This document shows positions 1 through 64,000 of a stretch of 64,000 bases of DNA, one piece after another. This DNA is from Lutraria lutraria. Taxonomy: Eukaryota; Mollusca; Bivalvia; Venerida; Mactridae. The notes under the pieces were generated by a model that saw nothing but the letters and a program-made list of their open reading frames with translations, was not told where the DNA came from and made no database searches. How positions within the stretch are numbered: position 1 is the stretch's first letter; each line of letters begins with the position of its first letter. The position numbers and the translations under genes were made by a program. The DNA lies in NCBI GenBank assembly GCA_964023205.1, contig OZ026835.1, forward strand, positions 11,428,414 to 11,492,413, read 5' to 3'.

Positions 1-472
1 ATAAAACAATAAATAAAAAGTTTTGTTATCTCTTACTGAAACCTCAGTTATACTCATTTTTCATGGCTTATATCACCAGAATATGACATTAACCTTTGTC
101 ACAAGGGCATAGAAAGAGTATGTACCGGTATGAATATCAAAGTTCTCACAAAACACCTATATATAGATACTTCAATGCAGTATGGTAGATCACATTTAAA
201 GTGTATTCCTAGGAACCAAAATCATAACTTCATTGAATCCATTATGTACATTACAACGACATATAAAAAACTGTGTGAAGGAGAAAAATGAAAACTTCAT
301 TATGTTTAATTAATCTTTTTATAAATCTGAGTTCAAAATAAGCATGTTTTATTGTTTTGATATAATCTCTATAAATTCAAAGATTCTATACTACTTTATT
401 TTGATTGAAATTTAAAACAATTTTAATATTGAAATAATCTATCAATGTAGTTTTTTTATCTTTGACATTTAC

Positions 473-634
473 CTCAATGGAAAGGATGCCATGCTTTTGT
501 GTAGTATAAACAGACTTCAAGAATGTAAACATCTCTTCCAGGCTTTTACTGTTTGTTGATCTGGAATCTCCAGAGTACATCCTGTGTGTACAATTTGTAA
601 GCCAGCCATGTTGGGTTGTCAGAATCGGTGCAAG
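473..634 (-). CDS. Probable internal exon of an unidentified host gene
   Basis: A 162-nt open stretch is bounded on the minus strand by a pyrimidine-rich acceptor (ending TTTAG) and a donor GAG|GTAAAT, and it is phase 0 at both ends (54 codons). It reads LAPILTTQHGW at its start and GILSIE at its end. I do not recognise the family. The upstream exons would lie to the right, but no partner exon is visible between 635 and 4363, so this may be a relic or part of a gene with long introns. Confidence 0.35.
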
Positions 635-920
635 CTAAACAAATGATGAATGATGTGATAATAATAATTATCCACATTATAATCAGTTGTAACTCAGTAA
701 ATGTTTGTTAAATTTGTTTGTTTGCAGGGTTCTCAGTAACAGCAGGCCAATTTAGATGCTTAGAACTGTGTTTGGGCCAGTTAGGAATCTCGAAAGTTTA
801 TAAAATATTGCTAGCAAATGCCCAGACCCCCCCCCCCCTCCCCTAGCAGGCCTGTTAGTCTAGCTTATGGGCCTGTTGCCCACAAACTTATTGAGAACCC
901 TGCTGTTTGAGTTTAAATTT

Positions 921-1030
921 ACACCCCTTTTCAACTGTCATAGTCATGTGAGGTGGACAGCTCACCTAACCATCGCTCTTGGGAACAACCAGTACTAGAC
1001 TCCCACCCGCCGTAAGCAACTGCCTATAAC
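921..1030. repeat. SINE body fragment (same family as 16862-17105)
   Basis: The sequence around AACCAGTACTAGACTCCCA and GTAAGCAACTGCCTA is shared with the SINE at 16862-17105, but the tRNA-like head with A and B boxes is absent here. It is a truncated copy. Confidence 0.5.
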
Positions 1031-1159
1031 TCAGTAAAATATAGCATGATTACAACTTACAGGTGAGTGGTCAGGTGACTTTATTTTTGTCTAGGGCAAC
1101 ATATAACCAGATAGCATTCTTAAAACTGACCAAGAAGTGTTTGCGAAACATGGATGCCC

Positions 1160-1450
1160 CTTAAAGCTAACTTTGACCTTTGACCTACTGACCTCAAAAT
1201 CAATAAGGGTCATCTACATGTGATGACAAAATTCCTAACCAAATCTGAGGACCTTAGGCCAAATCATTCTCTAGTTATTTGTCGGATAAGTTTTTTGTAC
1301 TTAAGGTCAATGTGTGACCTTGACCTTTGACATATTGACCTCAAAATCAATCGGGGTCATCTACATGATTGTCATGACCAACCTCACAACAAAATCTGAG
1401 GAGCTATGGCCTAACAGTTCTCTTTAGTTATTGCCTGGACAAGGTTTGGT
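1160..1450 (+). repeat. Two tandem copies of a ~145-bp dispersed repeat
   Basis: Two diverged copies (about 1160-1300 and 1303-1450) share TGACCTTTGACCTA/ATTGACCTCAAAATCAAT followed by GGGTCATCTACATG and ATCTGAGGA. No coding potential is seen. Repeats of this style are common in mollusc genomes (general knowledge; not searched). Confidence 0.55.
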
Positions 1451-2473
1451 TATCGACGGATCAACCATCTGATATGTTCCAAGGGGGCATAATCATTCAA
1501 CAAATATGAGCACTGGTGATGCCACTGGAATCAACATTGGTTCAATCAGCAATTATAAGTGGTATGCGCCCTATACCTCTCAAACACCCTGAGGGCCTCA
1601 GATTTTCTCAACAGCTCACCCACTGGACGTTAAATGTGTTTATTCATTTGGCCAAATTCATAGACTGAACTAAACAGGGCTAAATCAATAACAGTTACTA
1701 TCTCAATACCACAAACAGTATATTAAATTAAAAGTGTGACTGGCAACTGCGGTGCACTGCAGAGAAAGGAAACAAAAATCCGCCAACCCCATCACTCATC
1801 AGTGTCGATTCTTCAAGTTCATAGGGGTTGACATCAACATTCCAATTGAAATTTCAATGAAATACCTACGTTTCTATATGAAATACATGTTCGCTCTAAG
1901 CGTCTACAGTTGATTTGCATACAACGTCTAAGCAAAGTTATTCTTTTCATTCTTGTTTTTGACCTGTCAAAATATAGTGATTCTACCAATGAAGTTAATA
2001 ACACGCTTCACTATAAACTGGTTCCTGTTAAGTATCGGTGTACTGCTTAGTCATGCATTACACTACAGCATGGAACGAGAACCAGATTAGCAAATGTACA
2101 CTGGTTCTCGTTCCATGTCGCAGTGCATCATATGAACAACAAGGAAACGGAAACCAGTTTACACTTTTCTACACAGAGTGGTCGCTCTTTATCACTTTTA
2201 GGAGATTGCTATTTCTACCATTAATCTGTCTCCATAAAGACTTCCTTGCACTGCAACATCGAACGGAAACCAGTTTAATGAAAAATGCTTACACAGTATA
2301 GTCACAGTCCCCCTTCTTGGAAGCACATTAGAAAACTCACTTTTACTGTTTTAATATTTTATCTTAATTGTACCTTATCTCCCCTCTCTATGAGGCAGCT
2401 CCTAAATGAGCATAGGTGTCAAATGGGCCGTTAGAGATCAGATAAACAATATAAAAAATGGATGTCGGTCAAT

Positions 2474-2792
2474 ACATAGTTCCCACATCTACATTTTTTA
2501 TCTCCCTTGGCGGCACTCTTAGTTGGCAAATTTTTTATGCATTTAATAGAAAAAATAAGAAAATTGGTTATTAAACAACTCAATTTATAAAAGATATCTT
2601 AATCATGAAGTTGTTAAGGCCCTAAGCACATCAGGTTAAAGAAAATGTAGTTGTCACATATAAATATCCTTTATTTACAATTATCAAAACAAAAATATAA
2701 ATATCTTCTATCAATGCTTGTTGAATTTGCCAACAAATATGGCTGCCAAGGGAGGTAAGTATTGTAGATGTGGGAACTATGTTATACATTAT
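2474..2792. mobile_element. Inverted-repeat (MITE-like) element
   Basis: Left arm ACATAGTTCCCACATCTACA (from 2474) followed by CTCCCTTGGC is matched in inverse by GCCAAGGGAGG and TGTAGATGTGGGAACTATGT at 2745-2792. The interior is non-coding. No clear target duplication was found. Confidence 0.5.
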
Positions 2793-2882
2793 ATGACTAT
2801 ACATAGCTAATGTGATTTTGTTCTATTTCAACCATCTGTAAATAAAATTTTGTATCTTGACTGACAAGACATATAACAAATG

Positions 2883-3600
2883 GGTGGAGCCAGACTGACT
2901 ATATATATACACATTGTATATACAATACCATAAATGGTGGAGTCAGCTGACTGACTATACAATATAACAAATGGGTGGAGTCTGGCTGACTATACAATAT
3001 AACACATGGATGAAGCCAGACTGACTATACAATATAACAATTAAATGGGTGGAGCCAGACTGACCATACAATATAACAAATGGGTGGAGTCAGACTGACC
3101 ATACAATATAACAAATGGGTGGAGTCTGGCTGAATATACAATATAATAAATGAGTGGAGTCAGGCTGACTATACAATATAACAAATGGGTGGAGTCTGGC
3201 TGACTATACAATATATGGATGGAGCTAGACTGACCATACAATACAACAAATAGGTGCAGTCAGACTGACTATACAATATAGCAAATGGGTGGAGTCAGAC
3301 TGATCATACAATATAACAAATGGGTGGAGTCTGGCTGACTATACAATATAACAAATGGATGGAGCCAAACTGACTATACAATATAACAAATGGGTGGAGC
3401 CAAACTGACTATACAATATAACAAATGGGTGGAGTCTGGCTGAATATACAATATAATAAATGGAGGGAGCCAAACTGACTATACAATATAGCAAATGGAT
3501 GGAGCCAGACTGACTATACAATATAACAAATGGGTGGAGTCTGGCTGACTATACAATATAACTAATGGATGGAGTCTGACTATACAATATAACAAATTTG
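2883..3600. repeat. 35-bp minisatellite, about 20 units
   Basis: Tandem units of CTGACTATACAATATAACAA plus ATGGGTGGAGTCTGG (35 bp), alternating between GTCTGG and GCCAAA/GCCAGA tails, with a few indels. The open frames running through the array on the minus strand are produced by the repeat itself. Confidence 0.85.
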
Positions 3601-3961
3601 TGGAAAAATCAAGAAGGTACAAATATAGGAAAAAAATTCTTTATTTAAGCTTTATCAGATCACATATATTTGATGACAATTTGTTATAGTAAAATTGTCT
3701 GTAAGTCTTCATAACCAAAACATGAAAAAAATTGGCATACATATAAAGCAACATAATACATATTATTTTGCATAAAATGTTTTTGGACAGTCAACTATCA
3801 GGGCAAACAAGTGTAAATAATTCTGAGAAACTTAAAATATGACTGTAATTCAAATAAACACAGAGGCAAGTCATTAATATATATTACAATGTATAAGCTA
3901 ATGATATTTGAATCAATGTTTTTATTTAGATAACAAGTACAATGTACTCATAATTTACACT

Positions 3962-4199
3962 TAAAGACGTTTTCGGTAGTTCACTACATTTTTCACATAG
4001 ACATATAGGCAAAATGAAAACTGAACAATAGCAGTTTTTAAACTTTGCATGATCGTAGCATATGACAACAGAAACATTTTAAGTGAAAAAAAAAATTTGG
4101 GGTCACTGATCTCGTTTCTGAGTTATCTGCCCTTGAATTCGATTTTTTGCTTATTTTAGGTCATGAAAAATGTAGTGAACTACTGAAAACGTCTTTAAA
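3962..4199. mobile_element. MITE with ~35-bp terminal inverted repeats
   Basis: The left end TTAAAGACGTTTTCGGTAGT continues to TTCACTACATTTTTCA; the right end carries its inverse with one mismatch and finishes at CGTCTTTAA. The interior (GCATGATCGTAGCATATG, AGTTATCTGCCCTTGAA) recurs inverted near 11540-11735, so at least two copies of the family are present. Confidence 0.6.
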
Positions 4200-4363
4200 G
4201 TGTTATATGACAGTGAATCAAAGCCTTGGAAGAAAAATGCAGGATTCTCATTGGTCAGCATTGAGCACAGTCTAGAAACTGACCAATTACACGGCTTCAT
4301 CCTAAGTTTGATCAATCCTGATATTCCGATGTTGGAATGTGTTGAAGTAAAACAGTCACAAAT

Positions 4364-7300
4364 TTAATATTTTCCCATATATTTATCTCCAACAATATTA
4401 AAACTTCCTTGGAGCACATTTGAACTGACTTTCCTCTTCTGATCTGGTTGCTGACCACCAACAAAAACTTTTATTGTACCTAGGAAAAAAATAACAGTAT
4501 GTTTCAATCAACAGTAAAACTCCAATAGCAACAACTTCAATACTACAAGCATCTCATTCTAATGACCACTGATTTTTTCGACTGGTTTTCAATATTTTCT
4601 ACAACAAAACTTTGATATTAATATAACCTTCGAGATCAGACAAATCTGACTTAATACCTATGTGGTCTCATTTTTTAGGTTAAATATAGCGATATATTGA
4701 AAACCGGACTCCTGGTAAGTTGCCATTATAATGATGTTGTCTTAATATTAAGCTGGTTTGTAAGTGCGCTAACACTGTATATATTTTGATATATTCCATA
4801 AGGAGACCACTATCTAGAGTCTACTGTAAATTCTCTACAAGAAGATTTTCCTTACATCCTTCAATATAACAGAAACTGGTGAACATAAATACCTTGTCAC
4901 AGACAACATGTACAAATTAAAGAAATCTATGTAAAAATTTTAAAAATCTATTTAAAAAAATGTATGATACATGTATCTATAAAGTTGAACATACTTTATT
5001 TAGTTGTTATGGATATATTGAAATTTTGACATAACGAAGTATTAGTAATCATTCAAGTACTCAGGACTTCTTCAAGAACTAAGTTCATATATTCATAAAA
5101 TTTCTCATAATTTCAATTGAATTGTATGTTATATTACCTTCTTTTACGACAAATCCTTTATCAGTCCACACTGCCATTTGTTCGTTTTTTATAGTCATCT
5201 TGAATTCTAAAGCATTGTCAGATTTTATAAATAATTTCTGGAATCCAGCTAACTGCAAGTTTGGCATTGTTTCGTTGGGTTTCACCCAGGATATATAAAC
5301 TTGTACTATCTGGAAAAATAATGTCATTCATGGTTATATGAATAACAAATGTTGCATGAAATTAGGCTGAAAATAACAATAAGTTAGTTTGGAGTGCTCT
5401 GACCCAGAATTTAGCATTGGGTAGGTAGGGATTTATTAGTATAATTGCTAAGATAATTAATAAGTGCTAGGATTTCTGTGAGTCGGTCGAAGCAACTCCA
5501 AACAAACTTATTTCTATTTTCAGCCTTAGTATTTTCAGTGATAAAGTCCAATGATGATGAAGTTGCTGGAAGACTTTAAAAATGTGTCTAGTGACTCATG
5601 TCTATATACTGTTCAAACTTTTCAATTGATTCAAAGATAGAAGAAATAATTGCAGTAAAATCTCTATATAACAATAAAAATAATTTATATTAAGGTGGTG
5701 ATATCATCAAATCATAAGAAATATGCTCAAAATGAAAACCACAATATTTTTGAAATGGTTTTCAACATTTCCTCTGTACTCAATATCACAACTATATGTA
5801 TTTGTTTTGTATTTATTTTGATCCATAAGATGGGTCTTTCTATTGAGATTCTACTGCATACTTACCTCATATGAATCCACATTTCCTGTATTCATGACTT
5901 GTCCATAAAGAAACTGGTCATCTCCTGCCTCTATAGTCGGTATCATAGTGAATTGAAGGTATTGAAACTTTGTGTAGGATAAGCCATAACCAAATGGATA
6001 AAGTGGTGTTCCTGTGAAGTATCGGTATGTTCTACCAGTCATGGTGTATTCTGTCATGGAAGGTATCTGTATAAATGAAAGTAAGTACATTACAGTCAAG
6101 CCTGTGAATAAAGCCCACCCTTGGAAACACAAAATGTGACCTTTATTGACATAATTATGGCCTTTATTCTGAGGTCAGTTTGTTCTAAATAATCAAAGAC
6201 AGATTTTGAAAAAAGCCCCTTATTCTCAGGGTGGCTTTATTTTGGAGGTGGCCACTAACACAGGTTTGTCTGTACTTAATAGAACAGATTCAAAGATTTG
6301 TTTCAAAGAAATAATACAGCACAATCATATATGCTAGCACATGTACTTACATAAAGTGATATTTGTGAACTTTAATAAATACAAATTTATTACTAATGAC
6401 GCATGCAGAACACATTGGTATCTTGATTATTTTTACATCTTTAAAAAAAACAGCTTTTTTGTGAAATGCTGAGGAATAAATACCCAATTTAAGGTTTCAC
6501 AACTCAATTTCGAGAAATGAAGTTCATTTTGAGTCGATTTGGACTATGATTGAATCATCAGTAAAATGGCAAAGAATTTCTAAAGCTTCTACTAACAAAC
6601 TAGGGCTGTCCCGATATGGTCGTGTACCCGGTACGTACCGGTACAGTGCTGAACGATATGCGTATCGTATCGTAAGGCCCCGTATCGGCCGTATCACATT
6701 TTTTTTACTTTTACATTAAAAACTCCTATAGAATGTTTAACAAACTGAACTAGATTTACGAATTTTCACTCATTTAATCGTCGACAATGCTTTCTCAACT
6801 CCATATTCTATATTTAAAGACATTAAGCTGCAACAAAGAATCATGTTACAGTCTGTAAGAAATGTCACTGCGATCTGTATTGTGGTGAGACTAGCAACCT
6901 TAGAACACGTAATCATAACACCAAAGTTGAAGGTTTCAAAAAAATATTATTTACTTAGTTTTAATAATCATAAAACCTGATTCTTTAAACAATTTATCTG
7001 GCCAATAGTCGGAATTCTGTATGTATTCCAATTATCTAGTACTGGTCGTGCTTTTACGTCAGGGGATACAATGCACTGCGAGTAACAGGAGAAATTTTAA
7101 AAAATTAAACATAATTTAACCAAAACCAACTAAACATCGATGGCTTCAAGTGCAAGACAATTTTGGTTTTATACCTTTTATACTTTCTTAACAGGTAATT
7201 AGGACTTTCTAGCACCAAGCCAGTGTACAGAGTTCCAAACAACACTTTGTTATAAGTTATAACGTATTTCATTACTTCGAAACACTTTTACATCGTATCG

Positions 7301-10300
7301 TAGATATCGCATATCGCTAGTACCGTATCGCAATACGTATCGTATCGGCTGAGATCTGTATCGGGACAGCCCTATAACAAACCCATATAATGTTAAGCTT
7401 AAATGTCTGAACAACATAATACCTGATCAGCAGTATCATACCAGGTGTATGGAAGTCTTCCTGCCGGACTAGCATCACTGGTTGCCATAGTAATAGTGTT
7501 TAACAAAGCTTCACCCGTAGCTTGTGCGGGGAAGAAACACTGCATGATGGCATCTATGTAAGAACCCCTATCAAACATGCTTATATTCACTGGACCAGCA
7601 CTAAACACTAACAACAAGACTGGTCTACCGGCAGCTGTATAAAAATATAAGTATTGCACGTAAATTAGTAAATCAGCCATGGTATTCAAACTTCACAATA
7701 ATTACACTTTATATTAAAAATTTCATTCTTAAAATTCTATTTGTTTTTCAAATGAATATTGATTCATATTCACCTTTCTTATTCAAATATGGCTAGATGG
7801 TATTCATACATACAGTCAACCCTGTGAACAAAGGTTCCCATTGGGAAAGGTAAATTGTGTCCTTTATTGACAGGTGACCTTTAATTCGAGGTCAGTTTGT
7901 TCTAAATAGTCAATGACAGCTTTTCAAATAATGGCCTTTATTCACAGTGTGGCCTTTATTTGGAAGGGTCTGCTAATACAGGTTTGACTGTAATTAAAAC
8001 AAATGTAAAGCATACCATACTGTACTGCATCTTGTATCAGCTGTGACTGGTTACCAGCTAAATACATGTCTCTTCTATCATATCCTTCAGCTTCTAATTC
8101 CTGACCTGAAATGTGAAATGTGCACATACAATCTAAATGTACATTTCAATTTCAATAAATTCAATTTTTTTATCTTTTTCCTTTTTTCAACATCATTTCA
8201 GTTGAATACTAACGGACAATTAACCTAACAAGTTTTCCTGGATTCTGTACCAGAACTGATCTTATTTACCACAAGTAACTGGCCAACTTCTCCATGTGCT
8301 TGGACAGCAGTGGAGAACAATTAAGTGGCATCAATGTTTTCAACCAAACCATCACAGTACATGTTCCACACACATGATTCTTTCTCAGGAACTTAATATC
8401 TGTATTCCTCACCTGAACGCTCTACCAATTGAGCTACATGTAAGCAAGCAGGCAACAATTTGATATAAAATAACTACCGGTATTACAAATTATATGAAAG
8501 GAGTTTTTCTTTTTAAGGAGATTTAAAACAGTTTAATTTTCAACATGAACACATGGCCAATGAAAAAGATAGGAGTTTCAAGGAATATCACAAACAAAAT
8601 GTTGGTTAGTAACGGTAGATAAAAAATGTTGATATTTAAAGAAAAAAGCACCAGATTCAAATGTAAAGAATGGATTGATTTGTAAGAATACTCCTCTCTA
8701 ATAATTAACATCACATTCCAGTATGTTAATCTATACTTTCTTCTATTTCCAAAGCCTCATTTTTTTATTAAAATCAGTAACTTCGCAAAATCATAAAGAA
8801 ATGCTCCTATAAGCGATAATTTCAAATAAAACCAGTAACTAAGCAAAACTGCAAAGTAGCTAATGTCTTGAACATTAATCACCAAATCTTTGGCTATAAG
8901 CAGTATGTTTAATGCACTTTGTACTCAGAATAAACAGATAGCCTGCTTTAATTAGATTTATCAAGCCAGATAAAGGACAGTAATTGGTAAATTGACACTA
9001 CTTATGAAATAAGAAGTTTAAAAACAATAGTCGTACACCGGTATTGAGGGAATTGCAGTATAATGGTTATAAATAACAGAAGTTACCAGTTCCAACACAA
9101 ATGATCACAAGCTCTGTTTTTATGACAGCTTTTTTGATATCACTGCTTGAATAGTTGCGACATGTGTTACCATCTAGGCACCCTTGAGCATAGTTAACAG
9201 TGTCAGCCATGCTACTCAAGCCTTTTAATGGAGTAGATGCATATTTTGGGTCAACATCTGCTGCATAAGTTCCGTACAACTGATTCAAATTATCTGCCAT
9301 TGGTCCAACAATCTGAAACATTGAGTGCTACAGTAAACATAATTTCATTCTCAAAACATTTTACAGAAAATGACATCTATTAAGCCATGTGCAAGAATCG
9401 TAAAGGTTTGTTTGACAATTTTGGCACTGATCCTCAAGTTTTTCTAGACAAATTCCAGAGTACACAAATACATAGGGGTCAAGTTGAACCGAGTATTCTT
9501 ACAAGAAGTGTGAAAAAAATTGACTTGCGTATCGTAATATCTATGTTTAAATAATGCTGAACATAACTTTATCTTTTAGCCTTGTCAAAATAACAATTGG
9601 GTTATTACTAGGAAAACCTGATCTTCCCATTCAACACATCATGTTAAACTTAATAAATCTGAGTGACATAACATACTGCAATTTTAGATAAATGCTCCTT
9701 AATTGGCAACAAGCCGTCTTCATTTTTCAGTAAAACAAATGTTTCCATGGCAGCCTTAACAGCCAGTTTCCTGTGAGCCAGGCTTTGAACTAGGGACATG
9801 TTATATTTAAGATATGGATTCATCATTGGAGGATCGAACTCGCCCAGCCTCATTCTGGTGTAAAACAAAGGCTTCACACGTTCTCTAACTAACTTCTCAG
9901 ACAACTTTCCCTGCTTAACTGCATCAACTGAAATATAAATGTTTCAAGTATAAATACCAATAATCTACTTTATATGACATTATCTATATAGTATTACATG
10001 TAACGCCAACAATTTAACATCTAAATACGAAGGTACCGGTACTCCATACAACAGACATTACGATCATATCAAATATGACAGCAAAGCATTTATATATTTT
10101 ACACTCATCTAACCACAACCAAATACATGTATAATTATGTTTTGCAGAAGCTGAGGCGCACAATTTTAACACCCTAAATATGTACAAAATACAAGCCCAT
10201 CACAGTAACCAAACCAAGTCGAACCAACCCTATATCTTGGCACCAACTCAAAATTTCCTGCAAAATCATGAGAACAAAAATATTTGGTAACGATTCATAC

Positions 10301-13300
10301 CATGTATTCTCACATAAGTGTTAAAAGATGTACAGTATAACCTTTCCAGAGCGACACTCCCTTGAGCAACAACCTCCCTTCAACAACAGTATTTTCCCAC
10401 TGCATAATTTAACTACTAATTTAACTTCTCTAGAGCAACAACCTCTTAACAACAACTTATATTTGCTACTCCCAAAGGGTGTTGCATTGGAGAGGTTGCA
10501 CCTAAATTGAATCAGAACAAAAGCAACTAATCATATGTAATGGCTATACACTGATATTTGATATTTTACATACCTATCCTGTCATATATGTAAGAATTAT
10601 TGCCTGAGAGTTCTATATTACATCCAGCATTAATACAAGCAGCAGCGGTGTCTACAGGGGAGGTCAAGTAACTATGCCAGTATATGATATTTTCTAAGGC
10701 TCCCTCATCACTTATTACATAGCCCTTGAAGCCCCATTCATCACGCAGTATGTTAGTAAGTAGTTCCTTATTTGCACAGGCAGGTACACCATTAATGCTT
10801 CAAAATATAAGTAGATTAAATCATTAATATAATCAAGACTTGTGTAAATTACATAAATGTATATCAAATTTAGCCTAACAAAAACAGAACTATCCAGTCA
10901 ATAAAGATAGCAAGATGAAACGTAATTTACAAAAAATCATCTAACCATGTGGGTATTAATTATACCGACCGGTATATAACAAATAACATCAAACATATAG
11001 ATGCTATCAACAACATCCTTCCAGTGGATTCAAATCATGTGTGTAATTTATTCAATCGTTAAAGGTATATAACCTTGCAAATGTTTTAAAGTAGTAGTGA
11101 ATATATTTTGTGAAAATCGTTTTAAACATGAAAAGTTTGACTTAAGCGTAGCAAAAAAGGCCTGAGATAACAAATGACCCTCAATTCAAAGCCAATAAAG
11201 TCATAAAGTAAAAAAAAATCGTAAGTATTGTACAATTCTGAAACAAAGATCATGTAGTATGAAGCAACACACACCATCATGCAATAACTAAATTGTGACT
11301 AAATATACATATATTTTATGAGCAATACATATACAGCATGATTGAATACAAAATATACAGTTATCTACAATTATTGAATCATACATTGAACACATTGCAC
11401 TAACATTTGTTTAGAAGTCTCCTAATGGCACAGTGGACAGCACATTGTAATTAAGCACCTGTTTGTGCACTAGAGTGTATTTTGAAAACAAAACAAACAG
11501 CATGACAATGAATACTGAATAAAAAACTTTTAATAACCTAAATGACAAAAATTCAAATTCAAGGGCAGATAACTCAAAAATTGAGAACTGTGACCCCTTT
11601 TCTTTCACTTAGAATGTTTCTATTATCATATGCTATGATCATGCAAAGTTTTAAACAAATATTTCTGACCATCTGGTCAGTTTTCCATTCTTCCCGTTAT
11701 TGTCTATGTGAAAACTGTAGGAGATGTCCTTAAACTTTACACTCATCTAAGTTACCATAATTTATGCAATTATAACTTTTAAGTACATGATTTCAATAAC
11801 CAAAACAAGGCGCTTTGTCCACCGTGAACCTAATGCATGTTTTTTAATGTCTTAATTTCTTCCAGCACAATACAAAATAATCAAAGTAAAAATTATGAAG
11901 CATACTCATAGTAAAAAAGTACGGATTCTTTCTGCTTGTTGTCAGCTCTATATTAAGACCAGCGTTGAGTACATCTATGGTTGCTTCCATACTTGTGTTG
12001 GCATAGTGATGAAACAGTACAACATTTTCTACAGCCTCCTCGTCACTGATGACGTATCCAGTAAAACCCAATTCTTTTCTCAATATGTCTGTTAGTAACT
12101 TTTTATTTGCACATGCAGGAACTCCATTAATTCTTCAAAAGCAGAACAAATGTTCAAAAACTTACTTATAACCAAATGATATTAAATCATAGAGTGTCCT
12201 GGATAGATTTTGCTTCTAAGACATGAAATTATTACAAATATGGGTAAGAAGTACCTCAATTACCACATTATGTACATTATGTAGTATAAACCTTAGCATG
12301 AATTCTAAATGTTCCAAAACTCATTTTGCGTTATGTTACTGCATGATTTAATATTTTTGAAAAATATCAGGATAATCACCTTTCAATGAACTGGTTTGAT
12401 TACTGGTATGACACAATAATAAATCCACAAAAAATAGAAAATTAGTAATATTCATAAAATTGCTAACAAAGATAGCATTTAATCATTATTAAGATTTTAC
12501 GCACTTGTTGAAACTACACATAACACTGTATGATCCAGCAGATATACACTGTCTGAAGGCTGGAAGAAATGTAAGAGCCCAATCTCTTACACTTACCTGT
12601 AGATAAATATGCATCAAAATATTGATAAGTGATCACATTAGATCAGAATACAAATCAGACATGTTCATGGTTACCCAACTATCGCCATTTTTAGGTACTC
12701 CCGACCCAAATGTTTCCAACAGCAATATCAGATTGGCGGGGGTAATATTAGATTTTAGCTGACAACAGGGGCGGGGGGGGGGGGGGGAGTAGAAAAATGT
12801 AGCCCCTTTTTATTATGATCACAGCTGAAATTATTGTGGGGGGGGGCTAAAGACACCCCCTCGGTTCCTACTGCCCAGGTATCTAATCTTTTTCTTTTGT
12901 TGAGTAACCATCACCATGACTTTTTATTTCAAGCAATAACAATACCACCACAATATACACAGTACCAGTAGTAGACTTTTCCACATACACACTTATAAGT
13001 ATCATTTAAAGAGTTTCAAAAACAAACAAAAAATCCTTTTCAGCAAACATGTAGTATGCTACAAGTATACAGTAAAAAAGATTCTTATACGATTACCTTT
13101 GAAACAAAAACAAAAACATAAAACTGGTTTACATAAAAACAGTGAACACTGCTTCTATTACACGTTTTTTTCAGCATTTTTGTTGGTATATAAGGCCAAC
13201 CACAAAAAGATTTGGGTTGCGGTTAATAAATCCAAACTTTTATCTGTCAGTACTTATTAGGGTAACATAATACCCCTGAACTGAAAATGTAGAGCTAAAA

Positions 13301-16300
13301 ATATTTTTTTTGTTAAAATCAACAGAAATCCTGGAGTCGGGGGACTTTCGAATGAGTCAGTTGTGTTACAGCAAACAAACATTTTTTAAGGAAGGCCTAA
13401 GCTGCAAATTGCATGGTCTGTATTTTTTAATCTTCAGTGTAAAGATATCTAATATATGAAAACATAGCATGTTTTTTTTAATTATGATTCATTTTATATT
13501 CCAATTCAAGGCAATATTTTTGCCTTAAATGTTACTGCAGCATAATTCGAGGGCTCAGTGCAACACTGTCGTAACTTGTTCTTATTTCAATATGAGTTAC
13601 GACACTGTTGCGTTGAACCCTCAAATTATATACAATAATATTTTTAGCACATTTAGATATAAATCTGTAAGAAAATGCTGACCTGAAGAAAAGCTAAAGG
13701 AAAAGAATAAAGCATGATACATTTTTTATCAATTTATATGTACAAGCATGGTACATTTAACTCAGCAAGTCACTGTGGTGTTTGTAATATGTTCTAAAAC
13801 TTTCAAAAAGTAACCAAAAGTAAGACAAGTAAAATATTTGAAATAGCCTTTGACTTCCTTCCCATAAGCCAAACAGAATTTTTTTTTTGTAAAATGAAGA
13901 CACTAGACGTTTAAAGCCAGTTGGTCTCTGGTCACAGGCAATGTTAATAATGAGTTTACCTGAACACATTCATACAGAAACACACCTCTAAACCACCAGT
14001 TTGTGAAAATGGAGTTTGGAAGCGAACTTCTTCAAAATTGTTTTAAAACCCCATTCTGTTAGGTTGGATTTAAAAAGTTAGCATATGTTAGTTGAGATGT
14101 TTAATTCTTGTTGTGTCCAAATGTCATAACTACCAATAGCCTACAAGCTTAAACTTCTGCAGATATTACCTAAGTGGTGCTTTAGAAGTGTGTATCAGAA
14201 TAGTAATGTAGCGTTTCCGTTACATGACATGTGATATAACAGTTTGAGTGTTTATTAATATGAAACAAGTTCCCACAGTGACACACTCAGCTAACATGGT
14301 GTGTGTTGCAATACATGTATACAAAAATGTGTGATTATTACATTGCATGGAGTATATGATGATAATATTTGCATACTTATGTAAACTACACAGAATGAAT
14401 CAAGTGTTCAATCATTAAAATACCACAATAAAAACATGGTAATGTTCAATGAAATCCCTGAAGTTTTGACAGAGTTTACCAGTAATTGTATATTTAAACA
14501 TTTTTTAGTAAGAAATCATTTGTTTCTGGTTACATGCTCAATAAAAATAGGTAGTTAGAGAGGGAAATTATTAAATTTTCTAATTTCTTTTTCTTTCTTT
14601 TTTCTTTCTTTTTTTAATTCTTTTTTTATTTCCTTTTTTCTTTATTTTTTTTCTTTCTTCATTTCTTTTTTATTATTCTCATTATTGCAGAAAAGTAGAA
14701 AAATGAGACAGTGGAGGTACCATTCTCAGGTCTAATAAAAAGTACATGTATAGGGTTTATGGGAAGATTAAGGGTAGATCCAGGAACCAGAAGCAAATAA
14801 TTTTAAACAAACTTTTCAATTGTAATTTTTTCACATGGGTATCATTTAAATAAAAATTAAAAACATATGAATCTAAAAAGCATTGTTTTTTTTGTGTAAC
14901 TGAACATGACAGTTGGCTAATTGGTCAAAGTAATAACTCCATTGCATTAAAATTGAATAATGAATGTTTAAAAACACAATCATAGATTGGTCAACAACAC
15001 AAAAAATCTGTGATCATCTAAAAGGCAACCCAATCCTCCAGATACAAAATGCTGACTCTGATAAATGATTTATTGATATAAATATAGAAGCAGTGTGTAC
15101 CTATTATAACTGCACATTAAACTGTAAGTTCCCGCCCTAACACAAGCCCGAAAAGCTGGTAGAAATGTTAGTCTCCAGTCCCGATCATTAACCTGTATAT
15201 ATATATACATAACAATAGTACAATACATCAATATATACTATAAATGTAACTTCATCAGTATAAACTCCATGGAAAATCACTAACTAGAAACATGTATATA
15301 TAAATACAGTCAACTCTGTGAACAAAGGCTGTCCTAGGGAAAGACAAAATGTGATTTTATAGACAGGTGGCCTTTATTTGAAGGTCAGATTGTTCTAAAT
15401 TATCAATGATGTTTTTCAAAAGCATGACCTTTATTAACAGAATGACCTTTACCCTTAAGATGGCTGCTAATACAGGTTAGACTGTATGTACAAGAATAAG
15501 ATAATCACCATAAATTGTTTTATATTGTGCTCAAGATTTTTGCTCAAACCAGACTTCTTTTAGTCTCAGTATTTTTTTCTCAATACATGTACAGTACAAA
15601 CTCTCCAGAGCGGCCCTCTGTAGAGCAACAACCTCTAAAGAACGGCCTATATTTGCAGCTCCCACAGAGTGTTGCTCTACAGAGGTTGTACTGTTGATGT
15701 ATTTTCATATTCATATATTTACTTCATCTCTAAACTAAAAATATAACATGAAAATTTAATAATCTACCCCATATTTTTGGGGGACGTCAATAGAACCGAG
15801 GTTTGGCCTTACCTTAGCATCAAAGGAGAATCTTGAGGTTGGGATATTCTCTGGTCCTCCATGGACATCAAAGTGTTTACATCCGGCATTGGCTCTGACA
15901 TACCTGATATGGTTCCCTTGCAAACCCTTTACAAAATGTTCAGCATATACACCACTTAGAAAAGGATCTTCACCATACGTCTCCTAATATTCAACATACA
16001 GTAAATAACACTAAAGTAGATTTCATTACATCAATAGCCCATACCAATGAAATTAAGAACAGCATGTTTGGGAAATAATTTAAAAAACTTTTCGTTATAT
16101 CAGAGTTCAACATAACTAAGTATTACAGTATACAATATGCATTACAACTGGCATAGATCTACAGACTTAAGTAAATAATTCCTTTGTAACAGGGCAGAGT
16201 ACAGACAAACCTGTGAACAAAGGTAACTGAAGGGAGAAAAGAAATGTGACCTTTAAGTACAGTTGATCTTTTTTCAGAAGTTTATTAATTTTGTGTCAAT

Positions 16301-17811
16301 AAATGACAAATGACTGTTGTTAACAGGTGACCCATCTTAATAAATAGGTGCAGTTTACTTGGTCTTTTATATCAATTAATGTGTAACTTAAAGTGACAAC
16401 TGTTCAAAGGTGACCATTATAAATTATTAAATAGGTGTCCATAAACAATAGAATAACATACAGTACCTGATTACGACCCCATAATGGATGTCTCATGATA
16501 TTAATAACAGGACTGAAACAACTCAGCCCCTTATGGTCACCATACTCTTTCTTCTTTACAAACTCATTATGTTTGGCTCGTACTTCCACAGCAGTAGCTT
16601 CAGCAATATCAAAAATTAACTGAGAACTGAAATACACAAAGTAAATAACAAAATAATCAGTCAGAAGTACATACACAAATTACCAAAGATTTACCATATA
16701 CATTAAGATCTCAAAACCATTTTTTATGGTTTGGGGAGAGGTATTGGGTCCGTATTACACATGAAAATTTGCGTTGTGAGACACAAAAATTGGGTAGCTT
16801 CATGAATTATTCTTTCAATTATGTCTCGCTGTCACAAACTGCTTATTCGTTTATATCAAGTTTTAGGCCCCTTTTTCAACATTTGGAGTCATATTATGAG
16901 GCAGACAGTTCACCTGAGAATCGCTCCTAGGAAGAACCAGTACTAGACTCCCATCCTCTGTAAGCAACTGCCTACCTTCTCACATAAATAAACAAGGTCG
17001 GTAGCAGGGCTCGAACCCACAACCCTCTATCGGTGAGAGGTTACACTCAATTTATAGTGATTTGATGTCGTCGACTTTAACCACTTGACCACGGAGGCGG
17101 GTCCCGTCATAAACTGACTAATCAGTAGGACTCATTTTGGACTACCAAGCATGTAATCTTTGTTACTCTGATTATCATATGCTTCTTTCCTTATTTGATA
17201 CACAGGAATTAGGGGCATATCTTCCGTGCATTGGTGCCACTCCACATTCCAACCCCTGGGACATTGAAACAATAATAAATACTCAAATCTCAACTCAAAT
17301 TGTTTAGAAAATGTTTCCAAGAACGTAGTGGCAGACTATGTATAGTTTATTTGATAAAAAATAAATAGGCCAATTCATTGACTTCAGGACTATGGCAAAA
17401 TATGGGCCCTCTTCAGTTACAAACTACCATGATATATGGCTCGCGAGCATTACTGTGAGGTATTCATGACAATGCTCGCTTTAACTCGCTTTAATAATAC
17501 CTAAACGAAGCAGCAAGACCAATTGCCTGAGGAAATGCTGTAGCTTCTCCCGCCTCTGCAGCTCCCCGTAAACATTCTTCATTCCATTGATATGGACCAA
17601 TATTTAGCCTGGGAATTGCCGGGGCTGGACCCCCTTCTATACCAGCCCCTCCTTTTGCGAGTTGGTCCTTAATTTCATTCAATGACAGTCTATTAACAAG
17701 ATCATTTACTCTATCGTTCCAAGGAAGTGAATAATTTTCAAACGGATACTCAGCATTCGTTCCGCACGAGAAAAATAACATTAGAACGAACTGTAAACGC
17801 GTGACAGCCAT
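4364..17811 (-). CDS. Glycoside hydrolase family 3, beta-xylosidase-like (multi-exon)
   Basis: Secreted GH3 enzyme, by family knowledge releasing xylose or other sugars from xylo-oligosaccharides. Exons on the minus strand in order: 17501-17811 (start, signal peptide MAVTRLQFVLMLFFSCGTNA), 16467-16626, 15813-15983, 15101-15192 (4a) or 12505-12596 (4b), 11906-12132 (5b) or 10574-10797 (5a), 9677-9927, 9087-9312, 8016-8105, 7423-7634, 5866-6066, 5138-5309, 4364-4479 (stop). All junctions are GT-AG and phases agree; one 4 plus 5a gives 2,226 nt, 741 aa, normal for the family. Diagnostic stretches: GLSCFSPVINIMRHPLWGRNQ-like exon 2, KHFDVHGGPEN in exon 3, the nucleophile motif ISDEGA in exon 5, and PLYPFGYGLSYT at the C-terminal side. 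The start at 17811 is chosen for its signal peptide. Substrate specificity is inferred. Confidence 0.88.
6095..6275. repeat. Dispersed ~180-bp element, copy 1 of 4
   Basis: Begins TACAGTCAAGCCTGTGAA and ends AACACAGGTTTGTCTGTA, so its ends are imperfect inverted repeats. The interior has repeated CCTTTATT. Other copies are at 7809-7992, 15306-15488 and about 16202-16345, all in introns of this gene. Confidence 0.55.
6601..7374. mobile_element. hAT-type MITE with 8-bp target duplication
   Basis: Terminal inverted repeats TAGGGCTGTCCCGATA at the left and its exact inverse at the right enclose 774 bp. The 8 bp TAACAAAC occur directly before (6593-6600) and after (7375-7382) the element, the target-site duplication length typical of hAT transposons. 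Subterminal CGTATCGTATCG repeats occur at both ends. No transposase ORF; it lies in the intron between GH3 exons 9 and 10. Confidence 0.85.
7809..7992. repeat. Dispersed ~180-bp element, copy 2 of 4
   Basis: Starts ACAGTCAACCCTGTGAACAA and ends ATACAGGTTTGACTGTA; the two ends are inverted repeats, suggesting a MITE. It matches the copies at 6095 and 15306 across its whole length. Confidence 0.6.
10333..10505. repeat. MITE-like element with AGAGCAACAACCTC motifs
   Basis: Begins AGTATAACCTTTCCAGAGCG and ends GCATTGGAGAGGTTGCACC, imperfectly inverted. It shares GAGCAACAACCTC and CTTATATTTGC/GCCTATATTTGC with 15596-15700. No coding potential. Confidence 0.5.
10574..10797 (-). CDS. GH3 exon 5a (duplicated catalytic exon)
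   Basis: This 224-nt exon encodes INGVPACANKELL and GYVISDEGALENI (nucleophile Asp codon 10707-10709), ending IYDRI plus one base before donor GTATGT. It is the closer match to the usual GH3 wording (SDEGA), so it is taken as the default form. Confidence 0.8.
11540..11735. repeat. Second copy of the 3962-4199 MITE family, inverted
   Basis: Contains TTCAAGGGCAGATAACTCA, CATATGCTATGATCATGCAA and AGTTTTAAAC, the inverse of the interior of the 3962-4199 MITE. The ends are eroded. Confidence 0.5.
11906..12132 (-). CDS. GH3 exon 5b (duplicated catalytic exon)
   Basis: Encodes INGVPACANKKLL, then GYVISDEEAVENV with the presumed nucleophile Asp codon at 12042-12044, and finishes SRKNPYFFTM plus one base before GTATGC. 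It is 227 nt, one codon longer than exon 5a and in the same phase. The donor could also be the GT at 11921-11922, which would shorten it and break the phase, so the longer form is preferred. Confidence 0.72.
12505..12596 (-). CDS. GH3 exon 4b (duplicated exon)
   Basis: This 92-nt exon encodes VSVRDWALTFLPAFRQCISA and ends in CSFN plus two bases, with acceptor CTACAG and donor AA|GTGCGT. Length and phase are identical to exon 4a. The clear protein-level divergence with an intact frame argues against a recent dead copy. Confidence 0.78.
14580..14680. repeat. Pyrimidine-rich low-complexity tract
   Basis: About 100 bp of TTTC/TTTTCTTT runs, in the long GH3 intron between exons 4a and 4b. No other signal was seen between 12,600 and 15,100 apart from G/C homopolymers near 12,771-12,845. 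Confidence 0.7.
15101..15192 (-). CDS. GH3 exon 4a (duplicated exon)
   Basis: This 92-nt exon encodes VNDRDWRLTFLPAFRACVRA and ends in CSYN plus two bases, with acceptor TACAG and donor AG|GTACAC. It is a diverged duplicate of exon 4b at 12505-12596, with the same length and phase, so either could be used in a transcript but not both without duplicating the protein segment. Confidence 0.8.
15306..15488. repeat. Dispersed ~180-bp element, copy 3 of 4
   Basis: ACAGTCAACTCTGTGAACAA at the left and ATACAGGTTAGACTGTA at the right, the same family as 6095 and 7809. Confidence 0.58.
15596..15700. repeat. MITE-like element related to 10333-10505
   Basis: AGTACAAACTCTCCAGAGCG at the left and CTACAGAGGTTGTACTGT at the right form inverted ends around a short interior; shorter than the copy at 10333. 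Confidence 0.5.
16862..17105 (-). mobile_element. tRNA-derived SINE
   Basis: On the minus strand the element opens with a tRNA-like head: A box TGGTCAAGTGG (about 17081-17092) and B box GGTTCGAGCCC (17007-17018), as needed for RNA polymerase III. The body includes AGTTGCTTACAG and TCTAGTACTGG and recurs without its head at 921-1030. It lies in the intron between GH3 exons 1 and 2. Confidence 0.72.
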
Positions 17812-18765
17812 CGCACTTAAGTCTATATTCATTCCAACACGATTTGCAGTTGAATAACCTATTATGACTTTGAAATCCGCGGTAATATTCGACAATAATT
17901 TGTGTGTTTACATTTCGTCAAAACCAGATGTGAAACGGCTTAGGACAGGTTTTAGCACTTCTAAACTGGTAACCGGTTTTCGGATTTAATCCAAAGTATT
18001 CACCAGGAACCAAATTATGGCACGTACTAAAGCCCAGCAAAATGATTATCCGGTATTTTCCCCGGGTAACCCGTTTCAAATCTTTCCGGATTATTCATGC
18101 GCTCTGAGATTCTTTATACCAGGGATGCTATAATATGACTCATTAGTGGGACAATTAAATATATTTAAAAAAAAAAAGAAAATTAGAGCCTCTGAACTTA
18201 TGACGATGTAGAAGTTTCAATGTATTTAGATTGATGAACGGATGCTATTATAATGATGGGTAAAATATAGTCTAAATTTTATGTCCGATGATCGCATCTT
18301 GTTTTCTTCTGTCGAACAGATGAACTGGCACCGAGTTAAAAAAAACATTCGTTTAAAACGTTTTTAACTATTAAAAAAATATTCCTTCAGACTCCAATCT
18401 GGGAAACTCAACTTCATACAGCCAGAACTCAAGCCAACCGTAAGAAAACATACATTTCACGTATACAACACAATTTACATATTATTTTGTATCGAATCCT
18501 CACAACTAGTACGAATTAACACTGTGTCTTACTCTACGTGTGGCGATGCATACGTAGACCCTCATTATGCGCATTTCATTGATTTATGATAACCCAAGCA
18601 TGCGTACCGAAGTGTATATATATGCATCATCATTATAATTTGAAATTGAAACTTTTATGACGTGTCTATCTCTGTTCATGCATGATATGGTCTTACATGA
18701 AAGTAACTGTGTATATATTTGTAGCGTCCCTATCGTATTCTGAACAAGAGTACGAGGTCACAAAA
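17812..18765. other. GH3 upstream region and host flank of element 1
   Basis: Presumed promoter side of the GH3 gene. An upstream in-frame ATG at 17895 exists but would bury the signal peptide. No TATA box or other gene stands out up to the Polinton. Confidence 0.4.
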
Positions 18766-18771
18766 TACGCC
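18766..18771. repeat. Target-site duplication of element 1, left copy
   Basis: TACGCC immediately before the terminal AGTAGT; the identical hexamer is at 36266-36271. A 6-bp duplication is characteristic of Polinton integration. Confidence 0.95.
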
Positions 18772-19074
18772 AGTAGTAATAGGCGGTACCCTGGCACCCT
18801 ACCTCCTGGCACCATATAGAAATATAGAGTAAATAGAATTAGGTCGGTGCCAGAAGTAAACAAAATTGTGACAAATTGGGACAAATTGGAATCCATATTG
18901 GGTGCTCAAAATAACATGAATTGAATTTTCGGAAACTTCTGGCACTGTGTGTGTTTTGTTATTTGTACTGTATAGACTAAATATTCATTTGAGACAATGA
19001 GAGAATTTTCTTTCGAAAAGACATGGTGGCCCTGAAAAGGGCCGTTGGTGGTCCTGAAAAGGACCGTTGGTGGT
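18772..19074. repeat. Left TIR of element 1 (303 bp)
   Basis: Inverse of 35963-36265. Contains subterminal CTGGCAC(C) motifs at 18791-18798, 18806-18813 and 18939-18945, the inverse GGTGCCAG at 18846-18853, and at the inner end the stem-loops described separately. Confidence 0.95.
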
Positions 19075-19087
19075 CCTGAAAAGGACC
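19006..19087 (-). terminator. Three histone-type 3' stem-loops plus HDE-like tract (left end)
   Basis: Read on the minus strand, 27 nt after the stop codon of the leftmost gene, come two GGTCCT-TTTC-AGGACC hairpins (19072-19087, 19050-19065) and one GGCCCT-TTTC-AGGGCC (19028-19043), spaced 22 bp. Each has a 6-bp stem, 4-nt loop and flanks CCAAC/ACCA, fitting the metazoan histone mRNA 3' consensus. GAAAGAAAA (19006-19014) follows 13 nt after the last hairpin, the place of a histone downstream element. The SLBP/U7 processing role is inferred. Confidence 0.75.
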
Positions 19088-19114
19088 GTTGGTTGGTAGC
19101 TGTTAGTCGGATCT

Positions 19115-19825
19115 TTATTTCTTTATTTCTTTACCATACTTGCCCCGAGGTTGTTTCTCAAGATCATGTTTTCGTTTCTTCGTTTCTGTCATATCCGGTT
19201 TCTTTTTGTCATGCTCCGGTTTCTTTTTCTCATGCTCATGTTTTCGTTTCTTTGAATCATACATAAACTGTACAGGTACAATCATTTCTTGTGGCTTAAA
19301 CCGTACTTCTTGATTTTTCATGAGTCTGACCATCTCTTGCATGACTTGATTCATCTGTACCATTTCTTCCTTGATACCTTGTAGAACAGACAATCCCGCT
19401 GTAGGCTTTGTATTAGACTGTGTTTTCGCCATAAGCTGTGTATTCGTCATAGTGGGTTGTACATCTACCATAGGCTGTGTATTCGTCATAGGGGGTTGTA
19501 CATCTACCATAGGCTGTGTATTCGTCATAGTGGGTTGTACATCTACCATAGGCTGTGTATTCGTCATAGTGGGTTGTACATCTACCATGGGTTGTATCGG
19601 CTGTACATCTACCATAGGCTGTACATCTACCATGGACTGTTGACTGTATTGGTTGTACAGTGGTTGACTGTATTGGCTGTACTGTGGCTGCCTATACTGT
19701 AGTTGACCGTACTTTGGCTGGTTGTACTTCGGCTGGTTGTAATGCATACCCGCATTCGGGTCTATTAACTCAGATGATTCTAGTGCTTCTCTCAATATAT
19801 CGTATGGCATGTTGAAGGACTCCAT
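19115..19825 (-). CDS. Low-complexity Q/Y/P-rich repeat protein, leftmost Polinton gene
   Basis: 236 aa of unknown function. The N-terminal third is rich in Tyr, Gln and Pro (repeated YNQPKY, YSQYSQP). The middle has tandem 13-residue repeats MVDVQPTMTNTQP, then a short predicted coiled coil (LQGIKEEMVQMNQVMQEMV). The tail is strongly basic with several KKRKH-type nuclear localisation signals. The start at MESFNMPYD is chosen because a TATA box lies 36 bp upstream and because the longer reading frame differs between the two elements before this point. Repeat number differs in element 2. The composition suggests a disordered, possibly condensate-forming nuclear protein; this is inference. Its 3' end uses histone-type stem-loops. 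Confidence 0.75.
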   Translation of the reverse strand: MESFNMPYDILREALESSELIDPNAGMHYNQPKYNQPKYGQLQYRQPQYSQYSQPLYNQYSQQSMVDVQPMVDVQPIQPMVDVQPTMTNTQPMVDVQPTMTNTQPMVDVQPPMTNTQPMVDVQPTMTNTQLMAKTQSNTKPTAGLSVLQGIKEEMVQMNQVMQEMVRLMKNQEVRFKPQEMIVPVQFMYDSKKRKHEHEKKKPEHDKKKPDMTETKKRKHDLEKQPRGKYGKEIKK

Positions 19826-19860
19826 GCTAGATAATGAAAAAATAGTGTCTGCGCCGGGGG

Positions 19861-19869
19861 TATTTATAC
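19861..19869 (-). promoter_or_regulatory. TATA box of leftmost gene
   Basis: GTATAAATA on the minus strand, about 36 bp before the chosen ATG at 19825; identical at 47430-47438 in element 2. Confidence 0.65.
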
Positions 19870-20031
19870 TTTTTGCCTGCACGCGCCAGTGTTCTATTAG
19901 GTCAAGGTCAATTGTGAGAAGTTTTTTTTTGAATACGTGTGACACTTCAAGTTTTTAGAAGTGTGACACTTCAAGTTTTTTTTGAACAAGTGTTTGACAC
20001 GTCAAGGTCAAGGTTATATTGTAGATATGCT

Positions 20032-20515
20032 TTGTACACATTATACTATCACAGCAATTTGAACACTGTACACTTAATACTATCACAGCAATTTGAATAC
20101 TGTACACATTATACTACCACAGCACTTTGCAGACTGTACACTTAATACTATCACAGCAATTTGAACACTGTACACATTATACTATCACAGCAATTTGAAC
20201 ACTGTACACTTAATACTATCACAGCAATTTGAATACTGTACACATTATACTACCACAGCACTTTGCAGACTGTACACTGAATACTATCACAGCAATTTGA
20301 ACACTGTACACTTCATACTATCACAGCAATTTGAATACTGTACACATTATACTACCACAGCACTTTGCAGACTGTACACTTAATACTATCACAGCAATTT
20401 GAACACTGTACACTTCATACTATCACAGCAATTTGAATACTGTACACTTAATACTATCACAGCAATTTGAATACTGTACACATTATACTATCACAGCACT
20501 TTGAATACTGTATAC
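20032..20515. repeat. 34-bp tandem array, 14 units
   Basis: Perfectly phased 34-bp units (ACTGTACACTTAATACTATC plus ACAGCAATTTGAAT) with ACTGTA starting every 34 bp from 20064 to 20506. Variants alternate TTAATAC/ATTATAC and AATTTGAA/ACTTTGCAG. It lies between the leftmost gene's promoter and the stem-loops of the next gene. Element 2 has only six units. Role unknown; enhancer or replication function is possible. Confidence 0.9.
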
Positions 20516-20640
20516 ATTTGTTGAAAATGATTGTACATCACATACTAACACTTATATTTGTGGGGGAAATACTTTGTACATCATAGCACTTATATTTGTT
20601 GAAAATGATTGTACACATCATACTATCACTTATATTTGTA
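20515..20640. repeat. Second short direct repeat next to the 34-bp array
   Basis: CACTTATATTTGTTGAAAAT and GATTGTACA recur two to three times at 20516-20640 with small differences; the same block is at 47833-47965 in element 2. Confidence 0.6.
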
Positions 20641-20736
20641 GGAAATGTTTAACTTACCTCACACCGTATATTTGTATTTGGTGTTATCAGATAGGAATGT
20701 AAATATAGTATGATAATATTGACAATATGAGAGTGA

Positions 20737-20795
20737 TTCTTTCTGAATTGTATGGGGGGCCCTGAAGAGGGCCGTTGGTGGTCCTGAAAAGGACC
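20737..20795 (-). terminator. Two histone-type 3' stem-loops plus HDE-like tract (internal)
   Basis: Minus strand, 19 nt after the stop of the coiled-coil/Cys gene: GGTCCT-TTTC-AGGACC (20780-20795) then GGCCCT-CTTC-AGGGCC (20758-20773). GAAAGAA (20737-20743) follows after 14 nt. This site is independent of the TIR, and hairpin polarity again matches the gene's sense strand. Confidence 0.72.
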
Positions 20796-20814
20796 GTTGG
20801 TGCTTGTATGGGGA

Positions 20815-21138
20815 TTAATGGCGTTGACCGCATCTCCCCATACAAGCGGGACACCACTTGTCCCATTTCTGGACATCCTTCGGGTCCGGTGTAGGTTGGT
20901 AGAGGTTCGACGGAACCTCTACCAGTTCATCTTCCCAGTTCTCTGGGGTTGATTCTTGAGGGGTATCCCCCCAGTCCTCTTCCCCAGAGCTGACCACAAC
21001 CTCCTCCGCGAACTTCTTTCCCTCTCTCAGGGTCTTCACCTCCAACCGCAGCTCTTCTAGCTGCATTTCCAGTTGTTCAATATACAACCCTAAGGTTGTA
21101 TACTTTCTCTTAATAATGTTAAGCGTGCGTTGCGACAT
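20815..21138 (-). CDS. Coiled-coil acidic protein with C-terminal Cys cluster
   Basis: 107 aa, function unknown. Residues about 5-45 form a heptad-rich helix (YIEQLEMQLEELRLEVKTL), residues 48-75 are acidic (SSGEEDWGD), and the C-terminus carries WCPACMGRCGQ, a CxxCxxxC cluster that could bind zinc or act as a redox CPAC. The gene is transcribed leftwards from a promoter shared with the YPDL gene and ends at two histone-type stem-loops. Element 2 has a near-identical copy. A regulatory (early) protein is a reasonable guess but not shown. Confidence 0.75.
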   Translation of the reverse strand: MSQRTLNIIKRKYTTLGLYIEQLEMQLEELRLEVKTLREGKKFAEEVVVSSGEEDWGDTPQESTPENWEDELVEVPSNLYQPTPDPKDVQKWDKWCPACMGRCGQRH

Positions 21139-21200
21139 CTTGATACAGAATGAAATTAGATCAAGGCAAGGTCACTGACTCTCATATGATACAAGGACTC

Positions 21201-21285
21201 TGATTGGTCCATTTTAACAGTATTTCATTGGTCTATTTTTAACGGTATTTCATTGGTCTATTTTACTGGCATTTCATTGGTCTGT
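21201..21285. promoter_or_regulatory. Bidirectional promoter with four CCAAT boxes
   Basis: Four tandem 24-25-bp units each holding ATTGGTC (ATTGG at 21203, 21227, 21252 and 21276), separated by TATTTTAACGGTATTTC-like spacers, lie between two divergent genes. Inverted CCAAT is the NF-Y site and is common in cell-cycle promoters including histone genes (established). Conserved in element 2 at about 48500-48585. Confidence 0.65.
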
Positions 21286-21340
21286 TCTAGGTCAGTGTTT
21301 TTCTCATGTTCCATAGCTCATTTATGTTTCATGATTCAAC

Positions 21341-21562
21341 ATGGACAACTGCTTGAAAAGTACTTCTGATGAACCTGAACAAGAAGATGTTTGGGTGGTC
21401 AAGATGGGTAATTTGTACCCAGACTTGTCTGAATTCCAAGATGTTAGTATTGTCAAGATGGATATCAAGATGGGTAATTTATACCCTGACCTTGCCATCT
21501 TTTATGATGAGGATTTGAGAGCCAACTATTGGCGATACCTATTTCTTGCAGAAATGCAATGA
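21341..21562 (+). CDS. Small protein with two YPDL (late-domain-like) motifs
   Basis: 73 aa, no recognised family. It contains an internal duplication, VKMGNLYPDLSEF and IKMGNLYPDLAIF, each presenting LYPDL. YPxL motifs bind the ALIX V domain and serve as ESCRT-recruiting late domains in budding viruses; YPDL also fits the YxxPhi clathrin-adaptor signal. The N-terminus is MDNCLKS here and MGNCLKS in element 2. The C-terminal part (about residues 58-73) is aromatic and conserved. Stop codon at 21560-21562 is followed after 10 nt by a histone-type stem-loop. Function (egress or trafficking) is inferred. Confidence 0.75.
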   Translation: MDNCLKSTSDEPEQEDVWVVKMGNLYPDLSEFQDVSIVKMDIKMGNLYPDLAIFYDEDLRANYWRYLFLAEMQ

Positions 21563-21572
21563 ATTACCCAAC

Positions 21573-21588
21573 GGCCCTTATTAGGGCC
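21573..21588 (+). terminator. Histone-type 3' stem-loop of the YPDL gene
   Basis: CCCAAC then GGCCCT-TATT-AGGGCC then ACCA, fitting the general histone consensus GGYYYUHHUHARRRCC. A purine-rich GCAAAGACAAAAGC lies about 33 nt downstream, farther than usual for a downstream element, so the HDE assignment is weak here. Confidence 0.65.
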
Positions 21589-21653
21589 ACCATATGTGTT
21601 AGATTCGTTTTATATCTCGAGCAAAGACAAAAGCATATTACATTGTCTATCAT

Positions 21654-21659
21654 TTTATT
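21654..21659 (-). terminator. Poly(A) signal of the zinc-knuckle gene
   Basis: AATAAA on the minus strand about 105 nt beyond the stop codon at 21764. In contrast to its neighbours, this gene has no stem-loop. Confidence 0.6.
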
Positions 21660-21763
21660 TTTGAAAACATTTATAAAGTACAACAAAGTACAACACAATA
21701 CAACTCACTTAGTCTCCAATTTATACACAATTGTCCAACACATTGTCCAACACATTGTCTGGA

Positions 21764-22114
21764 TTACACAAAGTCACTCACAGTTTTTGTTGGATTCTTT
21801 TTGTATTTACGTTTTTTCTTACTCTGTTCTGCGTCTTGTAGGTCGACCTGTTCACCTTGTTTCTTAGGACAGTCTGCGATGAAATGTCCTTGTTCATGAC
21901 AATAAAAACATTCATTGTTGAAGGGTTCCGTACAGCTGGTAGAATAATGTCCTTTCTTTCCACAACGATAACACTTGATATGATCCCATGTTACATTTTT
22001 CTGTCCACAGAGCTGATCCGCTAAGTTGTTAAGCTCTTTAATTTTCTTCTTTAATGAATACATCAAAGTTTGATCTCGGTTCTCTTCAACTTGGTTCATT
22101 TTAGGATCGCTCAT
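21764..22114 (-). CDS. Two-zinc-knuckle (CCHC) protein
   Basis: 116 aa. An N-terminal helical region (residues 15-36, SLKKKIKELNNLADQL) is followed by two CX2CX4HX4C knuckles: C48/C51/H56/C61 and C69/C72/H77/C82. The tail is rich in Lys (KKKRKYKK). Zinc knuckles of this type bind single-stranded nucleic acid in retroviral nucleocapsids and cellular proteins. It is divergent from polymerase B, with a TATA box at 22148-22155. A single-strand-binding or genome-chaperone role is inferred. Confidence 0.85.
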   Translation of the reverse strand: MSDPKMNQVEENRDQTLMYSLKKKIKELNNLADQLCGQKNVTWDHIKCYRCGKKGHYSTSCTEPFNNECFYCHEQGHFIADCPKKQGEQVDLQDAEQSKKKRKYKKNPTKTVSDFV

Positions 22115-22147
22115 GTTGAAATGATAAAAAACGGACGGAGCGTACGT

Positions 22148-22196
22148 CTTTTATAGAGTGTCACGCGTTGTGACCTTGAACCCGAAGTATAAAAAA
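22148..22196. promoter_or_regulatory. Divergent TATA promoter pair (zinc-knuckle / PolB)
   Basis: TATAAAAG on the minus strand (22148-22155) lies 34-41 bp before the zinc-knuckle ATG; TATAAAAAA on the plus strand (22188-22196) lies about 36 bp before the ATG at 22224. A direct repeat AAAAACGGACGGAG / AAAAAACGGCGGAG flanks the pair. The plus TATA box sets the polymerase start. Confidence 0.7.
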
Positions 22197-22223
22197 CGGC
22201 GGAGAAGTTTTAAGATCATAATC

Positions 22224-25200
22224 ATGTCAGATACCGACAGTACTAGTGGTGAGGATGAACCTCCAACTAAACGAAGTAAGGTTGAGCCTGTGCGCGACTA
22301 TTATGACATACAGTCACGCATGGAAAGAAAGTCAAGGAAATTCAAGACACAATCTAAAGTATATGATGTGACATTTCAGCCGTATAATCAATCGTTTGAA
22401 TTTACAAACCGGTTGTTTAATGATATGATGGACCAACTCTACAAGAGATGTGAAGTGAAGTCGAATGATCGAGTTCGAGTATCTATTCTACATCCTGATT
22501 TGGACTTTGGAATACATGTTCCGTTTAATAGGGCATCTCGTATTAGTGGAGATACATTGTTGGATGAAATTGAACGTGTGGCACAGAGTAACCGTCAATT
22601 TAAAATTCATGATGGGGCGGCACAGATGGAAATTACGCATATTGCTATGCCACAGGGATCCGGAAAGAAAACATTCAAGGCACCAAACTTATTCAGTATG
22701 CGAAAGTCAAAGACAAGTGTTGTGTGTATTGACAATAGTAAGGACTCTATGTGTTTAGCTAGATCGATTGTGGTAGGACGGTGCAAAGTACATGAAAATC
22801 AAACCCCGGAATGGAAAAAACGATGGCATCTAATACGTCATTCTAAGAAAAATCTTCAAAAATACGAAGCTGAAGTATTATTAAAGCAAGTGGGCATTTC
22901 ATCGGATCAGTCGTGCGGTATAGAAGAATACCAAAAACTACAAGACTATCTCTATCCGAGCTATGTGATTAAAATCCATCCACAACATTATGGAAGTGAA
23001 TTGTTATTCAAACCACCTGCTCTGACTGAAAAAAGTCGTGTGATTCATATCTTTCACCATGATAATCATTATGACTGTATTGTATCCATTACCGGATTTC
23101 TTGGGCGGAGTTATTATTGTGAATGGTGTGATGTCGGTTATGATCACCGTGAAGGACACCAGTGTAGCCATATTTGTCAGTGTTATGCTCACACCTTGTG
23201 CCCAGCAGGACAATCTATAAGATGTCCGGATTGCCGTCGACTATTTCAGAGTCAGGCATGTTTTGACAATCATAAAACAAAAACGGGAAAACAACGTAAG
23301 ACCATTTGTGAATCCGTATGGAATTGTAAGAAATGTGGGCAAAAGGTGGTAGGAACGAAACGGAATCACGTTTGCCCAGGGACAAAGAAATGCAGGTGTT
23401 GTAAAGCCATAGTAGGACCAGATCATGACTGTTACATTCCAACGTATGAACCACCCGATAGAAAACAACCAGAAGTACCATTCATCTTTTTTGATTTTGA
23501 ATGTCGTTTTGATTCTGGAGAACATATACCTAATTTTTGTGTGGCTCAACGTGCTTGTGGTGACTGTATGTGTAAGTCAGTGAAAGCTCCTTGTGAGTAT
23601 TGTGAAGAGGTGAATGAAGCCAGACAAATGACATTCCGTGGTGAAAATACGTTACAACAATTCTGTACTTGGCTATTCCTCCCTACCCATCGAGGATCGA
23701 CAGTGATAGCCCACAATGCTCAAGGTTATGACGCTCAGTTTATTCTTAGATATGTGGTTACTCAGGGGACGGCGAAACCCCAGTTGATTATGAATGGTAG
23801 TAAAATCATTCAATTGAGAGTGCATGGAATACGCATGATTGACTCCCTCAGTTTCCTGAGTATGCCTCTCTCCGGTTTTCCCAATACATTTGGACTGACC
23901 GAGTTAGCCAAAGGATGGTTTCCATTCTATGCAAACACCCTAGAGTATCAAGATTATGTGGGACCTTATTTGCCGCTACACTTTTACAAGCCGGATAGTA
24001 TGAAACCAGAGCGACGTGAAGAGTTTTTAACCTGGTACAATGAAAGAAAAGGTGACGTATTTGATTTTCAAAAGGAAATGGAGAAATACTGTCAATCGGA
24101 TGTGGACATTTTAAGGCGCGGGTGTGGAGAATTTCGTCAACAATTATTGGACAGTGATCAAATAGATCCATTTACTGAAGCTACCACATTAGCTCAAGTG
24201 TGTAACAAAGCCTGGCGCAAAAATTCCATGCCACCTCATAGTTTAGCCGTGATTTCTGATGCCGGGTATCCCAATAAAACCCGGTATTCCATGAAAGGCA
24301 TACGTTGGCTACAAATGATGGCTGTCACAGAAGAGATACATATTCGGCATGCCTTGAATAACAAAGGCGAAGTCAAAATTGGACCTTATTACGTGGATGG
24401 CTATTGTCAAGAGACCAACACCGTGTATGAATTCATGGGATGTTGGTACCATGGGTGCCCCACCTGTTTTCCTAACCGGGAAACCATCAATCCATATACT
24501 TTGAGAAGCATGCAACAGGCCTATCACGACACATATAAGCGACTGGAGTCTTTGAAAGAACAGGGACATCCTGTTGTGGTCATGTGGGAATGTGAATTTG
24601 ATCAGCGTTGTCAAAAGGATCCTGCCTATAAGACAAGAGTGGAACGATTCTATCATGGTCAAGACCCGATTCAACCCAGGGAAGCTTTGTTCGGAGGTCG
24701 TACGAATGCCGTCCGACTGTATCATGAAGTAGACAACGACCAAGAAATCAAATATGTCGATATTTGTTCTCTCTATCCGTATGTGAACAAGTACAGGGCT
24801 TATCCGATAGGCCATCCAGTGATCATGAGTCAAGAACAAATTGATCAACAGCATATTGAGAAATACAAAGGACTGATTAAATGCCGTGTTCTACCCCCGC
24901 AAGATTTATGGATGCCTGTCTTACCCATACACTGTAATAGCAAAATGGTGTTTACGCTATGCCGTACTTGTGCTGAGAAGGAGATGGATTATTGTACACA
25001 TTCACCGTATGAACGATTCTTGTATGGCACATGGACTCATGTTGAATTGGCTAAAGCTATTGCTTTAGGCTATCAAGTATCAAAAGTGTATCATGTATGG
25101 CACTGGGATGAATGGAGTACGGACGTCTATCGGCAATACATTGATAAATACTTGAAAATGAAACAAGAGGCTAGTGGATATCCTCCAGGGGTGGATACGG

Positions 25201-26015
25201 AAGAGGCTCAAGATAAATTTAAACAAGATTATTTTGAAGCAGAAGGAATTCGTTTGCAACAGGTGGAGAAAAATCCAGGAAAACGAGCTTTTGCCAAAAC
25301 CATGCTGAATTGTCTCTGGGGTAAAAATGCTCAAACTAACCTCTTGCCTAAAACAGAGTATGTTCATCGATTGGACCAGTTCTACGGAATACTGAACGAT
25401 CCTAAAAAGTCTGTGAAATATGCAGAGTGTTTTGATCATGATGAATTCATGTTAATGAATTATACTGATGAATCGGACAAAGCAGACCCTCATTCATCAG
25501 CCAATCCTGTGGTGGCTTCATTTGTGACGGCTTATGCTCGATTAGAACTGTACAAAGTGCTTGAACCTCTAGGAAAGAGAGTATTGTATTTTGACACAGA
25601 CAGTTGTATGTACATTCATGACCCTGATGGCTATAATGTTCCTATTATCTCCAGTCGATTGGGAAAATGGACAGATGAGGTACCAAAGGGTCGTATTGTG
25701 AGATATGTCGCTTTAGGTCCAAAGAACTATGGCTATGAATACATTGAAAACGGTGAACTCCATCAAAAATGCAAAGTGAAAGGCATTACGTTAGACTACA
25801 ATGCCACTCAACAAGTGAATTTCAATACGATGGTGGATTGTGTGAAAGACAGACATCATTATTCGACCGTAGTTGAATATGCTTCTCGGATTAAACGTCA
25901 TAAGGACAGAACCGTGACCAGTGAGAAACAAGTCAAAACATTTCGTTCGGTATATACCAAACGTATTGTGGTCGAGAATCATATGACTGTGCCTTATGGT
26001 TATCTACATGACTGA
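22224..26015 (+). CDS. PolB: Polinton DNA polymerase B (protein-primed type)
   Basis: 1263 aa family-B polymerase with 3'-5' proofreading, expected to replicate the element by protein priming. Order: acidic start; a CIDNSKDSMCLARSIVV segment typical of Polinton/adenovirus-type polymerases; Cys/His clusters (CEWCDVGYDHREGHQC, CPDCRRLF, CKKCGQKV, CRCCKAIV) that look zinc-binding; Exo I FDFE (D424, E426), Exo II AHNAQGYDAQFI, Exo III YCQSDVDIL; motif A DICSLYP (D846), motif B KRAFAKTMLNCLWGK, motif C YFDTDS (D1124, D1126). An ATG 22 codons upstream (22158) is in frame, but the TATA box supports 22224. All catalytic residues are present. Confidence 0.95.
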   Translation: MSDTDSTSGEDEPPTKRSKVEPVRDYYDIQSRMERKSRKFKTQSKVYDVTFQPYNQSFEFTNRLFNDMMDQLYKRCEVKSNDRVRVSILHPDLDFGIHVPFNRASRISGDTLLDEIERVAQSNRQFKIHDGAAQMEITHIAMPQGSGKKTFKAPNLFSMRKSKTSVVCIDNSKDSMCLARSIVVGRCKVHENQTPEWKKRWHLIRHSKKNLQKYEAEVLLKQVGISSDQSCGIEEYQKLQDYLYPSYVIKIHPQHYGSELLFKPPALTEKSRVIHIFHHDNHYDCIVSITGFLGRSYYCEWCDVGYDHREGHQCSHICQCYAHTLCPAGQSIRCPDCRRLFQSQACFDNHKTKTGKQRKTICESVWNCKKCGQKVVGTKRNHVCPGTKKCRCCKAIVGPDHDCYIPTYEPPDRKQPEVPFIFFDFECRFDSGEHIPNFCVAQRACGDCMCKSVKAPCEYCEEVNEARQMTFRGENTLQQFCTWLFLPTHRGSTVIAHNAQGYDAQFILRYVVTQGTAKPQLIMNGSKIIQLRVHGIRMIDSLSFLSMPLSGFPNTFGLTELAKGWFPFYANTLEYQDYVGPYLPLHFYKPDSMKPERREEFLTWYNERKGDVFDFQKEMEKYCQSDVDILRRGCGEFRQQLLDSDQIDPFTEATTLAQVCNKAWRKNSMPPHSLAVISDAGYPNKTRYSMKGIRWLQMMAVTEEIHIRHALNNKGEVKIGPYYVDGYCQETNTVYEFMGCWYHGCPTCFPNRETINPYTLRSMQQAYHDTYKRLESLKEQGHPVVVMWECEFDQRCQKDPAYKTRVERFYHGQDPIQPREALFGGRTNAVRLYHEVDNDQEIKYVDICSLYPYVNKYRAYPIGHPVIMSQEQIDQQHIEKYKGLIKCRVLPPQDLWMPVLPIHCNSKMVFTLCRTCAEKEMDYCTHSPYERFLYGTWTHVELAKAIALGYQVSKVYHVWHWDEWSTDVYRQYIDKYLKMKQEASGYPPGVDTEEAQDKFKQDYFEAEGIRLQQVEKNPGKRAFAKTMLNCLWGKNAQTNLLPKTEYVHRLDQFYGILNDPKKSVKYAECFDHDEFMLMNYTDESDKADPHSSANPVVASFVTAYARLELYKVLEPLGKRVLYFDTDSCMYIHDPDGYNVPIISSRLGKWTDEVPKGRIVRYVALGPKNYGYEYIENGELHQKCKVKGITLDYNATQQVNFNTMVDCVKDRHHYSTVVEYASRIKRHKDRTVTSEKQVKTFRSVYTKRIVVENHMTVPYGYLHD

Positions 26016-26075
26016 CCTTGACCTTTGAGCTAGAGGCCTAGAACAAGTCATCTAAAATTCATTATTCATAAAGAC

Positions 26076-26702
26076 ATGGATTGGATACCCTTACTACCGA
26101 TAGAGCTGAGACTTAAAATTTATCGTTATGTCATATGGGCTAACGCTAAAACATGGAAGATGGAGTTAGTGCACACATGGGCTACTCATAATGCTATACA
26201 TAGCTTACAACATACAAATCATCGACGGATAGAGAGACTGTTGAAGGATGTAGGTGATCGCCAGGACTTGTCATTCAACCAAAAATTACCGATTCTACGA
26301 AAACTGAATGTGGTACAACAAAGCTTAGATCGTATGTTATCTACGACATGGGATTTTTTAATCCACGATGCTAATTTGAGCGACGTATCTGCCTTAGCTA
26401 ACAATTTTCGTTCTACCCCCAATGTGATATGGTTCAGTATGGCTGAAGAGGACAATGGGAGATCTCACCCCGGATGGCGTCCGTATTCACAGTTTAAAAT
26501 ACGTGGTATCATGGTATTTAAGAGACAGGTACCGTTCACTCATGTTATTCATATTCTACAGTATCGTGCCGTGTTCTATAAATTAAGGCACCGTTTAAGA
26601 GAAGTCAAAGACGAGATTGAAGCCGTTCATGCGAATCGACCTAGAATAGTGATTTGTTCAGGAAATATTCAATTATGGTTAAACCATCTAGACGATTTAT
26701 AA
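26076..26702 (+). CDS. F-box-like protein of unknown function
   Basis: 208 aa. The N-terminus WIPLLPIELRLKIYRYVIWA resembles an F-box helix (LPxELxxxIxxYV), which in cellular proteins binds Skp1 of SCF ubiquitin ligases. The rest (LLKDVGDRQDLSFNQKLPIL, PFTHVIHILQYRA) is mostly helical and unrecognised. It starts 60 bp after polB. Element 2 has an almost identical copy, where the frame opens 14 codons earlier; the shared ATG is used here. The F-box reading is a motif-level inference. Confidence 0.75.
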   Translation: MDWIPLLPIELRLKIYRYVIWANAKTWKMELVHTWATHNAIHSLQHTNHRRIERLLKDVGDRQDLSFNQKLPILRKLNVVQQSLDRMLSTTWDFLIHDANLSDVSALANNFRSTPNVIWFSMAEEDNGRSHPGWRPYSQFKIRGIMVFKRQVPFTHVIHILQYRAVFYKLRHRLREVKDEIEAVHANRPRIVICSGNIQLWLNHLDDL

Positions 26703-26962
26703 GTTTATATTACATTTTGGACTTTGAGCTGTATACGGATACGTTATACAGTATTGTACAAGATGACCTTGTCAAGGTCAAGGACATTCGCGCGTGGATT
26801 CTGAATCCTCACACGTTTGAACTATTTAGACAGATGATTCGTGATGCTATGATCAGTGCACACTTAGACTTGAAAGCTATCCATCGAGACGATTGGAATA
26901 CTTATGTATGTAACGATAGAGTGATTCACACGATTCAAGAATGGAACAGTTTGATATTATGA
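26675..26962 (+). CDS. Conserved small protein, unknown
   Basis: 95 aa from MVKPSRRF (an in-frame ATG at 26654 would add seven residues). It overlaps the end of the previous gene by 28 nt and the start of the next by 22 nt, the compact packing typical of this cluster. Unrecognised, mixed alpha/beta composition (FELYTDTLYSIVQDDLVKVK). The identical reading frame in element 2 supports that it is real. Confidence 0.6.
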   Translation: MVKPSRRFISLYYILDFELYTDTLYSIVQDDLVKVKDIRAWILNPHTFELFRQMIRDAMISAHLDLKAIHRDDWNTYVCNDRVIHTIQEWNSLIL

Positions 26963-27303
26963 ACCATACCCTGTTGAGAAAAGCATTGGTATTTGCTTAT
27001 CGTATGAAGATACCTGAAGGTCATCATTCTCTGGAATGGATTCGACAACAGTTGAGTACACCAGACATGTTTGAAGAAATGAAACATGGACTTCATGTGA
27101 TGAATTCATTTTATAAACAATCAGTACCCATGGACTTGAGTGAAACGGATTGGTTCAAACAGGTGGTGAACAATGACTCTGTGTTAACATTTCTGAGTCA
27201 ATTTGGACATTCAGAATGTGTGTTTGAATTTTCTGACAAACTGTTGTTACCCTTACATGACATGTGTTGTTCTTGTTGTGATTATTCTTGTACTCATACA
27301 TAA
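26941..27303 (+). CDS. Conserved small protein with Cys-rich tail, unknown
   Basis: 120 aa; overlaps the preceding frame. Helical body (HHSLEWIRQQLSTPDMFEEM) and a Cys-rich C-terminus DMCCSCCDYSC that may bind metal. Followed at once by two overlapping AATAAA signals, so it ends the polB-side transcription block. Family not recognised. Confidence 0.65.
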   Translation: MEQFDIMNHTLLRKALVFAYRMKIPEGHHSLEWIRQQLSTPDMFEEMKHGLHVMNSFYKQSVPMDLSETDWFKQVVNNDSVLTFLSQFGHSECVFEFSDKLLLPLHDMCCSCCDYSCTHT

Positions 27304-27315
27304 ACTTGTTACACA

Positions 27316-27325
27316 AATAAATAAA
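27316..27325 (+). terminator. Poly(A) signals closing the polB block
   Basis: AATAAATAAA gives two overlapping AATAAA hexamers 12 nt after the stop at 27303. Confidence 0.65.
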
Positions 27326-27365
27326 ATGTTTTTCTTCCAATAGTGTTAGTTGTGATTTTCACGTC

Positions 27366-28013
27366 ATGGAGTCCAGTTTACTTTTTAAGCATCCTTGCAA
27401 TATGTTTATCGCAGGCCCTAGTGGCTCTGGTAAAACACAATTCGTAAAAAAGGTGTTGGAATACAAATCAGATTTGTTTCAAGTAGTACCTGAGCGTATT
27501 GTATGGTGTTACAAAGAATGGCAAGTAGCCTATGCACAATTACAAGAACAAGAACCTAGTATTCGGTTCATACAGGGGATACCTGACGAGGATGAAGAGA
27601 TAGTAGAGGATACATCCATTCCTCATTTAATTATATTTGATGACATGCTTGGTGATAAAGATGAAGAGAAAATCAAATTATGGTTTACACGAAAAGGTCA
27701 CCATCGTAATGCTAGTGTGATCTACATTACACAAAACATGTTTCAACAATCGAAAGCCAGTCGTACCCTGAGTTTAAATGCACATTACATGATCTTATTT
27801 CAAAACACAAGAGATAAAGGACAAATCAAAGTGTTGGCGAATCAAATTCAATTGCCACACTTGTTACCCGCTTATCAAGATGCTATCTCTACACCTCATG
27901 GGTATTTAGTGATTGACTTTCACCCTCAAACACCAGACAGTTATCGGTTAAGAACTGATATTTTTCATCACTGGATCACTGGAGAAAAACGTGGGCCAGT
28001 TGTGTATATATAA
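27366..28013 (+). CDS. Genome-packaging ATPase (FtsK/HerA-type)
   Basis: 215 aa. Walker A GPSGSGKT (residues 17-24) and Walker B HLIIFDDM (87-94, D92/D93), then YITQNMFQQ, a sensor-like region typical of the A32/FtsK-HerA packaging ATPases of Polintons, virophages and large DNA viruses. It would drive DNA into the capsid. The protein seems identical in element 2, a sign of purifying selection or very recent divergence. Confidence 0.92.
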   Translation: MESSLLFKHPCNMFIAGPSGSGKTQFVKKVLEYKSDLFQVVPERIVWCYKEWQVAYAQLQEQEPSIRFIQGIPDEDEEIVEDTSIPHLIIFDDMLGDKDEEKIKLWFTRKGHHRNASVIYITQNMFQQSKASRTLSLNAHYMILFQNTRDKGQIKVLANQIQLPHLLPAYQDAISTPHGYLVIDFHPQTPDSYRLRTDIFHHWITGEKRGPVVYI

Positions 28014-28047
28014 ACATCGTTTACTCATATAAGATCATTCAGTCATC

Positions 28048-29211
28048 ATGTCAGCCACAGCCATAGCTCAATCGTTAGAACATTTGGGTCAGGAACGAGA
28101 CCCTACTGTACGGGAGCAAATGCTACGGTCTGGATTAAAAGAAATGCTCAAGTGGTTCACCTTAGCAGCAAAGGTGATTTTAAAAAAGAAAATTGTGCTA
28201 CCTAAACAAACACAAAACTTTATGCAAAAACATCAGCATGAATTAGAGCAGCTGGGAGATGATCAAGTGGACATGGATACTAAACGTCAACTCATATTGA
28301 AACCAGGAGGAGGTGGATTTCTTGGTGGAGTCATGATACGAAGTTTACTCCGATGGAATGGTCAAAAGACGATTCGTAAATTTGTAAAATCTCCAGCTAA
28401 AAGAAAAGCGCCTGCTAAAAAAGCCAGAAAATCTCCAGCTAAAAGAAAAGCACCAGCCAGAAAACCTAGAAAAGCTCCAGCTAAAAAAGCTAGAAAATCG
28501 CCTGCCAAGATCAATGAACGTTTTATTACTCTCCGTCGTCGAAAGCAAACCACTTCAACACCCTCTATGGCTGTAACTCCAATCAGTAAGTTACAATGGT
28601 CTCCTATCAGTCCTGTGAGTAGTTTGAACTTTAGCTCATCTAGAAGCTTAAGAAATTCTTCTAGAAGTGGATCAAACAGTTTTAGCACACCTAAAAGTTC
28701 ATCAAGAAGTTTATCTAGAAGTGGACCAAGCAGTTCATCTAGAAGTTCAAGAAGTTTATCAAGAAGTGGATCAAACAGTTCATCAAGAAGTTCAAGAAGT
28801 TTATCAAGAAGTGGACCAAGCAGTTATTCAAGCAGTGGGCCAAGCAGTTATTCAAGCAGTGGGCCAAGCAGTTTATCTAGAAGTTATTCAAGTAGTGGGC
28901 CAAGCAGTTCATCTAGAAGTGGACCAAGCAGCTTCAGTTCGCCAAGTAGTTTGAGTTATTCAACCAGTGGGTCAAGTAGTTTTAGCACACCTAGAAATTC
29001 ATCTAGGAGCTCATCCAGTAGATCATCTAGTAGATCATCTCCCAGTTCAAGAAGTTCACCAGACACTCCATTGTGCCGTTTTTCACCCCTATCCTTATCT
29101 ACCTTATCAAGACAGGCTGTCTTGAAACCCCTTTTGAGACATCGTATTCACCTGATGAGACAGGGCCCTATGAATCCAGCTTCAAGACAAGCCTTTGATG
29201 CTTTAGTATAA
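28048..29211 (+). CDS. H1-like and SR-rich basic protein (candidate virion core protein)
   Basis: 387 aa in three parts. Residues 1-85 are helical. At 87-94 GGGGFLGG resembles a Gly-Gly cleavage site for an adenain-type protease. Residues 113-155 repeat KSPAKRKAPAKKAR units like the tail of linker histone H1. Residues about 205-345 are Ser/Arg repeats (SLSRSGPSSSSRSS). The C-terminus (RFSPLSLSTLSRQAVL) is conserved. Composition suggests DNA condensation inside the virion, as with adenovirus core proteins. Element 2 has fewer SPAK units and a reshuffled SR tract. Confidence 0.75.
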   Translation: MSATAIAQSLEHLGQERDPTVREQMLRSGLKEMLKWFTLAAKVILKKKIVLPKQTQNFMQKHQHELEQLGDDQVDMDTKRQLILKPGGGGFLGGVMIRSLLRWNGQKTIRKFVKSPAKRKAPAKKARKSPAKRKAPARKPRKAPAKKARKSPAKINERFITLRRRKQTTSTPSMAVTPISKLQWSPISPVSSLNFSSSRSLRNSSRSGSNSFSTPKSSSRSLSRSGPSSSSRSSRSLSRSGSNSSSRSSRSLSRSGPSSYSSSGPSSYSSSGPSSLSRSYSSSGPSSSSRSGPSSFSSPSSLSYSTSGSSSFSTPRNSSRSSSSRSSSRSSPSSRSSPDTPLCRFSPLSLSTLSRQAVLKPLLRHRIHLMRQGPMNPASRQAFDALV

Positions 29212-29249
29212 AAGCTGTGAAGAAGTAAAAACAGGTATTATTTGACATA

Positions 29250-29621
29250 ATGGCACCAAAGAGACCACTCCTGCATAAATACGGACATCTGGTTTTGGGT
29301 TTAACTCAAGCCCCAGATGGGTTAAGAAGAAAGATGATACATGGAGCATCTAAAGAAATGATTCAATGTGTGTCAGAATGCTGTCAGAATGTTTTAAAAG
29401 GCAATGTTGCCTTATCCCCCTCTCAAAAGCAAAGGTTGAAGTCCAAGCGTCAACATCTCCGCACTTTAGCAGATAAAAGAGTATCCATTCAAAAAAAGAA
29501 ACGTGTGTTGAATCAAAAAGGAGGATTATTTCCATTACTGGCTCTTGCTCCAATCATTGCTAAAGCTGTTGCTGCAGGAGCACTCAGTGGAGGTGTTGCC
29601 ACACTGGTGAAAAAGCTATGA
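29250..29621 (+). CDS. pX-like small basic protein with hydrophobic Gly/Ala tail
   Basis: 123 aa. A conserved helical N-terminal half (RRKMIHGASKEMIQCVSECC) leads to a basic stretch (KKKRVLNQKGG) and a hydrophobic tail (LFPLLALAPIIAKAVAAGAL). LNQKGG-LFP resembles the processed or membrane-active pX/mu-type segments reported for Polintons and adenoviruses. Expected in the virion. The stop overlaps the next start (ATGA). Confidence 0.7.
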   Translation: MAPKRPLLHKYGHLVLGLTQAPDGLRRKMIHGASKEMIQCVSECCQNVLKGNVALSPSQKQRLKSKRQHLRTLADKRVSIQKKKRVLNQKGGLFPLLALAPIIAKAVAAGALSGGVATLVKKL

Positions 29622-30367
29622 AGAAAATGGCTATCGTCCCGTTCAAAATGCTAGAAGAGATGAATCGATGGAAAACAGAACAACGACCACGTTTACCTCC
29701 TCCCCCGCAAGTCAGTCAAACATCCGATTTACAGAAACAAATGGGAGACGTATTACAAAATGAATCGTTGTCTGAATCAGAAAAAGCACAACACTATGGG
29801 CAAGTCTTGCAAAAGTTTCAACTGTCTCATCAAAAAGCACGTGAACCGGCTACTCTGGCTGCACCAGTTGCACCGGGTGCACCGGTTGTTCCAGCTGCTC
29901 AAGGTGCACAAGGGGCACAAGCGGCTCCTGCTACATTGACGGATCGGATTCTTGAAAGTGTTCCTACTACCATGCGTCGAAAAACTCAACTTTTATTACA
30001 CTTTCTACAAAATCATCCCCACATGTCATGGAATGATCAAGGGATGTTGGAATATCATGGAAAACCAATACAAGGATCCAACATTATTGATTTGGTCAAT
30101 GATGTCATACGTCATAGAAAAGGGTCGGAGCCTAGAGGATGGGAACAGTTTTCTAGTGGACTAAGAGATGTCAATGTACCACAAGAAGTGATAGGAAATA
30201 AACGGAGATGGTCATGGATGCAAAAAGCAGACGATTCGGAGGAAGATGATGAATTCTTTGATAGTTTTGTTGAGCCTCCTTCACCTATAAGTAAACGGAT
30301 GAAAGCAGAACCTATAAGTAAACCTGTCAAACAGATGAAAGCAGAACCTAAGTGGGAACCCTACTAG
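29618..30367 (+). CDS. Polinton-specific conserved protein (WND/NVP domain)
   Basis: 249 aa. N-terminal coiled region, an Ala/Pro/Gln linker (residues about 80-108), then a C-terminal domain with ILESVPTTMRRKTQLLLHFL, SWNDQGML, GSNIIDLVNDVIRHR and NVPQEVIGNKRRW, a pattern I know from many invertebrate Polinton proteins without a defined role. The tail has PISKRMKAEP repeats. Overlaps the pX-like gene by 4 nt and the integrase frame by up to 16 nt. Confidence 0.75.
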   Translation: MKKMAIVPFKMLEEMNRWKTEQRPRLPPPPQVSQTSDLQKQMGDVLQNESLSESEKAQHYGQVLQKFQLSHQKAREPATLAAPVAPGAPVVPAAQGAQGAQAAPATLTDRILESVPTTMRRKTQLLLHFLQNHPHMSWNDQGMLEYHGKPIQGSNIIDLVNDVIRHRKGSEPRGWEQFSSGLRDVNVPQEVIGNKRRWSWMQKADDSEEDDEFFDSFVEPPSPISKRMKAEPISKPVKQMKAEPKWEPY

Positions 30368-30372
30368 ACAAC

Positions 30373-31446
30373 ATGAACAAAAAGGTAGACAGTCTGTTAC
30401 ATCAGATTTATTATGATCCCCACCATCCGGCTGGTTTTGGTGGGGTAGAACGTCTTACTACAGCAGCTCGAACTCAACTGAAATCCATTACGCCAAGTCA
30501 AGTGCGATCCTGGTTGAAGGGGCAAAAGACCTATACCCTGCACAAACCTATCCGTAGGGTATTCTCGAGACGGAAAACGATTGTGGGTGGTATTGATCAT
30601 CAATGGCAAGCTGATTTGGCAGACATGCAATCCTTGGCTCAGTACAACACCCCTTATCGATATTTGTTGTGTGTCATTGACGTGTTTTCAAAATATGCTT
30701 GGGTCGTTCCCCTCAAGGATAAAACGGGGCTCACATTGGTGGAAGCGTTTCGCTCTATTCTTAAAACGAGACAACCTAAAGCGTTGCAAACCGATAAAGG
30801 AACAGAATTCAAGAATCAAAGGTTTCAACAGTTTTTAGACAAAGTAGGGATTCATTATTTTACGACTGAAAACCCAGAAACTAAGGCTAGTATAGTGGAA
30901 CGTTTTCAACGGACCTTAAAATCACGCATGTGGAAATACTTTACGCATCATAAAACACGAAGGTATATTCAGGTATTGTCTGATCTCGTGCATGCCTATA
31001 ATCATCGTGTTCATCGTAGTATACAAATGGCACCCGTATCCGTAAATGAGAATAACGAATCTCAAGTGGCCTTGACCTTGTATGGAAAATCAAGAAAGAA
31101 AGCGTCGACGACCCTTCATGTGGGAGATATTGTTCGTATCAATAAAACAAAACGTACATTTGATAAAGGTTATCTACCTAACTGGACCACTGAACTGTTT
31201 AAAGTGATCCAAGTCAAAAAGACCTCTCCTGCTACTGTGAAATTGACTGATTTAGACGGAGAACCCATTTTGGGTTCGTTTTATTTCTCTGAAGTACAGG
31301 TTATAAAAGATGATGCTATCTATGAAATTGAATCAGTGCTCGCACATCGCCAGAGTAAGGTAGACGGAAGACGAGAAATTAAAGTACATTGGAAAGGTTA
31401 TCCTTCGAAATTTGACAGTTGGATTCCCGAATCCCATCTCGTTTAG
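30373..31446 (+). CDS. INT: Integrase (retroviral DDE type) with C-terminal chromodomain
   Basis: 357 aa from MNKKVDSLLHQ (an ATG at 30352 would add seven residues and overlap the previous gene). The DDE core is numbered here from that upstream ATG: D88 in WQADLADM, D148 in LQTDKGTEF and E183 in KASIVERFQRTL. The last about 45 residues (YEIESVLAHRQ, HWKGYPSKFDSW) are a chromodomain, which may direct integration to methylated histone tails. It catalyses insertion of the element, consistent with the 6-bp duplication. Confidence 0.94.
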   Translation: MNKKVDSLLHQIYYDPHHPAGFGGVERLTTAARTQLKSITPSQVRSWLKGQKTYTLHKPIRRVFSRRKTIVGGIDHQWQADLADMQSLAQYNTPYRYLLCVIDVFSKYAWVVPLKDKTGLTLVEAFRSILKTRQPKALQTDKGTEFKNQRFQQFLDKVGIHYFTTENPETKASIVERFQRTLKSRMWKYFTHHKTRRYIQVLSDLVHAYNHRVHRSIQMAPVSVNENNESQVALTLYGKSRKKASTTLHVGDIVRINKTKRTFDKGYLPNWTTELFKVIQVKKTSPATVKLTDLDGEPILGSFYFSEVQVIKDDAIYEIESVLAHRQSKVDGRREIKVHWKGYPSKFDSWIPESHLV

Positions 31447-31460
31447 TTAATAAATACATC

Positions 31461-31706
31461 ATGTCTCAAACCGATACGGCCAGTGTGGTAGTGACTGCCT
31501 CAGAGCAAACCAAATTGTGTGAACCCAAAAATAAGGTCACTTTTTTGTCACAAATTGTAGTGGTATTTATTATTATTACCGTATCGCTATTTAATTTGTG
31601 TTTTCAACGACCCGATCGAGAATTGTGGCTTCTGCTTTTAAGTAGTTCTCTAGGTTATATTCTACCGAATCCCTCCTTGAAATTCAATAAACCTAAATCA
31701 ACATGA
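31461..31706 (+). CDS. Small membrane protein conserved in Polintons
   Basis: 81 aa from MSQTDTASVV; the earlier in-frame ATG at 31419 lies inside the integrase. Two hydrophobic segments: IVVVFIIITVSLFNLCF (about 30-46) and WLLLLSSSLGYILPNP (about 54-69). The LLSSSLGYILPNP wording recurs in invertebrate Polintons. Membrane location is predicted; role unknown. The stop overlaps the next ATG. Confidence 0.75.
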   Translation: MSQTDTASVVVTASEQTKLCEPKNKVTFLSQIVVVFIIITVSLFNLCFQRPDRELWLLLLSSSLGYILPNPSLKFNKPKST

Positions 31707-32545
31707 GTTCGTTTTACATCACACTCATGAGTGATAGCTCTATGGATTTATTCCAAGACAATACGCAATGTTGTTTTCGTACCAAACTGACAAAACCCAT
31801 CCATCTCAATAAACAAGATTGGGAAATTGCCTTAGTGGAAATGATTGTTCCTAGTCAGGTCATTAATGTCACTGAAGAAGAGCGACATTTCTACATTGTC
31901 ACACATGATCCTGTCCTGGGTAAGGCCTTAGAAAACTTTGAGACCTATTGTACTCTCCCCAATAAAGAAGAAAAAGGTGTACGACTTTGTATTCCTGTAG
32001 GAACTTATGTCACACCCCAACATTTGATCGAGACGATTGACTTTACCGTGAAAGATCAATTAGGTAAAATATTTAAACAGAAAGGCCTTCGATTTACCAT
32101 GGGTTTTTCAGGACAAAGTAAACGCGCAAAACTGGACAGTTCGGATCAACTAGGCATTCAGTTTCATCCTCACATGTTTATTAAACTGGGTGGAGCCCCT
32201 GATAGTTCTTCGACCATCTTTTTTAAAGACACTCCAGATCCGTTTCCTCATGGCGTAGATATTAACATGGGTCATAATCATTTGTTTGTTTATTCCGACC
32301 TTGCGTCTTATACCTATTTGGGAAACATAGAAGCCCCCATCTTACGTGTAGCTCCATTTGATCCGAGAACGAAAGCAGGAACTAACCCTCATATTCATTT
32401 CGAGTTCTTGAATTTACACTATGTACCACTGGCTAAAGCCGACTTTGACACCATCACTATCCATATAAGGGGTGACACTGGCCAGTCTATTCAGTTTATT
32501 CATGGGAAGTCTATGGTGAAACTACACCTACGTCAAAGACAATGA
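31703..32545 (+). CDS. Minor capsid (penton-like) protein
   Basis: 280 aa. The N-terminus SFYITLMSDSSMDLFQDNTQ and DWEIALVEMIVP matches the conserved Polinton protein assigned as the single-jelly-roll minor capsid protein. It precedes the major capsid gene by two frames, the usual arrangement. The assignment rests on motif recognition and position. Confidence 0.75.
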   Translation: MSSFYITLMSDSSMDLFQDNTQCCFRTKLTKPIHLNKQDWEIALVEMIVPSQVINVTEEERHFYIVTHDPVLGKALENFETYCTLPNKEEKGVRLCIPVGTYVTPQHLIETIDFTVKDQLGKIFKQKGLRFTMGFSGQSKRAKLDSSDQLGIQFHPHMFIKLGGAPDSSSTIFFKDTPDPFPHGVDINMGHNHLFVYSDLASYTYLGNIEAPILRVAPFDPRTKAGTNPHIHFEFLNLHYVPLAKADFDTITIHIRGDTGQSIQFIHGKSMVKLHLRQRQ

Positions 32546-32907
32546 TACCTACTTACCAAGGTCAACCTCGACAATATGGACACGGACTTGGATCTATGTT
32601 TAAGAAAGCCATGAAAAGAATCATGCCTTTACTGAATCCATTTGTGAAATCTGGAGTTCGCACCTTGAAAAAAGAAGGACTCCAGCAAGGAAAAGCCGCT
32701 ATCAAAGATATCTTGACAGGATCAAACGCTAAACAAGTAATACGAAAACGTGGAGCCTCTGTGTTAAAAGATGTGGGTGAATCCTTGCTACATGCCGTGG
32801 CCAGCCCTAAAAGACGTATAAAGAGCAAACCAGTCAAGAAAAGACCTCATTCGAAACTTCATCATCGCCGAGTTAAGCAGGCCAGACCTCTTGATATTTT
32901 CGATTAA
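32542..32907 (+). CDS. Basic late protein with GHGLGSMF motif
   Basis: 121 aa, pI clearly basic. YQGQPRQYGHGLGSMFKKAM followed by KEGLQQGKAAIKDIL and a C-terminal KRRIKSKPVKKRPHSK tail is the layout of a widespread Polinton late protein placed between minor and major capsid genes. A minor virion or scaffolding role is inferred. Starts inside the stop region of the previous gene (4-nt overlap). Confidence 0.75.
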   Translation: MIPTYQGQPRQYGHGLGSMFKKAMKRIMPLLNPFVKSGVRTLKKEGLQQGKAAIKDILTGSNAKQVIRKRGASVLKDVGESLLHAVASPKRRIKSKPVKKRPHSKLHHRRVKQARPLDIFD

Positions 32908-32909
32908 TC

Positions 32910-34208
32910 ATGATGCAACACGGTTCCTGTGAATGTAGTAAGACAGAGTTGGATGTGTCTGTTGTGCCACCTACCATGACAGCCATGCAAGAAGGTCAAT
33001 GGACTGAGCATTATCCCATTTCTGCCCTGGACAATAATGCTCCGATTGAATTTGTGATTCCTGCACAGACAGAAAAATGGACAGATCTGAATCAATCTTA
33101 CCTGTACCTAAAACTCAAAATTATACAGGCAGATGGTACAGACCTAGCGGGCGACAGTGAAATTGCTACCGTCAACAATTTCTTTCACAGCATGTTCTCA
33201 AGCATTGATGTGTACCTGAATAATAAACTGATCACCAGCAATGCGGACACGTATGCCTATCGGGCATACATAGAAAATTTACTCTCCTTCACCTCAAGCT
33301 GTAAAGACACTCAGCTTCAGGCGTTAGAGTTATGGGCTGAAGACACCGCTGGTCATATGCTCGAAAAAGTACATGACGGGGATAACAAGGGCTATGGTAA
33401 GAGACGTGCTCGTGTCCATCAAAGTCGTGTGGTGGAACTATGTGGACGGCTTCATTTGGATCTGATGATGCAAGATAAATATTTACCCAATGGTATGGAA
33501 ATACGCTTAAGACTAAACAAAGCGTCACCTCAATTCTGTCTCATGAGTACTTCACCGGGTAAAATCAAGTTTCTAGAAGCAGGATTTAATGTAAGAACAG
33601 TAGATTTACTGCCAGTGGTAGCCAATCAACTCAATCAACAGATTGCTCAACATAACATGAAAATCCCCATCCGACGAACTGAAGTAAAAACATTTACGAT
33701 TCCTAACGGTCAACGATCCAAGATTGAAGATCATTTATTTCAAGGTCAATTGCCAAAACGTCTTATCATCGGTATGGTAAGAAATGGAGACATGAATGGA
33801 GACATGGCTACCAACCCCTTTGAGTTCCGTCATTTTACACTGAATCATCTAGAAGTCAGCATTGACGGAAAAAGTATTCATAACAAAGCGTTTCAACCCA
33901 ATTTTGAAACGGGAGAAGTTCTAAGATCCTACATGTCACTCTATCAAGCGACAGGAGCTCTTGGTCTCAATCGTTCATTTGGATTGAGCATGAATGATTA
34001 TCGGAACGGATACACACTCTGGGGGTTGGACTTGACAGCAGATCAAGGTTGCGAGGAAGGTCAACTCCATCCTATAAAAACGGGCAATCTGAGATTGGAA
34101 TTTCACTTTGGAACAGCACTTGCACAAGCCATCAACGTGATTGTATTTGCGGAATACGACAATCAAATTGAAATCAATCAATTCAGAGAAGTGCTTCTAG
34201 ATTATTAA
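32910..34208 (+). CDS. MCP: Major capsid protein (double jelly-roll)
   Basis: 432 aa. FFHSMFSSIDVYLNNKLIT and YAYRAYIENLLSFTSS are the hallmark of the Polinton major capsid protein, homologous to hexon-type double jelly-roll proteins; it would form the icosahedral shell. The first of two adjacent ATGs is taken. Most differences from element 2 fall in residues 143-164 and 213-217, probably exposed loops. Confidence 0.9.
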   Translation: MMQHGSCECSKTELDVSVVPPTMTAMQEGQWTEHYPISALDNNAPIEFVIPAQTEKWTDLNQSYLYLKLKIIQADGTDLAGDSEIATVNNFFHSMFSSIDVYLNNKLITSNADTYAYRAYIENLLSFTSSCKDTQLQALELWAEDTAGHMLEKVHDGDNKGYGKRRARVHQSRVVELCGRLHLDLMMQDKYLPNGMEIRLRLNKASPQFCLMSTSPGKIKFLEAGFNVRTVDLLPVVANQLNQQIAQHNMKIPIRRTEVKTFTIPNGQRSKIEDHLFQGQLPKRLIIGMVRNGDMNGDMATNPFEFRHFTLNHLEVSIDGKSIHNKAFQPNFETGEVLRSYMSLYQATGALGLNRSFGLSMNDYRNGYTLWGLDLTADQGCEEGQLHPIKTGNLRLEFHFGTALAQAINVIVFAEYDNQIEINQFREVLLDY

Positions 34209-34209
34209 G

Positions 34210-34674
34210 ATGGAAGACATGGATATTGAACACCTGGAAAAAGGACAAGACTACGAAATGAAGTTATTGGCGTATCCTTGTTGTACAAGTTCAAGGACGG
34301 ACTTTTTACAAGAGTGCTTGAATCATCACGTCACAGAAGCACTCCAATCTTTAATTTATAATCAAGTGCATAAAGACTGTTATGGTTGTCGAGTGAATCA
34401 TCCTAGTCAAGTACAACATGTACTCTGCTTATACACGAATACGGAAGAGTGGACAGAACTTTACATTCAAAAAGCGATTCAACGTTTGGACGTGTTCAAG
34501 GTCATGGAAAAGTGGTATCCTGAATTAGTGACCTTGACCGATAGTGAAAAAGGAGACGCGTGTCGATTATGGATTCAATTTAAAGAAGAACTCACTCAGA
34601 ATCAGTTCATAGATCAATGGATCAGTGTTTGGGCTGAACGTGTCAACAGAAATTGGCATTATGGAGACGAATGA
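34210..34674 (+). CDS. Conserved Polinton protein with CxGC/NHPSQ motif
   Basis: 154 aa. HKDCYGCRVNHPSQVQHVLC holds paired Cys and His residues that may bind zinc; the rest is helical with LYIQKAIQRLDVFKVMEKW. The NHPSQ wording is common in invertebrate Polintons, function not known to me. Lies directly after the capsid gene and overlaps the protease start by 14 nt. Confidence 0.72.
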   Translation: MEDMDIEHLEKGQDYEMKLLAYPCCTSSRTDFLQECLNHHVTEALQSLIYNQVHKDCYGCRVNHPSQVQHVLCLYTNTEEWTELYIQKAIQRLDVFKVMEKWYPELVTLTDSEKGDACRLWIQFKEELTQNQFIDQWISVWAERVNRNWHYGDE

Positions 34675-35251
34675 ACTACAATACCTATTAGATCATTCAC
34701 CGTTATTAAAACCACTACATGCTCGTGTTTGTGCCAAAGATCAATTACCTTCAGAGAAACCGCATGACGTGAAAGCCTATATTGTGAATACCCATAACGG
34801 GAATCAACGTGGAGAACACTGGGTGGCTCTTTATTTAAAAGACAATAAAGCAGTGTACTTTGATTCCTACGGATTACCTCCTTTCGAAGAGATTCTAACC
34901 TTTGTGAAAAAACATGCCAACAAAACTTATCTGTGGAATGCCATGAGAATACAAGGCGATATGTTACCGGTGTGTGGTGTGTATTGTCTATCCGCTTTGG
35001 ATTTTATCTCACGTGAATGTGACTTGAACCAGATACTGTTAACCCGATTCAAACCGGACATGTATGGAAAAAATGACACTTATGTGACGCATTGGTTTCA
35101 ACAATATTATGGTACTTATTACATGCATGCTCAATATGTGAACAAGTGTGGACAAAAGTGTTGTGCTCAACGTAACTCTAGACCAGAAGGTCACAACCGT
35201 TTGTATCATAGTATCACACATAGAAATACAACTCTTTATGGTGATCATTAA
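34661..35251 (+). CDS. PRO: Adenain-like cysteine protease
   Basis: 196 aa from METNELQYLL. Catalytic layout of the Ulp1/adenain family: H53 in GEHWVAL, D68 in YFDSYG, Q98 and nucleophile C105 in VCGVYCL. It would mature virion proteins, for example at Gly-Gly sites such as that in the H1-like protein. The C-terminal extension (NKCGQKCCAQRN) is Cys-rich. A longer frame opens at 34625 but lies in the preceding gene. Confidence 0.9.
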   Translation: METNELQYLLDHSPLLKPLHARVCAKDQLPSEKPHDVKAYIVNTHNGNQRGEHWVALYLKDNKAVYFDSYGLPPFEEILTFVKKHANKTYLWNAMRIQGDMLPVCGVYCLSALDFISRECDLNQILLTRFKPDMYGKNDTYVTHWFQQYYGTYYMHAQYVNKCGQKCCAQRNSRPEGHNRLYHSITHRNTTLYGDH

Positions 35252-35294
35252 ACAATGTTACTGTTTCATGTTGTTACTGTTTTCTTGTTACAAA

Positions 35295-35300
35295 AATAAA
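35295..35300 (+). terminator. Poly(A) signal closing the structural gene block
   Basis: AATAAA in TTACAAAAATAAAAG, about 45 nt after the protease stop. Confidence 0.65.
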
Positions 35301-35387
35301 AGTTTAGAAAAACTGAAACTAGGTGTCTGTTATCTTTTTTCTAAGTTCATAAAAATCAAGCACATGTCTGCGCGGTACATTGGCGCG

Positions 35388-35440
35388 TGACGCCATCCAA
35401 CCCTAGGGTGACGTCATCCAAGCGATATGACGTCATCCAA
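35388..35440 (+). promoter_or_regulatory. Triple CRE-type promoter element
   Basis: Three units TGACGYCATCCAA at 35388, 35409 and 35428; the last two contain the full palindrome TGACGTCA (CREB/ATF site). A GC-rich GGGCGGCGC follows at about 35452. Identical at 62700-62752. Confidence 0.7.
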
Positions 35441-35491
35441 CCACGAGAGTGGGCGGCGCTTCAACAGAAAAATACTCCGTCTTACAATACA

Positions 35492-35959
35492 ATGCCTCAT
35501 TTCATTCTGAGAACTCAAACACTCAAGATGGAGGCTTTATTCAATGAACTCAAAACAGCAAAACAACTGACTGAAAAACAGAGCAGGGTATGGCGTTCAA
35601 TCAGTCGCTTAGCGGCTAGCATTGTTAGAAAAAGGGAACGTGATCTTCAATTCATTGGTGAGACTTTGAATACCATTGAAACCAATCGATTTCATCATAG
35701 AGAAGAATTATCTCAATTTCGAGATCAAGTCAGAGAAAGGCAGCGAGATGCTCGGGAACGAACGGTGAATAGACAACGGGAACAACAACAAGAAGAAGAG
35801 CATTGGCGTATCATCACTACCGCTCAAGTTGAGTACACGGAACAACCACCAGAACAGGAATGGTCCTGTGGGGATTCAACATGCAGGCTCTGCTATCCCC
35901 CACCAGACTGCCAATGCGAACTATGTACCCAACCAGATCAGTCAGCAAACACGGTTTAA
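35492..35959 (+). CDS. Coiled-coil protein with C-terminal CXCX2C cluster, rightmost gene
   Basis: 155 aa from MPHFILRTQ. An open frame extends upstream to 35387 but runs through the CRE repeats, so the later ATG is preferred. Residues about 15-105 are a long charged helix/coiled coil (RDQVRERQRDARERTVNRQ). The C-terminus CGDSTCRLC-YPPPDCQCELC has a CXCX2C cluster like small regulatory or oncoprotein-type proteins of several small DNA viruses; homology is not shown. The 3' end has two histone-type stem-loops within the right TIR. Confidence 0.7.
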   Translation: MPHFILRTQTLKMEALFNELKTAKQLTEKQSRVWRSISRLAASIVRKRERDLQFIGETLNTIETNRFHHREELSQFRDQVRERQRDARERTVNRQREQQQEEEHWRIITTAQVEYTEQPPEQEWSCGDSTCRLCYPPPDCQCELCTQPDQSANTV

Positions 35960-35962
35960 AAA

Positions 35963-36265
35963 ACCACCAACGGTCCTTTTCAGGACCACCAACGGCCCTT
36001 TTCAGGGCCACCATGTCTTTTCGAAAGAAAATTCTCTCATTGTCTCAAATGAATATTTAGTCTATACAGTACAAATAACAAAACACACACAGTGCCAGAA
36101 GTTTCCGAAAATTCAATTCATGTTATTTTGAGCACCCAATATGGATTCCAATTTGTCCCAATTTGTCACAATTTTGTTTACTTCTGGCACCGACCTAATT
36201 CTATTTACTCTATATTTCTATATGGTGCCAGGAGGTAGGGTGCCAGGGTACCGCCTATTACTACT
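35963..36265. repeat. Right TIR of element 1 (303 bp)
   Basis: Inverse of 18772-19074. Its inner end begins 4 nt after the stop codon of the rightmost gene, so that gene's 3' untranslated region is TIR sequence. Confidence 0.95.
35972..36031 (+). terminator. Two histone-type 3' stem-loops plus HDE-like tract (right end)
   Basis: GGTCCT-TTTC-AGGACC (35972-35987) and GGCCCT-TTTC-AGGGCC (35994-36009), with CCAAC before and ACCA after. GAAAGAAAA (36023-36031) follows after 13 nt. The first hairpin starts 12 nt after the stop codon. Confidence 0.75.
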
Positions 36266-36271
36266 TACGCC
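36266..36271. repeat. Target-site duplication of element 1, right copy
   Basis: TACGCC, identical to 18766-18771. Confidence 0.95.
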
Positions 36272-37088
36272 CGTTCAGGGCCATAACTCAGAAGTGTCTG
36301 GGCCGATTCGGCTGGTTATCGAACCTGACCGTAATCTCGTGGACATTAATATTTCTATCAAGTTTGGTGAGGATCCGAATAAAACTGTTTGAATAAGAGA
36401 GCGGACACTGTTAATTGTCTCCGGTAAAAAGAAAAAATATACCTCTGTAATTTAACTTTGTTGAAACATATATACATGTATATGAAAAGGTTTGGCAACA
36501 AAATGTGAGCATACTGTTGGAATGCAACCACATTTGTTTGTACTAACTACGGAATGGAAAGAAATGCTTATTAGCATTAATAAAACGTTTTTGATATGCG
36601 ACGAAATTTGATTTTTATGACAGTTTCATTTAATTGTTATTGTACTTTTGTTTACAGACGACAGCTTTTATCCCTAGAGATATAAACATGCATTCATAAC
36701 TTAAGCGTTATTTCAACTTATTTGTTTATCGTCTGCGCGTGCATATAGTAAGAATTATGTTTCTTCGGTGTCTGTTAACAAAGGTCATGAAATAAATAAA
36801 GCCACATAAAATAATGATTTTTTTTATAAAAGCATGTCCCAACTTTCAAGCATATACAGCATATAATTATATGTATAAACACAAGATACAAACACAACTG
36901 TTCGTGTAATTTGTTTATAATATTTAATACCGCAAAATATTTTGTTAGTTTTCTCCAAGAAACGATTTAAAAAAAAGATTATTGCTATACGAAATATCAA
37001 CAAAACACAATTAATAGTCACATTTCCAGTATATATCGAAGAGTGCTACTACACGGATGAGAGTGTCAAGATTATGTGAAATATTTAC
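36272..37088. other. Host DNA between element 1 and GH3 alternative exon 1
   Basis: No exon or repeat structure stands out. It should be the 5' part of the intron that runs from the exon at 37089 towards the GH3 body across the Polinton. Confidence 0.4.
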
Positions 37089-37393
37089 TTGAAAGTCGCA
37101 GCAAGTCCAATGGATTGTGGGAAACCAGTGGCCTCACCAGCTCCAGCATCCCCGCGTAAACACTCAGTGTTCCAGGCGAATGGTTCGATCCCTAAACGCG
37201 GTATCGCTGGGGCCGGTCCTCCTTGGGGTCCAGCGCCCCCTTTTGCCATTTGAAACATGATGTCAGGCAGTGTCAACCTATTAACAAGATCATTAACCCT
37301 GTCAGCCCATGGTAAGGACACGTTCCTGAATGGTAAATCACAATAGATGACCCCAACACTAAGAAATAGTCCGAACAATAAAGTGTTGTCCAT
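37089..37393 (-). CDS. Alternative or paralogous first exon of a GH3 beta-xylosidase
   Basis: 305 nt starting with a signal peptide (MDNTLLFGLFLSVGVIYC) and continuing LPWADRVNDLVNRLTLPDI, GGPAPAIPRLGIEPFAWN and GFPQSIGLAATF, ending TTCAA|GTAAAT. It is homologous to the exon at 17501-17811 and ends in the same phase (two bases of a codon), so it could splice to the exon at 16626. No downstream exons of its own lie before element 1. Either an alternative first exon of the same gene or the remnant of a tandem paralogue. Confidence 0.75.
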
Positions 37394-37915
37394 TTTAATT
37401 AACTTTCCGTTACTTTTGTTAGCTTAACACTCTCCTCGGTTATGATACATGAAGAAACTCATATGACTTAATTACGTATTCAAGTTTAATTAATGTTTCA
37501 CGTGATGAATTATACATGATCACTGATGCGTGCACCGTAATTAATGTCAATTTCTTAAAATGCAGCGGTTGAAATGAACGGGAAAAAGTAGTGTGGTATG
37601 TAGAAAGCATGTGAGCACAGCAGGTAAGGACAGTCACGACAAATTGACACAAAAAAACTACCCTTTTACACAGGGCGCAGTGTGCCAAAATGAAGAATAG
37701 TTTTTGGGTTTGGTTTCCAACCTGCATTCAGTATTATTATAGTTACACACCAGTGCGCAGTTAACCTAACAAGTTTCGTGGATTCAGTACCTACCTTTTT
37801 CTCCATAAGTTACTGACAACTTAGACACTGTGATTTCAATCCTCGAACTGAACACAGCTGGTTTAAACGCTTGAAAACATTTCACTTATGATTAATTCTT
37901 AACATTTTCTACATA
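37394..37915. other. Divergent intergenic region (GH3 first exon / FMO first exon)
   Basis: The right half (from about 37539) is the upstream part of the first repeat unit of the FMO cassette. Confidence 0.4.
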
Positions 37916-38256
37916 ATGTCTAAGCCAAAGAAAAAGTGTTGCTGTCATAGGCGCGGGTGCTAGTGGATTAGCAGCAATTAAGTGTTGTTTAGATGAAGGA
38001 TTAGAACCAGTTTGTTTCGAAAGGTCAAACTACATTGGTGGATTATGGCATTACACCGAAAAAGTGGAGGAAAAACAAGCGTGTGTTATGAAATCTACTA
38101 GCTGTGATAAATACATCTAAGGAAATGATGCGTTACAGCGACTTCCCAATTCCTGAAGATTATGCTATATACATGCACAACAAATAAGTCGACGAGTATT
38201 TTCACATGTATGCTGATCACTTCAAACTGAAGAAATACATTAATTTAGACACAGAG
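37916..38256 (+). pseudogene. FMO first exon, copy 1 (broken)
   Basis: Compared with its neighbours it has one extra A in the lysine codons after the start (frameshift), a 4-bp insertion near 38101 and a TAA where the others have a Cys or Tyr codon. The donor GAG|GTAAG is still present. Confidence 0.85.
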
Positions 38257-39209
38257 GTAAGACCGAAAGTAAACATTCCTAAATTTAGCTCATTCTATAT
38301 AGCAATATTTAACTTATCAATGCAATGGGGCCGTAGTGAAGTTGGTAAAATGATAATTTACAGTCTACCTTTTAACCTCGACATCGCGAGGCCTTTAAAT
38401 AGTGTTTGTTTTTAGGTACTTGCTCATCAAAAACGGGGCATATGAAGGTCGGGGATCTTTTTGGTTCTAGAAGCTTGCGAAAAGGTAAAAAGAGAGGATG
38501 GTCCTTCGAAATTCTAATTTATGAACTTGAATAGGTGACCAGAAAGCCGAATAAGAACGGCTACATCTTTATGAGTACAGTTCAATCCATACATATACCT
38601 ATTATTATATCCAAAGACCCTGAGAGGTAACAATACAACGAGATACATGTATGTATACGCATTTTATGTCATTAAAAACTGTTCTTTCATTGCGACATTG
38701 CTTAAGTCCTAATTTACGTTTGCCCATATTCACTCACGGTTTATATTTCTATGAACAAGTATTGTACGTCCATTACAGTTGAACGTTTTCCTGTTTATGG
38801 TATAGATCGGGTTATTTGCCCCTACTTTTCAATTAATGTCAATTTCTTAAAATGCAGCGGTTGAAATGAACGGGAAAAAGTAGTGTGGTATGTAGAAAGC
38901 ACGTGAATACAGCAGGTAAGGACAGTCACGACAAATTGACACAAAATACTACCCTTTACCCAGGGCGCAGTGTGCCAAAATGAAGAATAGTTTTTGGGTT
39001 TGGTTTCCAACCTGCTGTCAGCAGTATTATAGTTACACACCAGTGCGCAGTTAACCTAACAAGTTTCGTGGATTCAGTACCTACCTTGTTCTCCATAAGT
39101 TACTGCCAACTTAGACACTGTGATTTCAATCCTCGAACTGAACACAGCTGTTTTAAACGTTTGAAAACATTTAATTTACTTATGATTAATTCTTAACATT
39201 TTCTACATA

Positions 39210-39545
39210 ATGTCTAAGCCAAAGAAAAGTGTTGCTGTCATAGGCGCGGGTGCTAGTGGATTAGCAGCAATTAAGTGTTGTTTAGATGAAGGATTAGAAC
39301 CAGTTTGTTTCGAAAGGTCAAACGACGTTGGTGGATTATGGCATTACACCGAAAAAGTGGAGGAAAAACAAGCGTGTGTTATGAAATCTACTGTGATAAA
39401 TACATCTAAGGAAATGATGTGTTACAGCGACTTCCCAATTCCTGAAGATTATGCTATATACATGCACAACAAATGCGTCGACGAGTATTTTCACACGTAT
39501 GCTGATCACTTCAAACTGAAGAAATACATTAATTTAGACATAGAG
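39210..39545 (+). CDS. FMO first exon, copy 2 (intact)
   Basis: 112 codons: [20 protein letters not shown] with the FAD-binding GxGxxG, then [12 protein letters not shown] with the conserved GGLW. Ends GAG|GTAAG in phase 0, compatible with the exon at 43457. Could serve as an alternative first exon. Confidence 0.8.
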
Positions 39546-40487
39546 GTAAGACCGAAAGTAAACATTCCGAAATTTAGCTCATTCTATATAGCAATTTTTA
39601 ACTTATCAATGCAATGGGGCCATAGTGAAGTTGGTAAAATGATAATTTACAGTCTACCTTTTAACCTCGATATCACGAGGCCTTTTAATAGTGTTTGTTT
39701 TTGGGTACTTGCTCATAAAAAACGGGGCATATGAAGGTCGGGGGTCTTTTTGGTTCTAGAAAAGGTAAAAAGAAAGGATGGCCCTTCGAAATTCTAATTT
39801 ATGAACTTGAATAGGTGACCAGAAAGCCAAATAAGAACGGCTACATCTTTATGAGTATAGTTCAATCCATACATATAATTATATCCATTATTATATCCAA
39901 AGGCCCTGAGAGGTAACAATACAATCAGATACATGTATGTTTACACATTTTATTTCATTAAAAACTATACTTTCATTGCGACATTGCTTAAGTCCTAATT
40001 TACGTTTGCCCATATTCACTCACGGTTAATATTTCTATGAACAAGTATTGTACGTCCGTTACAGTTGAACGTTTTCCTGTTTATGGTATAGATCGGGTTA
40101 TTTGTCCCTACTTTTCAATTTATGTCAATTTCTTAAAATGCAGCGGTTGAAATGAACGGGAAAAAGTAGTGTGGTATGTAGAAAGCACGTGTGCACAGCA
40201 GGTAAGGACAGTCACGACAAATTGACACAAAAAAACTACCCTTTTACACAGGGCGCAGTGTGCCAAAATGAAGAATAGTTTTGGGTTTGGTTTCCAACCT
40301 GCTGTCAGCAGTATTATAGTTACACACCAGTGCGCAGTTAACCTAACAAGTTTCGTGGATTCAGTACCTACCTTGTTCTCCATAAGTTACTGCCAACTTA
40401 GACACTGTGAATTCAATCCTCGAACACAGCTGGTTTAAACGCTTGAAAACATTTCACTTATGATTAATTCTTAACATTTTCTACATA

Positions 40488-40823
40488 ATGTCTAAGCCAA
40501 AGAAAAGTGTTGCTGTCATAGGCGCGGGTGCTAGTGGATTAGCAGCAATTAAGTGTTGTTTAGATGAAGGATTAGAACCAGTTTGTTTCGAAAGGTCAAA
40601 CTACATTGGTGTATTATGGCATTACACCGAAAAGGTGGAGGAAAAACAAGCGTGTGTTATGAAATCTACTGTGATAAATACATCTAAGGAAATGATGTGT
40701 TACAGCGACTTCCCAATTCCTGAAGATTATGCTATATATATGCACAACAAATACGTCGACGAGTATTTTCACATGTATGCTGATCACTTCAAACTGAAGA
40801 AATACATTAATTTAGACACAGAG
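40488..40823 (+). CDS. FMO first exon, copy 3 (intact frame, altered GGLW)
   Basis: Same 336-nt exon, but the conserved GGLW reads GVLW (Gly to Val), which may weaken FAD binding if used. Frame, start and donor are intact. Confidence 0.75.
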
Positions 40824-41160
40824 GTAAGACCGAAAGTAAACATTCCGAAATTTAGCTCATTCTATATAGCAATATTTAACTTATCAATGCAATGGGCCGG
40901 GGCCGTAGTGAAGTTGGTAAAATGATAATTTACAGTCTACCTTTTAACATAGATATCACGAGGCCTTTAAATAGTGTTTGTTTTTGGGTACTTAATGTAT
41001 GCGCGAGATAACATGTGGATGTACAAGTGACTGTTCCCGTTCAAATAGATATATAGTGTTATAGATTAGACACTGTGAATTCAATCCTCGAACTGAACAC
41101 AGCTGGTTTAAACGCTTGAAAACATTTCACTTATGATTAATTCTTAACATTTTCTACATA

Positions 41161-44100
41161 ATGTCTAAGCCAAAGAAAAGTGTTGCTGTCATAGGCGCGG
41201 GTGCTAGTGGATTAGCAGCAATTAAGTGTTGCTTAGATGAAGGATTAGAACCAGTTTGTTTCGAAAGGTCAAGCTACATTGGTGGATTATGGCATTACAC
41301 CGAAAAAGTGGAGGAAAAACAAGCGTGTGTTATGAAATCTACTGTGATAAATACATCTAAGGAAATGATGTGTTACAGCGACTTCCCAATTCCTGAAGAT
41401 TATGCTATATACATGCACAACAAATACGTCGACGAGTATTTTCACATGTATGCTGATCACTTCAAACTGAAGAAATACATTAATTTAGACACAGAGGTAA
41501 GACCGGAAGTAAACATTCCTAAATTTAGCTCATTCTATATATAGCAATATTTAACTTATCAATGCAATGGGGCCGTAGTGAAGTTGATAAAATGATAATT
41601 TACAGTCTACCTTTTAACCTCGATATCGCGAGGCCCTTAATAGTGTTTGTTTTTGGGTACTTGCTCATCAAAAACGGGGCATATGAAGGTCGGGGATCTT
41701 TTTGGTTCTAGAAGCTTGCGAAAAGGTTAAAAGAGAGGATGGCCCTTCGAAATTCTAATTTATGAACTTGAATAGGTGACCAGAAAGCCGTATAAGTACG
41801 GCTACATCTTTATGAGTACAGTTCAATTCATATACCCATTATTTACATGACTGTATTCATGTACAATGTTTACAAACATACAAATATATCAAATGAATCT
41901 ATACATTCAAAATCTATATATGGAATCTTCATGGACCATAATGTTAAATGAAGCCTCAACTTTAACGACATCTTTTCAATAATAAATACAAATGTACAAA
42001 TATTTGCATTCAGTAAACATAGACCGTAACAATCAAATATGAATTTACAATTAAGACATTTACATAATAGACAAAATTGCGATTGATAATGTCGGACTTT
42101 TGCTTAACTGGTAATATCAGCTAAAGGTTAAAACACTTGTGATACCATATTAAAAAATGCATAGTTTGCAATTTAAGTGTAATTGCATATTGATATGGTG
42201 TGTATCAAAATGCTCGAATTGTCTTACACTTGTTTTTCCGAGTCCAAATAAAACGTTTTCTTTATTGAAGACAACAAGTTTAGATTGTCTTTGCCTTATT
42301 AAGAGCATGCAATGTACTTGGTCATTAAAGGGGCATACCCTACAGCTTGATGCATTTAGAATTAAGGCAAAATGATGATAAATTAGAAGCTTGTAAATAA
42401 AAAAGCCGACGAAGAAAGTTTCAGCCAAAAATTCATCCATTTAAAAATAAAATCATAAAAAATATGTATTTGTGACACATAGATTTAGTCATGGAAATTC
42501 TTGGGTGGAAGTGATTTATTATTCATAGCTATGTTTTTTTGCGGCTAGTACCTAAACTAGTCATTTTATTACCCATGTTCTTGCAATTATCCATTATATA
42601 TTGTTTTACATATACAGCTAGCACATTTTTACACTTTCACAGAATTTTTGTCAATTGTAGGGTATGCCCCTTTAATTATCACGTTAAAATTACACTTATC
42701 CTCTGTAGAAAAAGGTTATTATTCAGGACGTGAAACGTTTTTATTCTGAGATATTAACCTTTTGTTTGTTGGTCCCTCCAAGTAGTTAATCATCTGATCT
42801 GTCTTACAAATACATGCATGTACTTCGAATAACTTCAAAAGTGGTATTTAGTGTGTACGTGTACATTTGTATTTAAATTTAAAGTTATAAAACGTGTACA
42901 GATAAAAACAAGTAATAACGTGTGGTATGTTTTATCTTTAATAGGCAAAGCTAGAGTCATGAGAGTGCACAGAGAGTAACAAACTTCAGAATCTTACTTC
43001 TAATCATTAATGAAACACTAAATGTGAGTTTTGGCGGCTAGCATAGGGTGAGGTGGAAAAGTAGGGGCAAATAAACTGATATATACCATAAACAGGAAAA
43101 CGTTCAACTGTAACGGACAATACTTGTTCATAGAAATATTAACCGTGAGTGAATATGGGCAAACGTAAATTAGGACTAAAGCAATGTCGCCAATGAAAGT
43201 ACAGTTTTTAATGAAATAAAATGTGTATACATACATGTATCTCGTTGTATTGTTACCTCTCACGGCCTTTGGAACTGGTGGGGCTAAAAGTAAGCTTAGC
43301 CTCCCGCTAACAATTTCGGCTCTAATGGTAAATGAAATGGGCTATATAACTGAATACCCCCACCCCTTGGCAGACACAACCTAGAAGTATCCCCTTCAAT
43401 CTGATTTTGCGGTTTATTTGCTTAACTGATGAGTACATTTAGATATCTTTTTGTAGGTGCATTCTATCAAACCGTCAGAGGACTTTAAGAAAACGGGAAG
43501 ATGGGAAATTGTGACGTCATCAAAAACTTCTACGGAAAAGAAGCATCACATCTTTGACTGCGTGATGGTTTGCACTGGACATCACGCGAACAAAAATATA
43601 CCAAATTTTCCAGGACTAGACAAGTTTAAAGGGAACGTTAAACATACGCATGACTACAAAGATTTTCACGGATATGAAGATAAGAATGTTCTTATTGTTG
43701 GCATTGGTAATTCGGGTGGTGATGTAACTACAGAACTGAGTCGTATCGCAAAACAGGTACGTACGTGATACAAATTCATACAATATATGATTATTTTAAT
43801 GTAAAAAGGAAGGCCGTGGACCCTTAATTTGAGGTAGGCCTAAACGAAACAATGCAAAACAATATGGTTGCAGGATACATTAAAACGTGCAAAGTTAAAC
43901 ACATGCCTTTGCATTTTCTAAAATCATCAGTTGCAAACATTGTGATATATTGTACTACGTACCCCATTCATAAACTGAAACAAACTTGCAGAAACTTTAA
44001 TTATTTAACAACGATCGATTTTGTTCGTAAACAGAATTATGGAAAACGTTATTTATAAAAAAATGAACACCTTTATGTATGGTGTGTGTACAAAACATAC

Positions 44101-45937
44101 AAACGTCATCAAGTCTTAGTAACGAAAATCCACACAAGCCATGCACTGGGTAAAGTGATTGATGCAAGTCACCTAAAGATGTTTTTTATCGACATTTTCA
44201 GACATACTTAAGCACCAGGTCAGGTTCCTGGATCTTCAATCGTGTGAGCAAGAATGGTAACCCAGTAGATATGGTCGGTGAGAGGCGAGTAGTAAAGTCA
44301 TTTGTCTTAAGTATGCCCAAGTTAGCCGCTCAGTTAGCACAGAAGCGGCTTAATGAGCGATTTGACCACAAGAAGTACTGCTTACAGCCCGAGTACTCTG
44401 TCTTCGGCGCTCACCCGACTGTCAATGACGAACTTCCAAACCGCATTGCAGCCGGTAGTGTTATAGTCAAAGCAAATGTTAGTGAGTTTACTGAAACGGG
44501 TGCAATATTTGAAGACGGTACAGAGATTAAGAACCTAGATGCTGTAGTCATGGCCACTGGATATATATTTGGGTTTCCATTCCTAGACAATAATGTGGTT
44601 GAAGTTAAAGACAACAAGGTTAACCTGTACAAGTACATGTTTCCACCTGATCTGGAACACCGAACGCTTGCAGTCATTGGATGTTTCCAGCCGCTTGGCG
44701 CCATCATGCCTCTGAGTGAAATGCAGTGTCGTCTGGCTACCAGAGTGTTTTTGGTATGTTTTAGTTTTTATCATATTATTGGATTCTTGCGCTCAAATAT
44801 TGATCTGTTCAATAAATGTAAGGCTTACCTACCAATGTACAAGCCAATGGCTGGCGACATGTTTATTAAATGAAGATAAAACTAGTACATAATTATACAA
44901 TGCTTAAAAATTGAGAACAAATAATCGCCATTAAAATACATTATAGAAAAATAAGGATTGAAGATATTATGGTCTGAAGCATGCAGGGGCATATGATAAA
45001 GTACAGGTTTGGGACTGTTTTAATATGAAGTAAACATTGTAAAACACAAACATCCGGTGAACATATTTGGTAATCTGTTTTTATATTGTGACTCTAAAGT
45101 TGTTGTTGTTGGTTTTCATCGATATTTAGATACATATCAGCCCAGCCCTATTTCAAGAACCTGTATATATGTATCATGTTTTACATTTTTCGTCAGGTTG
45201 TCCTTGTAAAATAATTTATAGCTAAGTGTTTATTGTATTCAGGATAAGATTAGATTACCAGACACAGCGATGATGTGGGAAGAGATCAAAATGAAACAGG
45301 AAGCAATGGCGACCCGATACAAGAAGTCATTACGTCACACAATACAAGTTGATTTTATCCTTTTCATGGACGAAATGGCCAGGCTTATTGGATGTAGACC
45401 AAATTTTAGTAAGTTTTTTTATTTTTGTTGATTCATTGAGTACACCATTGAACTAGCATATTTGAATGAAAGCTTAACAGTGCGGTCACACTTAATTGTG
45501 TGAAAGGTTACAATATTTATAACGAACACATGCAAATAACTTATTGTTGGGTTATACTAAATTGTTTTAAAGGTTGTTAAAACATGTGTTCCCGTCTCAT
45601 GTAGTTTTCTGTTGTATTTATTACATGTACTATCATTTGTGTTGACTTTCAATTGTAACTACATGTATAAGCATTACTTGTTACAGAAAAACTGTTCCTA
45701 ACCGATCCGAGTTTGGCATTTAGATGTTACTTTGGACCCTGTACACCGTACCAGTTCCGTTTAATGGGACCCGGAAGTTGGTCAGGAGCCAGAGAATGTA
45801 TATTCACACAATGGGATCGCACATACAAACCATTACAGACCAGACCATGTAACGTACAAGAAGAGAAAAGTTCTGCTATGTTATACATGGTCGTGGTGGC
45901 TATTCTTGCCATTTTAGTCTACATGATCTTCTTATAG
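41161..45937 (+). CDS. FMO: Flavin-containing monooxygenase (multi-exon)
   Basis: Exons 41161-41496 (nearest intact first exon, copy 4), 43457-43756, 44202-44753, 45243-45408 and 45687-45937; all junctions are GT-AG and phases agree, giving 1,605 nt, 534 aa, normal for FMO. FAD motif GAGASG, GGLW, the FMO signature region [22 protein letters not shown] motif [16 protein letters not shown], and a C-terminal hydrophobic anchor [19 protein letters not shown] as in microsomal FMOs. It would oxygenate nucleophilic N or S in xenobiotics. Which first-exon copy is transcribed cannot be told from sequence. Confidence 0.9.
42325..42675. mobile_element. MITE with TTAA ends (piggyBac-like)
   Basis: TTAAAGGGGCATACCCTACA at the left and its exact inverse at the right (42656-42675). 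TTAA at both ends fits a piggyBac-type target duplication. Non-coding interior; lies in the first FMO intron. Confidence 0.65.
43062..43270 (-). repeat. Inverted fragment of the FMO cassette
   Basis: Contains the inverse of the stretch at about 38620-38830 (AACGTTCAACTGTAACGGAC, GTGAGTGAATATGGGCAAAC, CATACATGTATCTCGTTGTA). An inverted copy beside direct copies could promote rearrangement here. Confidence 0.7.
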
Positions 45938-46400
45938 ACCATAACAATTTATTTTACATGTAAATTAAAGTTTATAGTAAAGCCAGAAAATAAAAGTCGT
46001 GTCTCCCATACCCGATCCACCTTGTTTGGCGACATTAAGATTCTATGACAGCGGAGTCCACAATAGGCTGCAAAACTATTTGGGGGCGAATAGTACCTCT
46101 AAGTTGTGAAATAAATGTTTAGAAAAATAAGAAGAGTTTGCGTCTTTCCTATAACCCATTTTGTGCCGTGCCAGGCAACCGTAACCATCATTGTGTTTTC
46201 ATGCCTTATACACATATGTTATATATAACTTTTTATCGAGACTATGTATCTGTTCACACTAGCCATCTAAAAACTTGAGGACATTTGTCTGTACGAATCA
46301 TAACTGATCTACTCATGCATAGCAAGAATCATCAGTATACTTATCTCGAAATATTTCATGTGGCTTTGATAAAATCTAAATTGATTTTTGTCACCTATCA
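45938..46400. other. Host DNA between FMO and element 2
   Basis: 3' flank of the FMO gene; ATAAA-type signals occur near 45,988-45,993. No other feature seen. Confidence 0.4.
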
Positions 46401-46406
46401 CACAAG
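46401..46406. repeat. Target-site duplication of element 2, left copy
   Basis: CACAAG before the terminal AGTAGT; identical at 63538-63543. Confidence 0.95.
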
Positions 46407-46660
46407 AGTAGTATATGGCGGTACCCTGGGTACCAAATCAACGTAATTGGTACCCAGAAGTTTTCAAAATTGTGACAAATTGGGACAAATTGGAAATCAA
46501 TGTTGTACCCCAAAATAGTATGAAATGGATTTTAGGAATGTTCTGGGTACTGTGTTTTGTTATTTGTACTGTATAGACTTAGACAATGAGAGAATTTTCT
46601 TTCGAAAAGACATGGTGGCCCTGAAAAGGGCCGTTGGTGGTCCTGAAAAGGACCGTTGGT
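46407..46660. repeat. Left TIR of element 2 (254 bp)
   Basis: Inverse of 63284-63537. Contains an 11-bp inverted pair CTGGGTACCAA (46426-46436) / TTGGTACCCAG (46447-46457) and CTGGGTAC at 46543-46550, standing where element 1 has CTGGCAC motifs. Confidence 0.95.
46595..46654 (-). terminator. Two histone-type 3' stem-loops plus HDE-like tract (left end)
   Basis: Minus strand: GGTCCT-TTTC-AGGACC (46639-46654), GGCCCT-TTTC-AGGGCC (46617-46632), then GAAAGAAAA (46595-46603) after 13 nt. One hairpin fewer than element 1. Confidence 0.75.
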
Positions 46661-46680
46661 TGTGACTGTTAGTCGGATCT

Positions 46681-47394
46681 TCATTTCTTTATTTCTTTAC
46701 CATACTTGCCCCGAGGTTGTTTCTCAAGATCATGTTTTCGTTTCTTCGTTTCTGTCATCTCCGGTTTCTTTTTGTCATGCTCCGGTTTCTTTTTCTCATG
46801 CTCATGCTTTCGTTTCTTTGAATCATACATAAACTGTACAGGTACAATCATTTCTTGTGGTTTAAACCGTACTTCTTGATTCTTCATGAGTCTGACCATC
46901 TCTTGCATGACTTGATTCATCTGTACCATTTCTTCCCTGATACCTTGTAGAACAGACAATCCCGTTGTAGGCTTTGTATTAGACTGTTTATCCGTCATAA
47001 GCTGTGTATTCGCCATAGAGGGCTGTGTATTCGTCATAGTGGGTTGTACATCTACCATAGGCTGTGTATTCGTCATAGAGGGCTGTGTATTCGTCATAGT
47101 GGGTTGTACATCTACCATGGGTTGTGTATTCGTCATAGTGGGTTGTACATCTACCATGGGTTGTATCGGCTGTACATCTACCATAGGCTGTACATCTACC
47201 ATGGACTGTTGACTGTATTGGTTGTACAGTGGTTGACTGTATTGGCTGTACTGTGGCTGCCTATACTGTAGTTGACCGTACTTTGGCTGGTTGTACTTCG
47301 GCTGGTTGTAATGCATACCCGCATTCGGGTCTATCAACTCAGATGATTCTAGTGCTTCTCTCAATATATCGTATGGCATGTTGAAGGACTCCAT
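46681..47394 (-). CDS. Low-complexity Q/Y/P-rich repeat protein (element 2)
   Basis: 237 aa counterpart of 19115-19825. Start at MESFNMPYD with TATA box at 47430-47438. The MVDVQP/TMTNTQP tract is arranged differently (includes PSMTNTQP and PSMANTQL units), showing fast repeat turnover, while the N-terminal YNQPKY region and basic tail are nearly unchanged. Confidence 0.73.
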   Translation of the reverse strand: MESFNMPYDILREALESSELIDPNAGMHYNQPKYNQPKYGQLQYRQPQYSQYSQPLYNQYSQQSMVDVQPMVDVQPIQPMVDVQPTMTNTQPMVDVQPTMTNTQPSMTNTQPMVDVQPTMTNTQPSMANTQLMTDKQSNTKPTTGLSVLQGIREEMVQMNQVMQEMVRLMKNQEVRFKPQEMIVPVQFMYDSKKRKHEHEKKKPEHDKKKPEMTETKKRKHDLEKQPRGKYGKEIKK

Positions 47395-47597
47395 GCTAGA
47401 TAATGAAAAAATAGTGTCTGCGCCGGGGGTATTTATACTTTTTGCCTGCACGCGCCAGTGTTCTATTAGGTCAAGGTCAATTGTGAGAAGTTTTTTTGAA
47501 TACGTGTGACACTTCAAGTTTTTACAGGTGTGACACTTCAAGTTTTTTTAACAAGTGTTTGACACGTCAAGGTCAAGGTTATATTGTAGATATGCTT

Positions 47598-47840
47598 TGT
47601 ACACATTATACTATCACAGCAATTTGAACACTGTACACATTATACTATCACAGCACTTTGCAGACTGTACACTTAATACTATCACAGCACTTTGCAGACT
47701 GTACACTTAATACTATCACAGCACTTTGAATACTGTACACATTATACTATCACAGCAATTTGAATACTGTACACATTATACTATCACAGCACTTTGCAGA
47801 CTGTACACTTAATACTATCACAGCAATTTGCAGACATTTG
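47598..47840. repeat. 34-bp tandem array, about six units (element 2)
   Basis: ACTGTA at 47630, 47664, 47698, 47732, 47766 and 47800, exactly 34 bp apart, then a decayed unit. Eight units (272 bp) fewer than element 1. Confidence 0.88.
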
Positions 47841-48043
47841 TTGAAAATGATTGTACATCACATACTAACACTTATATTTGTGGGGGAAATACTTTGTACA
47901 TCACAGCACTTATATTTGTTGAAAATGATTGTACACATCATACTATCACTTATATTTGTAGGAAATGTTTAACTTACCTCACACCGTCTATTTGTATTTG
48001 GTGTTATCAGATAGGACTGTAAATATTGACAATATGAGAGTGA

Positions 48044-48101
48044 TTCTTTCTGAATTGTATGGGGGCCCTGAAAAGGGCCGTTGGTGGTCCTGAAAAGGAC
48101 C
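48044..48101 (-). terminator. Two histone-type 3' stem-loops plus HDE-like tract (internal, element 2)
   Basis: Minus strand: GGTCCT-TTTC-AGGACC (48086-48101), GGCCCT-TTTC-AGGGCC (48064-48079; loop TTTC where element 1 has CTTC), then GAAAGAA (48044-48050). Confidence 0.72.
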
Positions 48102-48120
48102 GTTGGTGCTTGTATGGGGA

Positions 48121-48444
48121 TTAATGGCGTTGACCGCATCTCCCCATACAAGCGGGACACCACTTGTCCCATTTCTGGACATCCTTGGGGTCCGGTGTAG
48201 GTTGGTAGAGGTTCGAAGGAACCTCTACCAGTTCATCTTCCCAGTTCTCTGGGGTTGATTCTTGAGGGGTATCCCCCCAGTCCTCTTCCCCAGAGCTGAC
48301 CACAACCTCCTCTGCGAACTTCTTCCCCTCTCTCAGGGTCTTCACCTCCAACCGCAGCTCTTCTAGTTGCATTTCCAGCTGCTCTATATACTGCCCTAAG
48401 GCGGCATATTTTCTTTTGATAATGTTGACTGTTCTCTGTGACAT
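48121..48444 (-). CDS. Coiled-coil acidic protein with C-terminal Cys cluster (element 2)
   Basis: 107 aa, few substitutions near the N-terminus relative to 20815-21138 (for example VNIIKRKYAALGQY). The acidic centre and WCPACMGRCGQ end are unchanged. Confidence 0.75.
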   Translation of the reverse strand: MSQRTVNIIKRKYAALGQYIEQLEMQLEELRLEVKTLREGKKFAEEVVVSSGEEDWGDTPQESTPENWEDELVEVPSNLYQPTPDPKDVQKWDKWCPACMGRCGQRH

Positions 48445-48499
48445 CTTGATACAGAATGAAATTAGATCAAGGCAAGGTCACTCTCATATGATACAAGGA

Positions 48500-48585
48500 C
48501 TCTGATTGGTCCATTTTAACGGTATTTCATTGGTCTATTTTAACGGCATTTCATTGGTCTATTTTACTGGCATTTCATTGGTCTG
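48500..48585. promoter_or_regulatory. Bidirectional CCAAT-box promoter (element 2)
   Basis: Four ATTGGTC/ATTGGTCTG units at 24-25-bp spacing between the divergent coiled-coil/Cys and YPDL genes, as in element 1. Confidence 0.63.
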
Positions 48586-48641
48586 TTCTAGGTCAGTGTT
48601 TTTCTCATGTTCCATAGCTCATTTATGTTTCATGATTCAAC

Positions 48642-48866
48642 ATGGGCAACTGCTTGAAAAGTTCTTCTGATGAACCTGAACAAGAAGATGTTTGGGTGGT
48701 CAAGATGGGTAATTTGTACCCAGACTTGTCTGAATTCCAAGATGCATGTGTAGAAGTGAAGATGGATATCAAGATGGGTAATTTATACCCTGACCTTGCC
48801 ATCTTTTATGATGAGGATTTGAGAGCCAACTATTGGCGATACCTATTTCTTGCAGAAATGCAATGA
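48642..48866 (+). CDS. Small protein with two YPDL motifs (element 2)
   Basis: 74 aa. Both LYPDL motifs are retained; the spacer between repeats differs (DACVEVKMD) by one added residue. The N-terminus is MGNCLKS with Gly2 and Cys4, suggestive of lipid modification although Lys6 does not fit the usual myristoylation pattern. Confidence 0.75.
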   Translation: MGNCLKSSSDEPEQEDVWVVKMGNLYPDLSEFQDACVEVKMDIKMGNLYPDLAIFYDEDLRANYWRYLFLAEMQ

Positions 48867-48876
48867 ATTACCCAAC

Positions 48877-48892
48877 GGCCCTTATTAGGGCC
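48877..48892 (+). terminator. Histone-type 3' stem-loop of the YPDL gene (element 2)
   Basis: GGCCCT-TATT-AGGGCC with CCCAAC before and ACCA after, 10 nt beyond the stop; identical to 21573-21588. Confidence 0.65.
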
Positions 48893-49067
48893 ACCATATG
48901 TGTTAGATTCGTTTTATATCTCAAGCAAAGACAAAAGCATATTACATTGTCTATCATTTTATTTTTGAAAACATTTATAAAGTACAACAAAGTACAACAC
49001 AATACAACTCACTTAGTCTCCAATTTATACACAATTGTCCAACACATTGTCCAACACATTGTCTGGA

Positions 49068-49418
49068 TTACACAAAGTCACTCACAGTTTTTGTTGGATT
49101 CTTTTTGTATTTACGTTTTTTCTTACTCTGTTCTGCGTCCTGTAGATCGACCTGTTCACCTTGTTTCTTAGGACAGTCTGCGATGAAATGTCCTTGTTCA
49201 TGACAATAAAAACATTCATTGTTGAAGGGTTCCGTACAGCTTGTAGAATAATGTCCTTTCTTTCCACAACGATAACACTTGATATGATCCCATGTTACAT
49301 TTTTCTGTCCACAGAGCTGATCCGCTAAGTTGTTAAGCTCTTTAATTTTCTTCTTTAATGAATACATCAAAGTTTGATCTCGGTTCTCTTCAACTTGGTT
49401 CATTTTAGGATCGCTCAT
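49068..49418 (-). CDS. Two-zinc-knuckle (CCHC) protein (element 2)
   Basis: 116 aa, apparently identical to the element 1 protein, with both CX2CX4HX4C knuckles intact. The 3' side again has AATAAA and no stem-loop. Confidence 0.85.
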   Translation of the reverse strand: MSDPKMNQVEENRDQTLMYSLKKKIKELNNLADQLCGQKNVTWDHIKCYRCGKKGHYSTSCTEPFNNECFYCHEQGHFIADCPKKQGEQVDLQDAEQSKKKRKYKKNPTKTVSDFV

Positions 49419-49527
49419 GTTGAAATGATAAAAAACGGACGGAGCGTACGTCTTTTATAGAGTGTCACGCGTTGTGACCTTGAACCCGAAGTATAAAAAA
49501 CGGCGGAGAAGTTCTAAGATCATAATC

Positions 49528-52500
49528 ATGTCAGATACCGACAGTACTAGTGGTGAGGATGAACCTCCAACTAAACGAAGTAAGTTTGAGCCTGTGAGCG
49601 ACTATTATGACATACAGTCACGCATGGAAAGAAAGTCAAGAAAATTCAAGACTCAATCTAGAGTATATGATGTGACATTTCAGCCGTATAATCAATCGTT
49701 TGAATTTACAAACAGGGTGTTTAATGATATGATGGATCAGCTCTACAAGAGATGTGAAGTGAAGTCGAATGATCGAGTTCGAGTATCTATTCTACATCCT
49801 GATTTGGACTTTGGAATACATGTTCCGTTTAATAGGGCATCTCGTATTAGTGGAGATACATTGTTGGATGAAATTGAACGTGTGGCACAAAGTAACCGTC
49901 AATTTAAAATTCATGATGGGGCGGCACAGATGGAAATTACGCATATTGCTATGCCACAGGGAACCGGAAAGAAAACGTTTAAAGCACCAAACTTATTCAG
50001 TATGCGGAAGTCAAAGACAAGTGTTGTGTGTATTGACAATAGTAAAGACTCTATGTGTTTAGCTAGATCGATTGTGGTAGGACGTTGTAAAGTACATGAA
50101 AATCAAACCCCGGAATGGAAAAAACGATGGGGTTATATACGTCGCTCTAAGAAAAATCTTCAAAAATACGAAGCTGAAGCATTGTTGAAGCAAGTGGGTA
50201 TTTCATCGGATCAGTCGTGTGGTATAGAAGAATACCAAAAACTACAGGACTATCTCTATCCAGGCTATGTGATTAAAATCCATCCACAACATTATGGAAG
50301 TGAATTGTTATTCAAACCACCTGCTCTGACTGAAAAAAGTCGTGTGATTCATATCTTTCACCATGATAATCATTATGACTGTATCGTATCCATCACCGGA
50401 TTTCTCGGAAGGAGTTATTATTGTGAATGGTGCGATATCAGTTATGATCACCGTGAAGGACACCAGTGTAGCCATATTTGTCAGTGTTATGCTCACACCC
50501 TGTGCCCAGCAGGACAATCTATAAGATGTCCAGATTGTCGTCGCCTATTCCAGAGTCAGACATGTTTTGACAATCATAAAACAAAAACGGGAAAACAACG
50601 TAAAACCATTTGTGAATCCGTATGGAATTGAAAGAAATGTGGGCAAAAGGTGATTGAAACGAAACGGAGTCACGTTTGCCCAGGGACAAAGAAATGTAGG
50701 TGTTGTAAAGCCATAGTAGGACCAGATCATGACTGTTACATTCCAACGTATGAACCACCCGATAGAAAACAACCAGAAGTACCATTCATCTTTTTTGATT
50801 TTGAATGTCGTTTTGATTCTGGAGAACATATCCCTAATTTTTGTGTGGCTCAACGTGCTTGTGGTGACTGTATGTGTAAGTCAGTGAAAGCTCCATGTGA
50901 GTATTGTGAAGAGGTGAATGAAGCCAGACAAATGACATTCCGTGGTGAAAATACGTTACAACAATTCTGTACTTGGCTATTCCTCCCTACCCATCGAGGA
51001 TCGACAGTGATAGCCCACAATGCTCAAGGCTATGACGCTCAGTTTATTCTTAGATATGTGCTCACTCAGGGGACGGCGAAACCCCAGTTGATTATGAATG
51101 GTAGTAAAATCATTCAATTGAGAGTGCATGGAATACGCATGATTGACTCCCTCAGTTTCCTGAGTATGCCTCTCTCCGGTTTTCCCAATACATTTGGACT
51201 GACCGAGTTAGCCAAAGGATGGTTTCCATTCTATGCAAACACCCTGGCGTATCAAGATTATGTGGGACCTTATTTGCCGCTACACTTTTACAAACCGGAT
51301 AGTATGAAACCAGAGCGACGTGAAGAGTTTTTAACCTGGTACAATGAAAGAAAAGGTGACGTATTTGATTTTCAAAAGGAAATGGAGAAATACTGTCAAT
51401 CGGATGTGGACATTTTAAGACGCGGGTGTGGAGAATTTCGTCAACAATTATTGGAAAGTGATCAAATAGATCCATTTACTGAAGCTACCACATTAGCTCA
51501 AGTGTGTAACAAAGCCTGGCGCAAAAATTCCATGCCGCCTCATAGTTTAGCCGTGATTTCGGATGCCGGGTATCCCAATAAAACCCGGTATTCCATGAAA
51601 GGCATACGTTGGCTACAAATGATGGCTGTCACCGAAGAGATACATATTCGGCATGCCTTGAATAACAAAGGCGAAGTCAAAATTGGACCTTATTACGTGG
51701 ATGGCTATTGTCAAGAGACCAACACCGTGTATGAATTCATGGGATGTTGGTACCATGGGTGCCCCACCTGTTTTCCTAACCGAAGTACCATTAATCCGTA
51801 TACTTTGAGAAGCATGCAACAGGCCTATCACGATACGTATAAACGACTGGAGTCTTTGAAAGAACAGGGGTATCCTGTTGTGGTCATGTGGGAATGTGAA
51901 TTTGATCAGCGTTGTCAAAAGGATCCTGCCTATAAGACAAGAGTGGAACGATTCTATCATGGTCAAGAACCGATACAACCCAGGGAAGCTTTGTTCGGAG
52001 GTCGTACGAATGCCGTTCGACTGTATCATGAAGTAGACAACGACCAAGAAATCAAATATGTGGATATTTGTTCTCTCTATCCGTATGTGAACAAGTACAG
52101 GTCTTATCCGATAGGCCATCCAGTGATCATGAGTCAAGAACAAATTGATCAACAGCATATTGAGAAATACAAAGGACTGATTAAATGCCGTGTTCTACCC
52201 CCGCAAGATTTATGGATGCCTGTCTTACCCATACACTGTAATAGCAAAATGGTGTTTACGCTATGCCGTACTTGTGCTGAGAAGGAGATGGATTATTGTA
52301 CACATTCACCGTATGAACGGTTCTTGTATGGCACATGGACTCATGTTGAATTGGCTAAAGCTATTGCTTTAGGCTATCAAGTATCAAAAGTGTATCATGT
52401 ATGGCACTGGGATGAATGGAGTACGGACGTCTATCGGCAATACATTGACAAATACTTGAAAATGAAACAAGAGGCTAGTGGATATCCTCCAGGGGTGGAT

Positions 52501-53319
52501 ACGGAAGAGGCTCAAGATAAATTTAAACAAGATTATTTTGAAGCTGAAGGAATTCGTTTGCAACAGGTGGAGAAAAATCCAGGAAAACGAGCTTTTGCCA
52601 AAACCATGCTGAATTGTCTCTGGGGCAAAAATGCTCAAACCAACCTCTTGCCTAAAACAGAGTATGTTCATCGATTGGACCAGTTCTACGGAATACTGAA
52701 CGATCCTAAAAAGTCTGTGAAATATGTAGAGTGTTTTGATCATGATGAATTCATGTTAATGAATTATACTGATGAATCGGACAAAGCAGACCCTCATTCA
52801 TCAGCCAATCCTGTGGTGGCTTCATTTGTGACGGCTTATGCTCGATTAGAACTGTACAAAGTGCTTGAACCTCTAGGAAAGAGAGTATTGTATTTTGACA
52901 CAGACAGTTGTATGTACATTCATGACCCTGATGGCTATAATGTTCCTATTATCTCCAGTCGATTGGGAAAATGGACAGATGAGGTACCAAAGGGTCGTAT
53001 TGTGAGATATGTCGCTTTAGGTCCAAAGAACTATGGCTATGAATACATTGAAAACGGTGAACTCCATCAAAATTGCAAAGTGAAAGGCATTACGTTAGAC
53101 TACAATGCCACTCAACAAGTGAATTTCAATACGATGGTGGATTGTGTGAAAGACAGACATCATTATTCGACCGTAGTTGAATATGCTTCTCGGATTAAAC
53201 GTCATAAGGACAGAACCGTGACCAGTGAGAAACAAGTCAAAACATTTCGTTCGGTGTATACCAAACGTATTGTGGTCGAGAATCATATGACTGTGCCTTA
53301 TGGTTATCTACATGACTGA
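49528..53319 (+). pseudogene. PolB: DNA polymerase B, interrupted by one in-frame stop
   Basis: Same start and TATA context as element 1. The frame is open except for TGA at 50629-50631, where element 1 has a Cys codon of a CxxC pair (CKKCGQ). Downstream, the frame continues without shift through FDFE, DICSLYP and YFDTDS to the normal stop; the first ATG after the break is at 50650. The break lies before the exonuclease domain, so the N-terminal part alone cannot polymerise DNA. Reinitiation at 50650 could give an 889-aa protein with exonuclease and polymerase domains, which is untested. Confidence 0.9.
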
Positions 53320-53378
53320 CCTTGACCTTTTAGGTAATGACTAGAACAAGTCATCTAAAAGTCATTATTCATAAAGAC

Positions 53379-54005
53379 ATGGATTGGATACCCTTACTAC
53401 CGATAGAGCTGAGACTTAAAATTTATCGTTATGTCATATGGGCTAACGCTAAAACATGGAAGATGGAGTTAGTGCACACATGGGCTACTCATAATGCTAT
53501 ACATAGCTTACAACATACAAATCATCGACGGATAGAGAGACTGTTGAAGGATGTAGGTGATCGCCAGGACTTGTCATTCAACCAAAAATTACCGATTCTA
53601 CGAAAACTGAATGTGGTACAACAAAGCTTAGATCGTATGTTATCTACGACATGGGATTTTTTAATCCACGATGCTAATTTGAGCGACGTATCTGCCTTAG
53701 CTAACAATTTTCGTTCTACCCCCAATGTGATATGGTTCAGTATGGCTGAAGAGGACAATGGGAGATCTCACCCCGGATGGCGTCCGTATTCACAGTTTAA
53801 AATACGTGGTATCATGGTATTTAAGAGACAGGTACCGTTCACTCATGTTATTCATATTCTACAGTATCGTGCCGTGTTCTATAAATTAAGGCATCGCTTA
53901 AGAGAAGTCAAAGACGAGATTGAAGCCGTTCATGCGAATCGACCTAGAATACTGATTTGTTCAGGAAATATTCAATTATGGTTAAACCATCTAGACGATT
54001 TATAA
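53379..54005 (+). CDS. F-box-like protein (element 2)
   Basis: 208 aa, nearly identical to 26076-26702 (one Val/Leu change near the end). The frame opens upstream at 53337, absent in element 1, so the shared ATG is kept. Confidence 0.73.
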   Translation: MDWIPLLPIELRLKIYRYVIWANAKTWKMELVHTWATHNAIHSLQHTNHRRIERLLKDVGDRQDLSFNQKLPILRKLNVVQQSLDRMLSTTWDFLIHDANLSDVSALANNFRSTPNVIWFSMAEEDNGRSHPGWRPYSQFKIRGIMVFKRQVPFTHVIHILQYRAVFYKLRHRLREVKDEIEAVHANRPRILICSGNIQLWLNHLDDL

Positions 54006-54265
54006 GTTTATATTACATTTTGGATTTTGAGCTGTATACGGATACGTTATACAGTATTGTACAAGATGACCTTGTCAAGGTCAAGGACATTCGCGCGTGG
54101 ATTCTGAATCCTCACACGTTTGAACTATTTAGACAGATGATTCGTGATGCTATGATCAGTGCACACTTAGACTTGAAAGCTATCCATCGAGACGATTGGA
54201 ATACTTATGTATGTAACGATAGAGTGATTCACACGATTCAAGAATGGAACAGTTTGATATTATGA
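53978..54265 (+). CDS. Conserved small protein, unknown (element 2)
   Basis: 95 aa from MVKPSRRF, same sequence and overlaps as 26675-26962. Confidence 0.6.
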   Translation: MVKPSRRFISLYYILDFELYTDTLYSIVQDDLVKVKDIRAWILNPHTFELFRQMIRDAMISAHLDLKAIHRDDWNTYVCNDRVIHTIQEWNSLIL

Positions 54266-54606
54266 ACCATAGCCTGTTGAGAAAAGCATTGGTATTTGCT
54301 TATCGTATGAAGATACCTGAAGGTCATCATTCTCTGGAATGGATTCGACAACAGTTGAGTACACCAGACATGTTTGAAGAAATGAAACATGGACTTCATG
54401 TGATGAATTCATTTTATAAACAATCAGTACCCATGGACTTGAGTGAAACGGATTGGTTCAAACAGGTGGTGAACAATGACTCTGTGTTAACATTTCTGAG
54501 TCAATCTGGACATTCAGAATGTGTGTTTGAATTTTCTGACAAACTGTTGTTACCCTTACATGACATGTGTTGTTCTTGTTGTGATTATTCTTGTACTCAT
54601 ACATAA
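54244..54606 (+). CDS. Conserved small protein with Cys-rich tail (element 2)
   Basis: 120 aa with two substitutions relative to element 1. A short insertion (AAAGAACTCAATCATGTTTT region) separates the stop from the AATAAATAAA signals at about 54645-54655. Confidence 0.65.
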   Translation: MEQFDIMNHSLLRKALVFAYRMKIPEGHHSLEWIRQQLSTPDMFEEMKHGLHVMNSFYKQSVPMDLSETDWFKQVVNNDSVLTFLSQSGHSECVFEFSDKLLLPLHDMCCSCCDYSCTHT

Positions 54607-54695
54607 ACTTGTAAAGAACTCAATCATGTTTTATCTGGTTATACAAATAAATAAAATGTTTTTCTTCCAATAGTGTTAGTTGTGATTTTCACGTC

Positions 54696-55343
54696 ATGGA
54701 GTCCAGTTTACTTTTTAAGCATCCTTGCAATATGTTTATCGCAGGCCCTAGTGGCTCTGGTAAAACACAATTCGTAAAAAAGGTGTTGGAATACAAATCA
54801 GATTTGTTTCAAGTAGTACCTGAGCGTATTGTATGGTGTTACAAAGAATGGCAAGTAGCCTATGCACAATTACAAGAACAAGAACCTAGTATTCGGTTCA
54901 TACAGGGGATACCTGACGAGGATGAAGAGATAGTAGAGGATACATCCATTCCTCATTTAATTATATTTGATGACATGCTTGGTGATAAAGATGAAGAGAA
55001 AATCAAATTATGGTTTACACGAAAAGGTCACCATCGTAATGCTAGTGTGATCTACATTACACAAAACATGTTTCAACAATCGAAAGCCAGTCGTACCCTG
55101 AGTTTAAATGCACATTACATGATCTTATTTCAAAACACAAGAGATAAAGGACAAATCAAAGTGTTGGCGAATCAAATTCAATTGCCACACTTGTTACCCG
55201 CTTATCAAGATGCTATCTCTACACCTCATGGGTATTTAGTGATTGACTTTCACCCTCAAACACCAGACAGTTATCGGTTAAGAACAGATATTTTTCATCA
55301 CTGGATCACTGGAGAAAAACGTGGGCCAGTTGTGTATATATAA
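54696..55343 (+). CDS. Genome-packaging ATPase (element 2)
   Basis: 215 aa, apparently the same protein as 27366-28013, with Walker A GPSGSGKT and Walker B HLIIFDDM. Confidence 0.92.
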   Translation: MESSLLFKHPCNMFIAGPSGSGKTQFVKKVLEYKSDLFQVVPERIVWCYKEWQVAYAQLQEQEPSIRFIQGIPDEDEEIVEDTSIPHLIIFDDMLGDKDEEKIKLWFTRKGHHRNASVIYITQNMFQQSKASRTLSLNAHYMILFQNTRDKGQIKVLANQIQLPHLLPAYQDAISTPHGYLVIDFHPQTPDSYRLRTDIFHHWITGEKRGPVVYI

Positions 55344-55377
55344 ACATCGTTTACTCATATAAGATCATTCAGTCATC

Positions 55378-56523
55378 ATGTCAGCCACAGCCATAGCTCA
55401 ATCGTTAGAACATTTGGGTCAGGAACGAGACCCTACTGTACGGGAGCAAATGCTACGGTCTGGATTAAAAGAAATGCTCAAGTGGTTCACCTTAGCAGCA
55501 AAGGTGATTTTAAAAAAGAAAATTGTGCTACCTAAACAAACACAAAACTTTATGCAAAAACATCAGCATGAATTAGAGCAGCTGGGAGATGATCAAGTGG
55601 ACATGGATACTAAACGTCAACTCATATTGAAACCAGGAGGAGGTGGATTTCTTGGTGGAGTCATGATACGAAGTTTACTCCGATGGAATGGTCAAAAGAC
55701 GATTCGTAAATTTGTAAAATCTCCAGCTAAAAGAAAAGCGCCTGCTAGAAAACCTAGAAAAGCACCAGCTAAAAAAGCTAGAAAATCGCCTGCCAAGATC
55801 AATGAACGTTTTATTACTCTCCGTCGTCGAAAGCAAACCACTTCAACACCCTCTATGGCTGTAACTCCAATCAGTAAGTTACAATGGTCTCCTATCAGTC
55901 CTGTGAGTAGTTTGAGCTTTAGCTCATCTAGAAATTCATCTAAAAGCTCATCTCAAAATTCTTCTAGAAGTGGATCAAACAGTTTATCTAAAAGTTTAAG
56001 AAGTTTATCTAGAAGTTTATCTAGAAGTGGACCAAGTAGTTCATCTAGAAGTTCAAGAAGTTTATCAAGAAGTGGACCAAGCAGTTTGAGTTATTCAAGC
56101 AGTGGGCCAAGCAGTTCATCTAGAAGTGGACCAAGTAGTTTTAGCACACCTAGAAGTTCAAGAAGTTTATCAAGAAGTGGACCAAGCAGTTTGAGTTATT
56201 CAAGCAGTGGGCCAAGCAGTTCATCTAGAAGTGGACCAAGCAGCTTCAGTTCGCCAAGTAGTTATTCAAGCAGTGGGCCAAGCAGTTATTCAACCAGTGG
56301 GTCAAGTAGTTTATCTAGGAGTTCATCCAGCAGATCATCTAGTAGATCATCTCCCAGTTCAAGAAGTTCACCAGACACTCCATTGTGTCGTTTTTCACCC
56401 CTATCCTTATCTACCTTATCAAGACAGGCTGTCTTGAAACCCCTTTTGAGACATCGTATTCACCTGATGAGACAGGGCCCTATGAATCCAGCTTCAAGAC
56501 AAGCCTTTGATGCTTTAGTATAA
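55378..56523 (+). CDS. H1-like and SR-rich basic protein (element 2)
   Basis: 381 aa. The H1-like KSPAKRKAPARKPRKAP tract is shorter than in element 1, and the Ser/Arg tract is rearranged with duplicated SLSRSGPSSLSYSSSGPSS units. The N-terminal 113 and C-terminal ~55 residues are unchanged. Confidence 0.75.
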   Translation: MSATAIAQSLEHLGQERDPTVREQMLRSGLKEMLKWFTLAAKVILKKKIVLPKQTQNFMQKHQHELEQLGDDQVDMDTKRQLILKPGGGGFLGGVMIRSLLRWNGQKTIRKFVKSPAKRKAPARKPRKAPAKKARKSPAKINERFITLRRRKQTTSTPSMAVTPISKLQWSPISPVSSLSFSSSRNSSKSSSQNSSRSGSNSLSKSLRSLSRSLSRSGPSSSSRSSRSLSRSGPSSLSYSSSGPSSSSRSGPSSFSTPRSSRSLSRSGPSSLSYSSSGPSSSSRSGPSSFSSPSSYSSSGPSSYSTSGSSSLSRSSSSRSSSRSSPSSRSSPDTPLCRFSPLSLSTLSRQAVLKPLLRHRIHLMRQGPMNPASRQAFDALV

Positions 56524-56561
56524 AAGCTGTAAAGAAGTAAAAACAGGTATTATTTGACATA

Positions 56562-56933
56562 ATGGCACCAAAGAGACCACTCCTGCATAAATACGGACAT
56601 CTGGTTTTGGGTTTAACTCAAGCCCCAGATGGGTTAAGAAGAAAGATGATACATGGAGCATCTAAAGAAATGATTCAATGTGTGTCAGAATGCTGTCAGA
56701 ATGTTTTAAAAGGCAATGTTGCCTTATCCCCCTCTCAAAAGCAAAGGTTGAAGTCCAAGCGTCAACATCTCCGCACTTTAGCAGATAAAAGAGTATCCAT
56801 TCAAAAAAAGAAACGTGTGTTGAATCAAAAAGGAGGATTATTTCCATTACTGGCTCTTGCTCCAATCATTGCTAAAGCTGTTGCTGCAGGAGCACTCAGT
56901 GGAGGTGTTGCCACACTGGTGAAAAAGCTATGA
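56562..56933 (+). CDS. pX-like small basic protein (element 2)
   Basis: 123 aa, same sequence as 29250-29621; 4-nt overlap with the next gene retained. Confidence 0.7.
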   Translation: MAPKRPLLHKYGHLVLGLTQAPDGLRRKMIHGASKEMIQCVSECCQNVLKGNVALSPSQKQRLKSKRQHLRTLADKRVSIQKKKRVLNQKGGLFPLLALAPIIAKAVAAGALSGGVATLVKKL

Positions 56934-57679
56934 AGAAAATGGCTATCGTCCCGTTCAAAATGCTAGAAGAGATGAATCGATGGAAAACAGAACAACGACC
57001 ACGTTTACCTCCTCCCCCGCAAGTCAGTCAAACATCCGATTTACAGAAACAAATGGGAGACGTATTACAAAATGAATCGTTGTCTGAATCAGAAAAAGCA
57101 CAACACTATGGGCAAGTCTTGCAAAAGTTTCAACTGTCTCATCAAAAAGCACGTGAACCGGCTACTCTGGCTGCACCAGTTGCACCGGCTGCACCGGTTG
57201 TTCCAGCTGCTCAAGGTGCACAAGCGGCTCCTGCTACATTGACGGATCGGATTCTTGAAAGTGTTCCTACTACTATGCGTCGAAAAACTCAGCTTTTATT
57301 ACACTTTCTACAAAATCATCCCCACATGTCATGGAATGATCAAGGGATGTTGGAATACCATGGAAAACCAATACAAGGATCCAACATTATTGATTTGGTC
57401 AATGATGTCATACGTCATAGAAAAGGGTCGGAGCCTAGAGGATGGGAACAGTTTTCTAGTGGACTAAGAGATGTCAATGTACCACAAGAAGCGATAGGAA
57501 ATAAACGGAGATGGTCATGGATGCAAAAAGCAGACGATTCGGAGGAAGATGATGAATTCTTTGATAGTTTTGTTGAGCCTCCTTCACCTATAAGTAAACC
57601 TGCCAAACGGATGAAAGCAGAACCTATAAGTAAACCTGTCAAACAGATGAAAGCAGAACCTAAGTGGGAAGCCTACTAG
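56930..57679 (+). CDS. Polinton-specific conserved protein, WND/NVP domain (element 2)
   Basis: 249 aa. The Ala/Pro linker is shorter and the PISKPAKRMKAEP tail has an extra unit, so total length is equal to element 1 by compensation. Confidence 0.75.
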   Translation: MKKMAIVPFKMLEEMNRWKTEQRPRLPPPPQVSQTSDLQKQMGDVLQNESLSESEKAQHYGQVLQKFQLSHQKAREPATLAAPVAPAAPVVPAAQGAQAAPATLTDRILESVPTTMRRKTQLLLHFLQNHPHMSWNDQGMLEYHGKPIQGSNIIDLVNDVIRHRKGSEPRGWEQFSSGLRDVNVPQEAIGNKRRWSWMQKADDSEEDDEFFDSFVEPPSPISKPAKRMKAEPISKPVKQMKAEPKWEAY

Positions 57680-57684
57680 ACAAC

Positions 57685-58758
57685 ATGAACAAAAAGGTAG
57701 ACAGTCTGTTACATCAGATTTATTATGATCCCCATCATCCGGCTGGTTTTGGTGGGGTAGAACGTCTTACTACAGCAGCTCGAACTCAACTGAAATCCAT
57801 TACGCCAAGTCAAGTGCGATCCTGGTTGAAGGGACAAAAGACCTATACCCTGCACAAACCTATCCGTAGGGTATTCTCGAGACGGAAAACGATTGTGGGT
57901 GGTATTGATCATCAATGGCAAGCTGATTTGGCAGACATGCAATCCTTGGCTCAGTACAACACCCCTTATCGATATTTGTTGTGTGTCATTGACGTGTTTT
58001 CAAAATATGCTTGGGTCGTTCCCCTCAAGGATAAAACGGGGCTCACATTGGTGGAAGCGTTTCGCTCTATTCTTAAAACGAGACAACCTAAAGCGTTGCA
58101 AACCGATAAAGGAACAGAATTCAAGAATCAAAGGTTTCAACAGTTTTTAGACAAAGTAGGGATTCATTATTTTACGACTGAAAACCCAGAAACTAAGGCT
58201 AGTATAGTGGAACGTTTTCAACGGACCTTAAAATCACGCATGTGGAAATACTTTACGCATCATAAAACACGAAGGTATATTCAGGTATTGTCTGATCTCG
58301 TGCATGCCTATAATCATCGTGTTCATCGTAGTATACAAATGGCACCCGTATCCGTAAATGAGAATAACGAATCTCAAGTGGCCTTGACCTTGTATGGAAA
58401 ATCAAGAAAGAAAGCGTCGACGACCCTTCATGTGGGAGATATTGTTCGTATCAATAAAACAAAACGTACATTTGATAAAGGTTATCTACCTAACTGGACC
58501 ACTGAACTGTTTAAAGTGATCCAAGTCAAAAAGACCTCTCCTGCTACTGTGAAATTGACTGATTTAGACGGAGAACCCATTTTGGGTTCGTTTTATTTCT
58601 CTGAAGTACAGGTTATAAAAGATGATGCTATCTATGAAATTGAATCAGTGCTCGCACATCGCCAGAGTAAGGTAGACGGAAGACGAGAAATTAAAGTACA
58701 TTGGAAAGGTTATCCTTCGAAATTTGACAGTTGGATTCCCGAATCCCATCTCGTTTAG
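57685..58758 (+). CDS. INT: Integrase with chromodomain (element 2)
   Basis: 357 aa from MNKKVDS, identical in the DDE core and chromodomain to element 1; the only visible protein change is in the optional upstream residues. Confidence 0.94.
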   Translation: MNKKVDSLLHQIYYDPHHPAGFGGVERLTTAARTQLKSITPSQVRSWLKGQKTYTLHKPIRRVFSRRKTIVGGIDHQWQADLADMQSLAQYNTPYRYLLCVIDVFSKYAWVVPLKDKTGLTLVEAFRSILKTRQPKALQTDKGTEFKNQRFQQFLDKVGIHYFTTENPETKASIVERFQRTLKSRMWKYFTHHKTRRYIQVLSDLVHAYNHRVHRSIQMAPVSVNENNESQVALTLYGKSRKKASTTLHVGDIVRINKTKRTFDKGYLPNWTTELFKVIQVKKTSPATVKLTDLDGEPILGSFYFSEVQVIKDDAIYEIESVLAHRQSKVDGRREIKVHWKGYPSKFDSWIPESHLV

Positions 58759-58772
58759 TTAATAAATACATC

Positions 58773-59018
58773 ATGTCTCAAACCGATACGGCCAGTGTGG
58801 TAGTGACTGCCTCAGAGCAAACCAAATTGTGTGAACCCAAAAATAAGGTCACTTTTTTTGCACAAATTGTAGTGGTATTTATCATTATTACCGTATCGCT
58901 ATTTAATTTGTGTTTTCAACGACCCGATCGAGAATTGTGGCTTCTGCTTTTAAGTAGTTCTCTAGGTTATATTCTACCGAATCCCTCCTTGAAATTCAAT
59001 AAACCTAAATCAACATGA
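58773..59018 (+). CDS. Small membrane protein (element 2)
   Basis: 81 aa; Leu-Ser to Phe-Ala change just before the first hydrophobic segment. The LLSSSLGYILPNP motif is intact. Confidence 0.74.
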   Translation: MSQTDTASVVVTASEQTKLCEPKNKVTFFAQIVVVFIIITVSLFNLCFQRPDRELWLLLLSSSLGYILPNPSLKFNKPKST

Positions 59019-59857
59019 GTTCGTTTTACATCACACTCATGAGTGATAGCTCTATGGATTTATTCCAAGACAATACGCAATGTTGTTTTCGTACCAAACT
59101 GGCAAAACCCATCCATCTCAATAAACAAGATTGGGAAATTGCCTTAGTGGAAATGATTGTTCCTAGTCAGGTCATTAATGTCACTGAAGAAGAGCGACAT
59201 TTCTACATTGTCACACATGATCCTGTCCTGGGTAAGGCCTTAGAAAACTTTGAGACCTATTGTACTCTCCCCAATAAAGAAGAAAAAGGTGTACGACTTT
59301 GTATTCCTATAGGAACTTATGTCACACCCCAACATTTGATCGAGACGATTGACTTTACCGTGAAAGATCAATTAGGTAAAATATTTAAACAGAAAGGCCT
59401 TCGATTTACCATGGGTTTTTCAGGACAAAGTAAACGCGCAAAACTGGACAGTTCGGATCAACTAGGCATTCAGTTTCATCCCCACATGTTTATTAAACTG
59501 GGTGGAGCTCCTGATAGTTCTCCTACCATCTTTTTTAAAGACACTCCGGAACCGTTTCCTCATGGCGTAGATATTAACATGGGTCATAATCATTTGTTTG
59601 TTTATTCCGACCTTGCGTCTTATACCTATTTGGGAAACATAGAAGCCCCCATCTTACGTGTAGCTCCATTTGATCCGAGAACGAAAGCAGGAACTAACCC
59701 CCATATTCATTTCGAGTTCTTGAATTTACACTATGTACCACTGGCTAAAGCCGACTTTGACACCATCACTATCCATATAAGGGGTGACACTGGCCAGTCT
59801 ATTCAGTTTATTCATGGGAAGTCTATGGTGAAACTACACCTACGTCAAAGACAATGA
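59015..59857 (+). CDS. Minor capsid (penton-like) protein (element 2)
   Basis: 280 aa with four or five conservative changes relative to 31703-32545. Confidence 0.75.
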   Translation: MSSFYITLMSDSSMDLFQDNTQCCFRTKLAKPIHLNKQDWEIALVEMIVPSQVINVTEEERHFYIVTHDPVLGKALENFETYCTLPNKEEKGVRLCIPIGTYVTPQHLIETIDFTVKDQLGKIFKQKGLRFTMGFSGQSKRAKLDSSDQLGIQFHPHMFIKLGGAPDSSPTIFFKDTPEPFPHGVDINMGHNHLFVYSDLASYTYLGNIEAPILRVAPFDPRTKAGTNPHIHFEFLNLHYVPLAKADFDTITIHIRGDTGQSIQFIHGKSMVKLHLRQRQ

Positions 59858-60219
59858 TACCTACTTACCAAGGTCAACCTCGACAATATGGACACGGACT
59901 TGGATCCATGTTTAAGAAAGCCATGAAAAGAATTATGCCTTTACTGAATCCATTTGTGAAATCTGGAGTTCGCACCTTGAAAAAAGAAGGACTCCAGCAA
60001 GGAAGAGCCGCTATCAAAGAAATCTTGACAGGATCAAACGCTAAACAAGTAATACGAAAACGTGGAGCCTCTGTATTAAAAGATGTGGGTGAATCCTTGC
60101 TACATGCCGTGGCCAGCCCTAAAAGACGTATAAAGAGCAAACCAGTCAAGAAAAGACCTCATTCGAAACTTCATCATCGCCGAGTTAAGCAGGCCAGACC
60201 TCTTGATATTTTCGATTAA
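59854..60219 (+). CDS. Basic late protein with GHGLGSMF motif (element 2)
   Basis: 121 aa; Lys/Arg and Asp/Glu substitutions only. Confidence 0.75.
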   Translation: MIPTYQGQPRQYGHGLGSMFKKAMKRIMPLLNPFVKSGVRTLKKEGLQQGRAAIKEILTGSNAKQVIRKRGASVLKDVGESLLHAVASPKRRIKSKPVKKRPHSKLHHRRVKQARPLDIFD

Positions 60220-60221
60220 TC

Positions 60222-61520
60222 ATGATGCAACACGGTTCCTGTGAATGTAGTAAGACAGAGTTGGATGTGTCTGTTGTGCCACCTACCATGACAGCCATGC
60301 AAGAAGGTCAATGGACTGAGCATTATCCCATTTCTGCTCTGGACAATAATGCTCCGATTGAATTTGTGATTCCTGCACAGACAGAAAAATGGACAGATCT
60401 GAATCAATCTTACCTGTACCTAAAACTAAAAATTATACAGGCAGATGGTACAGACCTAGTGGCCGACAGTGAAATTGCTACCGTCAACAATTTCTTTCAC
60501 AGCATGTTCTCAAGCATTGATGTGTATCTGAATAATAAACTGATCACCAGCAATGCGGACACGTATGCCTATCGGGCATACATAGAAAATTTACTCTCCT
60601 TCACCTCAAGCTGTAAAGACACTCAGCTTCAGGCGCTAGAGTTATGGGGTGAAGACACCCCTGGTCATATGAACACCCACGCACATGACGGGGGTAACCT
60701 GGGCTATATTGAGAGACGTGCTCGTGTCCATCAAAGTCGTGTGGTGGAACTATGTGGACGGCTTCATTTGGATCTGATGATGCAAGATAAATATTTACCC
60801 AATGGTATGGAAATACGCTTAAGACTAAACAAAGCGTCACCTCAATTCTGTCTCATGGGTGCCGCACCGGCTAAAATCAAGTTTCTAGAAGCAGGATTCA
60901 ATGTAAGAACAGTAGATTTACTGCCAGTGGTAGCCAATCAACTCAATCAACAGATTGCTCAACATAACATGAAAATCCCCATCCGACGAACTGAAGTAAA
61001 AACATTCACGATTCCTAACGGTCAACGATCCAAGATTGAAGATCATTTATTTCAAGGTCAATTGCCAAAACGTCTTATCATCGGTATGGTAAGAAATGGA
61101 GACATGAATGGAGACATGGCTACCAACCCCTTTGATTTCCGTCATTTTACACTGAATCATCTAGAAGTCAGCATTGACGGAAAAAGTATTCATAACAAAG
61201 CGTTTCAACCCAATTTTGAAACGGGAGAAGTTCTAAGATCCTACATGTCACTCTATCAAGCGACAGGAGCTCTTGGTCTCAATCGTTCATTTGGATTGAG
61301 CATGAATGATTATCGGAACGGATACACACTCTGGGGGTTGGACTTGACAGCAGATCAAGGTTGCGAGGAAGGTCAACTCCATCCTATAAAAACGGGCAAT
61401 CTGAGATTGGAATTTCACTTTGGAACAGCACTTGCACAAGCCATCAACGTGATTGTATTTGCGGAATACGACAATCAAATTGAAATCAATCAATTCAGAG
61501 AAGTGCTTCTAGATTATTAA
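60222..61520 (+). CDS. MCP: Major capsid protein (element 2)
   Basis: 432 aa. Compared with element 1, about ten changes cluster in residues 143-164 and four in 213-217; the remaining ~400 residues show only about three changes. Confidence 0.9.
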   Translation: MMQHGSCECSKTELDVSVVPPTMTAMQEGQWTEHYPISALDNNAPIEFVIPAQTEKWTDLNQSYLYLKLKIIQADGTDLVADSEIATVNNFFHSMFSSIDVYLNNKLITSNADTYAYRAYIENLLSFTSSCKDTQLQALELWGEDTPGHMNTHAHDGGNLGYIERRARVHQSRVVELCGRLHLDLMMQDKYLPNGMEIRLRLNKASPQFCLMGAAPAKIKFLEAGFNVRTVDLLPVVANQLNQQIAQHNMKIPIRRTEVKTFTIPNGQRSKIEDHLFQGQLPKRLIIGMVRNGDMNGDMATNPFDFRHFTLNHLEVSIDGKSIHNKAFQPNFETGEVLRSYMSLYQATGALGLNRSFGLSMNDYRNGYTLWGLDLTADQGCEEGQLHPIKTGNLRLEFHFGTALAQAINVIVFAEYDNQIEINQFREVLLDY

Positions 61521-61521
61521 G

Positions 61522-61986
61522 ATGGAAGACATGGATATTGAACACCTGGAAAAAGGACAAGATTACGAAATGAAGTTATTGGCGTATCCTTGTTGTACAA
61601 GTTCAAGGACGGACTTTTTACAAGAGTGCTTGAATCATCACGTCACAGAAGCACTCCAATCTTTAATTTATAATCAAGTGCATAAAGACTGTTATGGTTG
61701 TCGAGTGAATCATCCTAGTCAAGTACAACATGTACTCTGCTTATACACGAATACGGAAGAGTGGACAGAACTTTACATTCAAAAAGCGATTCAACGTTTG
61801 GACGTGTTCAAGGTCATGGAAAAGTGGTATCCTGAATTAGTGACCTTGACCGATAGTGAAAAAGGAGACGCGTGTCGATTATGGATTCAATTTAAAGAAG
61901 AACTCACTCAGAATCAGTTCATAGATCAATGGATCAGTGTTTGGGCTGAACGTGTCAACAGAAATTGGCATTATGGAGACGAATGA
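61522..61986 (+). CDS. Conserved Polinton protein with CxGC/NHPSQ motif (element 2)
   Basis: 154 aa, same sequence as 34210-34674. Confidence 0.72.
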   Translation: MEDMDIEHLEKGQDYEMKLLAYPCCTSSRTDFLQECLNHHVTEALQSLIYNQVHKDCYGCRVNHPSQVQHVLCLYTNTEEWTELYIQKAIQRLDVFKVMEKWYPELVTLTDSEKGDACRLWIQFKEELTQNQFIDQWISVWAERVNRNWHYGDE

Positions 61987-62563
61987 ACTACAATACCTAT
62001 TAGATCATTCACCGTTATTAAAACCACTACATGCTCGTGTTTGTGCCAAAGATCAATTACCTTCAGAGAAACCGCATGACGTGAAAGCCTATATTGTGAA
62101 TACCCATAACGGGAATCAACGTGGAGAACACTGGGTGGCTCTTTATTTAAAAGACAATAAAGCAGTGTACTTTGATTCCTACGGATTACCTCCTTTCGAA
62201 GAGATTCTAACCTTTGTGAAAAAACATGCCAACAAAACTTATCTGTGGAATGCCATGAGAATACAAGGCGATATGTTACCGGTGTGTGGTGTGTATTGTC
62301 TATTCGCTTTGGATTTTATCTCACGTGAATGTGACTTGAACCAGATACTGTTAACCCGATTCAAACCGGACATGTATGGAAAAAATGACACTTATGTGAC
62401 GCATTGGTTTCAACAATATTATGGTACTTATTACATGCATGCTCAATATGTGAACAAGTGTGGACAAAAGTGTTGTGCTCAACGTAACTCTAGACCAGAA
62501 GGTCACAACCGTTTGTATCATAGTATCACACATAGAAATACAACTCTTTATGGTGATCATTAA
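61973..62563 (+). CDS. PRO: Adenain-like cysteine protease (element 2)
   Basis: 196 aa; H53, D68, Q98 and C105 are present. A Ser-to-Phe change follows the active-site segment (VYCLFALDF). Confidence 0.9.
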   Translation: METNELQYLLDHSPLLKPLHARVCAKDQLPSEKPHDVKAYIVNTHNGNQRGEHWVALYLKDNKAVYFDSYGLPPFEEILTFVKKHANKTYLWNAMRIQGDMLPVCGVYCLFALDFISRECDLNQILLTRFKPDMYGKNDTYVTHWFQQYYGTYYMHAQYVNKCGQKCCAQRNSRPEGHNRLYHSITHRNTTLYGDH

Positions 62564-62699
62564 ACAATGTTACTGTTTCATGTTGTTACTGTTTTCTTGT
62601 TACAAAAATAAAAGTTTAGAAAAACTGAAACTAGGTGTCTGTTATCTTTTTTCTAAGTTCATAAAAATCAAGCACATGTCTGTGCGGTACATTGGCGCG

Positions 62700-62752
62700 T
62701 GACGCCATCCAACCCTAGGGTGACGTCATCCAAGCGATATGACGTCATCCAA
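62700..62752 (+). promoter_or_regulatory. Triple CRE-type promoter element (element 2)
   Basis: TGACGYCATCCAA at 62700, 62721 and 62740, with TGACGTCA in the last two; identical to element 1. Confidence 0.7.
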
Positions 62753-62803
62753 CCACGAGAGTGGGCGGCGCTTCAACAGAAAAATACTCCGTCTTACAAT
62801 ACA

Positions 62804-63277
62804 ATGCCTCATTTCATTCTGAGAACTCAAACACTCAAGATGGAGGCTTTATTCAATGAACTCAAAACAGCAAAACAACTGACTGAAAAACAGAGCAGGG
62901 TATGGCGTTCAATCAGTCGCTTAGCGGCTAGCATTGTTAGAAAAAGGGAACGTGATCTTCAATTCATTGGTGAGACTTTGAATACCATTGAAACCAATCG
63001 ATTTCATCATAGAGAAGAATTATCTCAATTTCGAGATCAAGTCAGAGAAAGGCAGCGAGATGCTCGGGAACGAACGGTGAATAGACAACGGGAACAACAA
63101 CAAGAAGAAGAGCATTGGCGTATCATCACTACCGCTCAAGTTGAGTACACGGAACAACCACCAGTACCAGAACAGGAATGGTCCTGTGGGGATTCAACAT
63201 GCAGGCTCTGCTATCCCCCACCAGACTGCCAATGCGAACTATGTACCCAACCAGATCAGTCAGCAAACACGGTTTAA
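62804..63277 (+). CDS. Coiled-coil CXCX2C protein, rightmost gene (element 2)
   Basis: 157 aa, two residues longer than element 1 (PPVPEQEW against PPEQEW). The CQCELC cluster is intact. Confidence 0.7.
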   Translation: MPHFILRTQTLKMEALFNELKTAKQLTEKQSRVWRSISRLAASIVRKRERDLQFIGETLNTIETNRFHHREELSQFRDQVRERQRDARERTVNRQREQQQEEEHWRIITTAQVEYTEQPPVPEQEWSCGDSTCRLCYPPPDCQCELCTQPDQSANTV

Positions 63278-63283
63278 AAAACC

Positions 63284-63537
63284 ACCAACGGTCCTTTTCA
63301 GGACCACCAACGGCCCTTTTCAGGGCCACCATGTCTTTTCGAAAGAAAATTCTCTCATTGTCTAAGTCTATACAGTACAAATAACAAAACACAGTACCCA
63401 GAACATTCCTAAAATCCATTTCATACTATTTTGGGGTACAACATTGATTTCCAATTTGTCCCAATTTGTCACAATTTTGAAAACTTCTGGGTACCAATTA
63501 CGTTGATTTGGTACCCAGGGTACCGCCATATACTACT
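63284..63537. repeat. Right TIR of element 2 (254 bp)
   Basis: Inverse of 46407-46660; the arms have the same length and appear identical. Confidence 0.95.
63290..63349 (+). terminator. Two histone-type 3' stem-loops plus HDE-like tract (right end, element 2)
   Basis: GGTCCT-TTTC-AGGACC (63290-63305), GGCCCT-TTTC-AGGGCC (63312-63327), then GAAAGAAAA (63341-63349) after 13 nt. Confidence 0.75.
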
Positions 63538-63543
63538 CACAAG
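63538..63543. repeat. Target-site duplication of element 2, right copy
   Basis: CACAAG, identical to 46401-46406. Confidence 0.95.
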
Positions 63544-64000
63544 TAACTGATGTGTTTGATCAGTTGTCACTGAAGGGACTTAAAACATCACTGAACAAGA
63601 GTTCTATTCTTTTCAGTTATCATTTAACTTTCAATGGACGGAATACATACATTCCATGATGTAACACACTCAACTATATAATATATACATACATGTATAT
63701 ACGATTTGAACGTCAATCTACCACTGATACACTAACTAAAAGTGATTATAGATGTCTGGTACATGTAATTGTGTTAAGAAAAACAAACCTATGTTCATAG
63801 ATCGGAGCTAGAAGTACAAGGACTACGTACAAAGCCCAGTACTCGGTTAGCTCATATGGCCCAGATGTTACAGAACTTGAGAACAATCTCCAAGCTCAAA
63901 CCTCAATTCCATCATCTAAAAGAACATGTATACATACATTATGAATAAAAAAGATAAAGCTGATTAATGTTTAAATGCATATTCAGAATATGCTGACAGA
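63544..64000. other. Host flank right of element 2
   Basis: AT-rich DNA without a recognisable exon or repeat; it should join directly to 46400 in an allele lacking element 2. Confidence 0.4.

Follow-up and report, generated by a model that had tools for sequence, protein, structure and literature searches.

In Lutraria lutraria, four genes (g1-g4) in each of two Polintons are followed, directly after the stop codon and on the sense strand, by hairpins that recur in further copies of the element and are identical or nearly identical to those of the host's own histone genes; the host also carries an SLBP gene. Sequence comparison strongly supports their identity as histone-type 3' stem-loops, and it is very likely that the element family uses the host replication-dependent histone mRNA 3'-end pathway for g1-g4.

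Two Polintons and their hairpins

The elements in the window, i.e. in the whole stretch of 64,000 nucleotides that was analysed, share with Polintons/Mavericks (adintovirus-like) a family B DNA polymerase (PolB), a retrovirus-like integrase, an A32-like packaging ATPase, a putative capsid gene, long TIRs and a 6-bp target-site duplication (TSD) (Table 1). The putative major capsid protein (MCP) was assigned only by the names of its 433 relatives, several of which, among the 120 matches listed, are called 'F54H12.2-like', a name borne by Maverick capsid proteins. Element 2 is a separate insertion from element 1, to which it is 91.0, 97.2 and 97.2% identical in three aligned blocks, and its PolB frame is broken into two ORFs. 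No protease was matched when 18 ORFs of element 1 were scanned with Pfam, a scan that a divergent adenain-like protease would escape.

We claim no function for g1-g4. A PHROGs search of the four genes gave no convincing match, a Pfam search of g4 gave none, and the single Pfam match of g3 was below the cut-off and not taken as real. The predicted structure of g4, for which two relatives were found, is a single long helix with a low-confidence, Cys-containing tail.

Table 1. Positions in the window of the two elements, their genes and their hairpins.
Feature	Position	Strand	Remarks
Element 1 (Polinton)	18772..36265	.	perfect 303-nt TIRs; TSD TACGCC
TIR pair, element 1	18772-19074 / 35963-36265		perfect inverted repeats
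RF00032 match, g1 side, element 1	19002..19048	-	35.8 bits; terminal hairpin, ACCA, HDE-like TCGAAAGAAAAT
g1 hairpins, element 1	19028-19043, 19050-19065, 19072-19087	-	three in tandem, 22-nt period
g1, element 1	19115..19945	-	276-aa ORF; low complexity by eye; no Pfam match
g2 hairpins, element 1	20758-20773, 20780-20795	-	two; loops TTTC and CTTC; then HDE-like CAGAAAGAATC
g2, element 1	20815..21138	-	107-aa ORF; no Pfam match
g3, element 1	21341..21562	+	73-aa ORF
g3 hairpin, element 1	21573-21588	+	loop TATT
PolB, element 1	22158..26015	+	PF03175, 2.4e-38; no hairpin
A32-like packaging ATPase, element 1	27366..28013	+	PF04665
Integrase with chromodomain, element 1	30352..31446	+	PF00665 + PF00385; AATAAA 3 nt past stop
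Putative MCP, element 1	32910..34208	+	by names of relatives
g4, element 1	35492..35959	+	155-aa ORF; listed from upstream GTG at 35387
g4 hairpins, element 1	35972-35987, 35994-36009	+	right TIR; GGTCCT-TTTC-AGGACC, then GGCCCT-TTTC-AGGGCC
RF00032 match, g4 side, element 1	35989..36035	+	35.8 bits; terminal hairpin and HDE-like GAAAGAAAAT
Element 2 (second Polinton copy)	46406..63538	.	TIRs about 258 nt; TSD CACAAG, edges +/- one base
g1 hairpins and HDE, element 2	46591..46654	-	two hairpins, starts 46617 and 46639
g1, element 2	46681-47541	-	ORF
g2 hairpins and HDE, element 2	48039..48101	-	two hairpins, starts 48064 and 48086
g2, element 2	48121-48444	-	ORF
g3 hairpin, element 2	48877..48892	+	one hairpin
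g4, element 2	62699-63277	+	ORF
g4 hairpins and HDE, element 2	63290..63353	+	two hairpins, starts 63290 and 63312

The hairpin scan returned 17 rows, two of which are antisense readings of the TATT site. All of the 15 sites that are left lie just 3' of the g1-g4 stops and on the sense strand, and are not randomly placed. In 100 shuffles the mean was 0.08 hairpins and the maximum 2, and the 52,502 bases of host DNA that flank or separate the elements contain none. The sequence-only reading had placed hairpins 10-30 nt past the stops of four genes per element, and the distance from stop to first hairpin measured in element 1 is 11-28 nt. Equivalents in element 2 were found as it had stated, with the difference that g1 has three tandem hairpins in element 1 and two in element 2. 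Of the flanks it had named, CCAAC precedes every hairpin (15/15) and ACCA follows in 13/15, the exception being the last g2 hairpin, which is followed by CCCC or CCCA; to its loops TTTC and TATT a third, CTTC, has to be added from one g2 hairpin of element 1. A hairpin assigned to a zf-CCHC gene at 176 nt was rejected, being the g3 hairpin read in antisense.

The polarity of the loops does agree with that of the upstream genes, but g1 and g4 cannot be counted as separate evidence from the two strands. Their hairpins are situated within the TIRs or on their border (in element 1 the outer two g1 hairpins inside the left TIR and the inner one straddling its edge), and their opposite polarity is therefore one observation and not two. 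There are only three independent hairpin sites per element (TIR, g2 and g3).

Comparison with the host histone genes

The stem of the histone hairpin consists of two G-C, three Y-R and one U-A pair, and its loop reads U-N-U-N. This rule is followed by letter at 14 of the 15 sites in the window, the remaining loop starting with C. With the Rfam model of the histone 3' UTR stem-loop (RF00032) the four TIR sites scored 35.8 bits, above the cut-off of 34, and five more sites scored below it at 28.4-31.7 bits, namely g2 (31.2 bits in element 1 and 31.7 in element 2), g3 (31.0 in both elements) and, in element 1, the first hairpin of g1. In histone pre-mRNAs a purine-rich element some 10-20 nt past the stem pairs with U7. 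In the elements a purine-rich, HDE-like GAAAGA is located 13-14 nt past the last hairpin at the TIR and g2; the downstream element of g3 is weak, with only CAAAGA at a distance of 33 nt.

At the sequence level, the decisive comparison is that with the host genome. The hairpin of the host H1 gene (linker histone PF00538, 3.8e-31), GGTCCTTTTCAGGACC, is identical in 16/16 letters to the first hairpin of the element (GGTCCT type), although its flanks, AAA before and ATTC after, are unlike the CCAAC and ACCA of the element. The host H2A, H2B, H3 and H4 genes have GGCCCT-TTTT-AGGGCC, with the same stem as the terminal hairpin of the element TIR and, in common with it, the inner flanks AAC before and AC after; the loops differ, TTTC in the TIR and TTTT in the host core histones. 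The RNA-binding domain of host SLBP (PF15247) was found in two pieces on C10, at 60.9 and 34.5 bits, both over the cut-off. The histone-type form claimed by the sequence-only reading was thus borne out by Rfam as well as by the host's own histone 3' ends, and the identification is made because of the above-cut-off RF00032 matches, the agreement with the H1 and core histone hairpins, the host SLBP gene and the recurrence of the hairpins in other copies.

Like metazoan replication-dependent histone genes, g1-g4 have a 6-bp stem GG-YYY-U, a 4-nt loop and a short predicted 3' UTR, together with the AAC/AC flanks of the host core histones and, at the TIR and g2, a purine-rich downstream element. 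They differ from them in that g1-g4 are not histones, that tandem hairpins are frequent (1-3 hairpins per gene), that the carrier is mobile and virus-like, and that the loops are TTTC, CTTC or TATT instead of the TTTT of the host core histones.

Further copies and distant relatives

A search of the host genome with RF00032 gave 37 above-cut-off matches elsewhere, 22 of which can be joined into 11 pairs that face outward, 16.7-17.8 kb apart, as TIRs would. With E values up to 10 allowed, controls were positive in 14/14 genomes, with 0/14 above the cut-off, and therefore only above-cut-off matches or matches read in their context were used. The same search missed the four TIR sites of the window and the five histone genes, and is therefore far from complete.

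The terminal hairpin was present beside g1 or g4 in 20/20 retrieved element ends, as expected since the ends were found by that hairpin; a first TIR profile anchored on it was 100% by construction and left unused, and conservation was judged from a comparison of the two window elements and from the g2 and g3 profiles. The g2 and g3 hairpins, which were not selection criteria, were kept in 10/10 g1-side ends (10 further copies). When the g2 and g3 profiles were anchored on the coding ends, CCAAC plus hairpin was invariant in 21/21 columns for g3 and for the first g2 hairpin (12 copies), a conservation due in part to shared ancestry, since the copies are closely related and the near flanks are also conserved (14/14 in the g2 spacer and 46/60 in the next 60 nt; 37/40 in the next 40 nt of g3). 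Stem covariation was weak, with 84/500 shuffles as high. One copy (L045) has a single terminal hairpin, and in another (L059) the upstream terminal hairpin is broken.

With the MCP alignment, three distantly related Polinton fragments, whose MCPs are 38-41% identical, were found in GTDB genomes, in MAGs titled Escarpia endosymbiont, Bathymodiolus symbiont and Breoghania. Unlike the elements described here, none of the three fragments matched RF00032, and pieces of such a size may not extend to the gene ends; the presence of the hairpins in related Polintons accordingly holds for close copies and does not extend to these three. A whole-MAG search of the same three gave one sub-cut-off match of 24.6 bits, which was discarded as a bacterial control was also positive. 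In IMG/VR the PolB query had zero matches, 0/15 stretches from the MCP alignment was a relative, and the pattern GGYYCTTTTCAGRRCCAC occurred at 3 loci in 2.9 million contigs, which were attributed to chance (0/3 matched RF00032 at E up to 0.1). By eye, the ORFs at these three loci are not Polinton-like.

Formation of the mRNA 3' ends

From these signals we infer that the g1-g4 mRNAs are processed as histone mRNAs are, lack poly(A) and are timed to the cell cycle. Transcription would continue across the tandem SLBP-type stem-loops, one to three in number, right after the stop, where host SLBP would bind the element hairpin and U7 snRNP would probably pair with the downstream GAAAGA of the TIR and g2. 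Cleavage of the pre-mRNA after ACCA would leave a non-polyadenylated mRNA with a short UTR, whose stability and translation are expected mainly in S phase.

The same signals could instead serve mainly in stability, translation, termination or sequestering of SLBP, most transcripts ending at a poly(A) site as in dual-signal histone genes; according to PMC1924863, C. elegans histone genes have both hairpin and AATAAA. An AATAAA overlaps the g1 stop codon, as it does the stop of host H2B, and the tandem hairpins exceed the need of one cleavage. However, within 300 nt past the stop A(A/T)TAAA is absent from all hairpin genes of element 1 (0/4), and GAAAGA is found at its place after the last hairpin at the TIR and g2, so that we hold such a division of roles to be unlikely. 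That core and structural genes use AATAAA, as claimed earlier, was upheld for six of the 14 non-hairpin genes of element 1, where A(A/T)TAAA lies no further than 300 nt from the stop (in two of them inside the next gene), and not for the other eight, most of which directly abut or overlap the next gene.

Polintons are related to virophages, and we know of no fixed loop or flank sequence in the hairpins of virophages or mimivirus. According to PMC6723459, hairpins right after the genes of mimivirus and Sputnik-type virophages define the 3' ends and are polyadenylation signals. That the hairpins of the element likewise mark ends polyadenylated by viral machinery is highly improbable despite this kinship, as they obey the histone rule in loop, stem pattern and inner flanks and there agree exactly or nearly with the host histone genes, and as neither an RNA polymerase nor a poly(A) polymerase was matched among the 18 scanned ORFs of element 1. 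We give just as little credence to a coincidental likeness of DNA-level features (part of a terminal repeat, or a replication or packaging site), for although the TIRs contain the hairpins of g1 and g4, and tandem hairpins there could serve replication, those of g2 and g3 in element 1 stand 2.0-2.8 kb inside the left end, in sense and right after stops, and the identity with host H1 and the above-cut-off RF00032 match would be left unexplained.

None of the literature matches listed linked Polintons with histone-type 3' ends, and the terms histone, stem-loop, terminator and polyadenylation do not occur in PMC10120064. Judged by its signals, a virus-like animal mobile element has probably taken over the histone mRNA pathway, with four genes giving rise to SLBP-bound, non-polyadenylated mRNAs and part of its programme tied to S phase. 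If so, this would to our knowledge be the first family of viral or transposon non-histone protein-coding genes with histone-type ends, and the element would serve as a naturally occurring reporter of the SLBP pathway. The coupling would fall in the phase of the host cell cycle when DNA is replicated and the element could replicate or integrate, and would suggest a way in which a Polinton could confine some of its expression to replicating cells.

Two Polintons and their hairpin-ending genes

The window, C4:11428414-11492413, contains two Polintons bounded by terminal inverted repeats (TIRs), and their genes gave Pfam matches to PolB, a chromodomain integrase and an A32-like ATPase. Three aligned blocks of the two copies show 91.0, 97.2 and 97.2% identity. 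The TIR hairpins and the downstream purine-rich element (HDE) are identical between them, and the outer part of the TIR carries many changes and gaps. The polymerase frame, a single 1285-aa ORF in element 1, is split in element 2 into one ORF of 389 aa and another of 889 aa. Between genes g1 and g2, element 1 has roughly double the number of 34-nt repeat units that element 2 has. The host sequence between the elements contains repeated FMO-like gene fragments, mostly spaced by ~1.28-1.29 kb. For the putative capsid protein 433 relatives were found; among the 120 listed, those carrying an organism name are proteins of bivalves (Mercenaria, Saccostrea, Ostrea, Crassostrea) and one protein from a bacterial MAG. 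The host was taken to be a bivalve. On a mussel-symbiont MAG contig (L005), a twister-P1 ribozyme match scoring below threshold (28.9 bits against a gathering score of 67.2) lies ~0.5 kb past a capsid-like match, and may be due to chance.

Positions of the features discussed; those without a contig or piece name refer to the window, and C6 and C12 are other contigs of the same genome
Feature	Position	Details
Element 1	18772-36265	perfect 303-nt TIRs; 6-bp flanking duplication TACGCC
Element 2	~46406-63538	TIRs of ~258 nt; 6-bp flanking duplication CACAAG
34-nt tandem repeats	19910-20576 and 47441-47903	
Polymerase frame, element 2	49462-53319	
FMO-like gene fragments	37649-41641	
Host histone cluster	C6:24990598-25100771	units of ~6.83 kb
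Tandemly arrayed non-histone gene P0123 (109 aa)	C12:22849393-22915426 (pieces L040, L041, L042)	at least 37 hairpin hits, ~1.5 kb spacing
Twister-P1 match	L005:11734-11798	

Histone 3' ends were defined by a rule of a stem with GG followed by three pyrimidine-purine pairs and closed by a pyrimidine-A pair, with a Y-N-Y-N loop. All 15 window sites obeying it lie inside the two elements, on the sense strand and directly 3' of the stops of four genes (g1-g4), as the sequence-only reading had proposed. Shuffled windows gave a mean of 0.08 sites (specific pattern, two mismatches allowed), and no site was found in the 52,502 bases of host DNA scanned outside the elements. The g1 and g4 sites are part of the TIRs, which leaves three independent sites per element. 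The proposed histone type was borne out by the Rfam Histone3 model (RF00032), which matched the four TIR sites at 35.8 bits each (cut-off 34); five further window sites matched below the cut-off (28.4-31.7 bits). The predicted RNA fold reproduced the hairpins in the g4, g2 and g3 stretches (z -4.1, -3.5 and -3.9, -2.1), but in the triple g1 array the prediction pairs copy 1 with copy 2. GAAAGA follows the last hairpin at 13 nt in the TIR and at 13-14 nt in g2; downstream of g3 only CAAAGA occurs, 33 nt after the hairpin.

None of the four hairpin genes of element 1 has A(A/T)TAAA within 300 nt past its stop. The accompanying claim that core and structural genes use AATAAA held in part: over the same distance a motif was present in 6 of the 14 non-hairpin genes of element 1 and lacking in eight, and two of the six motifs lie inside the next gene. 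In g1 an AATAAA overlaps the stop codon. Such a motif is not enough to identify a poly(A) gene, because the host H2B has AATAAA over its stop in the same way and the host H2A has ATTAAA just upstream of its hairpin, but in the case of g1 it counts against a histone-type ending.

Comparison with host histone genes

The 3' ends of H2B, H2A, H1, H3 and H4 from the host cluster, and of one further H3, were compared with those of the elements; H4 was identified by eye from its N-terminal start, its Pfam core-histone match being below cut-off. The comparison with the host's own histone genes supported the proposed histone type. Host H1 (194 aa; linker histone PF00538, 3.8e-31) has GGTCCTTTTCAGGACC 31 nt past its stop, identical in all 16 letters to the GGTCCT hairpins of both elements, although its flanks differ from theirs (CCACAAA before, ATTC after). 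The host H2A, H2B, H3 and H4 ends read AAC-GGCCCT-TTTT-AGGGCC-AC, with the same stem and inner flanks as the TIR terminal hairpin, whereas the loop is TTTT in the core histones, TTTC in the TIR terminal hairpin and CTTC or TATT elsewhere in the elements. On these comparisons the element hairpins fall within the host's own repertoire, without having been copied recently from the 3' end of a core histone gene.

Purine-rich elements follow H2A (AAGAAAG) and H3 (AAGAGAC), and none was clear by eye downstream of H4 and H1; such unevenness is common to host histone and Polinton genes. The host genome encodes an SLBP RNA-binding domain.

Conservation among other genomic copies

A whole-genome RF00032 search (728.5 Mb, 71 contigs), in which 75 of 131,090 first-look candidates were scored, gave at least 85 matches, at least 37 of them above cut-off; these are lower bounds, because the window's own four sites and the five host histone genes are missing from the list. 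Eleven pairs, all oriented outward as expected of TIR hairpins and with partners 16.7-17.8 kb apart, account for 22 of the 37; the other 15 are single.

Twenty end pieces were fetched by their terminal hairpin, so that its presence in all 20 is expected; its neighbour is g4 in ten and g1 in the other ten. The g2 and g3 hairpins, neither of which was used for selection, are kept in 10/10 g1-side pieces. The second g2 stem has a U-G pair in L055 and is changed on both sides in L062; the upstream terminal hairpin is missing in L045 and broken in L059. Across 12 copies (the ten g1-side pieces and the window's two), CCAAC plus hairpin is invariant in 21/21 columns for the first g2 hairpin and likewise for g3, and the second g2 hairpin in 13/16. 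The near flanks are also conserved (g2: spacer 14/14, next 60 nt 46/60; g3: next 40 nt 37/40, then 45/60), as are the coding ends (180/212 and 145/183), and invariance drops only further downstream (44/177 and 56/187, respectively). Formal stem covariation is weak.

Histone-type ends beyond histone genes

The simplest account is that g1-g4 would be produced as histone-type mRNAs. By analogy with the known pathway, their transcripts would be processed by SLBP and probably U7, lack poly(A) and be expressed in step with S phase. No report joining Polintons with histone-type ends was found among open-licence PMC papers; the nearest viral analogue is the hairpin signals of virophages, which are polyadenylation signals (PMC6723459).

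A second case, with stem-loops of the same class, was found in the C12 array, where three 10-kb pieces hold 17 sense hairpins (AAAACGGCCCTTTTCAGAGCCAACC), 16 of them 39-40 nt 3' of a listed 109-aa frame. They score 28.4-31 bits with RF00032, below cut-off, and have one unpaired position. P0123, the 109-aa protein, matched no Pfam family above cut-off and has 227 relatives; among the 120 listed, those named by organism come from Mya arenaria and Pinctada imbricata. This gene family is conserved in bivalves and has 3' ends resembling those of histone genes. The array, together with the relatives in other bivalves, thus lends support to the view that the bivalve histone 3'-end pathway would serve more than histones.
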